Assembly: GCA_905221615.1 (NCBI GenBank)
Contig: CAJNDT010005434.1
Location: forward strand, 198,955 to 262,954
Direction of reading: 5' to 3'
Source of the DNA: Symbiodinium sp. CCMP2592
Taxonomy: Eukaryota > Sar > Dinophyceae > Suessiales > Symbiodiniaceae
Length of the DNA: 64,000 nucleotides
Part shown: positions 1 through 64,000 of the stretch, in pieces
How positions within the stretch are numbered: position 1 is the stretch's first letter
Layout: the number at the start of each line of letters is the position of its first letter
The notes under the pieces: generated by a model
Told to the model about the DNA's origin: nothing
What the model saw: only the letters and a program-made list of their open reading frames with translations
The model's database searches: none
Position numbers and translations under genes: made by a program

Positions 1-169
1 ACCTAGAGGACGAAACGCACTCTAAAAAGACACCGGTGGTCAAAAAGACAGCTAAATTCATATTGGTTCGGTTTTTAAGAGACAATTGAGGAATATATCG
101 ATCATATTGAGGAATATAAGAAACATTCAAGTGCAGCGTCGTTTAAATTCATATTGGCTCGTTTGTTAG

Positions 170-640
<471 letters not shown>

Positions 641-734
641 AAATTAGGCATGAATCGACTTGCATGCTTTGGCACGGCATGGAATGGCTTGCTTGCTTAC
701 TTAAGTTACTGATACTAATCCCAATCCCAAGATC

Positions 735-903
735 CTGATCCCTATCCCACACTAACCCTAACCCTAATCCTAACCCTAATCCTAACCCTAATCCTACTAC
801 TACTACTACTACTACTATGTCCTATTACTAAAATACTTGGCATGACTTGACTTGCTTTTGGTATAGCATGACTTGTTTGCTGCTACTACTACTACTACTA
901 CTG

Positions 904-962
<59 letters not shown>
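735..962. repeat. Telomere-like CCCTAA words and (CTA)n arrays
   Basis: At 735-795 there are several AACCCTAA/TCCTAACCC units, followed by short CTA triplet arrays at 795-815 and 880-962. Beyond this, 963-1800 holds no gene I can support; open frames there are low-complexity and on both strands. Confidence 0.85.
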
Positions 963-963
<1 letters not shown>

Positions 964-1802
964 GTGTTACGAATATTATAGTTTTAATTCTAATTCTAGT
1001 ACTAATTGCAATGCATGGCATGACAGCATGTGCAACACAAATCAAAACATGGCATGGCACAGCAGCTGTTGCGATGCACTTGCAAATGCAGGCAGGCAAT
1101 ATTCTTGCAGAAACATTTTCAACAAGCTCATCCAATGCCGTCTTGCAATTGACGAGACTTCTTTGCAAAATGGTGTGGCCCCATATCCTCAGCATCCCAC
1201 TCCCGGGTGTCCTTTTCATCCATGGGAACCTTTGCAGCCTTGCTTTCCTTTGCTTCCTTCTTCTCCTTCTTCTTGCTCTTTTTGTTGCTTGTTGCTGGCA
1301 CTGCATGCTCTTCCTCTTTGGGTTGCTTTTGCTTCTTGTTCTTCTTTTGATTCTCATGAACATGCCCTTCGTATACCCATGCACCGTCACGATCTACAGA
1401 TCCCCGAGCCGCCCGAGGATGCCGATCGAGGGGCTGACTTTTCTCGGATCCTCCAAGGAGGTGTCCGCTTCGAAGCACCTTTGCACAGCTTCGGCCTAGG
1501 TGGCAATATGCCGATGAGCTCAGAATGTGCATGCAGCTATGCACAATTGGTGTCTAGAGGCTCCTTTTTTGGCGAATCGGAGGTAAGGCAAAACTTAGCC
1601 TCCTCATAGGACAGCTTTGCTGTCTTCATTAAGGCTGTGATTTCTTTCTCCATCATGATGGGCTACCTAGCTACTTAAAGCCTGCAGCCAAAAACCTACA
1701 ACAACAACAACAGCAAGACATGCCAAGCTCAACACATGGTGCATGCATGACATGCTAGAAGCAAGCAGCACGTGGCTTTTGTACACGAGGCAGAGTAGAT
1801 TT

Positions 1803-2915
1803 TAGGGGTTTAGGGTTTATATGTAGGGTTTACAATTTCATATCAAGTTATATAGTAAGGGCTCATACAATATAGAGAGGATATAATGGACAGTCCAATA
1901 TATTCTGGCGCAATACTCAGATAAGTGGGCTACACAGCCGATTGTAAGGGAAAATGAAGAGCGTATGGTGCATTTCCGCGCATTACTCAGAATTACTCAG
2001 AAAGGGCGATTTGTATGAATTTACCGGTCATTTGTAGGAATTTACCGGTCATTTGTATGAATTTACCGGTCATTTGTATGGGGGCGGGTTCGGGGAATTT
2101 AGGGTGCGTATTGCGGGGAATGCGGGGTGGGCTAAAAATTTTTTTGTCAGGCCCCCTGCACCACCGATTGATCAGCTTGATGATACCACCTGGGTTCGAA
2201 AGCAAACAAGCATGGCAACATCCAAACATGATGGCATTCACAACATGATCTGAAGCAAGACCATCCCGGCTTCGACCGGGGCGGCCGTTCTTAATTAAGG
2301 CATCAACAAAGCCCAAATTGATTATATACTCATGTACTATATCCACTCTATCATATAGGTCTTCTGTATTATACAGATTTTTACCTATTGCTACTATGTA
2401 GGTATGTACATACTTAAAGCATGACGAGGCATGGCATGGCATGGCTTGGCTTGTTTGCTTTCGATCCCAAGTGATATCATCAAGCTGATCAATTGGTGGT
2501 GATCAATTGGTGGTGCAGGGGGCCTGACCCTATGCCGTAGATGGCTCTTTTTAGCCCCCCCGCATTCCCCGCAATACGCACCGCAAATTCCCCGAACCCG
2601 CCCCAATACAAATGCACGGTAAATTCCTACAAACGCACGGTAAATTCCTACAAACGCCCGGTAAATTCATACAAACACCCGGTAAATTCATACAAATCGC
2701 CCTTTCTGAGTAATTCTGAGTAATGCGCGGAAATGCACCATACGCTCTTCATTTTCCCTTACAATCGGCTGTGTAGCCCACTTATCTGAGTATTGCGCCA
2801 GAATATATTGGACTGTCCATTATATCCTCTCTATATTGTACGAGCCCTTACTATATAACTTGATATGAAATTGTAAACCCTACATATAAACCCTAAACCC
2901 CTAAACCCTAATTGG
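1803..2915. repeat. Long hairpin: about 0.4-kb inverted arms around a 0.2-kb loop
   Basis: The left arm (about 1803-2216) reappears as its reverse complement at about 2432-2915 with few mismatches, including a 21-bp tandem unit (ATTTGTATGAATTTACCGGTC) present about three times on the left and four on the right. The loop is about 2217-2431. A minus-strand frame (2442-1993, 149 codons) reads from the loop into the left arm and ends in IQMTGKF repeats; I recognise no family in it. About 100 bp of the right-arm end is duplicated directly at 2913-3015. Confidence 0.85.
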
Positions 2916-3237
2916 ACTGTCCATTATCCTCTCTATATTGTATGAGCCCTTACTATATAACTTGATATGAAATTATAAACCCTACATATAAACCCTAAAC
3001 CCCTAAACCCTAATAACCCTAAAATCGCGATCGTCGCCATATACGGAGTGAGCCTGCCTCGAGCTGGGACATGGCTCTGCCCAGCACAGCTTTGCGCCCA
3101 GCGTGAAACCGTGCAAAGCATCTATCCATTGCCTGTCACACACGAACAAACTTGCTAACAAATTTCAAGCCATGCCACTCAATTCAAGCCATGCCAATCA
3201 CTTCACGCCATGCCAAGCAAGTCAAACCATGTCAAAA

Positions 3238-3286
3238 ATACATAGTAGTACTAGTAGTACTAGTAGTAGTAGTAGTAGTAGTAGTA

Positions 3287-3338
<52 letters not shown>

Positions 3339-3455
3339 AAGTAGTAGTAGTACTAGTAGTAGTAGTAGTAGTAGTACTAGTACTAGTAGCAGTAGTAGTA
3401 GTAGTAGTAGTAGTAGCAGTAGCATAGTAGTAGTAGTAGTAGTAGTAGCAGCAGC
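3238..3455. repeat. (AGT)n microsatellite
   Basis: AGT triplets with occasional ACT, AAG and AGC interruptions. With the word CATGCCA around it, this is the inverted counterpart of the TAC array at 258-467. Confidence 0.95.
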
Positions 3456-3504
3456 AAGCAAGTCATGCCATGCCAAAGCAAGTCAAGTCATGCCAAATAT
3501 GTAT

Positions 3505-3511
3505 ACTATTA

Positions 3512-3544
<33 letters not shown>

Positions 3545-3575
3545 TGATGGAAAATAACAGATATTTCGTTCTTTC

Positions 3576-3618
<43 letters not shown>

Positions 3619-3816
3619 ATATATATATATATATGTATATGTATATATATATGTATATATATGTATATATATATATATAATATCATATCATATCATATCA
3701 TATCATATCATATCATATCATATCATATCATATCATATCATAACATATCATATCATATCATATCATATTATGATGGAAAATAACAGACATTTCGTTCTTT
3801 CACAATATAAATATAA

Positions 3817-3867
<51 letters not shown>

Positions 3868-3880
3868 TCATACCATATCA
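3505..3880. repeat. AT-rich arrays: (TA)n, (TATCA)n, (AAATAT)n
   Basis: Three AT arrays are separated by a repeated spacer, GATGGAAAATAACAGA(C/T)ATTTCGTTCTTTCACAA, present near 3545, 3772 and 3882. About 3900-4050 holds no gene and contains TTTCGTCC-type words resembling the outer ends of the block. Confidence 0.85.
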
Positions 3881-4072
3881 TGATGGAAAATAACAGACAT
3901 TTCGTTCTTTCACAATCCGTGACTTGTCAATAGGGAAAATAAAGTGCATTTCAAATCCTCATAATTATGTTAGGTCGTACTAGAGGAAATTAAGAAACAT
4001 TCAGCGCCGCACATTTTCACTAGTTACCTTTCGGGGAATTATAAGAGACATTTCGTCCTCTAGGCAACTAAG

Positions 4073-4233
4073 GATTTGGAGAGCAGCAGGCGCTGCAGAT
4101 GCCGGTGGAGCCGGCGGTAGCAGATGAGGAGCCCATGGAGTCCCCGGACAAACCCGGGGAATGGACTCCATCCCTCAAGAGTCAGATCAGCGAGGACGAG
4201 GAAGAGTGCTGCGGCTGCGGGCTATATAATTGA
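4073..4233 (+). CDS. Terminal exon of an unknown protein (partial)
   Basis: The frame opens at an AG|G junction at 4071-4073 and reads 53 codons to TGA at 4231-4233. The peptide is acidic and proline-rich (VEPAVADEEPMESPDKPG) and ends in a cysteine cluster, EECCGCGLYN. The codons are GC-rich like other exons here and unlike the adjoining AT-rich intron. Upstream exons lie left of the window or beyond the palindromic block. No family recognised. Confidence 0.5.
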
Positions 4234-5635
4234 CTGTACAGTCATTAAGGCATTTCCAGAAGAAGTATAGTAGTAGTTGTTGTTGTTGCTGCTGCAACAG
4301 AAGCTTTCGACCTCCAACCCTGAACACCATAAATGCTTATTATGCTTATTATGTGCTTTCGGGGTCCCTTATATACTTGAGTGCCATATCATAGAGTATC
4401 TTGCACGACGATGCCCGTGCCGCAGCAGCTCCGGGGCCTCGATTTTGTGCACACACCAGCAGCTGCTGTTGCGAGCGACGTGATCGGGCAACGAAAAAGA
4501 TCGAGTGCTGCAGGCCGACACGACACAGCCATGCATGTGTCTAGATTCCGATGTTCATGTGCATGTACTTACGCCTTACGCGCCGAAGGACTCCCTCCAC
4601 CACGCTGCGCAGATGAGGCCCGGGCCCGGGTGTTGGCACCTGCCACCCCGGTGCTGCGGACCTTCCAAATCTCTTGCCCTCTGGCTTAATTGGACGCATG
4701 TCTGTCTGCTCGGGGATGAACCTGAATGCCAGGATGGGACGATCTCGGAAGAGAAAATTCTTATCAGGACTGCTCCTTGATGCCTCTTACATGCGATCGT
4801 TGTTTGAAAGTGTAAACGTGTGCGCCTGTGCACAGAACGAGAAGCAAATGATGTGGCCCGTCCGCTCAGCAAGTGCCCCCTCGCTTTGCCAGCAATTGCT
4901 TCTGTGAGGCTTTGTTGTTGTGCCTGTGCGATCACGCATCATGGATGCTCGAAATCGTGTCTCGGATTGCTCGAGTCAAGTGACATCACGTAAGCATAAA
5001 CCTCGTTCCGGCACCTTTTAGGGAAGCCGTTCATACAGCAATAACTCTGGCCGCTAAAACATATTGTATGTGCCGTGCATGTAAATCATTCTTGTTGGGC
5101 TGCTGGGCAACATGGATCAGCCTCTGAAATATCTAAATTGGTCTACGCACAGCGCCTTGGACTCAGAGCCATGGTATATATTCCAGATGTGCTGCTGGTT
5201 GAAAAGTGCCTAGAGCGCTTGGAATTCGATGACATGAGGGAAATATATGGCATGGTCTTTCTTGGCCTTCCTTGGGCTCCTTGCTCGCAATAGGCGTTTG
5301 CACTTAGAAAGATTCCGTGGCAGTCATGCTGCATGCTGCACTTTTGTTGATTGCATACACTGGATGCAAAATGGCTCTGCAGCATGGTGTTGAATGTGCA
5401 TGGTCCTGGATTCCAGGACTCGGCTACAGGTATCTCTAGCAGTATAGAGCTAGCTGCATGCAGCTGTGCATGGTCCTGGATTCCAGGACTCAGCTACAGG
5501 TATCTCTAGCAGTATAGAGCTAGCTGCATGCAGCTGTGCATGGTCCTGGATTCCAGGACTCAGCTACAGGTATCTCTAGCAGTAGAGCTAGCTGCATGCA
5601 GCTTTTGTCAGATGTGCACATTAAGCAAACCAGTA
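4234..5635 (+). other. Intergenic or intronic stretch with no supported gene
   Basis: Open frames here are short and overlapping. Around 4633 is a GTTGGCACCTGCCACCCC word related, in reverse orientation, to the 70-bp array at 10403-10745. A GTT/GCT-rich segment at 4270-4300 may be 3' UTR of the preceding exon. Confidence 0.4.
5389..5605. repeat. 3 x 70-bp tandem repeat
   Basis: TGGTCCTGGATTCCAGGACT starts units at 5401, 5471 and 5541. Each unit includes two small palindromes, TCCTGGATTCCAGGA and AGCTGCATGCAGCT, so each can fold. It sits directly upstream of the first exon of the next gene. Confidence 0.9.
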
Positions 5636-5637
5636 GA

Positions 5638-6536
5638 ATGGGTCGGCCAAGCGGGATGGTCGAGCGGACTTTGGAAGCGGACGAGCTGTCCGCTGTGGTT
5701 GATCAGATCAAGAATAATGTGCCCCTGGACTTCATCCCGAAGGTGATCGAAGATGCTCAAAATATCTTCAAGAAGGTGGCCAGTCTGAAAGGGACCATCG
5801 CTCGCGAGTTTCTGATTGCTCCCCGGCGAAAGTGAGTTCTGCTATTCCTCTCTTTGTTGGGGTGTTGTCTGCTTCGCTGTCTCTCGAGACGATCAGGAGC
5901 ATCATTGGATCCTGAAGCCACTCCTGCTCTGCGAGCCCAAGGTCCTCATCAGTGGTGAGTCGATGCTCAGCTCAAACTGTAGATCGTGCATGCTGTGTTG
6001 CCTGAGATTGAACATTCCTGACTCAGGATGGTGCAGATTCTGTCGAGTGTGCTCCTGCCGATCATGCCGGGGGTGATCGTTGAAACCCTGGCGTACGACT
6101 TGAAGGCGATGGTATCGGCGCTGCGGAAGCTTCGGCGGTCGTGGAAATTTCTTGCAGCGCGTTGCGGCAGCACAAAGTGGCCGAGCGTTGCCTTCTCCTA
6201 TGATGAGAAGCTGCTGGAGCTTCTCGACCTCTTGGAGGACGGAGCTCAAGAGCTCAAAGACGACGCCGCGATGCCCGAGGCCGAGTTGGAGCATGACCTG
6301 CTGTTCGATGTGAAGCTCGAGGAAGGCGACAGAGAAAGAATCGAGTTGCAGAAGCAACTGGATAACAAAAGGAAGCGCGTCATGGAGGACTGGGTGGTCG
6401 ACTCATGTGCTTGTGTATATTCCTGGGCCACATGTCACCGGTCTTGTTGCTGCTATGTATATAGGATCTAGAAAACAAGCTCCTGGACCTTTGTTCGGAC
6501 GATGAAGGTGCCCGCATGCCAGCTCCTGGCCTCTGA
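5638..6536 (+). CDS. Multi-exon gene for a small helical acidic protein, unknown family
   Basis: I propose exons at about 5638-5831 (MGRPSGMVERTLEADEL..., ending at a GTGAGT donor), 5889-5954 (again a GTGAGT donor), 6026-6393 (after CTCAG) and 6461-6536 (after ATATAG, stop TGA). The third exon carries a hydrophobic segment (VQILSSVLLPIMPGVIVETL) and then an acidic, charged helical region ending near KRKRVMEDW. The last exon reads DLENKLLDLCSDDEGARMP. Phases can be made to agree across the junctions, but exact borders are inferred. I recognise no domain. Confidence 0.5.
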
Positions 6537-6715
6537 TTGAGTCGAGTTGTGCCATTTAGGTTTCATTTGGATTTCTGTGTGTCTGCGCAATGTATTGCTG
6601 TTTCCTTCGCCGGCCGCTCTATCTCAGTCCGCCGGAAGTTCGACCGACAAGCCCGCGGCGGCCGGAAGTTCGACCGACAAGCCCGCTGCGGCCTCTGGGG
6701 CCGCATGATTGAATT

Positions 6716-7122
6716 CCAATTCTTTCCAGAGGGTTCAACACATGATCGACTGCATGCACCAGGCAGACCCGGCTCCTGATCCAGACCAGTTCGCTGCAGC
6801 TTCGAAGGTGGCATACACAATTCTTTCCAGAGGGTTCAACACATGATCGACTGCCTGCACCAGGCAAACCCGGCTCCTGATCCACACCAGTTCGCTGCAG
6901 CTTCGAAGGTGGCATACCCAATTCTTTCCAGAGGGTTCAACACATGATCGACTAGCCTGCACCAGGCAGACCCGGCTCCTGATCCAGACCACTTCGCTGC
7001 AGCTTCGAAGGTGGCGTACACAATTCTTTCCAGAGGGTTCAACACATGATCGACTGCCTGCACCAGGCAGACCCCGCTCCTGAGCCAGACCAGTTCGCGG
7101 CAGCTTCGAAGGTGGCATACAC
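6716..7122. repeat. 4 x 101-bp tandem repeat carrying a splice-acceptor-like site and exon-like segment
   Basis: TTCTTTCCAG recurs at 6720, 6821, 6922 and 7024, a period of 101-102 bp. Each unit reads ...TTCTTTCCAG|AGGGTTCAACAC..., a good pyrimidine-tract acceptor followed by a coding-like stretch (RVQHMIDCLHQADPAP). Because 101 is not a multiple of three, the copies cannot be read through in one frame. Only the last unit continues into unique sequence. Confidence 0.9.
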
Positions 7123-7783
7123 ACCACAACCGGAATACGTAAAGGAAGCTCTGCTGCCCCCAAAACCATGATGCCTGCATGCCTTGCCCTGTTGGATCAG
7201 TCACCTTATAGACTGGCCAGGATATGAAAGATCACAATGCACGCACACCAGCAGAACCGCTGTTGTCGTCAGGCTGGGCCTTGAGTCATGTGTTTGAGCT
7301 GTCATAACCATGAAACCTTCCTGGCACTGCAGACCAACTGAAGCTCCGTGCGGAGAAGAAGAGCGTGGCTGCTGAGAAAACAAAGAAAACAAGAAAGACC
7401 TACGTCACAAAGAAGGCACGTCGCAATGGAAAAGATGTGTCTCGCCGGCAGGATAAACTTCACATGCAGTGCATGTCGTCATATGCTGCATATGATGCGT
7501 CAAACATGTTGTGGTCCAGATCCTGGCTCTGGCGAAGAAGCTGGATAATGGCAAAGACAAGCAGCTCATACAATTGAGCCACCACTTCGATGAGGCTGGG
7601 ATCTTTCACCGCTGAATGTATGCTTCCTAAGGAAAACCTCGGTCGGACGTGCTCTTGGGACCCATTTTTCAAGTGCTTCAGGTGAACGCTGCCGCAGCAG
7701 AGCTTAATGATGGTGGTGATGAGGGCACGGTTCTGGAGAGACTCCGGAACCTGAAGAACGCTGCAATGGCAGACGCTAGCTGA
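7034..7783 (+). CDS. Exon cluster of an unknown gene
   Basis: Four exon-like segments follow AG sites: 7034-7170 (last 101-bp unit plus unique sequence, reading to a stop near 7170), about 7333-7470 (QLKLRAEKKSVAAEKTKK..., very basic), about 7518-7612 (ILALAKKLDNGKDKQLIQ) and about 7690-7783 (VNAAAAELNDGGDEGTVLER, stop TGA). Composition is GC-rich and charged. The intervening sequence has stops in all frames. Whether they belong to one transcript, or to the gene at 8044, cannot be decided by eye. Confidence 0.35.
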
Positions 7784-8043
7784 AACTATATATGCTGCGT
7801 GATGATGCAACCGCATGGCGCTGCGGCGAATGGGAAAAACGCAAGAGTATGTCACATTAAATCCATGTTCATTCCGGATTTGCGATTTCACACATGCAAC
7901 ATCCTGGATATGAGGTTCTGGTGGAACTGGTGATCTTCCACTTTGTCCTGCAGAAAGCAGGAGTTCGTGCGTCGGAGGAGCAGCAATTTAAATTGTGACT
8001 GCCACGCAGAACCAATCCTCTTTGCCTTTATCATTCCTGTCAG

Positions 8044-8879
8044 GAGGTGTGCGGTGATGTGCAACTCCTGGAATTCTTCGCTGGGAAAGCCCGCCTGGCA
8101 TCTGCTTGGCGGAATATGGGTTACGATGTGAAAGCCATTGATGTCGATCGAACCAATGCTGCAATACATCATGTATTGTCTTTCCAATTTTCGAGAACTG
8201 AACCTTGTCTAGTTCGTAAGGCAGCGAGCTGCATGACCTGAGCTCCAACATTGGCTTGCTGGTCGGCGTGGCAGCAATCCTGCTGGCCCAGCCAGGGGCG
8301 CTATGTCATCTCGGCGTCGTCTGCTCCAGCTTTGTATGGATAAATGCTGCAACACATCAGAGGAGCCCCTTCTTTCCGGAAGGTGACACCACCAGGCCGC
8401 ACGTGGCTTTGGGGAACCGCCTCGTTGGTGTCACGGTGGCATTCGCCTTGCTGGCATGGTGGCGTGGATCTGTGTTCACGATTGAGAACCCGAAAGGTTC
8501 TCATATAGTCAACACGGTGCCCATGCAATATTTGATATCCTTCTTTAAGGACAGAGGTGGCCTGAGCCAGTATAGCATCAACCTGGGAAATTGGGGCGCC
8601 GATTCACTGAAGCCTGTGTGGATCTATTCTGCTGATGATGTCACGGAAGCCCTCACGAGCTACACGTCCTTCACAAAGAGTGATCACTCCAGTCTGCCTG
8701 TGACCTGCAGGCATCTCGGTTTAGCTAGTGGCATTCCTGCATGGTGTCCTTGTTCCCCTGTATATATCGTCTACCCAACGAGGACTCATGATGTGAATGG
8801 AGTCGAACGAGTCACGGGCGGTCCGGGATTGAAGGCCAGTCAAGACTATCCCGTCGAGCACATGCCCGAGATTGCGTGA
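8044..8879 (+). CDS. Degenerate cytosine-methyltransferase-like protein, dinoflagellate expanded family
   Basis: Two exons: about 8044-8170 and 8221-8879 (stop TGA). The first follows CTGTCAG and reads VQLLEFFAGKARLASAWRN then VKAIDVDR, matching motif I (F-x-G) and the acidic motif II of a Rossmann SAM-methyltransferase. The second contains CHLGVVCSSFVWIN where C5-methyltransferases have motif IV (Pro-Cys), and VFTIENPKGS where they have the motif VI ENV. The Pro-Cys dipeptide is VCSSF here, so catalysis is doubtful. I recall many dinoflagellate proteins with this architecture. It could be a domesticated relative of the MTase-like domain inside Retro-B. The C-terminal 60 residues are unassigned. 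Confidence 0.6.
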
Positions 8880-9812
8880 CTGCTTAATCGTGCAGTTTAA
8901 TCGTGCGGCCTAGATAGGATTGAATGCCAACCCAGGTTTGGGCGATGCATCGCGAACTGGTGGAAGATCCATCGCAGTCGCTTGCGATCCCTCGGGACCT
9001 TGCTGCATGGTATGAATCGGTGTGATCCGGATCGTGTTACATTAGACACGTGCAGGATGTCCCGTCGGATTGCCGCATTGGCTGCTTCTGGTGACATGGG
9101 CCTGCTCCAAATGAAGGATTGGGTGGCACGTCTACCCCTGAACTCTGCTGTGATAGAGTGTTGCCCTGGCCATGCTGACCGTAGGTTGGCATACTTCGGG
9201 CTGTTTCATATGACGATGTCGACTTGGAGCTGGCGGATACCCTCATGTACTGTCGACGTTTCCTGTGACCCGACTGCATTTGCTGCTTCGTATCATCCGT
9301 CACAAACAAGTTCCAATCAACCGTACAACGGAACGACCCGTTACCGACCCGTTACCGAAAGAAACGTCTATTACATAATAGAACAGGGCCACCCGTTACC
9401 CACCCGTTACGACCCGTTACCCCTATAGAGCAACTTACCCTTCCTATCCATTCGAGTACATAACACACCAACCCGTTACCAATTGCCTTCATGGCATCTG
9501 TTGCTGTTGGTTGGATGTCGTCTCAGGATCCGATGGCTTGACGCTTGAATGCAACATCTGTCTGCGCTTGTGTCAAAACATTGGGCAGCGTAATTGCTGT
9601 TGTGAACATGATGCATTCTACGGGCTGTGCTTCGCTGCTGCATATATGGAGCTCCGATTGCCCACCTGCAGCTTTTGGTTTTCCTGTAGGGATCCCGTGC
9701 GTAGGGAGGCCCTTGCTTTGGGTCGTGCTTCGATCCTTGATGTCGGACATGTCCGACATTTTGTAATTTGACAGACAACTTGGCAAAGCCAGCTTAGCAA
9801 CAAAACTCAAAC
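8880..9812. other. Intergenic region with ACCCGTTACC repeats
   Basis: No gene supported. At 9336-9480 the word ACCCGTTACC recurs about six times. At 9740-9759 lies a perfect 20-bp palindrome, ATGTCGGACATGTCCGACAT, and its half (TGTCCGACAT) recurs at the start codon of the next gene at 9813. Confidence 0.6.
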
Positions 9813-12800
9813 ATGTCCGACATCAGGGTGAAGTTGGAGCAGATGGACTCGGCCGAGAAAATCGGTCGAGTTGTGTGCCGGGGTTTGAAAGATGCCGAAG
9901 TGCATCCTGCTCCTCGGGCCAGCGAGACGCAGTGCATGGAGACCCAAGCAACGCTGGCGACGCAGGTGGGCTTGTTTCATGCGGCAGTCATGCGTGTCAG
10001 AACATGTGTACGTTGCTCAATGTGCATTTCTCTGTCAGGCTGACAACGATTACCTGGAAATGGATCTCGAAGATCTCATGGATGAAGCGGAAATGAAGGC
10101 CCGGTATCCTTTTGTCTGGACACCGCATGCATTGGACTCGTGATGTTAATTCAGCGCAGGAGATTTCAGAAGATGCCCAGCTTGATCCACTCAAGAAAGT
10201 CGAAATGATTTTCGAGATCGAAGAAGCGACCCAATTGCATTTGGTTGAATTAGGTGCTCTGCATGCAAGTCGTCCGGTCTTTCCGTCGAGGCAAGAAAGA
10301 AGCGACGAATGGAGGAAGAGGAATTCCTGCGGAACCGTGTGGTTTCCTTGAAGAAACAAATGGAGGTAGGATTTGCAGTTCGTAAGTGCCAACACCCTTA
10401 AAGTGTACGTCCGTGCGGGGTGGCTAAGTGCCAACGCCCGCATACTTTCGCCCTGAATCGTTGCTAGGACTAGTGTACATCCGTGCGGGGTGGCTAAGTG
10501 CCAACGCCCACATACTTTCGCCCTGAATCATTGCTAGGACTAGTGTACGTCCGTGCGGGGTGGCAAGTGCCAACGCCCGCATACTTTCGCCCTGAATCGT
10601 TGCTAGGACTAGTGTACGTCCGTGCGGGGTGGCTAAGTGACAACGCCCACATACTTTCGCCCTGAATCATTGCTAGGACTAGTGTACGTCCGTGCGGGGT
10701 GGCAAGTGCCAACGCCCGCATACTTTCGCCCTGAATCATTGCTAGGAACAAGATGAGAAAGCCACAGCGAAGGCGGAAGAACAAAGGCTGAATGAGGAGA
10801 TCCGAAAGAAGGAGGAGGAGGAAGCCAGGCGGAAGGAAGAAACACAAAGGCTCAGCGATGAGCTCAACGAGGAGATCCGCATGGGGATGGAGGAAAGCAG
10901 GCGTAGGGAAGAAGAAAACCGCCTGAGGGATGAGATCCGGAAGAAGCAGGAAGCCATGGAGGCAGAAGAAAAAAAACTGAAAGAGGAGATTCGACAGAAG
11001 GAGGAAGCCATGCGAAAGGCAGAGGAGCTGAAGGAGATCCGCAAGAAAGAGGAGGAGGAAGCCAGGCGGAAGGAAGAAGAAATGCTGAAGGAGAAGATCC
11101 GCCAGAAAGAGGAGGAAGCCAAGATGAAGGCAGAAGAAGAAAGGCTGAACGAGGAGATCCGACAGAAGGAGGAAGCCATGCGGAAGGCAGAGGAGCTGAA
11201 TGAAGAGATGCGCAAGAAAGAGGAGGAGGATGCCAGGCGGAAGGAAGAAGAAAGGCTGAAGGAGGAGATCCGCCAGAAAGAGGAGGATGCAAAGCGGAAG
11301 GCAAAAGAAGAAGAAAAGATGAAAGAGGAAATCCGCAGGACCAAGGAGCAGGAAGCGAAACGGATCGCAGACGAACAGAAGATTAAGGATGAGGAGTTCA
11401 TGCAACGCAGAGCTGCTTTGGAACGACAGTTGGAGGATCTGCGTAAGAAGGAAGAATCCATGAGGATGAATAAAGCTGAGGAGGATGAGGAGGAATGCAA
11501 GAGACGCAAGGAAGAAGAAACGAAGAGAATGGAGGAGATGCAGAAAAAGGAGGAGGAAGACAACAGGCGCTGGGAAGAGATCATGAAGCAAGATCAGGAA
11601 AACCTCAGGCTTAAGAAGGAAGCAAAGGAAAAGGCCGAAGAAGAGATTAGGAAAAAAGAGGAGGAGGAAGCCAGGCGCAAGGAGGAAGAAAAAAAGGCCA
11701 AAGATGAGATCAGGAAAAAGGAGGAGGAGGAAACCAGGCGCAAGGAGGCAGAAGAAAAGGCCCAAGAAGAGATCAGGAAAAAAGAGGAGGAGGAGGAAGC
11801 CAAGCGGAAGGAGGAAGCAGAAAAGGCCCAAGAAGAGATCAGGAAAACAGAGGAGGAGGAGGAGGAAGCCAGGCGGAAGGAGGAAGCAGAAAACACCAGA
11901 CAAAGACTCCGGAAGGAGATGGATGACTTGGAACGGCAGCTCGTGATGCTCCAGAAGGATCAGGAAGTCAAGTGCAAGGAGGGCCCAGAAAACACCAAGG
12001 ATGAGACCAGGAAAAAAGAGGAGGAGGAAACCAGGCGCAAGGAGGCAGAAGAAAAGGCCCAAGAAGAGATCAGGAAAAAAGAGGAGGAGGAGGAGGAAGC
12101 CAGGCTCAAGAAAGAAAATGAAAAGGCCAAAGAGACTCCACTAGACCAGGCCGATCAATCCTAAACCTTAAATGTCCACAACCCTAAACCCTAGAAACCC
12201 TAAACCCTAACTTATTTAAACCCAACACGTGCGCTCTGATCCGATCTTCCCAAAACTCGCCCTAACCCCTAAACCTAAACCCTTATGAACCTCCCCAAAC
12301 CCTTATAACCCCTAACCCCTATAAACCTTGTAAACCATTAGGCTAGAAACTGACAGGAGAAGAGATACGAAGACGAACGGGAGCGACTTCTGCTGGAGCT
12401 GGATCGACTGAAAGCGGAGAAGCAAGCACGTCAGGAGGAAATTCAGCGAAAACTGAATCTACAGTCCAAGATGGATTCAGAAACTGTGCAAGAAGCGATG
12501 GCGAAAGTCAGGGAGCAGCTCGACAAGCAAGCGGAGGACAAGAAAAAAATGGATGAGCTCGCCCGGCTGCGTCAGCAGTCACAGGCCCTGAGGTCCAGAG
12601 TGGATGACGAGGACGAAGTGAAGAAACAGTTGGGATGGACCAAAGTGAAGGAGGAGAAAACCGAGGAGCCCTCGTGTGAAGAGAAGAAGGATGAGAAGAA
12701 GGATGAGAAGAAAGAGGAAGAAGCAAAAAAAACTGTGGATCGGAAGCCGGCTTCCGAAGAGCCGCCGGTGCAAAAGCCTGCGTGCAACAGACGCCAGAGC

Positions 12801-13163
12801 GCGATGCTTCTGAATCGCCTGAGGAAGAATCCGAAAAGGCAGGAAGCCCTGCCCGCTTCCCTGAGAGAGAAGCTTGCAAAAGAGGATGACGACTCCGTTT
12901 CGGACTTGATCAGTGAGCTCATGGAGCATGGGGGCGACTTGCAGGAGCTGTGCAGCAGCTACGAGCGGCAAGTCGTGAAGGAGGTCAGCAGCCAGGAGCT
13001 GACGAATTCAGCTCCCTACACGGAGCTGGAACTGATCCAGAAATACGGAGAGCGGGCGAAAGATGTCATGAAAGAGAAGGAAGCCAGTGGAGATTGGGCC
13101 GAAGATCCAAACCTCCGAGGCTCCAAGATCTTCTACCTTTCCAAGACAGAGAGGACCACATGA
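9813..13163 (+). CDS. Long charged coiled-coil protein, multi-exon
   Basis: Start ATG at 9813 (MSDIRVKLEQMDSAEKIG). Likely exons: 9813-9965 (GT donor), about 10039-10097, 10160-10253, 10290-10367 (GTAGG donor), 10746-12132 and 12357-13163 (stop TGA). The large fifth exon encodes about 460 residues of heptad-like K/E/R repeats (EEIRKKEEEEARRKEE units), a continuous alpha-helical coiled coil. The last exon continues the coil and ends in a less repetitive segment (RRQSAMLLNRLRKNPKRQ ... EDPNLRGSKIFYL) that resembles a C-terminal region I have seen in several dinoflagellate proteins. Frames join in phase if exons 2 and 5 end at GC donors (AAG|GCCC and AAAG|GCCA). Likely structural; partner and location unknown. 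Confidence 0.65.
10403..10745. repeat. 5 x 70-bp tandem repeat filling an intron up to its acceptor
   Basis: GTGTAC(G/A)TCCGTGCGGGG starts units at 10403, 10473, 10543, 10612 and 10682. Each unit ends in GTTGCTAG or ATTGCTAG, and the last such AG is the acceptor of the large coiled-coil exon at 10746. Every unit therefore repeats a usable AG. Reverse-complement fragments of the unit are seen at about 4633 and 14764. Confidence 0.9.
12165..12356. repeat. Intron containing CCCTAAA-type words
   Basis: The intron between the two long coiled-coil exons is rich in ACCCTAAACCC words before TGACAG|GAG. Similar words occur in several other introns and between elements, so the motif is dispersed and not telomeric in position. 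Confidence 0.7.
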
Positions 13164-13509
13164 CATCATGCGACGTCTGAGAGTTTTGTTCATGCATGTT
13201 CTGTAGGTCTGCTGCATCTTAAAAGTGCTGCTGCCCGTGTCCTCTCGAAGGAACTGGGGGAGTTCCGACATCGATCGTTCCTTGGCCTGACTGATCCCAT
13301 GCTGGACATGTGCCTTTAATTGTGTGTTTGTGACGTCAATCAGTCTCCCTCGAGAATCCCATAGCTTATTTCATGTTATCTCAGGCCAGATCGTGGGCGC
13401 CCGCACGAATGTTCATCGAGATGATTTGCCTGCTCTGAAAGATCTTATGCCACCTACCCAGATTTAGTGAGGGTTGCAGGTCCAATGCATTTGTGCACCA
13501 CATGTTTTT

Positions 13510-14155
13510 TTTGCACATGTGCTACGGAGGCGGCCCGAACCGAGTGCTCTGAAACGACGGCTTGGACAGCCGTCATCGTCCTCGGCTCCCTCGCCTTCGC
13601 CTTCGGTGCCATCAACGCCTGCGACGGCCGATCCGAAGGGTGTGCCATCGGGAGAGAAGGATACCCGAGATCCGCCAGCACCCAAGAAGCCGAAGAAGAA
13701 GACGCTGGAAAACATGACTGTGCTCGACAAGGGCGAGGACCTGGCGAAGAAAGCCCTGGCTGGGTCTACGTTGGCTGCCAAGCTGAAGACGGAGATGGAA
13801 GCGAATCCCTACGGCAAGGACTTGCTGAAAGATCTGGCCAACGCCGAGAGCAACTTCAAGTGCCCCGCTCGCACTTATACTTTCTCTCGTAGGGAACTGT
13901 TTTCGATTCTGCCACATGTGTGCGTGGCGCATGTCACATGCCAGGAAATTGTACAACGATGTGAAGGCATTGTTGAGAGCCAAAGTGGAGGTGGAGGAGC
14001 AGTACCTCCCTTTCGGGAAGCAGTACGTGCTGCTGCTGCAAGATATGGAAAGGCCGAAGCAAGCAGCTGAAAGCCTCACAAAAGCAGCGACCATGAAACC
14101 GGCCAATAAGCAGGGATCCAACAAGAAACGCAAGGGTGCTCCAAAGGAGCAGTGA
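13510..14155 (+). CDS. Lysine-rich small protein, two exons, unknown family
   Basis: Exon 1 (start uncertain, about 13520-13862) reads a Ser/Pro-rich then Lys-rich segment (APKKPKKKTLENMTVLDKGE) and a helical segment ending NAESNFK. Exon 2 follows ACATGCCAG at about 13947 and reads KLYNDVKALLRAKVEVEEQY, then a basic C-terminus, KKRKGAPKEQ, stop at 14153-14155. The short basic tail could be a nuclear localisation signal. It could be the 3' end of the coiled-coil gene upstream, since both lie on the same strand with only 0.35 kb between. Confidence 0.45.
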
Positions 14156-14813
14156 AACCCTCGCTTGTTTTGGTTCGTCTCTGCCGGGCATGAGGCCTCC
14201 TCTCCCGGCAGCGCAGGTGTCGTGCGGGTCACGGGTGCTGTCTGGCAGACGTGGCAGGGATGCAATCTTGTCCATGTTACTCTATAGTGTGGGCTGAGGC
14301 CCCGGCCCCCTCAATCCAGGAAATAGAATTTGACCCGGCCCCTTCTAGGGAGCCGCCATGATACCAATGAAAATTGCGTTGCTGCGCATGTCGTCATGGC
14401 CAAGACAGATCCTGCTCCGATGCCTGCAGAATCCTACACACTTTTGCTATAGTTCAGCGGCTATTGTGACAAAAAATCTGACAGCTGCGTTGTTGCCTTC
14501 GGTCTCGCGTCGCACGATCGATCACAATCTCGTCCTATTATATATCCTGTCGCAGGTACGGTGCGTCCACCTCGTGCAGTGCAGCTCCGAACTTGGAGTC
14601 CGCGGTCATGCCAGCTGCCAGCAGAACATGCAATCAATTATGGGGAGTTGCAATAATGCTTTTGTCCACAGCTACGCTCAGCATAAATTTTGCATGGTTG
14701 CTGCAGGAAGCAACAACATCGACGAATGAGTCTCAACCGCATTACTTCCACATCTCTTTCAGGGCGTTGGCACTTGCCACCCCTGTACAGAGCTGATCAG
14801 GAAGACAGACGAC
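14156..14813. other. Spacer without a supported gene
   Basis: Only short overlapping frames. Around 14757-14785 is CAGGGCGTTGGCACTTGCCACCCCTG, an inverted and internally deleted relative of the 70-bp array at 10403-10745. Confidence 0.4.
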
Positions 14814-16474
14814 ATGGATGGCCGTGGAGCGGAAGTGTTGGCAGAACGTGTGGGGTCTGGTGCCATGTCGATTCACGACTCCGCTAAGATTGCCGCAGCC
14901 TTTGTCTGTGACGGTGCACGTGGTGTCGCAAATCGACAGTTTTCAAGGAGCACGAGAGAAAGAGACATGTGGCGCTGGATACAACTCCCTTTCCGTGGAT
15001 ACAGATGTAAGCTGCCGCTGCTCAGCTCTGGGAGACCCGGCCAGAATCAAACCAGAAGTTTGGTTCACGAGGAGGTTTGCTTCGTGCTGCCATCTGATGT
15101 CTTCCATGAAATACACGCTCGAGGCCTGGAGTCTGAAATTTTTCTGGGGCTGGGAAGCTTGGAAGAGTGGTGGGCCAGAAACTCCGCAACTTTAAAGTAG
15201 TTTATTTTTTTCTAAAAGAAAACATATCGACCAATCTACCTATCTAGCCACAGACCCCTGAACCCCCGTATAACACAAATGCTTGAGTCCGTGGGCGACA
15301 CACTGAGGAGAAACAGATGAGGTGTACCTCTCTGCTCATAAGGACCACCCGCTGCACCTGACGTACCCCATGGTCTGGCACGAAGACGCCGTGCCAAATT
15401 ATCATGATGAGTCTGCGGCATTCTGGAGCTGGTCTGTGCCCCTGAACGAAAAGGGATCCCTCTTGTCGCGACATTGCTTCATTGGCTTGCCTTCCAGTCG
15501 CATCTGCGCCAAAACACGAGAGGCAGTGCTGGCTGTGCTTGAGTGGGACCTGAGATCCTTGAAAACTGGATGTTTTGCAGATCGCGACCATTTGGACGTG
15601 GTTTTCCCAGAAAACAGCTTCAGGGGCAAGAGGGCAAAAACCCCGATCATGGGCGACAAACGTGCCATCTTCTCGTGGTGGAAGGGTGACCAGGAAGCCC
15701 ACATGCTCAGCCACCGGTTGAGAAGGAATTATTTGACCAACAACTGTTGCGACCTTTGCCTTGCCCAGAAAAGACTTCGTGGCCTCACCTACGCTGACTT
15801 TACGATGGCTGCCAACTGGCGACGAACCCTGGAACCGAGGCAAGCATGTACCACAGAGGAGCACACTCCATGGAAGGTGATCCCTGGCTTTCACAAACAC
15901 AGACGCGCTTTCGACAGCTTCCCACTTGCAGTATGATTGGCTGGTAAACGGTGTAGGACTGAGATTGAAAGAGTTGCTTTAACAACTAATGTGGTGCCTC
16001 TGCAGCCGAGTAATGCACATTGCCCATCTGGGCATCTTGCGGGACCTCATTGGCAGTGTCCTCTGGGAAACGTTGGAAAGCCGAATCTCGGAGCATGGTA
16101 AGCTGTGACGTGGGTTTGTTTGCTGCATGTCATGGGGTTTAGAAGTTGCTATCATTTGTGCTTTCGAATCGTCCAGGTCAGATGCATGAGTTCCTGGGCA
16201 TGGCTTCTGACACACCGTTCGACAATGTCCTGTTTACTTTTACTGCACGCGCCAAGCTGTGGGCTCGTGACCGTCGCCTGGACGTCCACATCAAGCCGCT
16301 GACGGTGGCATCGCTGGGCAAATCGGACAGCGCCAACTACCCTGAGCTGTCGTCACGCATCAAAGCATCTCGAACGAGGAACTTGCTGGCGTTTGTGACA
16401 CACTTTGCCATTGACGTAGTACTTGAACTGCATCAGCCATATCGCTTGTTTTCCTAAATGGCATGGTGAAAGAT

Positions 16475-16514
<40 letters not shown>

Positions 16515-16993
16515 TACCCAATGAGGAGCGGGCCGTGCCGTGGACTGCAGATGCTGACTTTATTCACTGGAATCAAGTTCGTGCCGCTATGCTCTGGTCC
16601 TTGGATTCCGCTTTGTCGCTCTTCGGCAAAGGCCAACGACCGTTTCTCGCTCGACATGAAGCCTCTCAAGGCACTGCTTTGCTGCAATTGCACCTGGAAC
16701 TCTGGCAAAGGATGGCTCGGCAATGCTTGCTTCGCAAGCAAACTCTGTACATAGTGAGGCCGAAACACCATTACTTGTGTCACCTGATATCTGACATTGA
16801 ACGCAATGCTATCAACCCCATGTTCTTCGCAAACTTTGCAGAAGAAGATTTCATGAAATTCATGAGATCTTGTGCCCACGCTTCCCATCCGCGAACTATG
16901 TTGATGGCGTGGAGTGCTCGATATATCTTGAAGAGATCCATGATGTGGCGCCGTCTGCAGAGTGAAAAAGGTTGGCTTGTGCACCATGTCTGA
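14814..16993 (+). CDS. Multi-exon member of an expanded dinoflagellate protein family, unknown function
   Basis: Proposed exons: about 14900-15195 (...EVCFVLPSDVFHEIHARG...EEWWARN), 15321-15910 (DEVYLSAHKDHPLHLTYP ... SWWKGDQEAHMLSHRL ... CCDLCLAQKRL), 16009-16099 (RVMHIAHLGILRDLIGSVLW), 16178-16420 (GQMHEFLGMASDTPFDN) and 16523-16993 (ERAVPWTADADFIHWNQV ... VRPKHHYLCHLI, stop TGA). A Cys pair at CDLC and the PKHHYLCHL segment are the most distinctive features. I recall many similar multi-copy hypothetical proteins in dinoflagellates; a transposon origin is possible but I see no DDE or other catalytic signature. The fourth intron holds a TA array at 16477-16512. Confidence 0.5.
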
Positions 16994-17009
16994 CACACGC
17001 ACGCTTAAC

Positions 17010-17430
17010 TCGTTGCTTGGTCGGTTGGCTTGTTTTTCGGTCGGTCGGTCGGTCGGTTGTGCTGGCTTGCTGTGCTTGTTCGCTTGGTCGGTCGGTCGAT
17101 TGTGCTTGGTTGATTGCGCTTGCTGTGCTTGTTCGCTTGGTCGATTGGGCGCCTTGGGTTGTGCTTAAGGCTTGCTGTGCTTGTTTGCTTGGTCGGTCGG
17201 TCGACCGTTGTGCTTGATTGGTTGTGCCTGAAGGCTTGCTGTGCTTGTTCGCTTGGTCGGTCGGTCGTTGTGCTTGGTTGGTTGTGCTTGAAAGCATGCT
17301 GTGCTTGAAGGCTTGCCGTGCTTGTTCGCTTGGTCCGTCGGTCGTTGTGCTTGGTTGGTTGTGCTTGAAGGCTTGCTGTGCTTGTTCGCTTGGTCGGTCG
17401 GTCGTTGTGCTTGGTTGGTTGTCCATTTGC
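17010..17430. repeat. Minisatellite of GGTCGGTCGGTCG and TTGCTGTGCTTG words
   Basis: Units of roughly 30-60 bp contain GCTTGCTGTGCTTGTTCGCTTGGTCGGTCGGTCG-like blocks with variable spacing. Both strands are open in several frames, so the reading frames here are not evidence of genes. Confidence 0.9.
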
Positions 17431-17439
17431 AGAAGCACC

Positions 17440-17765
17440 CGAAGCCCGAGAGCCATCGAAGCCGAAGGCAATTCTTTGTGCAAAAGCCCCCAATAGCCCT
17501 AAGCACCGAGAGCCGTAGGCAAGTGTATGCAGAAGCCCCCCGTATAGCCCTAATCACCGAGAGCCGTAGTTAATTGTTTGCGCAGAAGCCCCGGTAGCCC
17601 TATAAGCACCGAGAGCCGTAGGCAATTGTATGTGCAGAAGCCCCCCGCAGCTCTGCACCGTGCCGTATTGTCTGCAGAAGCCCCGTAGCCCTAAGCACCG
17701 AGAGCCGTAGGCAATTGTTTGCAGAAGCCCATGTACCCTATAAACACCGAAACCAGATTCGAAGC
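17440..17765. repeat. About six copies of a 50-60-bp repeat
   Basis: Units read AGCACCGAGAGCCGTAGGCA then ATTGT.TGCAGAAGCCCC..GTAGCCCTA with length variation. From 17766 to 17930 there is AT-rich unique sequence with no gene. Confidence 0.85.
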
Positions 17766-17934
17766 AGTGCGACTGTTATTTATATACTTATTAATTAAGC
17801 CCAAAGCATGGACCTTGATGTAAAGTTACAACTTGTTGTTTCTTTTGTTTATTGCTGCTTGTCTGTTGTTTCTTTGCCTGAAAAATAATCGACTTGTTGT
17901 TTAAGAAACGCCAAAAGGTTGTCCAGGTAAGCTC

Positions 17935-19617
17935 CTAAACCCTGAAACCCTAAAACCCTAAACTCCTAAAGCCCTAAGCTCCTAAACCCTAAAACCCTAA
18001 ACTCCTAAAACCCTGAGCTCCTAAACCCTAAAACCCTAAAACCCTAAACTCCTAAAACCCTAAGCTCCTAAACCCTAAAACCCTAAACTCCTAAAACCCT
18101 AAGCTCCTAAACCCTAAAACCCTAAACTCCTAAAACCCTAAGCTCCTAAACCCTAAAACCCTAAAACCCTAAACTCCTAAAACCCTAAGCTCCTAAACCC
18201 TAAAACCCTAAACTCCTAAAACCCTAAGCTCCTAAACCCTAAAACCCTAAACTCCTAAAACCCTAAGCTCCTAAACCCTAAAACCCTAAAACCCTAAACT
18301 CCTAAAACCCTAAGCTCCTAAACCCTAAAACCCTAAAACCCTAAACCCCTAAAACCCTAAGCTCCTAAACCCTAAAACCCTAAACTCCTAAAACCCTAAG
18401 CTCCTAAACCCTAAAACCCTAACACCCTAAACTCCTAAAACCCTAAGCCCCTAAACCCTAAAACCCTAAAACCCTAAAGCCCTAAGCTCATTAAACCCTA
18501 AAAACCAACACCACTAAACTCCTTAAAACCCTAAGCCCCTAAAACTAAAACCCTAAACCCTAAGCCCTAAAACCTAAAACCCTAAAAACCCTAAACTCCT
18601 AAACCCTAAAACCTAAACTCCTAAACCACTAACACCTAAAACTCGTAACCCCGAAACCAAAGTTCCTAAACCCCCCTCTACTAAAACCTACACCCTAAAC
18701 CACTCTAAACCTAAACTACCCCACCCCCCCCCTCCCCCCTAACCCCTACCCCTGACAGCCTAAACTTCCTAAACCCTAAAACCCTAAATCCTTAAACCCC
18801 ACAAACCTAAACCCCTAACCCTTAAACTCCGAAAACCCCTAAAACCTAAACTCCTAAACCCCTAAACCCTAAACTCCTAACTCCTCAAACCCTAAACCCC
18901 TAAACTCCTAAAACCCCGAACCCTCAACTCCTAAACCTAAACCCTAAAACCCTAAAACCCTAAACTCCTAAACCCCTAAAACCCTAAACTCCTAAACCCC
19001 TAAAACCCTAAACTCCTAAACCCCTGAAACCCTAAACTCCTAAACCCCTAAAACCCTAAACTCCTAAACCCCTAAAACCCTAAACTCCTAAACCCCTGAC
19101 ACCCTAAACTCCTAAACCCTAAAACCCTAAACTCCTAAACCCCTAAAACCCTAAACTCCTAAACCCCTGACGCCCTAAACTCCTAAACCCCTAAAACCCT
19201 AAACTCCTAAACCCCTAAAACCCTAAACTCCTAAACCCCTAAACCCTAAACTCCTAAACCCCTAAACCCCTAAAACCCTAAACTCCTAAACCCCTGACAC
19301 CCTAAACTCCTAAACCCCTAAACTCCTAAACCCCTAAAACCCTAAACTCCTAAACCCCTGAAACCCTAAACTCCTAAACCCTAAACATCTAAAACCCTTA
19401 AACCCCTAACACCCTAAACTCCTAAACCCTAAATCCCTAAACTCCTAAACCCCTAAAACCCTAAACTCCTAAACCCCTGACGCCCTAAACTCCTAAACCC
19501 CTAAAACCCTAAACTCCTAAACCTAAAACCCTAAAATCCTAAACCCGACATCCTCTAAAACTTCCTAAACCCCCAAAACATTTTTGATTGTTTTTTTTTT
19601 CTTTTTTTTTTTTTCTT

Positions 19618-19653
<36 letters not shown>

Positions 19654-20424
19654 TTTTTTTTTTTTTTTTAAACTTCCTAAACCTAAAACCCTAAAACTCC
19701 GAAACCCCCCAAAACCCTTAAACTCCTAACCCTAAACCCCTAAAACCCTAAACTCCTAAACCCCTGACACCCTAAACTCCTAAACCCCTAAACTCCTAAA
19801 CCCCTAAAACCCTAAACTCCTAAACCCCTGAAACCCTAAACTCCTAAACCCTAAACATCTAAAACCCTTAAACCCCTGACACCCTAAACTCCTAAACCCT
19901 AAATCCCTAAACTCCTAAACCCCTAAAACCCTAAACTCCTAAACCCCTGACGCCCTAAACTCCTAAACCCCTAAAACCCTAAACTCCTAAACCCCTAAAA
20001 CCCTAAACTCCTAAACCCTTAAAACAATAAACCCCTAAAGCCCTAAACTCCTAAACCTCCTAAAACCCTAACTCCTAAACCCCTACCCTAAACTCCTAAA
20101 CCCCTAAAACCCTAAACTCCTAAACCCCTAAAACCCTAAACTCCTAAACCCTAAACCCCTAAAAACCTAAACTCCTAAACCCCTAAAACCCTAAACCCTA
20201 AACCCCTAAAAACCCTAAACTCCTAAACCCTAAACATCTAAAACCCTAAACTCCTAAACCCCTGACACCCTAAACTCCTAAACCCCTAAAACCCTAAACT
20301 CCTAAACCCCTAAAACCCTAAACTCCTAAACCCCTAAAACCCTAAACTCCTAAACCCCTAAACTCCTAAACCCCTAAAACCCTAAACCCCTAAAACCCTA
20401 AACTCCTAAACCCCTAAAACTGAA
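17935..20424. repeat. Interstitial telomere-type array (CCCTAAA variants)
   Basis: About 2.5 kb of CCTAAACCC(C)TAAAACCCTAAACTC-type units. Higher-order units alternate ACTCCTAAA with CCCTAAA. The TTTAGGG strand matches the telomere type of plants and dinoflagellates. The array is degenerate and internal, so I call it a telomere-derived satellite. A poly-T block at about 19588-19668 interrupts it. Related blocks occur at 46475-46539 and 55251-55697. Confidence 0.9.
19588..19668. repeat. Poly(T) tract inside the telomere-type array
   Basis: About 80 bp almost entirely T with a few C and G. It could be an inserted poly(A) tail in reverse or an assembly artefact of long-read sequence. Confidence 0.8.
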
Positions 20425-20640
20425 GGCCGGCCCCCCACCGCAGCGATGGGGGCCGGCCGCAGCAGGCTGGCCTGAAGGCGCCTGCGGGACCGAAGGCGAT
20501 GGCCGAAAGGCGAGCTGTAGGTCCCTGGACCTCCGGTCCACGCGGCTGAAGTGAATAGCCGCCTCCCGCAGCCTATATAATAATAACCCTAAACCCAGCG
20601 CCCAACGACCGAGCACACCTGAATTCCTCCTTTCTGGCCT
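20425..20640. other. GC-rich unique segment with strong hairpin
   Basis: GGCCGGCCCCC at 20425-20436 pairs with GGGGGCCGGCC at 20448-20458. No gene is supported. Confidence 0.5.
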
Positions 20641-21600
20641 TAAGCTTGAAGAAGCCTCAAATGAAGGACCCGGCAGCTAGAATTATGGTTTGGACCTAAA
20701 ATTAAGGACCGCGGCTCCAAAATTAAGGACCGCGGCTCTCAAATTGAGGTTTGGGGCCTAGAATTCAGGTTTGGGACCTAAAATTAAGGGCCGTGGCTCT
20801 AAAATTAAGGTTTGGGGCCTAGAATTCAGGTGTGGACTTAAAATTCGCGGCTCTAAAATTAAGGTTTGGGGCCTAGAATTAAGGACCGCGGCTCTCAAAT
20901 TAGGGTTTGGGGCCTGGAATTCAGGTTTGGGACCTAAAATTAAGGACCGCGGCGGTTTGGAGCCTAGAAAAAAGGTTTGGGACCTAAAGTTAAGGACCGC
21001 GGCTACAAAATTAAGGCTTGGGGCCTAGAATTAAGGACCGCGGCTCTAAAGTTAAGGTTTGGGGCCTAGAATTAAGGACTTCAAATTAAGGACCGCGGCT
21101 CTGAAATTAAGACTTGGGGCCTAGAATTAAGGTTTGGGACCTAAAATTAAGGACCGCGGCTTTAAAATTAAGGTTTGGGGCCTAGAATTAAGGTTTGGGA
21201 CTTCAGGACCTGGTGTCCAAAATTAAGGTTTGGGACCCAAAATTAAGGACCGGAGCTCGAGAATGAAAGTTTGGGTCCAGAAATTAAGGACCGGCTCCAA
21301 AATTAAGATTTGGGATTAAAAATTAAGGACCGGAGCTGGGGAATTAAGGTTTGATACCAGAGATCAATGACGGTGCTGTAAGATTCAGGTGCGTTTCCTA
21401 GAATTCAGGACTTGGCTCCAAAATTATATCTAAAATTAAGGCTTGGGACTCAACGTTGAGGACCGGACCTAGGGGCTGGGAAGCGGCCAGGAAAAAGATG
21501 GAAGAGACGAGGAACAGGCCAGGCAGAGGCCAGGAAGAGGCTCGGAAGGGCCAGGACTTGGCCGGATAGGCCAGGAAGAGGTTGCAAAGACAGCAGGAAA
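20641..21600. repeat. AT-rich satellite (AATTAAGGACCGCGGCTC family)
   Basis: Roughly 40-bp units alternate GGTTTGGGGCCTAGAATT with AAATTAAGGACCGCGGCT, decaying rightward into GGCCAGGAAGAGG words. The same satellite resumes after 45098, so Retro-A copy 1 inserted inside it. The first target-site duplication copy, GGAAA, is at 21596-21600. Confidence 0.9.
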
Positions 21601-21751
21601 TATAGAATACACCAAAACCGTTAAGCCATGAGCGGTAACGCTAACCTTTTACTCAGAGGGCTTGAGCACGGAAGTCACAGTATATAGTACACAACATGAT
21701 GACTGTACACGACCATACAAACTCCTACGCAAGCTGCGATGCAAAACTACA
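21601..21751 (-). repeat. Retro-A copy 1 3' LTR
   Basis: 151 bp, same as 44947-45097. On the minus strand it is preceded by a purine tract, AGGTGAGGGGGG (21752-21763), which is a convincing polypurine tract directly before the TG start. Confidence 0.9.
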
Positions 21752-22073
21752 CCCCCCTCACCTAAAGGCACGGTCACTGCATCCAAAAACACAGCATACC
21801 TTCGCCTGCAGGTGGAAGAGCGCTTCGGCTCGGAGTTTGACGATCGGCGTGGAGTTGCCTCCCGCGTCATCAGTTCAGCAAAAGTACATGTGACTATCGT
21901 GTGCCTCGAGGAAGGGTGCGAAAAACTACATGCAAGCTTTTCTTCAAATGCAAGACGCTGGTTTCAGCGTGGAGCAAGGATGATAGGAGTTCGCCGCACA
22001 GCCACTTGAAAAATATCATAGGCCGGGTGAACATCCCTCTTGCTCGAAAGAATCAGACTACTGGGTCGGCTTA
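21752..22073 (-). other. Retro-A copy 1 3' untranslated region
   Basis: About 320 bp between the pol stop codon and the polypurine tract. Short frames on both strands are not conserved between the two copies (compare 55850-56174), so I see no gene here. Confidence 0.6.
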
Positions 22074-25000
22074 TCAGTTCCAACGCCATCCGCGATTGCG
22101 CCACTCACGCCAGTTCTGGTTGTCCCAGTTCTGGCCGCTCCATGTTCCCCAGGATGACGAAGACCAATTCTGCCACCAGGATTGATTATCCCAGTCCCAG
22201 TCGCGGTTGGTGCGATCGGCGGCCTCGGCGTTAGCCGGGCTTTTGCCTTTTCCCTTCTCTGCTGCTCGGGCATATGTAGAGCCCTTGCCACCACCTGGCG
22301 GATGCTGCTGGGCATACTTCGGCTGGGCAGCACGACTTTGATTGGCCTTTTTGATGGTTTCATCAACCGTCTCCACCATGAAGGGTAGGTCCTTTGCCAA
22401 AACGGTCTGCAGGTCCGTACCCACTGCAGCGGGATCGTAGTTGAGGAAATCCACCTTGCCGTGGCCAAAAGTCTGTAGACGGATGCCCCCCTTTTGCCTG
22501 GCGACGTTGTGAGCGAAATCTTGGAACGAAAGGATGGCTCCGTACCATGTAAATGCTACTGGCGTATCCTCCGGCGTGGACGTTAGTCCCGCTGCGCACA
22601 ACTTACCGCCAATGCCATCGTCTCCGGTAAAGAAAACGATACGACACTCTGGAACCCCGTCCGTGCGGATCTGGTGCGTGGAACTCGCCGCTCTGGAGGA
22701 TCCAATAGCCAGCATGCGTTGCGATCGAGTGCGGCCAGGGTTCGGAAGGTAGGCGAAGCAGAGGCAGTCGAGGGCACGGATCGTTCTGCGTGTGTATCCC
22801 TCTTTGGCCATTGAAATTGCGTATTCATTGTCATGATTGAACCTCGCCACGCAATCAGTGTAGCCCTTTTTCACGGCTCTCTGCTTTGCCACTTTGGCTT
22901 TCCGAATAACCTCGCCTTCTAAGGAGTTCATGCCACGGCCGGCGACATCTTTCGATGCGCTTTGAAGGCTTGGCCTCACTCCCACTCGTTCAGCGGCATC
23001 ACCCATCTCCTGAAGCAGAGCTTCACGCCCACGTGCCAACAGCGTCCGTCTGCCCTGTGCCTTCAATTGACCTGGTCGAACTGGCCCTCCGCATTGAGAG
23101 CAAATCCTTTGGCCTTGAAGACACTCAGCTTTGCAGTGGTAGCATTTGATTTTCTCCAAAAACGCGGCGGATGGCTTGGTCTCACTACCAGCATAAAGTA
23201 CTGGTTCTGGCCTTCCCACCGGCTCCTGGATTGCTTCAACTGGTGTACCCTCAGCATCCAGCGTCACCGTTGTCGCCATTCCGTCACCGATGTACACAGT
23301 CCTGATTGGAGGACCCGGCTGTGCAATGATGGTGCCTGGTTCAACAAGCGGCCTCTCCTCTACGGAGGGCATTTGCTCATCATCAGGAGCTTCATCGTCG
23401 TCAGCCTTTGCAGGGGCATCGGTGATAGCCAACGATCCCTCAAGCACATCAGCGACATCTGGAATGGGCGGTAGGGATGTTTCCTCAGCTGGAAGGGTAC
23501 CATGTTCTTCATCAATAGGCGGTGCGAAATTGTCCTGAGTCGTCTCCTCAGCCTCGGGTTCATCAAGAACGATATCGATGCCGGCCTCAGCGTTAGCTGG
23601 GCTTTCACCTTGTTCCGCCTCATCAGGAGGGACAGCGCCTCCCGCACGGGACCAAAGTACGACATCGCGTTGCGTGTCATTGATGAACAAGATGGTCGAG
23701 CCGGGCACTGCCTCGGAGCACAGTATGCCATCAGACTCCGTAAGGAATAGGTCGCAACCAGCTTCGAGGACCTCCCGGGTGTCAAAGACGATCTCAATTG
23801 GTGCGCTTGCACGGAGTCCTGAACGTGCCTTTTGCTCTTCGAGCGGCAGCGGCGCAAAATAACAATGCGCCTTCTCAGAACCTCCAAAACCAGGCAACAA
23901 ACGATCTTCCAGAATCGCATACGCCGCATCATGTGTTGTGCGATGATAGAGTCTGGGCGGCGCCTTATCAATCGGGATCAACGGCCTGCCCTCTCGGGCG
24001 GCATTAGCCAGCTCTTCAGAACGCTGCAGTGTAAGATATGCCTTTGCAATAGAGGCATTGTCGAGCTGCAGATTGCTGGAGTGGCCTTGCGTACAACCGA
24101 CGTAGACCGGAAAAGCCGGTTGTCCAATTGCATCGGCAGCACTGTCCATTGGTCCGCGAAACATAAGGCGCTGTTTGTTGTCGGTGGCGATCATGTCGAG
24201 GAGGCTTCCTAAACCGATGTCGCTTCCAGGTCTGCATCGATTAGCAACCTCAAGCACTTCCATGGCTAGTACCCATGGCCCGCTCCACGATCGCATTTTA
24301 AATTGATTACCCTTGTTTTCGAAGTTGCCCCTGATCAGTCCAGTGACAAATGTGACCATCTTGTGGTCACATCTGGGGTAGTGTAGGCCTGGCGTCATGT
24401 CTTTTTGGAACACTTCGATGTACTGGTCGGCCTCCTCTTGCGAGGGGCATTCGTTCCAGTAATCATACAGGGTAATGCCAGTCATCTCGGCGAAGTCGTA
24501 GGTGTCATTCATGAACCTCATTCCGCGCGATCCCTGCACTGCGAGCTTGGTCAATCGCTGCTTGTCGGCCTCAGCCTTTGCGAGGCGAGCTCTTTTTGCA
24601 GCGTGCTCGGTGCCAGAGTCGCCAGACAGAATGCCTCCACCATAAATGGATGCGTCGATCGGCATTGGTCGAATATCGCCAGAAGACGAAGCCGCAGTAC
24701 TCGCCGGGGTAACGGCCTCCACCTTAGGTGGGGCTTTGTTCCATTCCGGCGAATTGATCTCCTCTTCTGTTGCGAAAACACCGGGCGCGACGCTGATGAC
24801 ATTCTGAATCTTCATCTCCTTGAGGAAGTCGGGGACCTCAGGCGCAGGCAGTTCGGCGTGACTTTCGTCACGCTTCTCCTCCCAGTATGCGTCGTCCCAC
24901 GGATCCTCCTCCGTTGGCTCCGCTTTGACCTGCTTGCTTCTCGTCATCCTCGCAAGAGCCGCTTGCAGGACATGGTTATCCACTGCGTAGCGACCACGGG

Positions 25001-27685
25001 AATCAAAATAATTTTCAGCAAGCAGTGATTGGAAGGCGGCTTCGCCCATTTTCGCTATGGCTCTGGAGGCGTAGCGCTCGGCGATCTCGATCTGCATGAT
25101 GTGGGCTAAACCCGAAACCATCTTGCGGCGGGATTCGCTGTCCTCGCGGAAATGGACGTTGTCATTATAGAGCGCCAAATCTCCAAGGAAGGGGTGGATG
25201 TCACAGGTGGCGAGTCCTCTACGGACCGCTTCGTCCTTGAATCGCGCAATGCATTCATCGAACTGCTTTGGGAACCCGTAGACGAAGCTGCGAATTCCTG
25301 TGCAGATCACAATGGACCCCACATATGGAGAACGGCGCTGCAGGTCTGCAAGCGCTTCAAGGTTTTGGCAAACTCTCCGACAGATCTTTTGCCAATCTCC
25401 GCGGGCCTCTATGGGCGATTGATGGTCCCACCACGTCGGGACGCCGGGGCTGCAAAATATCCCGTATCTGCCGACGATCTCATTCGCCATCCAGACAATC
25501 TGCACGTCCACCAGCAACTCTTGGTCGCCAGAGTAGCGCAGAGCCGTCTGGTCACAGAGGATCTGAGCCCTCTCCCGAATTTCGGACAATGTTTTGCCCC
25601 ACAGGGGTTCGTAAATTATCTCCCTGTATTGCAGATAGACCCCCGAGCTCGCTGCCTTCAAATCCGAGGAAAGGTCTGTCCTCGTTCTCTTGCCAGCAAC
25701 GAAAACAGTCGTAGAGTCGGAGAGGAGGATGAGCACCCGCTTTCGGCCTCGATTTTCATCGGGCTTTAGCTGCGACATGCCAGACTGCGTCAGTGCTGCC
25801 ACTCGGTTGAGCCCAGGATATCGATCCGTTTCAAAGCAGTTGTGAGCAGCCACTTGCACCGGCATGTACTGAAAAAGTGCTCGCAACTCTCCTTCGTCAA
25901 TCGACTCTTGGAAGCCTATCGACTCGTGACTGATGACGGCCGCCCAAAGCTGGCGGCCCCAAAAATCGGCCAACTGCTCTTCGTAGGTCGCCATCGCTCT
26001 TCTACTCTCAGCTGCTACCACGGGACTAGGACCCGGCCTCAGCGTTAGCTGGGCTTTAGTTGTACAGTAAAGCGATGACAAAGCTGCGCATGCCAGTCCT
26101 TCATGTACCTTAGGTCCATCATTGTCCTTAGTAGTATGCACTTGCCAATCAGCATGCAATGCCGAAACCTTGGTTTTCGATGTCCTTAGTCGTCCACAGT
26201 CCTGGGTAGCTTCGAGCAGCAGCCGCTTCAATCGAAAAGACGATGCAAAGATCAGCGACCCGCTCTTGTGTTTCTCAAGACCGAAATCGTGTGCCAACTT
26301 AACAACAGCAGGCATACACCACATCTCGTTGTTAGCTGAAGCTTCCAACAGCAGGTGGGGCCTAAGACGTTTGGTTAATCGGCATAACGACATCAACGAT
26401 TTCAGACATTTGTTCCATTCGTGGTCCGGCAGCGATGCAAAGTAGAGAATCGGTTTAGTGCTTCCCCCCTCGTCGCAGAGGGCACGAAGATTGTTAGCGA
26501 TTTTTGACATAGCTTTCGGATTCATGGTTTCAAGTTTGTTCGGGACAGGGATAACACGACAGGAATCATTTCCTGACAAGGTGGTTTCACTAGCGTTCCC
26601 AAAGTCAAGCAAAACCCTGCAAAAGTCCATCGGCCTCGGCGCGAGCCGGGCGTCTGCAGGAGCGGCCGCCGCAGACCCGAGCCTAAAGCCGTGTTTGTTG
26701 AGGGTTTCAAGATCAGTTGTGGAAAGCTTGGGAAAACCACGAGAGGTATACGCGGTGATAGAAAAACGTTTTCCGGTATAAGGCAACACGCAGTGTTTCT
26801 TGGCTGGGTCAAAGACAAAAGGTTTGCAATGGGTGTCATGCACATCCCCTTTGATGAAACGTCCTTGAGCGTCTTTCTGGAACTGCGCCTTAGTATCCGA
26901 AACAGTCTGATCTTCAACCCACAATCCACCTCCTTTGTGGTCACCAAAGCTAACCATCAGGTTCTTAGAACCCTTTAAGTTATGGGAATCAGCATGAACT
27001 TTTGCCATGTTGTCCTTGCTAATCACCACTGAGGTCCATGTGAAACCTGAGTCGGGAGAATGAGCTTTCACGAACTCATTCAAGTACCTGGCAACTGCGG
27101 GATACCTAGTGGTGCTTCTGGTAACACCTTGCATTCCACCGTGTGTCCAAGTTCCGTACACTTGATAATAGCCTTGTTTCTTTGATGCAATGCGAGGTCG
27201 CTTGGATTTCTTAGCTGTATGATTTGATGCAATCTCTTCACACAACCTTTCCAAAGCATCACAGCCGTACTCCTTCAGGCGGGAAAGTTCTGAAGCAACC
27301 ATCTCAACCTCCTGAATGGCAGCAGCTGCTTTAGCACGTTTGCCTTGAACCTCGTGTGGTGTAGGAGAGCGGCCTGGCTTTTCAGCCGGCTTCGCATTCT
27401 GCGCATCAGGTACATGATTGATGAGCCTAAGCGCGTGTTCCCACTTACCACGTTCAGCAAACGGTTTTGTGAAGATGTCTGCGACCTGTTCTTTGGTATC
27501 AACATTGATCATGTTGAAATGGCCCTTTTCGAACTGTTGCTTCATCCATGCAAACGAAAGTCGTTGCGTCCTATCGGTGTGACGAAGCTTTTCACTGTCA
27601 CCTTTCGCAATGATGGTGATTGTAGCTTGGTTATCTTCTAAGAACTGAACCTGAAACTTTTCAGAAAGATGAACATCCAAGCCAT
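22074..27685 (-). CDS. Retro-A copy 1 pol, C-terminal part (RNase H end and accessory domains)
   Basis: An open frame of 1868 codons from the first Met at 27680 to the stop at 22074. In order: the end of RNase H (HTDRTQRLSFAWMK, DIFTKPFAE), then a dioxygenase-like domain (residues ~165-325; H229, D231, H296, R305), a methyltransferase-like segment (~345-515), an SGNH-hydrolase-like domain (~645-850), a linker, a Tpt1/KptA-like domain (~1180-1335), a four-cysteine zinc ribbon (~1512-1532), and a Trp-rich tail. Copy 2 shows this is the continuation of RT-RNase H in one frame: copy 1 lacks one T near 27685 (CCATTATAT against CCATTTATAT), which breaks it here. Fifteen CGGCCT hairpins lie in copy 1 between 22222 and 28855. 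Confidence 0.85.
23080..23150 (-). other. Zinc-ribbon segment in Retro-A pol
   Basis: The frame reads KCYHCKAECLQGQRICSQC, two CxxC knuckles 11 residues apart, typical of a zinc ribbon. It follows an acidic, low-complexity linker and precedes a basic region. Such a module could bind nucleic acid in the element particle. The same segment is at about 57181-57251 in copy 2. Confidence 0.65.
23680..24140 (-). other. Tpt1/KptA-like (RNA 2'-phosphotransferase-like) domain in Retro-A pol
   Basis: The segment has VGCTQGHSSN, like the R-A-x-Q-G-H-S motif of Tpt1/KptA, then RLYHRTT (family: LYHGT), AILEDRLLPG, a strand HCYFAP, PIEIVFDTREVLEAG and GILCSEAVPGSTILFIND. Motif order and spacing match the family, which moves the 2'-phosphate of spliced tRNA to NAD+. 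The arginine expected just before QGHS is not present and the later arginines are uncertain, so activity is doubtful. A role in RNA or NAD+ chemistry of the element is inference. Copy 2 equivalent: 57781-58241. Confidence 0.6.
25140..25745 (-). other. SGNH/GDSL-hydrolase-like domain in Retro-A pol
   Basis: Begins RVLILLSDSTTVF, a strand followed by S-D-S in place of the G-D-S nucleophile motif. About 190 residues later comes YNDNVHF, the D-x-x-H motif that supplies the acid and base. WMANEIVG between them could be the Asn block. Length and spacing fit a complete SGNH domain. In copy 2 the serine and histidine are about residues 1376 and 1563 of the frame from 63941. Esterase domains occur in some LINE elements; one inside a copia polyprotein would be unusual. 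It could instead be a lectin-like SGNH fold without activity. Confidence 0.5.
26130..26640 (-). other. Degenerate methyltransferase-like segment in Retro-A pol
   Basis: The order FCRVLLDFGNAS, ILYFASLPDHEW, LRPHLLLEASANNEMW, then a SLIFASSFRLKRLLLEAT strand pair parallels, in position and spacing, the MTase-like domain of Retro-B (MECGAHSNSL, HVWITPECKGY, VTIEMADKSQAW). Key motifs are eroded. I infer a distant, probably inactive relative. It follows the dioxygenase-like domain, the reverse order of Retro-B. Confidence 0.35.
26690..27180 (-). other. 2OG-Fe(II) dioxygenase-like (TET/JBP-like) domain in Retro-A pol
   Basis: The segment starts YYQVYGTWTHGGMQGVT and contains KVHADSHNLKGSKN (codons of H at 26994-26996 and D at 26988-26990), GGGLWVED, and KKHCVLPYTGKRFSITAYTSRG (H at 26793-26795, R at 26766-26768). 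This gives the full signature H-x-D ... H-x8-R of Fe(II)/2-oxoglutarate dioxygenases. The form H-x-D-x-H-N with a following G-S is like that of TET/JBP nucleic-acid oxygenases. Substrate is unknown. Retro-B has a homologous domain with the same four residues. Copy 2 equivalent: about 60791-61281. Confidence 0.7.
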
Positions 27686-30600
27686 TATATCCGCGACAGA
27701 GCGTCCTTCATGACTGAGTTCACCATACCTGATTTCATCAAGCTCCGGGTCAATCCTTGCAACGATTGTTTCCGTGACTTTAGGTGATTCCGCCGGCGGC
27801 CTGGTCTTTCGACCGGCTGCATTAGCGGTAACCTCTCCCCAAAGGTAACACCACAAGCTTAAGCTAGGCAGGCCTTGTGCTCTGATGCCGTGATTCGCTG
27901 AAACTACTTCACTTTCGGTGCTAGACGTCGTGATGCTGGTCTGTTTCTTTGAAAAAGCGTTCAACGGGTAGTAAGTGTTGGGCCCAACCAAGAACAGTGC
28001 GCATCCTGATGTGGATTTGGAATCAAATTCTCCTGCCCAATCGGCGTCACAGAAGAGCCACAACTTACAGTCCGAAATCTTATCGCCAATAAAACCCTGC
28101 ATCGTGATGTCCAAGCTCGAATTAATGTAGCAGATCAGCCGATGTAAACCGACATCGCAGTCTCTTGACCACTTCGTGACCCTAGAAGCGAGCGACTGGG
28201 TACACCGAAGTAAGTCCCACCTTGCCATTCTTGCTGCAAACAATACCTTCATGAGGACCCGACTGGCAATCGGTTGTAACCTCCCCTGGGGTTCGTTGCC
28301 TTCCACAGGTTTGGCTACTCTGTTCTCATGAAACGGCGTAGCTGCAAACTTCAGGGAATCACGTGAAACTTTAGCTAGTTCACAGTACTTGTCGACACAG
28401 GAGACCAGGAAGTCCTTCATGTCATACGTCACAACGTTGACAGGTTTAGTCATAGCGGGGACGGGTTCCTTGATGATCGTATCAGTGCTCTTAAATCTAG
28501 ACTGCTTAGCTTCGCGCTTAGCGTCTGATTTGCTTCTCATCGGCCTGCCCTTTCGGGCGGCAGCAGCGAGCTTAAAGTCGTCTGCCGTCGTTGGCATGAT
28601 AGAGAAGATTGTTTTGCCCGTCCACCACTCGTTTCGCCTAGCAGGGCCCCCCTGATTGGAATCATCCTGTATCTGATCTCCATTCTCAAACTCTGTTATG
28701 CGTTCAGTTCCCAGAGTGGGAAACTGTCTCATGTCGTCTTCACTTGGTACGTACAAACGCTTTCTGGGGTACCTGTGATGTCTGATTGCAAGCGCAGCAT
28801 CCGGATCAACCTCCCAATAATCTTCTGTTCTACTCGGCCTGGAGTTTCCTCCGGCTGCTGGTGCTGCAATTTTCTTATCGAAGACATAAGCAAAAGGATG
28901 TGCGCTGCGGTCAAGCATAACACCGTTCTGCTCTCGATGATTGCAACCAAAGTATCTCCCAAAAGGTTCCGAAGGATCCATATCCAAAACCTTCCCAATC
29001 CCCTCCCATCCCTTAGCAAGATTGTCCTTTGGTCCTGCCATTTTGAAATCGTCGACGTAGACGACGAGGAGGAGATCTAATTCCGGATGGTAAAAGATAC
29101 TTTGCCATATATCTGGAAGAACCGGGATCCACCCTATGCTCTTCAACTGAGCAGTGCAGTGTCGTTCCCAGATGCCGCCGCTGTCAGGATGTCCATACAA
29201 AGCGAGTCTGAGAGGACAAACTGGGTCGCGAAAGTTGCGCCACTCGGGCGGTCGACGATTCTTGGGAAGTCGAACCCAAGTCGCAATCCCTTTGAACAAA
29301 GCTTGAGTATACGCTTGTCGAGCATCAGCTTGCTGTTTTGCATAGCCTGGTTGGCTTCCGAACACATCGATGATTTTACCCGCTTCCATACTTGCAGGGC
29401 TAGAACCCAGTTCGGCGAAGATCGCGTGATCCGCATTTTCATCTCGAACCTGGTTCCCCTGGAACACAGAGCGTCCCTTGTAGTACTTAAGCGGATTGCC
29501 ATCCTGCAACTCGGAACCCTTAAGGCTGCAAATCTCGAACACGTTCCCGAAGTGAGCCTTTTCGCCTTTTGCCTTGGTTTCAGACAAGACGTCGTCGTAC
29601 TCACGAACTTGTTTCTCAAGCCAACACCCTTTATCAAGAAGTTTCTTCCATTCTTTGTCCATAGCAGCCTGAGCCTCAGGGTTTCTGGCAACATCATTCT
29701 GATTGATAAGCTTGGCAACCACAGCGAAAAGATCCTCGCAAGTTTCCTCTAGCTTATCCAGAAATAAACCGTGCAACCTCTTCCCATCCTCAGGCGTCCT
29801 CGGTCGATGAGGTTCTCGATGTCCAAGGAGAACAGGCATAGCGGGAGCTTCTTTCTCTCGTTCTTCTTTTAATCTAGCTTCCTCCCGCGCAACCTTCTTC
29901 TCCCATCGTTCGATTTCCTCTTTTCGTTGTTGTGCGGAATACATGTGCCAGAATTCGGACGGGACATCAGGAGGTCTTTTGGAGCCTTTCTTGTTCCTCA
30001 CAAGTCTAACCCCATCCCAATTGTAACCAGCAGGAACCGGTCTACCATCAGGATATTTCGTGGGATCAAACAGATCACCTTTGGAACTAGACGATGGCTC
30101 ACTGGGCCTAGGCGCGGCCTCACCTTTCGGTGGGCTTTGATCGTCATCGGGTTCGGGTTCGGATAAGCCGATTTCATCAAGAAGTTCGCCTGCCTCACGA
30201 AGTCCCCGTTCCTTTTCTTCATCTGAAGCATGAATGTTCTGATCATCCAACAGTGGAACCTCGTGTGCCTCGCGATCCTTGATCCTTCCCGATTGAAGTG
30301 GGAACTCAAAACTCCCCTCAATCAACTCAACGCGCTTAGCCCTGATGACCTTGAGGTTTCCGTCCTCAATGGCAAACTGTGCGTCTTTCACGGGTGCAAT
30401 CAAATACTCCTTCTTCCAAACAAACCCTGGTTGGATATGGTATCCCAGGAAGATCCCTTCAACCCCAGTTGACGAAAACTTGGAAGTCTCCGGAACATTC
30501 TGTTTAGGGTTATGCCAATACAAGACCTTAGCTCCGAAAGGAACAATCAATCCCGCAAAGGACTCCCCAAAGCGTGCCTCCCATGGGATTTCACCAGTAT

Positions 30601-31020
30601 CCACTCGTTTTGTGAGATTGAGCGCAATGGAGTGGTGCTGAGCTGCTAAAGGCCAAAACCGTTCTGGAAGACCGGCTTGCTCCAAGTTCGAGCGCGTACC
30701 CTCTAGTACGGTGCGGATTTCCCGTTCGATGACGGCTTTAGTTTCATCCACGTACTCTCTAGAGGTGTTGTGCCTACATCGGAGTTCCTTCACAGCTGCT
30801 CCTAACTCCGGCGCGTTGTCAGAGTAGATAACCCCAACTTCGTCTTGCGTACCGAAAAAGTGCAGAAAGTCCTCATGCACTTGTTCCGTTGATTTTGTTG
30901 CGCTAGGATACACATACCTAAATTGCGAAAACACATCTTTGATAACAAGCGCCACCCTCTCATCCTGAAATCCAAAGTCCCTCAGATCTCTTGTCACGAG
31001 ATGATCAATGGTAACATATG
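27638..31020 (-). CDS. Retro-A copy 1 pol, central part (integrase core, reverse transcriptase, RNase H)
   Basis: From the right: integrase catalytic core (VTIDHLVTRDLRDFG; IYSDNAPEL; AVIEREIR, with 31 residues between the second Asp and the Glu), a proline-rich linker, then copia-type reverse transcriptase (WKKLLDKGCW ... LVVYVDDFKMAG near 29050) and RNase H (LWLFCDADWAGEFDSKSTSG, STESEVVSANHG). The open frame reaches 31108, but the codons beyond 31020 belong to the inserted palindrome. It ends at 27638 because of the 1-bp deletion described for the next segment. Confidence 0.9.
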
Positions 31021-31084
31021 CCAGTCCGGGGCTAACCGGGTCCTTTCCATTATGGAACCGGGTCCTAGGACTTATTATGTTGAT

Positions 31085-31330
31085 GTGACATAGAATGTAG
31101 CAAGACATGTGTGTTCTTGTGGCTCAATGGAAGACATGCTGGACATGTGAAAACTTGTGTTCTTGCGGCTCAGTGGAAAAACAAAACCTGAAAACTTGGT
31201 CTCTTCCAAATAGAGATGCATACCTGAAAAACTGTGTTCTTGTGGCTCTATATGGAAGAAGCGAGATGCTGGACATGTATAAAAAGATGTGTGCTTGTGG
31301 CTCAATAGAAAAATCAATGCCTGAAACTTG
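31085..31330. repeat. Repeated TGTTCTTGTGGCTCAATGG units at the left end of the palindrome
   Basis: Four imperfect units, at about 31107, 31158, 31224 and 31290, with intervening CCTGAAAACTTGGTCT words. The inverted counterpart is at about 40860-41055. The segment 31330-31740 has a mixed-frame sequence with no gene I can support. Confidence 0.75.
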
Positions 31331-31719
31331 GTCTGATCGAAATGTGAAAGCATATACATCGAAAAATCAAAGCCATACTGACATAATCGCCTGCCCCAAG
31401 TTTTGTAGTTCACATGGACATTAAAGTTGCCAAAAATTTTGAAAATACGTTTGTGCCGAGCAAGCCAAACAAATGTAACTTGGTGTTCTTGTGGCTCAAC
31501 GGAAACAAAAATCTTGAGATTTTGTGTTCTGAAACCCTAAAGTCAGCTGTTTGTACGATTCTCAACGACTTGAAAATTAGCATGTTCATGATTAAACATG
31601 AAGGGTATCTGAACTTTCGTAACGTCCAGCCCATGCCCTAAACCCTGAACTTTAAACTCTATACCCACCCAACCCCCAAACCCGCCCACCCACTCAAGCC
31701 CAGAAGCTGCAGGTAGGAA

Positions 31720-31890
31720 GGGGCACACAGGTAGGTAGAGAGGTATAGTTAGGTAGGCAAGTAGGTATGGATAAGTAGATAGGCAGGAGGGAAGGTACTT
31801 GTAGGTGTAGGTGCGTCGGCAGGCTTGCAGGTCGGTAGGTAGGTAGATAGATAGCTAGGTAGGCGGGCATGTAGGTAAGGAGGCATTGAT
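31720..31890. repeat. AGGTAGGT minisatellite, left arm
   Basis: Short (AGGT)n-like units with variants. The inverted counterpart (CCTACCTA) is at about 40355-40520. Confidence 0.85.
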
Positions 31891-32049
31891 GAGGAAAGAG
31901 GTTTAAAACCCCTAAACCCCTAAACCCTGAACCCTAAAACCCGCAGAAACCCCAAACTAACCCTCAACCCTAATTAAACCTTAAAAGGTAGCAGGCAAAA
32001 GTAGTTGTAGGCATTCGCGCACGCCCTGTCAGGATGTCAGGTGGCCACA

Positions 32050-32330
32050 CCAGGGCTCTTCGGAGCCCCGTACAGGGGCGGGGTGAGCCTGGACCCCGAA
32101 CAGGGGTCGTGAGAACCCCGTGCAGGGGTGTGGATGAACCCCGAACAGGGGTGAGCTTGGACCGTGAGCAGGGGCGTTAGAGCCCCGCACAGGGGCGTAC
32201 CGATGAACCCCGAAAAGGGGTGAGCCTGGACCCGGAACAGGGGTCGTGAGAACCCCATGCAGGGGTGTGGATGAACCCCGAACAGGGGTGAGGATGAACC
32301 CCGAGCAGGGGTGAGCCGGACCCGCAAAGA
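32050..32330. repeat. CCCC-N5-GGGG hairpin array, left arm
   Basis: About ten CCCCGAACAGGGG, CCCCGTGCAGGGG or CCCCGCACAGGGG units are spaced by roughly 20 bp (GTGAGCCTGGACC or TGTGGATGAA). Each is a small stem-loop with a conserved CCCC/GGGG stem and variable loop. A GA microsatellite follows at 32335-32365. Confidence 0.85.
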
Positions 32331-32783
32331 CAGATGCAGAGAGAGAGAGAGAGAGAGAAAGAGACACAGCGAAAATAATTAACGAAGCAAGGAAGAAGGA
32401 ATGATCAAGATGAGGGTGTGACTGTAGATGCGAGGAATGAGCAGGCAGCAAGGAGTGATATGAGGGAGGCGGGAAGGGAAGGAAGAGAAGGAAAGTCATG
32501 CATGGCATCAGTATCCCTCTGCTCACTTTCAGTCTGTCGGCGGCCACCAGGCTGAGACAGTCTGCGCATCGCGATCCTCGAAGAGCCCCGGCCCTAAGCC
32601 ACCCGGCATTCCAAGACTTGACGGCTGCACCGTGGGTTGCTTCCAAGCTCAACATGTTGGACTGCAGCAGCTTTTCAGCTCAAGATTCAACGAGATCGAA
32701 CCGTTTTTTCTTGGCGCCACTAGCGCCATGTCTGATCGAGTGTACTCTGAGGCGATTGCACAAGTCCTGATGCAAACAAGGCA

Positions 32784-33575
32784 GTGTTATTGACATGCGC
32801 ATACATGCAGACCGTCAAACTCAAGACTACGAAAGAAGTGCCCCAGTTCGACGTACTGCCACGGAATTGCAGCAATGGATCGAACGGATTTGGCAGGCTT
32901 CATGGACCTGAAGGAACTGATTTAGATGATGATGGAACTAGCTCTTACTATTCGGATTATAGCGACGGATCCGCTGCCGATGCCACTACGCAGATGGGAG
33001 GAAACATGTTTACGAGAGAGGAATTCAAGCTAATCTGCATCGACCTGGTGTTGGCATGTGTCATGATGAACTTGGCAACAGGATGGCAAATGGAGCGGGC
33101 TTTGACCGATCGGCAACTACGAAGAGAGCTACAGCAGTTCGAAACCAGGCACCACAGACGCGGATCCTCTGCAGGTGATATTATGGAAGCAGGTGTACAG
33201 GAACGGATTCCAACAATACAGAAAGTAAGCATGGTTCGACAACGCAACGTACTCCAAGGAAAGTTGCAAATGGAAGTGAACCCGGTAGATGCAGAGAGAT
33301 TGCGGGGCTTGGTTGAGCAGCCTCCCGGCTGGGATTGGGCTTTGCCTGATCGAGGAACTATGGTGAGGCTCTGCGAGGACATTCTGGCATCCTCGTTTGA
33401 GTTTGAGCGAATTCCAGTGACGGATGCTAGACGGCTGGCAGTTCAATACTGCGAAGTCATCAGTCCACTGTTCGCTGTGAGGTTCCTGGCAATGGTTTTG
33501 CTGGGCATGCCGGACACGTGCAGAGATCAGCTTTGGTTTCTGCTTCGCAGGCATGGAAGAGTCTTCAACGTATAG
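32784..33575 (+). CDS. Unknown palindrome-borne gene, left copy
   Basis: A 263-codon frame, the longest open one in the arm. From about 32898 onward it matches the right-arm copy at 39237-38551 with about a dozen changes: FGRLHGPEGTD, an acidic Ser/Tyr-rich patch (SYYSDYSDG), MFTREEFKLICIDLVLA (a possible membrane-associated or buried helix), a charged helical region (ALTDRQLRRELQQFETRHH), and VDAERLRGLVEQPPGWDWALP. Upstream, another frame (HADRQTQDYERSAPVRR) is also kept in both arms, so an intron or frame change near 32900 is likely. No known domain. Retention of the frame in both arms suggests it is or was functional. Confidence 0.5.
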   Translation: MLLTCAYMQTVKLKTTKEVPQFDVLPRNCSNGSNGFGRLHGPEGTDLDDDGTSSYYSDYSDGSAADATTQMGGNMFTREEFKLICIDLVLACVMMNLATGWQMERALTDRQLRRELQQFETRHHRRGSSAGDIMEAGVQERIPTIQKVSMVRQRNVLQGKLQMEVNPVDAERLRGLVEQPPGWDWALPDRGTMVRLCEDILASSFEFERIPVTDARRLAVQYCEVISPLFAVRFLAMVLLGMPDTCRDQLWFLLRRHGRVFNV

Positions 33576-33869
33576 ACGGACTGTACCTATACGCAGTCTC
33601 ACAAAAACTTAGATGGACTAATGCACGGATACACAATCCCACAATAAACCAGCAATGGCGAGGAAAAAACGTGTCACTTGCTCAACAAATTGCTTGACGT
33701 GCCTATTGCTGGACCTAAACCCTAAACTCGTCGACCTGAGGTCAGGCCTTCTTCATGCCAAATTCGCTGGCAAGATCGACATTGTGTTTGGAGGCTCGAA
33801 AGGGAAAGTCTGTCCTTTAAGCATGCTCGTGTTTGCATAAACCCTAAACCCTAAGCATCCGGCCGGTAT

Positions 33870-34420
33870 ACCACTACAAGATTGCGCGCCCGGCGCGCGT
33901 TCGCCTCAACGCCCGGCGCGCATACCCGTAAACGTTGCAAGCAGACTAGAGAATAATGTATGTATATTATTATGCGCAACGGCTGAATGTTTATTTCATT
34001 TTATTTCAATGAAGCATTCAATCCACATATACACCTGCGCGCTCGCTGCGCGCCCGGCGCGCGCTCGTTGCGCGCCCGGCGCGCGCACGCTGCGCGCCCG
34101 GCGCAGCGCGGTTGCGCGGCGCGCGCGCGCCGCCGCTGCGCGCCCGCTGCGCGCCCGCGCGCGCGCTCGTTGCGCGCCTTCGCGCGCCCGGCGCGCACCC
34201 GCCTGCACGCCCGGCGTGCGTACTCCGGGCTTATGTGGTTTAGGGTCGTTTTAGCGCCCGCCACGCGTACTCCTGCGCGCCCGTCGCGCGTACGCCTGCA
34301 CGCCCTTCGCGCGCACATCCGTAAATTAATGTTGCAAGCAGAATATCGAATATAGTGTATTACTGCACGCGTACGCTTGCGCGCCCGGTGCGCGTATGCC
34401 TGCGCGCCCCGGTCTTGGGG
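33870..34420. repeat. GCGCGCCCGGCGCGC array, left arm
   Basis: Dense GC-only palindromic words (GCGCGCCCGGCGCGC, CGCTCGTT spacers) concentrated at 34030-34220. Alanine/arginine-rich frames on both strands are by-products. The inverted partner is at about 37735-38235. Confidence 0.9.
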
Positions 34421-35711
34421 AACCTAAATTCCGAATTGGGGGCCTGTGGGGCTGTGTTTGAACCGAACAAACAACCTCAAACTGCTGTTACAAAATTACA
34501 AGCAAAGCCCTTAAGCTCTGAAAGTTATTCGGTTGTTGGGTTATGGTAAGGCCTTCTTATTGAATGTTGAAGCTGCAGTCTGCAGTCTTCGAGTCTGCAG
34601 TTAAGGGTTTTAGGGTTCAGGATTGGGCCTGGGGTTCAGGATTTTGGTTATTCGAGACTTAGGGACGGGTTTCTAGCAACCGCTGAATCAAAGCCAGGAA
34701 ACCCCTGCTCGGCCCACTTATTCAGATTTGGTTCTTCATTGTTTATGAACGTAACCCCAACCCCCGAAAACCTATCAATCAACAACGTCAAAGCCCAAAA
34801 CCCTTAGAGCCCCAAATCCCTAAACCCGGAATCCCCAATGACGTCTAGACCCCTAAACCCTGAACCCAAACATCACCTTTCCCAGAAAGCCTCGAAGCTA
34901 AGCAGAGAGCCTACACCTCCAAATTCCGAAACCCCTAGATAGACCTCCCAAACCTCAAATCCCCAAGCCCGGCTTCAGGGTCTAGGGTTTCAGGTTTTCG
35001 CGCTTTAAGCTGTGAGAGCTTCGGGGTTCAGGGTTTGGGGTGTTAGAAGTCAGCGGGGTTTCAGCGTCCTTAAGTTCAACGTGGGTTGAGCCTTTGTCGT
35101 TTGGGGTTTCTGCTTCTGCAAGTTTCGGGATTCAACGCTTAGGGGTTCAGGGATTGGGGCTTTAGAGTTTTAATTTTGTGTTTGGAGGCCAGGGTTTCAG
35201 GGTTTGGGGCTTTAGAGTTTGAAGGTTTAGGTTTTGGGGCCGGCTACAAGGCGGCTTTAAGAATTCAGAGCTTCCGGCCTAGGGTTTCAGGGTTTGGGGC
35301 TTTAGCGGTCACGGTGGTTTGAATCCCTTACGTGGGTGGGTAGACAAGTCGGTGGGAAGGTAGCGAGGTATGGCTCCGTAGGTACAGGCTTGGTAGGTAG
35401 GTAGGTAGATTCGTGCTTTTGGGTTTGGGGTTTGGGTTTCGGTTTAGGGGTCCAGGGTTTGTGGGGCAAGGGGTCGTTCAGTGGTACTGGGCTTTGGTGT
35501 TTGCGATGTGCGGTTTCGGGTTTCTAGGGTAAGGGGTCTTTGGGTTCGGTGGTGAGGGGTTGTGGGGTTTTGCCTTTGGGAGCTATAAGTTTAAGGCCTA
35601 TAAGTTTGGAGTCCCAACAGCTGCAGCTGAAACCCCTGGAGCCTTGAATTTCAAACCCCTGCAGGGGGAGGGCTCAAACGTCGACCGGCGGCACCTCAAT
35701 CATGCTCCACG
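34421..35711. other. Inner left arm: CCCTAAA-like and GGGTTT-rich sequence
   Basis: No gene supported. Words such as CAGGGTTTGGGGCTTTAG repeat. The arm homology ends at about 35711 (CTCAATCATGCTCCACG). Confidence 0.6.
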
Positions 35712-36391
35712 GTTTGGTTTCCTTGAATTATTCTGCGATTTGGGTTGGTTTCCTTGAATTATTATCCGATTTGGTTTGGTTTCCTTGAATTTATATATGT
35801 TTGGCGATGGCTTCCTTGAATTTGTAAATGTTTGGCGATGGCTTCCTGGAATTTACAGAAAATCAAGGAAACCATTTGGTTGGTTTGGCCGGACAGAATC
35901 AATCACAATTTGGAAGTTGGCTCACGGCCGAAAGTGTGATTGGTTTTCTGGAAAATCGATCGCGTTTTGATATTGCAAAATAGAATCGATCACGTTTTGG
36001 CCAACGGCCCAACACCGAGATTGTGATTGATTTTGTTTTGCAAAAGGAAATTGTGATTGATTTTCTGGAGAATCGATCGCGTTCTGGAAGTTGGCCCAAG
36101 ACGGAAAATGTGATTGATTTTTTAATTTTTTGTTTGTGTTTCCATGATTCGGATTTGGATTTGGTTTGGGTTCCTTGAATCATTATCCGATTTGGTTTGG
36201 TTTCCTTGAATTATTAGCCGGTTGGTTGGGATTCCTTGAATTTATATATGTTTGGTGATGGCTTCTTTGATATATTCAACATCCACTAGGCTTGGATTCA
36301 CTCCATGCCAAATCCGGCCGGCCACGAGCGATCGGGACTTACCTTAAGCTCCACGAGCGACCGGGAAACTACGTGTAGTTTCCCGATCGCT
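35712..36391. repeat. Spacer of the palindrome with TTGGTTTCCTTGAATTATT repeats
   Basis: Two interleaved repeat types: GGTTTCCTTGAATTATTA at 35715-35860 and 36165-36250, and AATCGATCGCGTTTTG or GTGATTGATTTTCTGG at 35930-36120. There is no gene. Its right edge is a nearly perfect 50-bp palindrome at 36349-36398. Confidence 0.75.
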
Positions 36392-36398
36392 CGTGGAG
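36349..36398. repeat. 50-bp near-perfect palindrome at the inner edge of the right arm
   Basis: CTCCACGAGCGACCGGGAAA is followed after ACTACGTGTAGT by its near complement TTTCCCGATCGCTCGTGGAG. The left arm has only a half-site (TGCTCCACG at 35703-35711), so the palindrome marks where arm symmetry breaks. Confidence 0.85.
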
Positions 36399-38550
36399 CA
36401 TGCTTGAGGTGCCGCCGGTCGACGTTTGAGCCCTCCCCCTGCAGGGGTTTGAAATTCAAGGCTCCAGGGGTTTCAGCTGCAGCTGTTGGGACTCCAAACT
36501 TAGGCCTTAAACTTAGATCCTAAAGGCAAAACCAACCAACCCCTCACCACCGAACCCAAAGACCCCTTACCCTAGAAACCCGAAACCGCACATCGCAAAC
36601 ACCAAAGCCCAGTACCACTGAACGACCCCTTGCCCCACAAACCCTGAACCCCTAAACCGAAACCCAAACCCCAAACCCAAAAGCACGAATCTACCTACCT
36701 ACCTACCAAGCCTGTACCTACGGAGCTATACCTCGCTACCTTCCCACCGGCTTGTCTACCTACCCACGTAAAGGATTCAAACCACCGTGACCGCTAAAGC
36801 CCCAAACCCTGAAACCCTAGGCCGGAAGCTCTGAATTCTTAAAGCCGCCTTGTAGCCGGCCCCAAAACCTAAACCTTCAAACTCTAAAGCCCCAAACCCT
36901 GAAACCCTAAAGGCTGACCTCTAAAGCCCCAAACCCTGAAACCCTGGCCCCCAAACACAAAATTGAAACTCTAAAGCCCCAATCCCTGAACCCCTAAGCG
37001 TTGAATCCCGAAACTTGCAGAAGCAGAAACCCCAAACCACAAAGGCTCAACCCACGTTGAACTTAAGGACGCTGAAACCCCGCTGACTTCTAACACCCCA
37101 AACCCTGAACCCTGAAGCTCTCACAGCTTAAAGCGCGAAACCCTGAAACCCTAGACCCTGAAGCCGGGCTTTGCGGATTTGATTGGGAGGTCTATCTAGG
37201 GGTTTCGGGATTTGGAGGTGTAGGCTCTCTGCTTAGCTTCGAGGCTTTCTGGGAAAGGTGATGTTTGGGTTCAGGGTTTAGGGGTCTAGACGTCATTGGG
37301 GATTCCGGGTTTAGGGATTTTGGGCTCTAAGGGTTTTGGGCTTTGACGTTGTTGATTGATAGGTTTTCGGGGGTTGGGGTTACGTTCATAAACAATGAAG
37401 AACCAAATCTGAATAAGTGGGCCGAGCAGGGGTTTCCTGGCTTTGATTCAGCGGTTGCTAGAAACCCGTCCCTAAGTCTCGAATAACCAAAATCCTGAAC
37501 CCCAGGCCCAATCCTGAACCCTAAAACCCTTAACTGCAGACTCGAAGACTGCAGACTGCAGCTTCAACATTCAATAAGAAGGCCTTTTACCATAACCCAA
37601 CTACCGAATAACTTTGAGAGCTTAAGGGCTTTGCTTATAATTTTGTAACAGCAGTTTGAGGTTGTTTGTTCGGCTCAAGCACAGCCCCACAGGCCCCCAA
37701 TTCGGAATTTAGGTTTCCCAAGACCGGGGCGCGCACGCGCACGCGTGCCGGGCGCGCAAGCGTGCGCGTGCAGTAATACACTATTCGATAATCTGCTTGC
37801 AACATTAATTTACGGATGTGCGCGCGAAGGGCGTGCAGGCGTACGCGCGACGGGTGCGCAGGAGTACGCGTGGCGGGCGCTAAAACGACCCTAAACCATA
37901 AACCCTAAACGCAGGAGTACGCACGCCGGGCGTGCAGGCGGGTGCGCGCCGGGCGCGCGCCGGGCGCGCAACGAGCGCGCGCCGGGCGCGCAACGAGCGC
38001 GCGCCGGGCGCGCAGCGGGCGCGCGCCGGGCGCGCAACAACGAGCGCGCGCCGGGCGCGCAGCGGGCGCGCGCCGGGCGCGCAGGTGTATATGTGGTTTG
38101 AATGCTTCATTGAAATAAAATGAAATAAACATTCATCCGTTGCGCATAATATACATACATTATTCTCTAGTCTGCTTGCAACGTTTACGGGTGTGCGCGC
38201 CGGGCGTTGAGGCGAACGCGCGCCGGGCGCGCATGTTGCAATCTTGTAGTGGTACCGGCCGGATGCTTAGGGTTTAGGGTTTATGCAAACATGAGCACTC
38301 TTAAAGGACAGACTTTCCCTTTCGAGCCTCCAAACACAATGTCGATCTTGCCAGCGAATTTGGCATGAAGAAGGCCGGCCTGACCTCAGGTCGACGAGTT
38401 TAGGGTTTAGGTCCAGCAATTTAGGCACGTCAAGCAATTTGTTAAGCAAGTGACACGTTTTTTCTCGCCATTGCTGGTTTGTTGTGAGACTGTGTATCCG
38501 TACATTAGTCCATCTAAGTTTTTGTGAGACTGCGTATACGTACAGTCCGT

Positions 38551-39237
38551 CTATACGTTGAGGACTCTTCCATGCCTGTGAAGCAGAAACCAAAGCTGAT
38601 CTCTGTACGTGTCCGGCATGCCCAGCAAAACCATTGCCAGGAACCTCAGTGGACTGATGACTTCGCAGTATTGAACTGCCAGCCGTCTAGCATCCGTCAC
38701 TGGAATCCGTTCAAACTCAAACGAGGATGCCAGAATGCCCTCGCAGAGCCTCACCATAGTTCCTCGATCAGGCAAAGCCCAATCCCAGCCGGGAGGCTGC
38801 TCAACCAAGCCCCGCAATCTCTCTGCATCTACCGGGTTCACTTCCATTTGCAACTTTCCATGGAGTACGTTGCGTTGTCGAACCATGCTTACTTTCTGTG
38901 TTGTTGGAATCCGTTCCTGTACACCTGCTTCCACAATATCACCTGCAGAGGATCCGCGTCTGTGGTGCCTGGTTTCGAACTGCTGTAGCTCTCTTCGTAG
39001 TTGCCGATCGGTCAAAGCCCGCTCCATTTGCCATCCTGTTGCCAAGTTCATCATGACACATGCCAACACCAGGTCGATGCAGATTAGATTGAATTCCTCT
39101 CTCGTAAACATGTTTCCTCCCATCTGCGTAGTGGCATCGGCAGCGGATCCGTCGCTATAATCCGAATAATAAGTTCCATCATCATCTGAATCAGTTCCTT
39201 CAGGTCCATGAAGCCTGCCAAAATCCGTTCGATCCAT
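38551..39237 (-). CDS. Unknown palindrome-borne gene, right copy
   Basis: A 228-codon frame homologous to 32898-33575 on the plus strand, with scattered substitutions and small in-frame indels: two residues fewer in the SYYSDYSDG patch, and LFAVRF shortened to LRF. In-frame indels suggest the copies diverged under some coding constraint or are very young. The second upstream frame (39317-39084) is longer here and runs on through WIERILAGFMDL. Confidence 0.5.
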   Translation of the reverse strand: MDRTDFGRLHGPEGTDSDDDGTYYSDYSDGSAADATTQMGGNMFTREEFNLICIDLVLACVMMNLATGWQMERALTDRQLRRELQQFETRHHRRGSSAGDIVEAGVQERIPTTQKVSMVRQRNVLHGKLQMEVNPVDAERLRGLVEQPPGWDWALPDRGTMVRLCEGILASSFEFERIPVTDARRLAVQYCEVISPLRFLAMVLLGMPDTYRDQLWFLLHRHGRVLNV

Positions 39238-39774
39238 TGCTGCACTTCCGTGGCAGTACGTCGAACTGGGGCACTTCTTTCCTGGTCTTGAGTTTGACGA
39301 TCTGCGTGCATGGGCATGTCAATAACACTGCCTTGTTTGCATCAAGACTTGTGCAATCGCCTCAGGGTACACTCGCTCAGACATGGCGCTAGTGGCGCCA
39401 AGCAAAACGGTTCGATCTCGTTGAATCTTGAGCTGAAAAACTGCTGCAGTCCAACATGTTGAGCTTGGAAGCCACCCACGGTGCAGCCGTCAAGTCTTGG
39501 AGTGCCGGGTGGCTTGGGGCCGGGGCTCTTCGAGGATCGCGATGCGCAGACTGTCTCAGCCTGGTGGCCGCCGACAGACTGAAAGTGAGCAGAGGGATAC
39601 TGATGCCATGCATGACTTTCCTTCTCTTCCTTCCCTTCCCGCCTCCCTCACATCACTTCTTGCTGCCTGCTCATTCCTCGCATCTACAGTCACACCCTCA
39701 TCTTGATCATTCCTTCTTCCTTGCTTCGTTAATTATTTTCGCTGTGTCTCTCTCTCTCTCTCTCTGCATCTGTC

Positions 39775-40195
39775 TTTGAGGGTCCGGCTCACCCCTGCTC
39801 GGGGTTCATCCTCACATATCCTCACCCCTGTTCGGGGTTCATCCACACCCCTGCATGGGGTTCTCACGACCCTGTTCGGGGTCCAGGCTCACCCCTTTTC
39901 GGGGTTCATCGGTACGCCCCTGTGCGGGGCTCTAACGACCCCTGTTCGGGGTCCAAGCTCAGGTTCTCACGACCCCTGTTCGGGGTTCATCGATACGCCC
40001 CTGTGTGGGGCTCTAACGACCCCTGATTCGATCCCGCAGCCCCTTCGGGCTTGGTGCGGGTACGCCCCTGTACGGGGCTCCGACGGGGTCCAAGCTCACC
40101 CCCCCCTATTCGGGGTTCATGCCCCGACCCACTCAGGCCTTGGCGCGGGTACGCCCCTGTACGGGGCTCCGAAGAGCCCTGGTGTGGCCACCTGA
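39775..40195. repeat. CCCC-N5-GGGG hairpin array, right arm
   Basis: Inverted partner of 32050-32330, but expanded and rearranged: loops TGTTC, TGCAT, TTTTC, TGTGC and TGTAC within CCCC/GGGG stems. The copy-number difference shows the arms are no longer perfect mirrors. Confidence 0.85.
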
Positions 40196-41089
40196 CATCC
40201 TGACAGGGCGTGCGCGAATGCCTACAACTACTTTTGCCTGCTACCTTTTAAGGTTTAGGGTTGAGGGTTAGTTTAGGGTTTCGGGTTTAGGATTTAGGGT
40301 TCAGGGTTTAGGGGTTTAGGGGTTAAGGGTTTAGGGGTTTTAAACCGGTTTCCTCATCAATGCCTCGTTACCTACATGCCCGCCTACCTAGCTATCTATC
40401 TACCTACCGACCTGCAAGCCTGCCGACGCACCTACACCTACAAGTACCTTCCCTCCTGCCTATCTACTTATCCATACCTACTTGCCTACCTAACTATACC
40501 TCTCTACCTACCTGTGTGGTTAGGGGGTTGGGTGGGTTCAGAGTTTAGGGTTCAGGGTTTAAGGCATGGGCTGGACGTTACGAAAGTTCAGATTCCCCTC
40601 ATGTTTAATCATGAACCTGCTACTTTTCAAGTCGTTGTGAATCGTACAAACAGCTGACTTTAGGGTTTCAGAACACAAAATCTCAAGATTTTTGTTTCCG
40701 TTGAGCCACAAGAACACCAAGTTACATTTGTTTGGTTTGCTCGGCACAAACGTATTTTCAAAATTTTTGGCAAATTTAATTTCCATGTGAACTACAAAAC
40801 TTGGGACAGGCAATTATTGATTTTTCGATGTATATGTTTTCACATTTCGATCAGACCAAGTTTCAGGCATTGGTTTTTCTATTGAGCCACAAGCACACAT
40901 CTTTTATACATGTCCAGCCACAAGAACACAGTTTTTCAGGTATGCATCTCCATTTGGAAGAGACCAAGTTTTCAGGTTTTGTTTTTCCATTGAGCCGCAA
41001 GAACACAAGTTTTCACATGTCCAGCATGTCTTCCATTGAGCCACAAGAACACATATGTCTTGCTACATTCCATGTCACATCAACATAAT

Positions 41090-41728
41090 AAGTCCTAGGA
41101 CCCGGTTCCATAATGGAAAGGACCCGGTTAGCCCCGGACTGGCATACATGATCCCCATACTTTTCACTGTGTATGGTCGAAGACCCCCCCTTTCTTCGAG
41201 CTTGGGGAGATAGCATCTTCGCCTTTTGGCACACTTTGCAGAATGGGTTCTTAGGACGATGGCAGAATTGATGATGGATGCTTTCGGCCTCGGCGCGAAG
41301 CCGGGCTTCTTGCGAGATTTCCTTTCCCTCATCTTCTTCCTTGTCACTATCGGGCTCGATTAAGGGGTCGTCCTCGGGTCTTTTGAAAGCAGTAATCGAC
41401 AGAATTGGCGATCCATCAATCTTTTGATTTTTAACCCTTAGACTTCTGATGTCAACAGAATCCTCAATCTTGCTCCAAGCAGAGTCCTTGTAGATCCAAG
41501 TGGTCCTTAGCACGAACCTTGGATGACGAGGTGCAGGTACTCGCAAAGCCTTTGGCCGATGACCAATAATGATCTTTGATGCGGCAATTTCACTGCTAGT
41601 GATCCAACCTGGCTTGGCTAAATCTTTAGGCTTGATTGCAATTGGCGGTGCAGAATTGATTGCTTCTTCTATCTCGGAGTCGCTGTGGACGACTCTTTCA
41701 TCCCCGGCCGGTCCTCTCGGACGGCTTT
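41090..41728 (-). CDS. Retro-A copy 1 pol, N-terminal part (integrase zinc domain)
   Basis: On the minus strand the frame reads ...LRVPAPRHPRFVLRTTW... then ESIHHQFCHRPKNPFCKVCQKAKM, an H-H-C-C zinc-binding domain of integrase, then SEKYGDHV at 41147. Beyond that the frame enters the palindrome. It lies in a different frame from gag, whose stop is at 41729, so pol needs a frameshift or separate initiation. Hairpins at 41287-41306 and 41707-41725 lie in or beside it. Confidence 0.75.
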
Positions 41729-43077
41729 CTACTGGAAACCCGAAGATTCGTCCTCCGCAGGTGCCGCCAGTTCAACCTTGACTGTACCGGCGTTAAACAC
41801 CTGAGTTCCAGCAGATTTCTGGGAATCATCAGCGCTTGCTGGGCTCGCTACCGAGTCATCATTTGAGATCACTGGGACTCTACCCTTCATCTTACACTTG
41901 ATGACTTTACCATCGGGAGCTATAAAGTATGGAACCTTGCCCGCAGGCCAATGGAAATCATATCCATCGTCCATGCATCTTCTCCCAACAGAACACACCG
42001 GTGGCGTGCTTTCCAGTAGATAGCACTCAATGTTTTGCTTCAGTTCAGGCATCGGGATGTTGGTTGACTTGATTCCCTGAACTGGACCATTAGCTGTAAT
42101 CAAGTTGACCGGCCTACTAGCGTTTTCGATGGGAGCCTCTGGGTAGTAGATAGAGTGATCGTGCCTACTGATCAGATCTTCTTCACTGCCAGTATCGGCG
42201 AGGAATTCTAATCCCGCATTAAAGCTAGAGCATGCTGTTCTTTCCACGCTAGAACACAGCTCGCACTTCAACACTGCAACTGGGATCTCACCCTCTTCGC
42301 AGTCATCTGTGCACTCGTACTCACAGTGGCTTTCAATCCCATTGAGCATACAGGACATGATCCTGGCAAGCTCGTTCGCTGTTCTTATGGCCGTGCTTAG
42401 GTCCTGAACTGGAGGCTTTGGGCAGCTTTCAGCATCCAAGTAACAAACTTCGAAAGTTCGCGGTTTGGTCCTATGCTTCTTACCCTTACCATCCAATGGA
42501 ATCTCCCGAATGCTTGGCTTCTCCTTGAACCTTAATTTCTTGAACGTTCCTGAAGCATCACCCTTAACGCCTTGCCCATTGGGCACAGCTGCCAGCGCAT
42601 ACGAAATGCAACAAGCTGCCGTGCGTCCGCCAGACTTTTCCTTGCTCTTGGACCTGCCCCTGTGTTTCTTTTCCTTCTTTGCTTTAGGATCCGGGGTCGG
42701 GCTCCTAGGCTTTTCATCGTTCTTCGCAGGGGCGGCCTGCTCAGTAGGAGCGGCGTCAGTTGGATTGGGCTTATCTTGATGCAGGAACCTACAGTCTTTG
42801 CCTTTGTTGCACTTGCCTTTCTTCCAAAAGGTGCAAATCGCGTTGATCTTCTTCTGAGGCGTTCGATGAGGACTTGGGGATCTTGACTTTGGTTTGTGGA
42901 GAAACTTACACTTGTCGCCTCTTGTGCATTTTCCTTTCTGGAAGTCGTAACAAACCTGTTGTGTTTTGGGACTCTGAGATCTAGGCGGTGTTCGTTGGCT
43001 CGATCCTTTGCTGCTTGTTCTGGATTTTGAGCTGCTTCGGGACATGCTTCTTCCACGGCCTCCTCGTGAAGAGGGGC
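41287..43077 (-). repeat. Four covarying mini-hairpins in Retro-A copy 1 gag/early pol
   Basis: Same architecture as those in pol: 41287-41306 (stem CGGC, loop GCGAA), 41707-41725 (CGGCCG form, stem GTCC, loop TCTC), 42736-42755 (stem GCTC, loop AGTAG) and 43058-43077 (stem CCTC, loop GTGAA). The last two are inside gag, in the linkers around the CCCH fingers. Confidence 0.85.
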
Positions 43078-44914
43078 GACGTTCAGATCCGTACGCTGGG
43101 GCCCCGTATCTATCGCCATGCGACTTAGCGATGCGGTCACGGTTCTTACGCATCCGTTCTCTAGTTAGATGCTCCCTAATGGCATTGACGAGGAATTCAT
43201 ACGTGTGTACGGGGTTTCCTTCCTTTGCCCTGTCGTACAGCTGAAGATCGTACTTGATGTGGTGGGATTTCCGAATTTCCCTCAGCAAAATGTCCCTCAA
43301 GGTAACTTCATCCGGAACATGACTCATTCCAGCAATCACCGACTCGAAGTTGTAAAGGAAGGTAGCCAAGTCGTCCCCAACCAACTTCACTTTTAAAAGG
43401 TCTTCTACGCTATAGAGGCTTCCGACTTCTTCATTAGTCTTAAAGTGTTGATGAAACATCCACAATACTTGTCTTCCCCTGACGGCACGTCCTCCTGTGG
43501 CCTCTGTTTCTTTGAAGTTTAGGACTTGCCTTGAAATCTCTCCTCTAGCGACTCTGGTAAGTGCAGCCAACAACTTCGTGTCCAATGTTAAGAATTTCCC
43601 AGTGTCATGTAAGGACTTGAGGGTAGCCTCTTTATCATATACTTCCTGCACCCAGCGAAATGCCTCATCCGGGCGATCGCTCGCAGCCCGCACAATCTCG
43701 CGGACCGAGATCCGCCACGATCGGTAGGTCTCTGGATTAGGGTAATCGGGAAGCTTGATACTTTCGGCTTCTTTCACCTTTGGTTTGCCCTCTTCATCTT
43801 CGGTCTTAGGGGTAAGCAAGCGTGCTGCCCTAATCAATGCCTCAGCTCCGAAATCAACATGTGGAACCCCTTCTGGGTCAACAGTCGCCGGCTTACCCGC
43901 TTGGGCAGCTTTAGGAGACTTTTCCTTTTGTGGCTCTCTGTTCTCAAACCCAGGTGGTACAGAAGTTCCTTGCGGAGGTTCCTGAGCTTGCGGCGTTCTT
44001 CCGAAGATGTCCTTCATATTCTCGGGAATCTCAAATGGATTTGAGAACGGGACAGCAGGATTAGGTCCTGGCTTCGGCGTGGCATATTGTTTGCCCGCTT
44101 CGTCCGCATTGGCTTCCATTCTTAGGGCTCGTTCTGCGGCAGCCAGTTCATCCTGCAGTCTGTCGTTTTGTGCACTCATTTCAGCGATTTCAGTAATGAA
44201 ACGCCGTTCCATACTCGCTTCGGTTTCTTCAAGAACTTGTTTGAATCGCATTCCAAGAAAATCAAGATGTTGTGCTTTGTTGCGTTCGCTCTCAGCAATC
44301 AGAGTAGTTCTGAGCTTAGCGATTTCCGACTGATGTCGTTGTTGGAAAATTGATTCCAGAATGTTCATTTCATTCCTGCATGTTGCAACTTCGTTCAACA
44401 AAAACTTTTCCCTTTGGGATGCGTTGAACTCAAATTCCGCAAACTGTGCTTCGCATTCTGCCATCTTCACCTCATGAAGGCGCTCGGCCTGTTCAGCCAT
44501 GCCAGCCATTCTCACAAGATTATCATGCGATTGTTGGTTCAGAATGCTTGCGTGTCTTCTTTCAGCATCTGCCTCCGTTCGCTCTATTGCCATTCTTTGT
44601 TGTTCGGCTGTTTCACCCTGGTTCACAACATTGTACAAGGTATACTGTACGTTTGAGATGTCGACCGTTGGATTTGAGACAAATGGAGATAGGGTAGGAC
44701 CCACTGGACCGAAGATCCTATCAAGTGCTTGGGATCCTGAGCTCGGTGCCGTAGGGCCCGCGCCAGCTGCTGTAAGTTGTTCATCAAGCAGTCGATCTCT
44801 TGTTTCGTCGTCCATCTCGTCCGATGATACTTCGGTTGTTTCTCCCTTCTCAGTAGTGAGCAGAGAGGGCGAAGTGCTCATGTACCAATGTGAATACCAG
44901 TGTAAGAATACCAC
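41729..44914 (-). CDS. Retro-A copy 1 gag and protease
   Basis: A 1061-codon frame; the Met at 44881 (MSTSPSLLTTEKGE) is an alternative start. A long coiled coil (~residues 90-270), a capsid-like helical region (~385-560), an SR/RS-rich basic stretch, then two CCCH zinc fingers (VCYDFQKGKCTRGDKCKFLH and ICTFWKKGKCNKGKDCRFLH, C-x7-C-x5-C-x3-H) in place of the usual CCHC knuckle. Near the C-terminus FLADTGSEEDLI gives the D-T-G active site of an aspartic protease (Asp ~907), followed by LITANGPVQG. Gag would package RNA, and protease would cleave the polyproteins. Confidence 0.85.
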   Translation of the reverse strand: MVFLHWYSHWYMSTSPSLLTTEKGETTEVSSDEMDDETRDRLLDEQLTAAGAGPTAPSSGSQALDRIFGPVGPTLSPFVSNPTVDISNVQYTLYNVVNQGETAEQQRMAIERTEADAERRHASILNQQSHDNLVRMAGMAEQAERLHEVKMAECEAQFAEFEFNASQREKFLLNEVATCRNEMNILESIFQQRHQSEIAKLRTTLIAESERNKAQHLDFLGMRFKQVLEETEASMERRFITEIAEMSAQNDRLQDELAAAERALRMEANADEAGKQYATPKPGPNPAVPFSNPFEIPENMKDIFGRTPQAQEPPQGTSVPPGFENREPQKEKSPKAAQAGKPATVDPEGVPHVDFGAEALIRAARLLTPKTEDEEGKPKVKEAESIKLPDYPNPETYRSWRISVREIVRAASDRPDEAFRWVQEVYDKEATLKSLHDTGKFLTLDTKLLAALTRVARGEISRQVLNFKETEATGGRAVRGRQVLWMFHQHFKTNEEVGSLYSVEDLLKVKLVGDDLATFLYNFESVIAGMSHVPDEVTLRDILLREIRKSHHIKYDLQLYDRAKEGNPVHTYEFLVNAIREHLTRERMRKNRDRIAKSHGDRYGAPAYGSERRPSSRGGRGRSMSRSSSKSRTSSKGSSQRTPPRSQSPKTQQVCYDFQKGKCTRGDKCKFLHKPKSRSPSPHRTPQKKINAICTFWKKGKCNKGKDCRFLHQDKPNPTDAAPTEQAAPAKNDEKPRSPTPDPKAKKEKKHRGRSKSKEKSGGRTAACCISYALAAVPNGQGVKGDASGTFKKLRFKEKPSIREIPLDGKGKKHRTKPRTFEVCYLDAESCPKPPVQDLSTAIRTANELARIMSCMLNGIESHCEYECTDDCEEGEIPVAVLKCELCSSVERTACSSFNAGLEFLADTGSEEDLISRHDHSIYYPEAPIENASRPVNLITANGPVQGIKSTNIPMPELKQNIECYLLESTPPVCSVGRRCMDDGYDFHWPAGKVPYFIAPDGKVIKCKMKGRVPVISNDDSVASPASADDSQKSAGTQVFNAGTVKVELAAPAEDESSGFQ

Positions 44915-44946
44915 GGAGACAAAGTCAGCGAATACGGCTGATAACC
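44915..44946 (-). promoter_or_regulatory. Retro-A copy 1 leader and possible primer-binding site
   Basis: On the minus strand the sequence right after the LTR is GGTTATCAGCCGTATTCGC. This resembles copia primer-binding sites of the TGGTATCAGAGC type (initiator tRNA-Met), but with differences. Leader length is only about 32-65 nt depending on the start codon chosen. Confidence 0.4.
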
Positions 44947-45097
44947 TATAGAATACACCAAAACCGTTAAGCCATGAGCGGTAACGCTAACCTTTTACTC
45001 AGAGGGCTTGAGCACGGAAGTCACAGTATATAGTACACAACATGATGACTGTACACGACCATACAAACTCCTACGCAAGCTGCGATGCAAAACTACA
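44947..45097 (-). repeat. Retro-A copy 1 5' LTR
   Basis: 151 bp, no difference seen from 21601-21751. Followed on the plus strand by GGAAA (45098-45102), the second copy of the target duplication. Confidence 0.9.
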
Positions 45098-45102
45098 GGA
45101 AA

Positions 45103-46539
45103 GACTATAAAAAAGCCGGAAAGGCCAGGAAGAGGCCAGGCAGAGGCCAGAAAAGGCTAGGAAGAGGCCAGGAAGAAGCCGGACCTGGAAATTGCTTCCG
45201 GGGAAGGAGCGAGTATTACAAAATCGACTTTGGGAACAGAAATTAAGGACCAGCTCCAAAATTGAGGTTTGGGACCAAAACTTAAGGACCGGAGCTCGAG
45301 AATTCAGGTTTGGGATTTAAAATAAGGAGCTGGGCTGCAAAAGTAAGGTTTTGGACCCAAAATTAAGGACCGGAGCTCGAGAATTCAGGTTTGGGACTTT
45401 GGGACCAGAAATTAAGGACCTGGTCTCCCAAATTAAGGTTTGGTGCCCAAAATGAAGGACCGGAGCTCGAGAATTAAGGTTTGGCACGTAAATTAAGGAC
45501 TTGGTCTCCAAAATTAAGGTTTGGTACCCAAAATTAAAGACCGGAGCTCGAGAATTAAGGTTTGGCACGTAAATTAAGGACCTGATCTCCAAAATTAAGG
45601 TTTGGTACCCAAAATTCAGGACCGGAGAAAGCCCGCAGAAGGCCCCCACAAAGCCTTCAGAGGCCCTGCCCCCGCAAACCCTGCAGGTCTGGTCCCCAAC
45701 AAGCGAACAAGACCCCCAGAAAGCCTTCAGAAGCCCTTCACATGGCACCAAAAAGCCTTTCGAGGCTCCCCACAAAGCCACCAGAAGGCCCCCACAAAGC
45801 CTTCAGAGGCCCTGCCCCCGCAAACCCTGCAGAGGCCCTGCAAGGCAGCATCCAGAAAGCCCAGAAGGCACCAGAAGGCCACTATAAACCTCCCAGAAGG
45901 GCCCCAGAAGGCTTGAACCCAGCCAGGATTTTGTCACTTCGGGACTGGATGTTGTCACTTCGGGCTTGGATTTTGTCATTTGGGGCTTGGATTTTAGGTA
46001 GAGCTGAAATGAAGGACGGCAAAGCTCCAGAAGGCACCAGGCACCAGAAGCTCTGGTCCCCAACAAAGCGAACAAGGCCCCAGAAAGCCTTCAGAAGCCC
46101 TTCACATGGCCCTAAAAAGCCTTTCGAGGGCTCCCCACAAAGCCACCAGAAGGCCCCCACAAAGCCTTCAGAGGCCCTGCCCCCGTAAACCCTCCAAAGC
46201 CCCTGCAAGGCACCATCCAGAAACCACCAGAAGGCCGTAGAAAACCTCCCAGAAAGGGCCTGAACCCAGCCTGGATTTTAAGAAGCACCCAGAAGGCCAC
46301 CAGAAGAGTTTGAGGAGGCTTCCTCTAAACTATATAAGCCCCCCTTGATAGGGGGGGTTGGGGGGGTAGACAACCCTAAGCCCGTTCAAGGTTTGAAATT
46401 AGGGTGGGAGGGCGGGCATTGCAGCTCATGCGCCGACCCCAACCACTTCATGGAGGGGTCGACAGCGCACTCGCAGCGAAAACCCTAAACCCTAAACCCC
46501 TGACACCCTAAACTCCTAAACCCCTAAAACCCTAAACCC
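45103..46539. repeat. Satellite and CCAGAAGGCCCC-type repeats
   Basis: 45103-45620 continues the AATTAAGGACCGGAGCTCGAG satellite. 45621-46310 holds long units such as CACAAAGCCACCAGAAGGCC and CTTCAGAGGCCCTGCCCCCG, repeated near 45640, 45770 and 46135. 46330-46475 is unique, and 46476-46539 is CCCTAAA-type. Frames here are repeat artefacts. Confidence 0.85.
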
Positions 46540-46742
46540 TGCCAGTGAAATCCCTGGTGCTGCTGGTGCTGCTCCTCACAATCAACAGTGTGCTTGGACA
46601 CGCAGCATTCTGGTTGAAAACAGCAGTGCGGCTTCCCTTAGATTGCACCGTTCGCCGTGCCATACTACGAAGCCTTCTTCCTGCGGTGCCCCAGTCAGCT
46701 TGTGCAACCCGGCTACCGTCCTACAACACGTCGCTGCCTGCA
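46540..46742 (+). repeat. Retro-B 5' LTR
   Basis: 203 bp, TG...CA ends. It differs from the 3' LTR mainly by one extra 9-bp unit in a GGTGCTGCT duplication. Confidence 0.9.
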
Positions 46743-46756
46743 TGGTAGCGGAGCTC
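46743..46756 (+). promoter_or_regulatory. Retro-B primer-binding site
   Basis: TGGTAGCGGAGCTC begins directly at the LTR end. It has the TGG start expected for pairing with a tRNA CCA end and resembles the initiator-Met type (TGGTATCAGAGC) common in copia elements. Confidence 0.7.
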
Positions 46757-46818
46757 TGAGGAGCTCAAGAGCAGTCGATCCAGGGACAAGTCTGTTGAGC
46801 GTTCGCCCTCAACAGAGA

Positions 46819-48729
46819 ATGGCGGCGAGTGGAGGAACCGGCAACCGGACTAAGGACGGAGTGCCGATATGGGATGGTGAAGCAGGGAGCTTCAACGACT
46901 TCGAGGAGGCATGCTTGATGTATGAGCAGTCAGTGGCCCGTGAAAAGCGGTATCTGGCTGGTCCCAAGATACTCGCGGAACTGACAGGTTCGGCGAGGAG
47001 ATTGGTGGCAGGGAAAACCGCGACTTGGCTCTCCTACAATGGTGGGGTAGGAGAACTTCTACGTCATTTGCGGTCGTGCCTGGGGCGTCCACAAATCTCC
47101 GAGCTCAGCGAGTACCTCAACCGCTACTTCAAGCATAGCAGACGGCGACCACAAGAGACGATCAATGACTACGTTACACGGAAGTGCGAAGTTTACCTCC
47201 GAGCCCAACAAGCACTTCGAAGAGTCGCCCCCTTCCATGGTCCTCGGAAGGCCACCAAGGCAGCCTCAGCTGGATGGCCTGGACAATGGACGGGATCAAG
47301 GAGGAGCAGCTACGATTCGGGAGCCCATGTTCACGCCTCTGAGCCCGCAGCTGAAGTTCAAAGTGCAGCACCGGTGGCCAGCGCCACTGCAACCGGCGGT
47401 GAAGAAGAGGGTGATGAGCACGAGGATGGTCAGGCCTCATGGGGTTGGGGTCAGAACCACGAACCTCCGAGCTACTGGCAAACAGGCTGGCAGGGTCACA
47501 GCTTCGGGGCTTAGCCCCTGGTGGCAGTGGTCCAGCGCTTCTTCGTGGAGTGCCTCTTCCTGGCAGGCCGAGGAGGACTACGTGATCGAGGAGATGCCAG
47601 AGCTCCTTCCGGATTATGTGCAGGGCTGGTACCTCCTACAAGATGCCGGGCTGACGACCCAGGAAAAGAACGTTGTGCAGACCGCCCTACAAGGCGACTT
47701 CTCCTTACAGAAGGTGGCCCAAGAACTCAGGAACCAGTGGTCCGGGAATGAACTTCTTCGACGAGATCCGGCAGGTCGCCAGAGCGGCTATACCTCGGCG
47801 ACTACGTGGAGGCCGAGGAGGTTGAGAATGAGGAAGACGACGAGGCGACCGAGTACGTGGAGGACCACTTGAACGAGGAAGGACAAGAGCTGTGGGATGA
47901 AGCAGAGGGCGAAGTTCAAGGTGCCATGGCCGTGATGCAGCAAGCCCGTCGGACCTTACGGGATGCACGAACACGACAGCACAACGTGAGGCTCTCCCGA
48001 CAGTACTACCAGCATGGCAACAAGGGCAAAGGCAAAGGACGAGGACAGAGTGGACCCAAGGACGACACGGCAATGACATGTTTGCGGTGTGGATTGGTCG
48101 GGCACCGGGTGGCCAACTGTCCACAGCCACCGACGTCGCAAGCAAGTACCCAGGCGGTGGCCACATCCTCTTTGATCTGCTTCAGCGACGCGCCGGCGGA
48201 AAATCAGGAAGCCTTTGCCACCGGAGTCACAACAACATCCGAAGCTGTACAACAAGGAAAGGCCGTCGTTGATGGCGGTGCGACCAGGACTTTGGCCTCC
48301 ATCGAGGCAATGGAAGCCATCATGAAGCTCAACGAGAAGAAGCACGGCAAGACCATGTTGGCGGAGCTCAACATGGATGAGCGACCAGTGTTCGGCTTCG
48401 GGAACGGGTCGGAGAACCGCTGTGCATCGACAGCACAGCTCCAGATCCAGGCGAACAGTCAACCGGGACGCCTGAGAGTGCACTGCTTAGACCATGGAGA
48501 TGGGCCCTTGCTTCTGTCAGTAGATTCGTTGAGGAGTTTGGGTGCCATCATAGATTTTGAACATGATTTGATTTGTTTTAGGAAACTGGATCCGAAGAGG
48601 CTGGTGCGAGCCGAGCGCTCGGCTACAGGCCACCAGCTGTTGGATATGACTGAAGATTGGTACAAGGATTCAGTGAGCACTCGCGAAGCAGCGCCCAGTC
48701 TGGCAGCATTTGTGGTTGCCGACTGCTAG
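46819..48729 (+). CDS. Retro-B gag and protease (broken frame)
   Basis: Starts MAASGGTGNRTKDGVPIWDG at 46819. A capsid-like helical region follows (FEEACLMYEQ ... YLNRYFKHSRRR). Coding potential then moves between frames (about 47230, again near 47480 and 47800), so at least two indels or frameshifts are present. The last frame (47806-48729) holds a CCHC knuckle, CLRCGLVGHRVANC (C-x2-C-x4-H-x4-C), and an aspartic protease with DGGAT at the active site (AVVDGGATRTLAS), ending at TAG 48727-48729. Confidence 0.7.
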
Positions 48730-48756
48730 GGACAACTCCTCCATGACTCCAGTCCC

Positions 48757-51700
48757 GTGGGGAAAATGGAGGTCTCGCAATTGACGGGACAGGGTAGCAG
48801 TTCCGAAGTAGAATCTGCTGCGGTAATTAGTTCTGAGATCAGGAACCAGAAGGGAAGTGATAGTGAGCTTAGGGGTAGAGCTTCTTTTGCTTCTCCATGC
48901 ATGAGTGAGTGTGGCGATGATAGACCAAAGGAGTCGATCAGGAATGACAGCAGTTGTTCTGGAGGCCATTCAGCTTCAAGCAGATCCTCGCCCGGCTCCA
49001 CTAGCCCATCCTCAGATCTTCGCGGGCGCAATGTACAAGATGACGAAGGCGCAGCTCACCGAGGAACTCAAGAAGTACGGCGAGCACCCCGCCAAGGCCT
49101 GGACCAAGGTGGAGATCAGGGCCCGCCTCCTGGAGCTCCAGAATCGCGATACCGAGCCCACGCAGAAGGAGATGAACTCGACGACCCTCGAGACGATGAC
49201 ACGCGAGCTACGCAAGGCCTCGAAGACCAAGGACCTACTCAGAACCTTCTGCGCGGAGGAGCTCGAGCTACAGCTCACCGGGAACGAGACCAAGCCGCAG
49301 CTGGAGATGAAAGGAATGCGCGCCATCCTACAGAGGGCACCAGCGGAGGCCAGGGACATTGTGGGCTTCGGTCGCCACAGCGAGCTTCGCTACGAGGACA
49401 TCCAGAAGACCCACATCGACTACGGGCGATGGGTGATGCAGACAGCTCGCGAGGGACCACAGGATTGCGATCCCCGTTTGAAGAGATTGGCGGATTGGCT
49501 GGAGACACACCCTCTGGCGACGAACAAGAACAAGGTGCCGGTCGGCGAGATGCTTGGGAACTTCCCAACAGCCGGCTACGGGACCATGGCGACGCCGGGA
49601 ACCTCGTCTACGGCGGCCCCAAAGCACTTCAGCCGCGCAGCCGGGAGACTCCTGGTGGAAAAGGAAGGAAAGTCCGATTCCAATGCCTCGTCGCCGGAGG
49701 TGCTTGTGGATGCGGATGCCAAGAAGTTGGAGCAGAACCAGAAGTTGGACGAGATGGCGAGCATGATTGCCAAGCTCCAGGCCGAGATGGCAGCGATGAA
49801 GGGCGAGACCCGCGAGCCACCGCGCAAGCAGGCGATCCAGTCGGACGAGGACACCATGACGGATGGGTCGTTCGTGGCGATCAAACCACGCTCACCGAGG
49901 ACAGGACCCTGAGTGTGAGGGCTGAAGCGGGTACCAATAGGCCGAGCCAAGGCAGTCAATCTGAGATGAGTAATCAACTGGGTGAGCACAAGGCCCGTAA
50001 CTTAGATGAAGCTTCTAATGCTATTGTTCCTGAGATCTTCCAGGCCCTGGCAGGATATGATCGGCCGTTTTTGATGGAGTGTGGCGCTCATTCCAACAGC
50101 CTACTGGCACAGAGGGTTCGCGAACTGACCAAAAACCCAGAAGCGGCAGTGAGTTGCGGGGTTTGGAACGGTTGTGATCTAAGTACGAAAGAGGGACTGA
50201 GGCTCCAACTTGATAGGATCAGGCTCGAGAGGCCCCAACATGTGTGGATTACTCCGGAATGTAAAGGATACAGTCCTATGCAAAACATGAACATGAAAGA
50301 CGAAGCCCAGAAGGCCCAGGTTCTGAAACAGAAGGAACAAGACCTCCGAATCCTGATTGCCGTGACCTGTGTGGCTAACTTGTGTATTCAAAGTGGCATT
50401 CATGTGACCATTGAGATGGCCGACAAAAGCCAAGCTTGGAGACTCCCAGTTTGTCAACAATGGACCTCGAAACTGAACTTGTTTTCTGCGGTGACCCGAG
50501 GTTGTGCAGTGAATCTGAGAGATGTACATGATCACAAGTTGGTTCAGACAGGATGGAAAATCATGACCACATGTAAGCGGATGGCTCAAAGCATGAACCT
50601 GCCATGTCGTTGTGACAAGCAATACAAGCACGGTACTAGACAAGGCAAGGTAACCACCGACGACGGCCCATATACAACCGAGTACGCCGCCAGAGCGGCA
50701 CGCATTCTCGTGCAGGAACTGTCCCACCAAGGGACACTACAGGAGTGTGCAGGGATTTCTCAGTTGTTGGAGGGTTTCGGAGAAGGTGAGTTTTGCACTT
50801 GTGGAGAGGCTTCAGGGATGAAGTTACCAGTGGAGTGCGCTAGTTGCCTTAAGGGAAGACAAGCAGTTCAGGTTTTTCAGAGTTGTTTGGCTGAAGGACA
50901 AGAGGACTTTGAGCATGCGGTAGGACTGGAGTGTTTCGGAAATTCGGAAGCGGACTCCTGTGATGCGGAAGTGGAACTTCTTCAGGACAACAAAAGCCTT
51001 GAGACCCAAGCCCAAAACAGCCTCCAGGCCCGCGACTTCAGTCATGAAACCTGCGAACAAATGTTGAAGCAACTGCCCTTCAAGACCTCAAAGCAACACC
51101 GAGGTGCAGTGAAAGAACAGAAGCCCCGATACATTGCGTTCGGACTCTACTCACACGGTAACCACTATGGAGTGACCAAGCAAAGCCAAGCTTTTCCCCA
51201 CACTTGTAGGCACATACTGAAGTACTTAGAGCATTGGAGTCCCGAGCCTGTGCATTGCACCTCCTTTGTGGTTAATGATAACTGTCATTTGGACATTCAC
51301 CGTGATGTGCATAACCTCCCCGACACCCCCAACTACCTTATCGGCCTCGGGAAGTACACTGAGGGAGAGCTGTGGGTTGAAGATTCAGGCGAGTCTTTGG
51401 AAGGTGAAGTTTCCAGTCGCAGGTTGTTGAAGGGTCACTGGGTCCAGGGACATAAGAAGGATGCGTTTCAGAGGGTGATTCAGTTTTCCGGTAGGAAGTG
51501 GCATGGGACTCAGAATTGGAAAGGGAATCGGGTGACCCTAAGTGCTTACAGCAGCAGGGGTTGGGTGCGCGTTGATGAGGACTTGAAGCAGCATCTCCGC
51601 AACTTAGGTTTTTCAGGGCCCCCACCCGAAAGAGTAGAGGCCGCTCATGTGCTTAGGAGCAAACAGGTTTGGAGTGGGCCCCTCAAACAGCAAAGCAACA

Positions 51701-53808
51701 AGCAAGATGAGGCCATCAAACGGAAACTCTATCTGTTGCATGCGGCCACTGGTCATGGAAGTATTAGAAACATGGTAGAGGCCTTGAAGCGAAGGAATGC
51801 GAAACCCAGGGTGCTCGAACTTGCAAAATCATTCAGGTGTACCGTTTGCGAAGAGAAGCGGAAAGTACAACCGAGACAGGTGGCATCACTGGAACCCTTG
51901 CCCCCGAAGTTCCATACCTTGACTTGTGATGTGGGCCACTGGACTCACCCCACGACAAATGAGCAACAGAACTTCATGGTGATCGTGGACGAAGGTTCCA
52001 GGTTCCGTATGGCTAAGATCCTGACAAAAGGAAAAGCCCAAGCTCCCAATGCCGCCGTGTGCCTCAATTTCCTCACGGAAGGATGGATCCAGACGTTTGG
52101 ACGTCCCAAAACATTGAGGCTCGATCCGGCTGGTAGCTTCAGGGCCATGTCTGTAGAAGGGTTTTGCGATCGCAATGGGATTTACCTAGACATCATTCCT
52201 GGAGAAGCTCACTGGCAAATTGGAGTGGCAGAGCAAGCCATTCAAGGAATCAAACAACTTATGAACAAGATGACTCAGCTGGACAAAGAAGTGGGACCTG
52301 AAGAGCTACTGAGTACCGCCGTGTCCACCTTCAATCAAAGAGAGATGATCCGGGGATTTTCTCCTACGCAACATGTGTTGGGCCACAGTCCCGACATCAC
52401 AGGTAGCCATGTGGATGTCTTGCAAGCCGCGGTCACAGAACCCATCCTGAACCACCCTCCAGAAGAGTTTGCGCGAGAAGCACGGTTGCGAGCAGAAGCT
52501 GAGAAAGGGCTGGCCGAATGGATGGCTGAACAGCGCATACAACGGGCCCTGAATTCACGAACCAGGCCGTCGCTTCAATACCATCCGGGCGATCTTGTTT
52601 ATTTCTGGCGAACACAGGAATCAAATAAGAGCAAGAAGCAACCAGGGACTAATCAAGGAAGGTTCCTAGGACCAGCAAGAATTCTGGCGATGGAGACAAA
52701 AGCCGATGATGCCGGAAACCGCCGGCCTGCGCATGCCGTGTGGTGCGTGCGAGGGCGGAGTCTCATCAAGTGCAGTCCCGAACAGCTTCGACCAGCCAGT
52801 CAACGTGAAGAACTGGTTGAAGCCCTGTCAGAAGAACAGGCCACTCCCTGGACATTTACAAGACTGGCAGAAGAAGTGGGAGGCAACCAGTATGAGGATA
52901 TCAGTGCAGAGGTGCCATCACAAGAAGAATGGCAACGTGCTCAGGATCCAGGTAGTGAAGTGCAACCGACCAGAAGGAGGATTCCAACAAAGAGGCCAGC
53001 GTCAGAGCTGAGAGTAGCTGATCAGGAAATGGATGAAGGAGAGACGCTAGGCACCAGCCAGCCTAGTAACATACGCCGTCTGGGACAATCCGAGCCGGAC
53101 TGGGATCTCCATGTGACATCACAACACTGGTGTGAGAAGGTGCCACAGACAGCTTGGATGGCCGAACACACGAGTTACTGGGCCGAGGACAGCGCAGCAG
53201 TGGAAGTAGCCATCCCATTGCCCGAAAGCCGACGGGGAATGGAGCTGGCATCACGAGACCTGCATAGCTACTTTGTTGGTGCTTTCAAGAAGCGAGCTGT
53301 GGAAGTGAGTGAGAAGAGACTGTCCCCCGAAGACCGTGAGAAGTTCCAGGGAGCTAAAGGAGTGGAGGTGAAGAACTTCATTGCTGCCAAGGCCTTCGAG
53401 GCACTTCCTGAAGGTATGAGGCCGAGCCGTGACCAGGCAGTCGGCATGCGATGGATCTTGACTTGGAAGGTTCGCGAAGATGGGTCCTTGAAACCAAAGG
53501 CCCGCGCAGTTCTTTTGGGGTATCAAGACCCTGGGTATGAACACCGTGCCACAACAGCTCCGGTTATGACGAGGCAGACGCGACAGCTCATGCTACAACT
53601 AGCGGCCAACAAAGGTTGGAGACTGATGAAAGGAGATGTTAGTGGTGCATTCCTCCAAGGCCGCGAATACCCTTCAGAGCTGTTCTGTGTACCATGTGAT
53701 GAGATATGCGAGGCCATGAACATCCCAGCAGGTTCCGTGACGAGGTTGCGGAGAGCAGTTTGCCGCCAGGCCACCCGCATGCTACGGACTAGTGGATGCT
53801 CCTCTTGA
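48757..53808 (+). CDS. Retro-B pol: methyltransferase-like, dioxygenase-like, integrase, reverse transcriptase
   Basis: A 1683-codon frame. Residues 1-400 are low-complexity and overlap a better frame (see SAP-like gene). Residues ~425-650 are methyltransferase-like; ~789-953 are dioxygenase-like (H848, D850, H916, R925). Integrase runs ~991-1290 with an H-H-C-C zinc domain (LLHAATGHG, CTVCEEK) and catalytic D1058, D1123 and E1159, exactly DD35E. Reverse transcriptase begins ~1545 (RWILTWKVREDG, MKGDVSGAFLQG). The frame fails at about 53770, where about 22 nt of extra sequence interrupts the A-V-C|G-L-V-D-A-P-L-E-W motif. Confidence 0.85.
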   Translation: MGKMEVSQLTGQGSSSEVESAAVISSEIRNQKGSDSELRGRASFASPCMSECGDDRPKESIRNDSSCSGGHSASSRSSPGSTSPSSDLRGRNVQDDEGAAHRGTQEVRRAPRQGLDQGGDQGPPPGAPESRYRAHAEGDELDDPRDDDTRATQGLEDQGPTQNLLRGGARATAHRERDQAAAGDERNARHPTEGTSGGQGHCGLRSPQRASLRGHPEDPHRLRAMGDADSSRGTTGLRSPFEEIGGLAGDTPSGDEQEQGAGRRDAWELPNSRLRDHGDAGNLVYGGPKALQPRSRETPGGKGRKVRFQCLVAGGACGCGCQEVGAEPEVGRDGEHDCQAPGRDGSDEGRDPRATAQAGDPVGRGHHDGWVVRGDQTTLTEDRTLSVRAEAGTNRPSQGSQSEMSNQLGEHKARNLDEASNAIVPEIFQALAGYDRPFLMECGAHSNSLLAQRVRELTKNPEAAVSCGVWNGCDLSTKEGLRLQLDRIRLERPQHVWITPECKGYSPMQNMNMKDEAQKAQVLKQKEQDLRILIAVTCVANLCIQSGIHVTIEMADKSQAWRLPVCQQWTSKLNLFSAVTRGCAVNLRDVHDHKLVQTGWKIMTTCKRMAQSMNLPCRCDKQYKHGTRQGKVTTDDGPYTTEYAARAARILVQELSHQGTLQECAGISQLLEGFGEGEFCTCGEASGMKLPVECASCLKGRQAVQVFQSCLAEGQEDFEHAVGLECFGNSEADSCDAEVELLQDNKSLETQAQNSLQARDFSHETCEQMLKQLPFKTSKQHRGAVKEQKPRYIAFGLYSHGNHYGVTKQSQAFPHTCRHILKYLEHWSPEPVHCTSFVVNDNCHLDIHRDVHNLPDTPNYLIGLGKYTEGELWVEDSGESLEGEVSSRRLLKGHWVQGHKKDAFQRVIQFSGRKWHGTQNWKGNRVTLSAYSSRGWVRVDEDLKQHLRNLGFSGPPPERVEAAHVLRSKQVWSGPLKQQSNKQDEAIKRKLYLLHAATGHGSIRNMVEALKRRNAKPRVLELAKSFRCTVCEEKRKVQPRQVASLEPLPPKFHTLTCDVGHWTHPTTNEQQNFMVIVDEGSRFRMAKILTKGKAQAPNAAVCLNFLTEGWIQTFGRPKTLRLDPAGSFRAMSVEGFCDRNGIYLDIIPGEAHWQIGVAEQAIQGIKQLMNKMTQLDKEVGPEELLSTAVSTFNQREMIRGFSPTQHVLGHSPDITGSHVDVLQAAVTEPILNHPPEEFAREARLRAEAEKGLAEWMAEQRIQRALNSRTRPSLQYHPGDLVYFWRTQESNKSKKQPGTNQGRFLGPARILAMETKADDAGNRRPAHAVWCVRGRSLIKCSPEQLRPASQREELVEALSEEQATPWTFTRLAEEVGGNQYEDISAEVPSQEEWQRAQDPGSEVQPTRRRIPTKRPASELRVADQEMDEGETLGTSQPSNIRRLGQSEPDWDLHVTSQHWCEKVPQTAWMAEHTSYWAEDSAAVEVAIPLPESRRGMELASRDLHSYFVGAFKKRAVEVSEKRLSPEDREKFQGAKGVEVKNFIAAKAFEALPEGMRPSRDQAVGMRWILTWKVREDGSLKPKARAVLLGYQDPGYEHRATTAPVMTRQTRQLMLQLAANKGWRLMKGDVSGAFLQGREYPSELFCVPCDEICEAMNIPAGSVTRLRRAVCRQATRMLRTSGCSS
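48905..49912 (+). CDS. SAP-like protein frame overlapping Retro-B pol
   Basis: A 335-codon frame in a different register from pol. Residues ~46-82 (MTKAQLTEELKKYGEHPAKA then WTKVEIRARLLEL) match the helix-extended-helix of SAP DNA-binding domains. The remainder is helical, with a heptad region near the end (LDEMASMIAKLQAEMAAMKG). Codons are far more GC-rich at third positions than the surrounding pol, and the pol frame over the same bases looks like noise, so this is likely the real product. It may be a captured host exon or the authentic end of gag. An AG site (CATCCTCAG) precedes 49016. Confidence 0.65.
   Translation: MSVAMIDQRSRSGMTAVVLEAIQLQADPRPAPLAHPQIFAGAMYKMTKAQLTEELKKYGEHPAKAWTKVEIRARLLELQNRDTEPTQKEMNSTTLETMTRELRKASKTKDLLRTFCAEELELQLTGNETKPQLEMKGMRAILQRAPAEARDIVGFGRHSELRYEDIQKTHIDYGRWVMQTAREGPQDCDPRLKRLADWLETHPLATNKNKVPVGEMLGNFPTAGYGTMATPGTSSTAAPKHFSRAAGRLLVEKEGKSDSNASSPEVLVDADAKKLEQNQKLDEMASMIAKLQAEMAAMKGETREPPRKQAIQSDEDTMTDGSFVAIKPRSPRTGP
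50020..50720 (+). other. Methyltransferase-like domain of Retro-B pol
   Basis: RPFLMECGAHSNSLLAQRV sits where motif I would be, GCDLSTKEG follows as the motif II/III region, VWITPECKGYSPMQNMN replaces the Pro-Cys motif IV, and VTIEMADKSQAWRLP replaces the motif VI ENV. Spacing matches C5-cytosine methyltransferases. Pro-Glu-Cys instead of Pro-Cys and the loss of the glycine-rich loop make activity uncertain. Retrotransposons carrying DNA methyltransferases are known from dinoflagellates and charophytes; this looks like an eroded or repurposed form. Confidence 0.45.
51120..51620 (+). other. 2OG-Fe(II) dioxygenase-like (TET/JBP-like) domain of Retro-B pol
   Basis: Starts YIAFGLYSHGNHYGVTK, contains DIHRDVHNLPDTPN (H848, D850), GELWVED, and KWHGTQNWKGNRVTLSAY (H916, R925). 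All four metal and 2-oxoglutarate residues are present with the H-x8-R spacing. The HRD-x-HN sequence is close to the TET motif. It aligns along its length with the Retro-A domain at 26690-27180. Confidence 0.7.
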
Positions 53809-55036
53809 ATGGTACAAGACAGTCGCCGAGTTCTTAGAGAGCATAGGACTAGAACGTTTGTGGTCCGATTCCTGTGCATGGGTCTGGCGAAAAGACGGTC
53901 AAGTGCGGGGAATGATTTCAGGCCATGTGGACGATTTCATGTTTGCGGGAAGTGATTCCGATAGCGAATGGCAAGGGCTGTTGCAGAAGATCCAAGAACG
54001 TTTTCGATGGGGAGATTGGGATAAAGACACCTTCGTGCAATGTGGAGTGCATGTGGAAGCTTGTGAACAGGGTTTTCGATTATCCCAACCAAAGTATGTC
54101 GAGAACATTGAAGCCATTCATGTGAGTGCTACGCGGAAAAGAGCTAGAAAGGCCCCTACGACGGAGTATGAGAAAACCAAACTGAGAGCCTTGTTAGGTG
54201 GTCTGAGTTGGCATGCGCAACAGATGGCCCCACATGTTTCAGCTGATGTAGGACTCTTGCTTTCCGAAGTCAACAAATCAACTGTCGACACACTGGTGAA
54301 AGCCAACAACCTTTTAGAGTCAGTGACACAAAGGAAGGACCACAGCATGTTGATCACGAAGCAACATTCCGAGGTGCATTTCTATGCGTGGGTGGACGCT
54401 TCATTCAGATAAGAACAGGATTGATGGAGGCAGTACACAAGGCATACTGATTGGAGCTTCTTCAGGCGCTCTGTTAAAGGGGGAAGTTAGTTCTATAAGT
54501 CCCATAAGCTGGCACTCTACGAGGATCGACCGCTCGTGCAGGAGCCCGGGCGCCGCTGAGACCGCCGCAGCAGTGAACGGCGAGGACGCGCTCTACTACG
54601 TGCGTTACCAGTGGAGCGAGATGGTGTACGGCAATGTGGACCTACGACAACCTGATCAAGTAGTTTCTCGGGTTCCGGGGTGCGTGATCACCGATTCCAG
54701 GAATGTCTACGACAAGCTATCTACGGCAATGCTCAGCATCAATGGAGCAGAAAAGAGAGCGAACATCGAACTCCTGAGCTTAAAGGAGTCCCAAAAGTCC
54801 ACGGGGGTCGTGATACGATGGGTCCACTCAGAAGCACAGCTTGCGAATGGACTGACAAAGGCCGAGGACCACAAGGAGTTGGAGCTGTACTACCGCATGC
54901 ACCACCAGTGGCGCATTGTAGAGGACGAGGCAATGAGATCTGCTCGGAAGCGGAAGTCTGAGGGACTTACGCCGCTACAAGACTCTTGTAAGGAGAAGCA
55001 AATAGGTTCTGATGAAAACGTTCCTGATCTTTGCTA
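53765..55036 (+). CDS. Retro-B pol end: reverse transcriptase C-terminus and RNase H (frame-broken)
   Basis: 53792-54412 reads DAPLEWYKTVAEFLESIGL and GHVDDFMFAGSDSD, the catalytic loop in which Tyr of YVDD is His. It ends at a TAA in FR*, after YAWVDASF, the first RNase H strand. 54384-55037 continues in another frame: GGSTQGILIG, AAETAAAVNGEDALYY, VITDSRNVYD and VIRWVHSEAQLANGLTK. So the copy has two frame breaks, one in the RT core and one at RNase H strand 1. Stop TAA at 55035-55037. Confidence 0.8.
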
Positions 55037-55040
55037 ATTG

Positions 55041-55054
55041 CCGGGGGAGGGGGG
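55041..55054 (+). promoter_or_regulatory. Retro-B polypurine tract
   Basis: GGGGGAGGGGGG lies two bases before the 3' LTR (TGCCAGTG at 55057), the expected place for plus-strand priming. Confidence 0.8.
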
Positions 55055-55056
55055 CA

Positions 55057-55250
55057 TGCCAGTGAAATCCCTGGTGCTGCTCCTCACAATCAACAGTGTG
55101 CTTGGACACGCAGCATTCTGGTTGAAAACAGCAGTGCGGCTTCCCTTAGATTGCACCGTTCGCCGTGCCATACTACGAAGCCTTCTTCCTGCGGTGCCCC
55201 AGTCAGCTTGTGCAACCCGGCTACCGTCCTACAACACGTCGCTGCCTGCA
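55057..55250 (+). repeat. Retro-B 3' LTR
   Basis: 194 bp, essentially identical to the 5' LTR except for one missing 9-bp unit. Followed directly by CCCTAAA-type repeats. Confidence 0.9.
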
Positions 55251-55697
55251 AACCCTAAACCCTAAACCCCTAAAACCCTAAACTCCTAAACCCTAAACAT
55301 CTAAAACCCTAAACTCCTAAACCCCTGACACCCTAAACTCCTAAACCCCTAAAACCCTAAACTCCTAAACCGCTGACACCCTAAACTCCTAAACCCCTAA
55401 AACCCTAAACTCCTAAACCCCTAAACCCTAAACTCCTAAAACCCTAAACTCCTAAACCCCTAAAACCCTAAACTCCTAAACCCTAAACATCTAAAACCCT
55501 GAACTCCTAAACCCCTAAAACCCTAAACTCCTAAACCCCTAAAACCCTAAACCCTAAACTCCTAAACCCCTGACACCCTAAACTCCTAAACCCCTAAAAC
55601 CCTAAACTCCTAAACCCCTGACACCCTAAACTCCTAAACCCCTAAAACCCTAAACTCCTAAACCCCTAAAACCCTAAACTCCTAAACCCCTAAAACC
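55251..55697. repeat. CCCTAAA-type array between Retro-B and Retro-A copy 2
   Basis: ACTCCTAAACCCCTAAAACCC units like those at 17935-20424. Both elements abut the array, so it is either a shared target or a remnant of one larger array split by insertions. Confidence 0.9.
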
Positions 55698-55849
55698 TAT
55701 AGAATACACCAAAACCGTTAAGCCATGAGCGAGACTACGGCTCTTTTAACTCAGAGGGCTTGGGCACGAACGTCACGGTATAGTATACACAACATGATGA
55801 CTGTACACGACCATACAAACTCCTACGCAAGCTGCGATGCAAAACTACA
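55698..55849 (-). repeat. Retro-A copy 2 3' LTR
   Basis: 152 bp with TATAGAATACACC...GCAAAACTACA ends on the plus strand, preceded on the minus strand by the same GAGGGGGG polypurine tract. The LTR is more diverged from copy 1 than the coding region is. Confidence 0.9.
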
Positions 55850-56174
55850 CCCCCCTCACCTAAAGGCACGGTCACTGCATTCAAAAACACAGCATACCTT
55901 CGCCTGCAGGTGGAAGAGCGCTTCGGCTCGGAGTTCGACGATCGGCGTGGAGTTGCCTCCCGCGTCATCAGTTGTATCAGCAAAAGTACATGTGACTATC
56001 GTGTGCCTCGAGGAAGGGTGCGAAAACTGCATGCAAGCTTTTCTTCAAATGCAAGACGCTGGTTTCAGCGTGGAGCAAGGACGATAGGAGTTCGCCGCAC
56101 AGCCACTTGAAAAATATCACAGGCCGGGTGAACATCCCTCTTGCTCGAAAGAATCAGACTACTGGGTCGGCTTA

Positions 56175-59100
56175 TCAGTTCCAACGCCATCCGCGATTGC
56201 GCCACTCACGCCAGTCCTGGTTGTCCCAGTTCTGGCCGCGCCATGATCCCCAGGATGACGAAGACCAATTCTGCCACCAGGATTGATTATCCCAGTCCCA
56301 GTCGCGGTTGGTGCGATCGGCGGCCTCGGCGTTAGCCGGGCTTTTGCCTTTTCCCTTCTCTGCTGCTCGGGCATATGTAGAGCCCTTGCCACCATCTGGC
56401 GGATGCTGCTGGGCATACTTCGGCTGGGCAGCACGACTTTGATTGGCCTTTTTGATGGTTTCATCAACCGTCTCCACCATGAAGGGTAGGTCCTTTGCCA
56501 AAACGGTCTGCAGGTCCGTACCCACTGCAGCGGGATCGTAGTTGAGGAAATCCACCTTGCCGTGGCCAAAAGTCTGTAGACGGATGCCCCCCTTTTGCCT
56601 GGCGATGTTGTGAGCGAAATCTTGGAACGAAAGGATGGCTCCGTACCATGTAAATGCTACTGGCGTATCCTCCGGCGTGGACGTTAGTCCCGCTGCGCAC
56701 AACTTACCGCCAATGCCATCGTCTCCGGTAAAGAAAATGATACGACACTCTGGAACCTCGTCCGTGCGGGTCTGGTGCGTGGAACTCGCCGCTCTGGAGG
56801 ATCCAATAGCCAGCATGCGTTGCGATCGAGTGCGGCCAGGGTTCGGAAGGTAGGCGAAGCAGAGGCAGTCGAGGGCACGGATCGTTCTGCGTGTGTATCC
56901 CTCTTTGGCCATTGAAATTGCGTATTCATTGTCATGATTGAACCTCGCCACGCAATCAGTGTAGCCCTTTTTCATGGCTCTCTGCTTTGCCACTTTGGCT
57001 TTCCGAATAACCTCGCCTTCTAAGGAGTTCATGCCACGGCCGGCGACATCTTTCGATGCGCTTTGAAGGCTTGGCCTCACTCCCACTCGTTCAGCGGCAT
57101 CACCCATCTCCTGAAGCAGAGCTTCACGCCCACGTGCCAACAGCGTCCGTCTGCCCTGTGCCTTCAATTGACCTGGTCGAACTGGCCCTCCGCATTGAGA
57201 GCAAATCCTTTGGCCTTGAAGACACTCAGCTTTGCAGTGGTAGCATTTGATTTTCTCCAAAAACGCGGCGGATGGCTTGGTCTCACTACCAGCATAAAGT
57301 ACTGGTTCTGGCCTTCCCACCGGCTCCTGGATTGCTTCAACTGGTGTACCCTCAGCATCCAGCGTCACCGTTGTCGCCATTCCGTCACCGATGTACACAG
57401 TCCTGATTGGAGGACCCGGCTGTGCAATGATGGTGCCTGGTTCAACAAGCGGCCTCTCCTCTACGGAGGGCATTTGCTCATCATCAGGAGCTTCATCGTC
57501 GTCAGCCTTTGCAGGGGCATCGGTGATAGCCAACGATCCCTCAAGCACATCAGCGACATCTGGAATGGGCGGTAGGGATGTTTCCTCAGCTGGAAGGGTA
57601 CCATGTTCTTCATCAATAGGCGGTGCGAAATTGTCCTGAGTCGTCTCCTCAGCCTCGGGTTCATCAAGAACGATATCGATGCCGGCCTCAGCGTTAGCTG
57701 GGCTTTCACCTTGTTCCGCCTCATCAGGAGGGACAGCGCCTCCCGCACGGGACCAAAGTACGACATCGCGTTGCGTGTCATTGATGAACAAGATGGTCGA
57801 GCCGGGCACTGCCTCGGAGCACAGTATGCCATCAGACTCCGTAAGGAATAGGTCGCAACCAGCTTCGAGGACCTCCCGGGTGTCAAAGACGATCTCAATT
57901 GGTGCGCTTGCACGGAGTCCTGAACGTGCCTTTTGCTCTTCGAGCGGCAGCGGCGCAAAATAACAATGCGCCTTCTCAGAACCTCCAAAACCAGGCAACA
58001 AACGATCTTCCAGAATCGCATACGCCGCATCATGTGTTGTGCGATGATAGAGTCTGGGCGGCGCCTTATCAATCGGGATCAACGGCCTGCCCTCTCGGGC
58101 GGCATTAGCCAGCTCTTCAGAACGCTGCAGTGTAAGATATGCCTTTGCAATAGAGGCATTGTCGAGCTGCAGATTGCTGGAGTGGCCTTGCGTACAACCG
58201 ACGTAGACCGGAAAAGCCGGTTGGCCAATTGCATCGGCAGCACTGTCCATTGGTCCGCGAAACATAAGGCGCTGTTTGTTGTCGGTGGCGATCATGTCGA
58301 GGAGGCTTCCTAAACCGATGTCGCTTCCAGGTCTGCATCGATTAGCAACCTCAAGCACTTCCATGGCTAGTACCCATGGCCCGCTCCACGATCGCATTTT
58401 AAATTGATTACCCTTGTTTTCGAAGTTGCCCCTGATCAGTCCAGTGACAAATGTGACCATCTTGTGGTCACATCTGGGGTAGTGTAGGCCTGGCGTCATG
58501 TCTTTTTGGAACACTTCGATGTACTGGTCGGCCTCCTCTTGCGAGGGGCATTCGTTCCAGTAATCATACAGGGTAATGCCAGTCATCTCGGCGAAGTCGT
58601 AGGTGTCATTCATGAACCTCATTCCGCGCGATCCCTGCACTGCGAGCTTGGTCAATCGCTGCTTGTCGGCCTCAGCCTTTGCGAGGCGAGCTCTTTTTGC
58701 AGCGTGCTCGGTGCCAGAGTCGCCAGACAGAATGCCTCCACCATAAATGGATGCGTCGATCGGCATTGGTCGAATATCGCCAGAAGACGAAGCCGCAGTA
58801 CTCGCCGGGGTAACGGCCTCCACCTTAGGTGGGGCTTTGTTCCATTCCGGCGAATTGATCTCCTCTTCTGTTGCGAAAACACCGGGCGCGACGCTGATGA
58901 CATTCTGAATCTTCATCTCCTTGAGGAAGTCGGGGACCTCAGGCGCAGGCAGTTCGGCGTGACTTTCGTCACGCTTCTCCTCCCAGTATGCGTCGTCCCA
59001 CGGATCCTCCTCCGTTGGCTCCGCTTTGACCTGCTTGCTTCTCGTCATCCTCGCAAGAGCCGCTTGCAGGACATGGTTATCCACTGCGTAGCGACCACGG

Positions 59101-62100
59101 GAATCAAAATAATTTTCAGCAAGCAGTGATTGGAAGGCGGCCTCGCCCATTTTCGCTATGGCTCTGGAGGCGTAGCGCTCGGCGATCTCGATCTGCATGA
59201 TGTGGGCTAAACCCGAAACCATCTTGCGGCGGGATTCGCTGTCCTCGCGGAAATGGACGTTGTCATTATAGAGCGCCAAATCTCCAAGGAAGGGGTGGAT
59301 GTCACAGGCGGCGAGTCCTCTACGGACCGCTTCGTCCTTGAATCGCGCAATGCATTCATCGAACTGCTTTGGCAACCCGTAGACGAAGCTGCGAATTCCT
59401 GTGCAGATCACAATGGACCCCACATATGGAGAACGGCGCTGCAGGTCTGCAAGCGCTTCAAGGTTTTGGCAAACTCTCCGACAGATCTTTTGCCAATCTC
59501 CGCGGGCCTCTATGGGCGATTGATGGTCCCACCACGTCGGGACGCCGGGGCTGCAAAATATCCCGTATCTGCCGACGATCTCATTCGCCATCCAGACAAT
59601 CTGCACGTCCACCAGCAACTCTTGGTCGCCAGAGTAGCGCAGAGCCGTCTGGTCACAGAGGATCTGAGCCCTCTCCCGAATTTCGGACAATGTTTTGCCC
59701 CACAGGGGTTCGTAAATTATCTCCCTGTATTGCAGATAGACCCCCGAGCTCGCTGCCTTCAAATCCGAGGAAAGGTCCGTCCTCGTTCTCTTGCCAGCAA
59801 CGAAAACAGTCGTAGAGTCGGAGAGGAGGATGAGCACCCGCTTTCGGCCTCGATTTTCATCGGGCTTTAGCTGCGACATGCCAGACTGCGTCAGTGCTGC
59901 CACTCGGTTGAGCCCAGGATATCGATCCGTTTCAAAGCAGTTGTGAGCAGCCACTTGCACCGGCATGTACTGAAAAAGTGCTCGCAACTCTCCTTCGTCA
60001 ATCGACTCTTGGAAGCCTATCGACTCGTGACTGATGACGGCCGCCCAAAGCTGGCGGCCCCAAAAATCGGCCACCTGCTCTTCGTAGGTCGCCATCGCTC
60101 TTCTACTCTCAGCTGCTACCACGGGACTAGGACCCGGCCTCAGCGTTAGCTGGGCTTTAGTTGTACAGTAAAGCGATGACAAAGCTGCGCATGCCAGTCC
60201 TTCATGTACCTTAGGTCCATCATTGTCCTTAGTAGTATGCACTTGCCAATCAGCATGCAATGCCGAAACCTTGGTTTTCGATGTCCTTAGTCGTCCACAG
60301 TCCTGGGTAGCTTCGAGCAGCAGCCGCTTCAATCGAAAAGACGATGCAAAGATCAGCGACCCGCTCTTGTGTTTCTCAAGACCGAAATCGTGTGCCAACT
60401 TAACAACAGCAGGCATACACCACATCTCGTTGTTAGCTGAAGCTTCCAACAGCAGGTGGGGCCTAAGACGTTTGGTTAATCGGCATAACGACATCAACGA
60501 TTTCAGACATTTGTTCCATTCGTGGTCCGGCAGCGATGCAAAGTAGAGAATCGGTTTAGTGCTTCCCCCCTCGTCGCAGAGGGCACGAAGATTGTTAGCG
60601 ATTTTTGACATAGCTTTCGGATTCATGGTTTCAAGTTTGTTCGGGACAGGGATAACACGACAGGAATCATTTCCTGACAAGGTGGTTTCACTAGCGTTCC
60701 CAAAGTCAAGCAAAACCCTGCAAAAGTCCATCGGCCTCGGCGCGAGCCGGGCGTCTGCAGGAGCGGCCGCCGCAGACCCGAGCCTAAAGCCGTGTTTGTT
60801 GAGGGTTTCAAGATCAGTTGTGGAAAGCTTGGGAAAACCACGAGAGGTATACGCGGTGATAGAAAAACGTTTTCCGGTATAAGGCAACACGCAGTGTTTC
60901 TTGGCTGGGTCAAAGACAAAAGGTTTGCAATGGGTGTCATGCACATCCCCTTTGATGAAACGTCCTTGAGCGTCTTTCTGGAACTGCGCCTTAGTATCCG
61001 AAACAGTCTGATCTTCAACCCACAATCCACCTCCTTTGTGGTCACCAAAGCTAACCATCAGGTTCTTAGAACCCTTTAAGTTATGGGAATCAGCATGAAC
61101 TTTTGCCATGTTGTCCTTGCTAATCACCACTGAGGTCCATGTGAAACCTGAGTCGGGAGAATGAGCTTTCACGAACTCATTCAAGTACCTGGCAACTGCG
61201 GGATACCTAGTGGTGCTTCTGGTAACACCTTGCATTCCACCGTGTGTCCAAGTTCCGTACACTTGATAATAGCCTTGTTTCTTTGATGCAATGCGAGGTC
61301 GCTTGGATTTCTTAGCTGTATGATTTGATGCAATCTCTTCACACAACCTTTCCAAAGCATCACAGCCGTACTCCTTCAGGCGGGAAAGTTCTGAAGCAAC
61401 CATCTCAACCTCCTGAATGGCAGCAGCTGCTTTAGCACGTTTGCCTTGAACCTCGTGTGGTGTAGGAGAGCGGCCTGGCTTTTCAGCCGGCTTCGCATTC
61501 TGCGCATCAGGTACATGATTGATGAGCCTAAGCGCGTGTTCCCACTTACCACGTTCAGCAAACGGTTTTGTGAAGATGTCTGCGACCTGTTCTTTGGTAT
61601 CAACATTGATCATGTTGAAATGGCCCTTTTCGAACTGTTGCTTCATCCATGCAAACGAAAGTCGTTGCGTCCTATCGGTGTGACGAAGCTTTTCACTGTC
61701 ACCTTTCGCAATGATGGTGATTGTAGCTTGGTTATCTTCTAAGAACTGAACCTGAAACTTTTCAGAAAGATGAACATCCAAGCCATTTATATCCGCGACC
61801 GAGCGTCCTTCATGACTGAGTTCACCATACCTGATTGCATCAAGCTCCGGGTCAATCCTTGCAACGATTGTTTCCGTGACTTTAGGTGATTCCGCCGGCG
61901 GCCTGGTCTTTCGACCGGCTGCATTAGCGGTAACCTCTCCCCAAAGGTAACACCACAAGCTTAAGCTAGGCAGGCCTTGTGCTCTGATGCCGTGATTCGC
62001 TGAAACTACTTCACTTTCGGTGCTAGACGTCGTGATGCTGGTCTGTTTCTTTGAAAAAGCGTTCAACGGGTAGTAAGTGTTGGGCCCAACCAAGAACAGT

Positions 62101-64000
62101 GCGCATCCTGATGTGGATTTGGAATCAAATTCTCCTGCCCAATCGGCGTCACAGAAGAGCCACAACTTACAGTCCGAAATCTTATCGCCAATAAAACCCT
62201 GCATCGTGATGTCCAAGCTCGAATTAATGTAGCAGATCAGCCGATGTAAACCGACATCGCAGTCTCTTGACCACTTCGTGACCCTAGAAGCGAGCGACTG
62301 GGTACACCGAAGTAAGTCCCACCTTGCCATTCTTGCTGCAAACAATACCTTCATGAGGACCCGACTGGCAATCGGTTGTAACCTCCCCTGGGGTTCGTTG
62401 CCTTCCACAGGTTTGGCTACTCTGTTCTCATGAAACGGCGTAGCTGCAAACTTCAGGGAATCACGTGAAACTTTAGCTAATTCACAGTACTTGTCGACAC
62501 AGGAGACCAGGAAGTCCTTCATGTCATACGTCACAACGTTGACAGGTTTAGTCATAGCGGGGACGGGTTCCTTGATGATCGTATCAGTGCTCTTAAATCT
62601 AGACTGCTTAGCTTCGCGCTTAGCGTCTGATTTGCTTCTCATCGGCCTGCCCTTTCGGGCGGCAGCAGCGAGCTTAAAGTCGTCTGCCGTCGTTGGCATG
62701 ATAGAGAAGATTGTTTTGCCCGTCCACCACTCGTTTCGCCTAGCAGGGCCCCCCTGATTGGAATCATCCTGTATCTGATCTCCATTCTCAAACTCTGTTA
62801 TGCGTTCAGTTCCCAGAGTGGGAAACTGTCTCATGTCGTCTTCACTTGGTACGTACAAACGCTTTCTGGGGTACCTGTGATGTCTGATTGCAAGCGCAGC
62901 ATCCGGATCAACCTCCCAATAATCTTCTGTTCTACTCGGCCTGGAGTTTCCTCCGGCTGCTGGTGCTGCAATTTTCTTGTCGAAGACATAAGCAAAAGGA
63001 TGTGCGCTGCGGTCAAGCATAACACCGTTCTGCTCTCGATGATTGCAACCAAAGTATCTCCCAAAAGGTTCCGAAGGATCCATATCCAAAACCTTCCCAA
63101 TCCCCTCCCATCCCTTAGCAAGATTGTCCTTTGGTCCTGCCATTTTGAAATCGTCGACGTAGACGACGAGGAGGAGATCTAATTCCGGATGGTAAAAGAT
63201 ACTTTGCCATATATCTGGAAGAACCGGGATCCACCCTATGCTCTTCAACTGAGCAGTGCAGTGTCGTTCCCAGATGCCGCCGCTGTCAGGATGTCCATAC
63301 AAAGCTAGTCTGAGAGGACAAACTGGGTCGCGAAAGTTGCGCCACTCGGGCGGTCGACGATTCTTGGGAAGTCGAACCCAAGTCGCAATCCCTTTGAACA
63401 AAGCTTGAGTATACGCTTGTCGAGCATCAGCTTGCTGTTTTGCATAGCCTGGTTGGCTTCCGAACACATCGATGATTTTACCCGCTTCCATACTTGCAGG
63501 GCTAGAACCCAGTTCGGCGAAGATCGCGTGATCCGCATTTTCATCTCGAACCTGGTTCCCCTGGAACACAGAACGTCCCTTGTAGTACTTAAGCGGGTTG
63601 CCATCCTGCAACTCGGAACCCTTAAGGCTGCAAATCTCGAACACGTTCCCGAAGTGAGCCTTTTCGCCTTTTGCCTTGGTTTCAGACAAGACGTCGTCGT
63701 ACTCACGAACCTGTTTCTCAAGCCAACACCCTTTATCAAGAAGTTTCTTCCATTCTTTGTCCATAGCAGCCTGAGCCTCAGGGTATCTGGCCACATCATT
63801 CTGATTGATAAGCTTGGCAACCACAGCGAAAAGATCCTCGCAAGTTTCCTCTAGCTTATCCAGAAATAAACCGTGCAACCTTTCCCCATCCTCAGGCGTC
63901 CTCGGTCGATGAGGTTCTCGATGTCCAAGGAGAACAGGCATAGCGGGAGCTTCTTTCTCACGTTCTTCTTTTAACCTAGCTTCCTCCCGCGCAACCTTCT
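56175..64000 (-). CDS. Retro-A copy 2 pol, uninterrupted polyprotein (5' end outside window)
   Basis: From the Met at 63941 the frame runs 2588 codons to the stop at 56175, and it stays open to the window edge. Reverse transcriptase spans ~60-450 (Y261-V-D-D264), RNase H ~590-800, dioxygenase-like ~885-1045 (H949, D951, H1016, R1025), methyltransferase-like ~1070-1235, SGNH-like ~1370-1575 (S1376, D1560, H1563), Tpt1/KptA-like ~1910-2055 (QGHS His ~1920), zinc ribbon ~2232-2252, and a Trp/Arg-rich tail. About 1800 residues after RNase H are therefore kept open in a copy that shows no stop, which argues the extra domains are part of the element. Whether protease releases them separately is unknown. 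Confidence 0.9.
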   Translation of the reverse strand, partial: KVAREEARLKEEREKEAPAMPVLLGHREPHRPRTPEDGERLHGLFLDKLEETCEDLFAVVAKLINQNDVARYPEAQAAMDKEWKKLLDKGCWLEKQVREYDDVLSETKAKGEKAHFGNVFEICSLKGSELQDGNPLKYYKGRSVFQGNQVRDENADHAIFAELGSSPASMEAGKIIDVFGSQPGYAKQQADARQAYTQALFKGIATWVRLPKNRRPPEWRNFRDPVCPLRLALYGHPDSGGIWERHCTAQLKSIGWIPVLPDIWQSIFYHPELDLLLVVYVDDFKMAGPKDNLAKGWEGIGKVLDMDPSEPFGRYFGCNHREQNGVMLDRSAHPFAYVFDKKIAAPAAGGNSRPSRTEDYWEVDPDAALAIRHHRYPRKRLYVPSEDDMRQFPTLGTERITEFENGDQIQDDSNQGGPARRNEWWTGKTIFSIMPTTADDFKLAAAARKGRPMRSKSDAKREAKQSRFKSTDTIIKEPVPAMTKPVNVVTYDMKDFLVSCVDKYCELAKVSRDSLKFAATPFHENRVAKPVEGNEPQGRLQPIASRVLMKVLFAARMARWDLLRCTQSLASRVTKWSRDCDVGLHRLICYINSSLDITMQGFIGDKISDCKLWLFCDADWAGEFDSKSTSGCALFLVGPNTYYPLNAFSKKQTSITTSSTESEVVSANHGIRAQGLPSLSLWCYLWGEVTANAAGRKTRPPAESPKVTETIVARIDPELDAIRYGELSHEGRSVADINGLDVHLSEKFQVQFLEDNQATITIIAKGDSEKLRHTDRTQRLSFAWMKQQFEKGHFNMINVDTKEQVADIFTKPFAERGKWEHALRLINHVPDAQNAKPAEKPGRSPTPHEVQGKRAKAAAAIQEVEMVASELSRLKEYGCDALERLCEEIASNHTAKKSKRPRIASKKQGYYQVYGTWTHGGMQGVTRSTTRYPAVARYLNEFVKAHSPDSGFTWTSVVISKDNMAKVHADSHNLKGSKNLMVSFGDHKGGGLWVEDQTVSDTKAQFQKDAQGRFIKGDVHDTHCKPFVFDPAKKHCVLPYTGKRFSITAYTSRGFPKLSTTDLETLNKHGFRLGSAAAAPADARLAPRPMDFCRVLLDFGNASETTLSGNDSCRVIPVPNKLETMNPKAMSKIANNLRALCDEGGSTKPILYFASLPDHEWNKCLKSLMSLCRLTKRLRPHLLLEASANNEMWCMPAVVKLAHDFGLEKHKSGSLIFASSFRLKRLLLEATQDCGRLRTSKTKVSALHADWQVHTTKDNDGPKVHEGLACAALSSLYCTTKAQLTLRPGPSPVVAAESRRAMATYEEQVADFWGRQLWAAVISHESIGFQESIDEGELRALFQYMPVQVAAHNCFETDRYPGLNRVAALTQSGMSQLKPDENRGRKRVLILLSDSTTVFVAGKRTRTDLSSDLKAASSGVYLQYREIIYEPLWGKTLSEIRERAQILCDQTALRYSGDQELLVDVQIVWMANEIVGRYGIFCSPGVPTWWDHQSPIEARGDWQKICRRVCQNLEALADLQRRSPYVGSIVICTGIRSFVYGLPKQFDECIARFKDEAVRRGLAACDIHPFLGDLALYNDNVHFREDSESRRKMVSGLAHIMQIEIAERYASRAIAKMGEAAFQSLLAENYFDSRGRYAVDNHVLQAALARMTRSKQVKAEPTEEDPWDDAYWEEKRDESHAELPAPEVPDFLKEMKIQNVISVAPGVFATEEEINSPEWNKAPPKVEAVTPASTAASSSGDIRPMPIDASIYGGGILSGDSGTEHAAKRARLAKAEADKQRLTKLAVQGSRGMRFMNDTYDFAEMTGITLYDYWNECPSQEEADQYIEVFQKDMTPGLHYPRCDHKMVTFVTGLIRGNFENKGNQFKMRSWSGPWVLAMEVLEVANRCRPGSDIGLGSLLDMIATDNKQRLMFRGPMDSAADAIGQPAFPVYVGCTQGHSSNLQLDNASIAKAYLTLQRSEELANAAREGRPLIPIDKAPPRLYHRTTHDAAYAILEDRLLPGFGGSEKAHCYFAPLPLEEQKARSGLRASAPIEIVFDTREVLEAGCDLFLTESDGILCSEAVPGSTILFINDTQRDVVLWSRAGGAVPPDEAEQGESPANAEAGIDIVLDEPEAEETTQDNFAPPIDEEHGTLPAEETSLPPIPDVADVLEGSLAITDAPAKADDDEAPDDEQMPSVEERPLVEPGTIIAQPGPPIRTVYIGDGMATTVTLDAEGTPVEAIQEPVGRPEPVLYAGSETKPSAAFLEKIKCYHCKAECLQGQRICSQCGGPVRPGQLKAQGRRTLLARGREALLQEMGDAAERVGVRPSLQSASKDVAGRGMNSLEGEVIRKAKVAKQRAMKKGYTDCVARFNHDNEYAISMAKEGYTRRTIRALDCLCFAYLPNPGRTRSQRMLAIGSSRAASSTHQTRTDEVPECRIIFFTGDDGIGGKLCAAGLTSTPEDTPVAFTWYGAILSFQDFAHNIARQKGGIRLQTFGHGKVDFLNYDPAAVGTDLQTVLAKDLPFMVETVDETIKKANQSRAAQPKYAQQHPPDGGKGSTYARAAEKGKGKSPANAEAADRTNRDWDWDNQSWWQNWSSSSWGSWRGQNWDNQDWREWRNRGWRWN
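56323..62957 (-). repeat. Fifteen mini-hairpins in Retro-A copy 2 pol
   Basis: The hairpins at 22222-28855 of copy 1 recur here at +34101 (below 61786) or +34102 (above), for example 58085-58103 and 58531-58549. Stems are preserved where I compared them (56323, 57685, 58085, 58531, 62645). Confidence 0.85.

Follow-up and report, generated by a model that had tools for sequence, protein, structure and literature searches.

Covarying mini-hairpins dispersed along the coding sequence of a Ty1/copia-type retrotransposon of Symbiodinium

The closest described systems are the dispersed packaging signals of the MS2 type and the packaging/dimerisation domain of Ty1. The former are also many short stem-loops with a shared loop or bulge feature and varying stems, the MS2 coat protein reading a loop motif plus a bulged A; the MS2 bulge is 5′, however, whereas that of the hairpins described here, in the element Retro-A, is on the 3′ strand (PMC6281560, in part). 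The Ty1 domain is likewise a cis-acting RNA structure, partly coding, in a Ty1/copia element, but is a single, elaborate 5′ domain of 380 nt that includes a pseudoknot and kissing loops, while in Retro-A a mini-hairpin is repeated RNA-wide. Because Ty1 packaging requires the 5′ domain, Ty1/copia elements do not as a rule rely on dispersed signals (PMC5454406, in part).

The hairpin family of Retro-A

Retro-A is a Ty1/copia-type element with two copies, both on the minus strand, in the window (the whole 64-kb stretch of Symbiodinium sp. CCMP2592 DNA analysed). Copy 1 is flanked by identical 151-nt, LTR-like direct repeats (21601–21751 and 44947–45097) and interrupted by a nested inverted repeat (31017–41146), inside which the hairpin scan found no hairpins. 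Pfam located CCCH fingers in gag only. Domain scores of pol in the window copy (RVT_2, E 0.016; rve, E 0.2) are under the Pfam cut-offs, the closest homologues of the pol ORF part being 74–75% identical over nearly full length, and the copia-type order, with integrase before RVT_2, was established for Retro-A via relatives with PF07727 at 57–74% identity. In many other Retro-A copies, a single 3187-aa open frame spans pol and the 3′ part bearing the Tpt1/KptA domain.

On the sense strand (minus), the hairpins follow the consensus GC-N-N4-loop-N4′-bulge-N′-GC-CG, that is, a 7-bp stem with a short loop, most commonly GNRA, and in most cases a single nucleotide extruded from the 3′ strand (Table 1; sites are named below by their higher coordinate). 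The G-C and C-G pairs of the stem base are invariant, and the 3′ C(G) is predicted to be unpaired at most tested sites. A sequence-only reading had placed about 20 such hairpins between 22222 and 43077. The family proved real and larger, with 25 clear members and a weak one in copy 1, which run from 21845 to 44098 and thus beyond the stated range. Scanning with the exact pattern CGGCCT-N4-loop-N4′-GGC recovered 30 sites, of which 17, the number counted in that reading, are in copy 1 and 13 in copy 2; none was in the opposite orientation. Among the extra members, 41725 has C in place of the bulged A; 21865, 22592 and 44098 carry a compensated outer pair (GCG...CGC). Four more came from the covariance model (CM) search: 22960, with a bulged U; 24873, without a bulge; 25229, with a bulged U and GCG...CGC; and the weak site near 42217. 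In copy 2, site 25229 scores E 0.062, against E 4.3 in copy 1, where it has a mutated tail.

By our count the 25 clear members use 17 different inner stems, in keeping with the at least 14 reported earlier. One G-U pair (43909) occurs across the 25 clear sites, and the weak 42217 has an inner mismatch. The bulged A, described as conserved, is present in 21 of the 25 (U in two, C in one, none in one), while the third pair is C-G in 18, G-C in six and U-A in one. Loop tallies given before as seven GAAA and three UAAC rise to eight and four with the extra members, GNRA remaining the commonest type. As the sequence-only reading had noticed, the same 19 nt at 23602 and 26054 are read in different frames, as SPANAEAG (phase 1) and AQLTLRP (phase 0). 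Moreover, hairpins are found in each of the three reading phases and beyond the pol stop codon as well, and their spacing along the element is more even than random (CV 0.54 versus 0.95, p 0.001).

Table 1. Retro-A in the window: the element, its open reading frames and the hairpins of copy 1 (sense-strand sequence, loop in lower case)
Feature	Coordinates	Strand	Remarks
Retro-A copy 1	21601..45097	-	self-BLAST, Pfam, hairpin scan
Retro-A copy 2	55698..64000	-	99.3% identical, extends past window edge; 18 hairpins
gag-like ORF, copy 1	41729..44986	-	two CCCH zinc fingers, about 42788-42958
pol ORF part, copy 1	27638..31123	-	integrase and RVT_2 score weakly, under the Pfam cut-offs
3′ part of pol, copy 1	22074..27707	-	Tpt1/KptA domain about 23715-24275
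GCG GGAG gcaa CTCC A CGC CG	21845..21865	-	3′ untranslated, beyond pol stop codon
GCC CGGC taac GCCG A GGC CG	22220..22240	-	pattern scan, CM
GCG GGAC taac GTCC A CGC CG	22572..22592	-	pattern scan, CM
GCG CATC gaaa GATG U CGC CG	22940..22960	-	CM
GCC CTCC gtaga GGAG A GGC CG	23349..23370	-	pattern scan, CM
GCC CAGC taac GCTG A GGC CG	23582..23602	-	phase 1; pattern scan, CM
GCC GCCC gaga GGGC A GGC CG	23982..24002	-	pattern scan, CM
GCC CCTC gcaa GAGG A GGC CG	24428..24448	-	loop among copies: GCAA, GGAA or GAGA
GCC CCAC ctaag GTGG A GGC CG	24713..24734	-	pattern scan, CM
GCG TGAC gaaa GTCA CGC CG	24854..24873	-	bulge-less; CM
GCG GTCC gtaga GGAC U CGC CA	25208..25229	-	tail is CG in all 18 other aligned copies
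GCC CGAT gaaa ATCG A GGC CG	25744..25764	-	pattern scan, CM
GCC CAGC taac GCTG A GGC CG	26034..26054	-	phase 0; pattern scan, CM
GCC CGGC tcgc GCCG A GGC CG	26631..26651	-	pattern scan, CM
GCC GGCT gaaa AGCC A GGC CG	27370..27390	-	pattern scan, CM
GCC GGTC gaaa GACC A GGC CG	27797..27817	-	pattern scan, CM
GCC GCCC gaaa GGGC A GGC CG	28541..28561	-	orthologous DNA site in L029, L030
GCC GGAG gaaa CTCC A GGC CG	28835..28855	-	pattern scan, CM
GCC CACC gaaa GGTG A GGC CG	30115..30135	-	pattern scan, CM
GCC CGGC ttcgc GCCG A GGC CG	41285..41306	-	pattern scan, CM
GCC GTCC gaga GGAC C GGC CG	41705..41725	-	3 nt past gag stop, 9 nt past slippery-like GGGTTTC
weak member	42196..42217	-	one inner mismatch, U bulge; CM E 0.13
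GCC GCTC ctact GAGC A GGC CG	42733..42754	-	pattern scan, CM
GCC CCTC ttcac GAGG A GGC CG	43056..43077	-	pattern scan, CM
GCU GCCC aagc GGGU A AGC CG	43889..43909	-	one G-U pair; pattern scan, CM
GCG GGCA aacaata TGCC A CGC CG	44075..44098	-	pattern scan, CM

Chance controls, a second family and homologues

Sites were framed blindly with GCS-N12..15-A-S′GCCG, ignoring the inner stem. This yielded 21 sites on the element's sense strand, 20 of which are fully complementary, the lone exception (24586) forming two of four pairs; by comparison, 500 dinucleotide shuffles gave a mean of 0.41 framed sites and never a paired one, and the antisense control one framed and none paired. The expectation that a covariance search would exceed shuffled sequence was likewise borne out, with 43 CM matches below E 0.14 over the 64 kb, every one of them inside the two Retro-A copies and on the minus strand, although 15 of the 43 are training sites of the model and match by construction; the next match (E 0.32) is on the other strand. 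Third codon positions, compared among the three most diverged of the sampled Retro-A copies (91–96% identical), had changed at 0 of 306 positions inside hairpins versus 1216 of 8478 elsewhere. Selection on structure at the nucleic acid level, and not on the protein, is thus strongly supported by this invariance and by the pairing of 20 of the 21 framed sites against none in the shuffles, as the sequence-only reading had proposed.

Stems hardly vary among Retro-A copies. The genome also contains a second family, with pol 55–59% identical, which has eight hairpins in one copy (L029) and 11 in another (L030), each copy having been located through one of its own hairpins. Here the bulge follows five inner pairs, as against four at the 22 sites of Retro-A scanned alongside. 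The sole two stem substitutions in the eight hairpins common to L029 and L030 are the two partners of one pair, which also speaks for structure over protein. Stem changes in relatives had been expected to be compensated, as this one is and the one broken hairpin of the Retro-A copy L011 is not. Pattern searching turned up two further loci, L031 with three hairpin matches and L032 with one and no match to pol; chance matches may be among them, luck pairing being expected in about 1/256 of the 617 matches of that search, of which the first 100 were examined. Another candidate for a divergent family, L028, was rejected as an ordinary Retro-A copy (97.7%). Viral-contig searches with P0002 and alignment A1 as queries found no relatives, and a genome-contig search yielded L001 and L002, the former a copia-like contig that contaminates a bacterial MAG and has no hairpin of the tight form and one in a relaxed scan.

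We also scanned 211 homologue peptides by back-translation, which shows that codons could form the hairpin and not that the actual codons do. The hairpin was codable far above shuffled and reversed controls, to about 45% RT identity, and often at orthologous positions; at 26651, the orthologous peptide is hairpin-codable in all nine homologues aligned in full there. Distinct peptides are reported because the near-identical P0125–P0130 inflate match counts. In gag homologues, enrichment was weak for the strict Retro-A form (34 versus 8.8 shuffled and 19 reversed) and clear for a generalised GNRA form (33 distinct versus 3 reversed), and a GNRA-form peptide was present in 11 of 32 homologues at 45–55% RT identity. 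A tie between the hairpins and the Tpt1 domain was considered and dropped: P0103, which has the domain, contains no strict-form peptide, and P0116 and P0086, which also have it, one doubtful peptide each; the generalised scan gave three peptides each in P0103 and P0086.

Candidate readers and roles of the hairpins

The reading we place first, with a probability of about 0.47, is that the hairpins may serve as recognition sites scattered over the genomic RNA of the element, read by an element protein for packaging. The combination of a tetraloop, an extruded base and a shared stem base is of the type recognised by coat proteins such as that of MS2. One structure-specific RNA-binding protein of the element, perhaps Gag through its CCCH fingers, would bind all sites, and its binding along the full-length RNA would mark and condense that RNA for particles ahead of reverse transcription. 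Reader protein and sites would co-evolve, which could explain why two families of one genome use different bulge registers. Like known packaging signals, multiple stem-loops with one shared motif are found along the presumed genomic RNA in both families, and the third positions reveal selection for RNA structure above coding. Retro-A differs from the viral signals in being an LTR retrotransposon and in the near-uniform 7-bp geometry, stricter stem-base sequence and conserved positions of its hairpins. The hairpin number varies greatly (about 26; 8 and 11; three in L031) and the GNRA-form peptide is confined to 11 of those 32 homologues, which fits loosely with an essential role in packaging, and the near-absence of G-U pairs is unusual for RNA-level selection.

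A more specific proposal is that each family tags its own long RNA with dozens of hairpins of the same geometry in a dialect of its own, set by bulge register, bulge base and third base pair, which its own protein reads, so that it packages itself and not its sister families. We regard this as doubtful. Among the proteins, the bulge/third-pair code was concordant within an element in 28 of 72 pairs versus 10.2 when permuted, in 13 of 57 versus 6.9 (p 0.018) without P0011, and in 7 of 47 versus 5.6 (p 0.30) without P0011 and P0130; the peptide evidence for family dialects depends on these two proteins. Such concordance could alternatively arise from hairpin copying inside the element, and the third pair and bulge vary even within Retro-A.

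That dependence also lends some weight to a host protein as the reader, whose binding would govern how the very long element RNA is exported, stabilised, processed or kept from silencing. The structural evidence for such a reader is identical to that for packaging. A host motif too would be undescribed, since Rfam at gathering thresholds matched no family in the 64 kb. Nonetheless, a host reader seems unlikely: a single one would not favour different bulge registers in two families of one genome, and among the first 100 of 573 matches listed in a pattern search of the 1.1-Gb genome, the eight that are not Retro-A hairpins do not pair.

At the gag–pol junction, to which the slippery-site check was confined, a slippery-like GGGUUUY is followed by a 9-nt spacer and then the hairpin in both families, with pol in the −1 frame. 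This resembles the layout of −1 frameshift stimulatory hairpins (slippery heptamer, short spacer, downstream structure), and from its sequence the junction hairpin could double as a −1 frameshifting stimulator. For the other hairpin copies of Retro-A, however, we know of no recoding context. That the hairpins in general are translational elements, for ribosome pausing at domain borders or stimulation of recoding, agrees with the many sites within linkers as well as with the junction, but is improbable, given that each of the three phases contains the same hairpin, which also appears downstream of the last stop codon, and that the GNRA loop, bulge register and tail are not known to be required for ribosome pausing.

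Rickettsia palindromic elements, mitochondrial double-hairpin elements and byp-type inserts likewise are hairpins in coding positions tolerated by the protein, but they are insertions, whereas most of the Retro-A hairpins seem to be fixed and orthologous and to come and go in place. The suggestion of the sequence-only reading that they are a tiny mobile or self-copying module of the first two types, tolerated in linkers, found no support and is now very improbable. It could draw on the identical hairpins in different phases at 23602 and 26054, on P0137, with AALAGRP at three sites, two of them followed by serine-rich stretches, and on P0136, which lacks six residues at the 28561 site (column 1446), so that an indel is possible there. 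It is disfavoured because relatives at about 31–50% identity share columns of codable peptides in the same phase and because hairpin-less relatives align gap-free at columns 1764, 2621 and 2771, where the protein alignments compared thus reveal no filled and empty sites differing by an inserted module; nor was an empty site seen at the DNA level. Moreover, the window has no paired site outside Retro-A save one within a GC repeat. Just as improbable is that the sites act as single-stranded DNA hairpins in reverse transcription or integration. Their strict Watson–Crick pairing would suit this, and d(GNRA)-type loops are stable in DNA too, but the GNRA loops are on the sense strand, which is that of the RNA, plus-strand DNA is single-stranded only briefly, and we know of no counterpart in integration chemistry for about 26 sites over 13 kb. 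That base composition, codon usage or protein repeats created the pattern, as GC-rich linkers and recurrent Ala/Arg/Pro peptides might suggest, is refuted by the shuffle, antisense, reversed-protein and slid-partner controls and by third-position conservation.

A structural code within coding sequence

We recognised no description of such hairpins in the open-licence PMC literature, which is not proof of absence, nor are they mentioned in the accessible part of an article on dinoflagellate retrotransposons (PMC5890265). They constitute a second, structural code along the greater part of a mobile element's coding sequence, visible from its sequence through covariation and synonymous invariance, and peptide back-translation offers a route to RNA structure in protein databases where DNA is missing. 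If the hairpins are landing sites for the element's own protein, they would be a new layer of information within protein-coding sequence. How LTR retrotransposons choose the RNA to be packaged has been called little known (PMC5454406, in part). With tens of naturally occurring variants of the site, and with two families in one genome that differ in bulge register, this question can be tested directly in vitro.

The hairpins of Retro-A and their setting

Searching copy 1 of the Ty1/copia-type element Retro-A recovered the 17 exact-lead sites of the sequence-only reading, and 13 exact sites were present in copy 2, all in a single orientation. A census widened with looser scans and a covariance model trained on 15 four-loop sites gave a larger set, 25 clear hairpins and one weak in copy 1 and 18 in copy 2. 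On the element sense strand the general form is GC-N-N4-loop-N4'-b-N'-GC-CG, where b is a bulge. Of the 25 clear members, 18 have C-G as the third pair, six have G-C and one has U-A; the bulge is an A 21 times, U twice and C once, and one member lacks it. The stem is preceded by A (17 of 26 sites), U (5) or C (4) but never G, a pattern suggesting that pairing of the 3' CG is avoided. All six sites tested in Vienna fold as proposed (z-scores -1.99 to -3.91), with two extra pairs beneath the hairpin at 27817. Spacing of the 26 sites is more regular than random (CV 0.54 vs 0.95, p 0.001); all three reading phases are used, and one site lies 3' of the pol stop. One framed GCC...AGGCCG site has only two of its four inner pairs and could be a decayed or a nascent hairpin.

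The Retro-A ORFs comprise a gag-like one, whose protein has two CCCH fingers, and pol, which matches integrase and RVT_2 weakly and runs on into a Tpt1/KptA domain that is present too in homologues P0124-P0131, P0135 and P0137. Upstream of this domain, residues ~175-340 of P0001, a protein from the window, resemble 2OG-Fe(II) oxygenases in motif, with no Pfam match. Wherever a source gives the species of a homologue, it belongs to Symbiodinium, with the single exception of P0078 (bacterial MAG), which makes it likely that the element comes from a dinoflagellate.

Features of the window and of two copies of a second family (L029, L030)
Feature	Position	Strand	Remarks
Retro-A copy 1	21601-21751 and 44947-45097	minus	151-nt identical direct repeats, bounds of copy
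Retro-A copy 2	start near 55698	minus	runs off window
Nested inverted repeat, ~10 kb	31017-41146		splits Retro-A copy 1; arm segments 91-97% identical
Tpt1/KptA (RNA 2'-phosphotransferase) domain	23715-24275	minus	inside pol polyprotein; score above Pfam cut-off
Framed site, partly paired	24566-24586	minus
Slippery-like heptamer, 9-nt spacer and hairpin (junction)	41705-41745	minus
Same, L030	~3010-3050	sense
Same, L029	~3195-3235	sense
Other retroelement ORF	47752-53808	plus	RVT_2 match, E 9e-10
Telomere-like long CCTAAAC-type arrays	17928-20418 and 55253-55697		near both Retro-A copies

Pairing and selection on structure

Because pairing had first drawn attention to the sites, we framed them without regard to the inner stem. 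On the Retro-A sense strand 20 of 21 framed sites were fully paired, against none in 500 dinucleotide shuffles (mean framed 0.41) and none on the antisense strand (one framed), so the pairing is not a product of chance. Both-sided change was seen in five of seven pairs of the 15 four-loop sites (slid controls 17-47% paired), but this count is biased by the selection of those sites, and blind framing and the comparison of copies therefore carry more weight.

Seventeen more copies were fetched, and rates were taken from 16 of them plus window copy 2, L014 being excluded because only ~4 kb aligns. The copies that diverge most are L011 (93.9%), L012 (95.9%) and L022 (91.1%); in these three, changes affected 1/797 stem letters, 0/54 bulges, 6/237 loop letters and 4/114 CG-tail letters (three of the four being copy 1's own change at 25229), compared with 1700/26715 in the remaining aligned slice. 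Third codon positions in stem, bulge and CG were unchanged at all 306 places, where ~44 changes were expected, versus 1216/8478 changed elsewhere; that the hairpin structure is under selection we regard as practically certain. GNRA loops that change remain GNRA (GCAA/GGAA/GAGA at 24448, GAAA/GAGA at 27390); in L022 UAAC has turned into UGAC, and in L011 GUAGA into GCAGA. Exceptions are the 27817 hairpin of L011, broken by an indel and so only partly in the substitution counts, and the tails of L011 at 27390, L027 at 27817 and copy 1 itself at 25229. A genome-wide search (1.098 Gb, 5383 contigs) with a pattern that sets no condition on pairing gave 573 matches; among the 100 listed, 92 carry one of six Retro-A GAAA hairpins with the stem intact, and the other eight are unpaired.

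A second family and more distant relatives

A pattern search for another dialect (a family-specific combination of bulge register, bulge base and third pair) reached a second copia family, whose pol is 55-59% identical to that of Retro-A, through two of its copies, L029 and L030 (91.65% identical to each other). A scan for perfect inner stems found eight sense-strand hairpins in L029, 11 in L030 and 22 in Retro-A copy 1, none on any opposite strand and 0.04-0.06 in shuffles of L029 and L030. It gave three in L031, one each in L032 and L001, and none in L002 or in three other window stretches. The nested inverted repeat holds no hairpins, and neither does the other retroelement ORF, which BLASTP does not relate to Retro-A pol (E 3.4). 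L001 (RGVM01000345.1), a Chitinophagia MAG contig with one open frame across its 3630 bases and a copia-like pol (best segment 49% to Retro-A), is probably eukaryotic contamination. The bulge follows five inner pairs at every L029/L030 site, one site in each being readable in either register, and four at 22/22 Retro-A sites. Both-sided change in 13 L029/L030 hairpins (4/7 pairs) is again a count biased by site selection. In the eight hairpins common to both copies only two of 120 stem and tail letters differ, and these are partners of one pair (A-U vs G-C) at the site orthologous to Retro-A 28561, a compensated change between related copies; loops differ at 0/32, bulges at 1/8 and the remainder at 714/8718.

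At the gag-pol junction both families have TCG GGT TTY, followed by a 9-nt spacer that contains the gag stop and after it by one of these hairpins, with pol in the -1 frame. With its slippery-like heptamers (GGGTTTC / GGGTTTT), this is a candidate -1 frameshift site in the two families.

Most relatives were screened as proteins, by testing which homologous peptides have a codon choice that yields a perfect hairpin. The strict Retro-A form gave 149 matches vs 4.6 shuffled and 2 reversed (45 distinct) in Tpt1-part homologues (21 proteins, several near-identical), 59 vs 8.6 and 10 (46 distinct) in the INT/RT set (120 proteins) and only 34 vs 8.8 and 19 (24 distinct) in the gag set (70 proteins). 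With third pair and bulge base free and a GNRA loop, GC...GC-CG ranked first of 256 base/tail choices (128 distinct peptides; median 9), ranks 2-4 being its Pro-codon siblings. The best bulge place was the 3' strand after four (128 vs 12 reversed) or five inner pairs (114 vs 12); remaining 3' positions were raised too (51-57 vs 6-16), 5' positions barely (11-28 vs 11-20) and the bulge-free form not (32 vs 25), and changing the stem to 5, 6 or 8 bp, or the loop to 3, 5 or 6 nt, left little or zero excess in this test. By RT identity to Retro-A, in classes that exclude 111 proteins with too short an RT match, distinct GNRA peptides numbered 20 (vs 1.2 shuffled) at >=75% (11 proteins), 28 (2.6) at 65-75% (21), 9 (1.4) at 55-65% (14), 19 (4.2) at 45-55% (32, 11 with any) and 2 (1.6) below 45% (22).

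In a hairpin-codable peptide, a sixth residue other than R implies that the third pair differs, or else the base or the register of the bulge. Inside single proteins this residue agreed in 28/72 pairs vs 10.2 permuted (19 proteins, near-duplicates dropped; reached in 0/10000 and 0/20000 permutations in two runs), P0011 supplying 15 of the 28 and P0130 six; p is 0.018 without P0011 and 0.30 without both. The case for dialects is firmer from the two families' DNA.

Origin and probable reading of the sites

Hairpins of one geometry but with variable stems, which keep constant positions along the RNA strand and whose bulge takes another register in a sister family from this genome, are best explained by a reader protein, and we put the probability that they are protein-read sites at roughly 0.6-0.7. 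A role at the DNA level is possible but unlikely, kept in view because G-U pairs are almost missing.

Also unlikely is the tiny mobile module proposed from the sequence-only reading. In a 13-sequence protein alignment many hairpin-codable peptides share columns and phase, and where one family has a filled site at columns 1764, 2621 and 2771, another shows an ordinary peptide with no gap; against this stands column 1446 (site 28561), where P0136 is short by six residues and an indel is possible. The site 26651 column is filled in Retro-A and in 9/9 homologues aligning in full; these ten sequences show seven different peptides there, and P0133 has a deletion spanning part of the column. Judged at alignable columns, some linker columns being unjudgeable, the sites thus appear mostly orthologous rather than inserted. 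P0137 carries the hairpin-codable peptide AALAGRP three times, two copies being followed by serine-rich stretches, possibly a local copying of a site.

A protein reading these sites would probably be one for each element family. Ty1 packages its RNA through a single 5' domain (PMC5454406), whereas the Retro-A hairpins are spread along the RNA. By analogy with MS2-type dispersed signals (PMC6281560), packaging of genomic RNA by an element protein would be their most economical role, a proposal to which we give slightly less than even odds.
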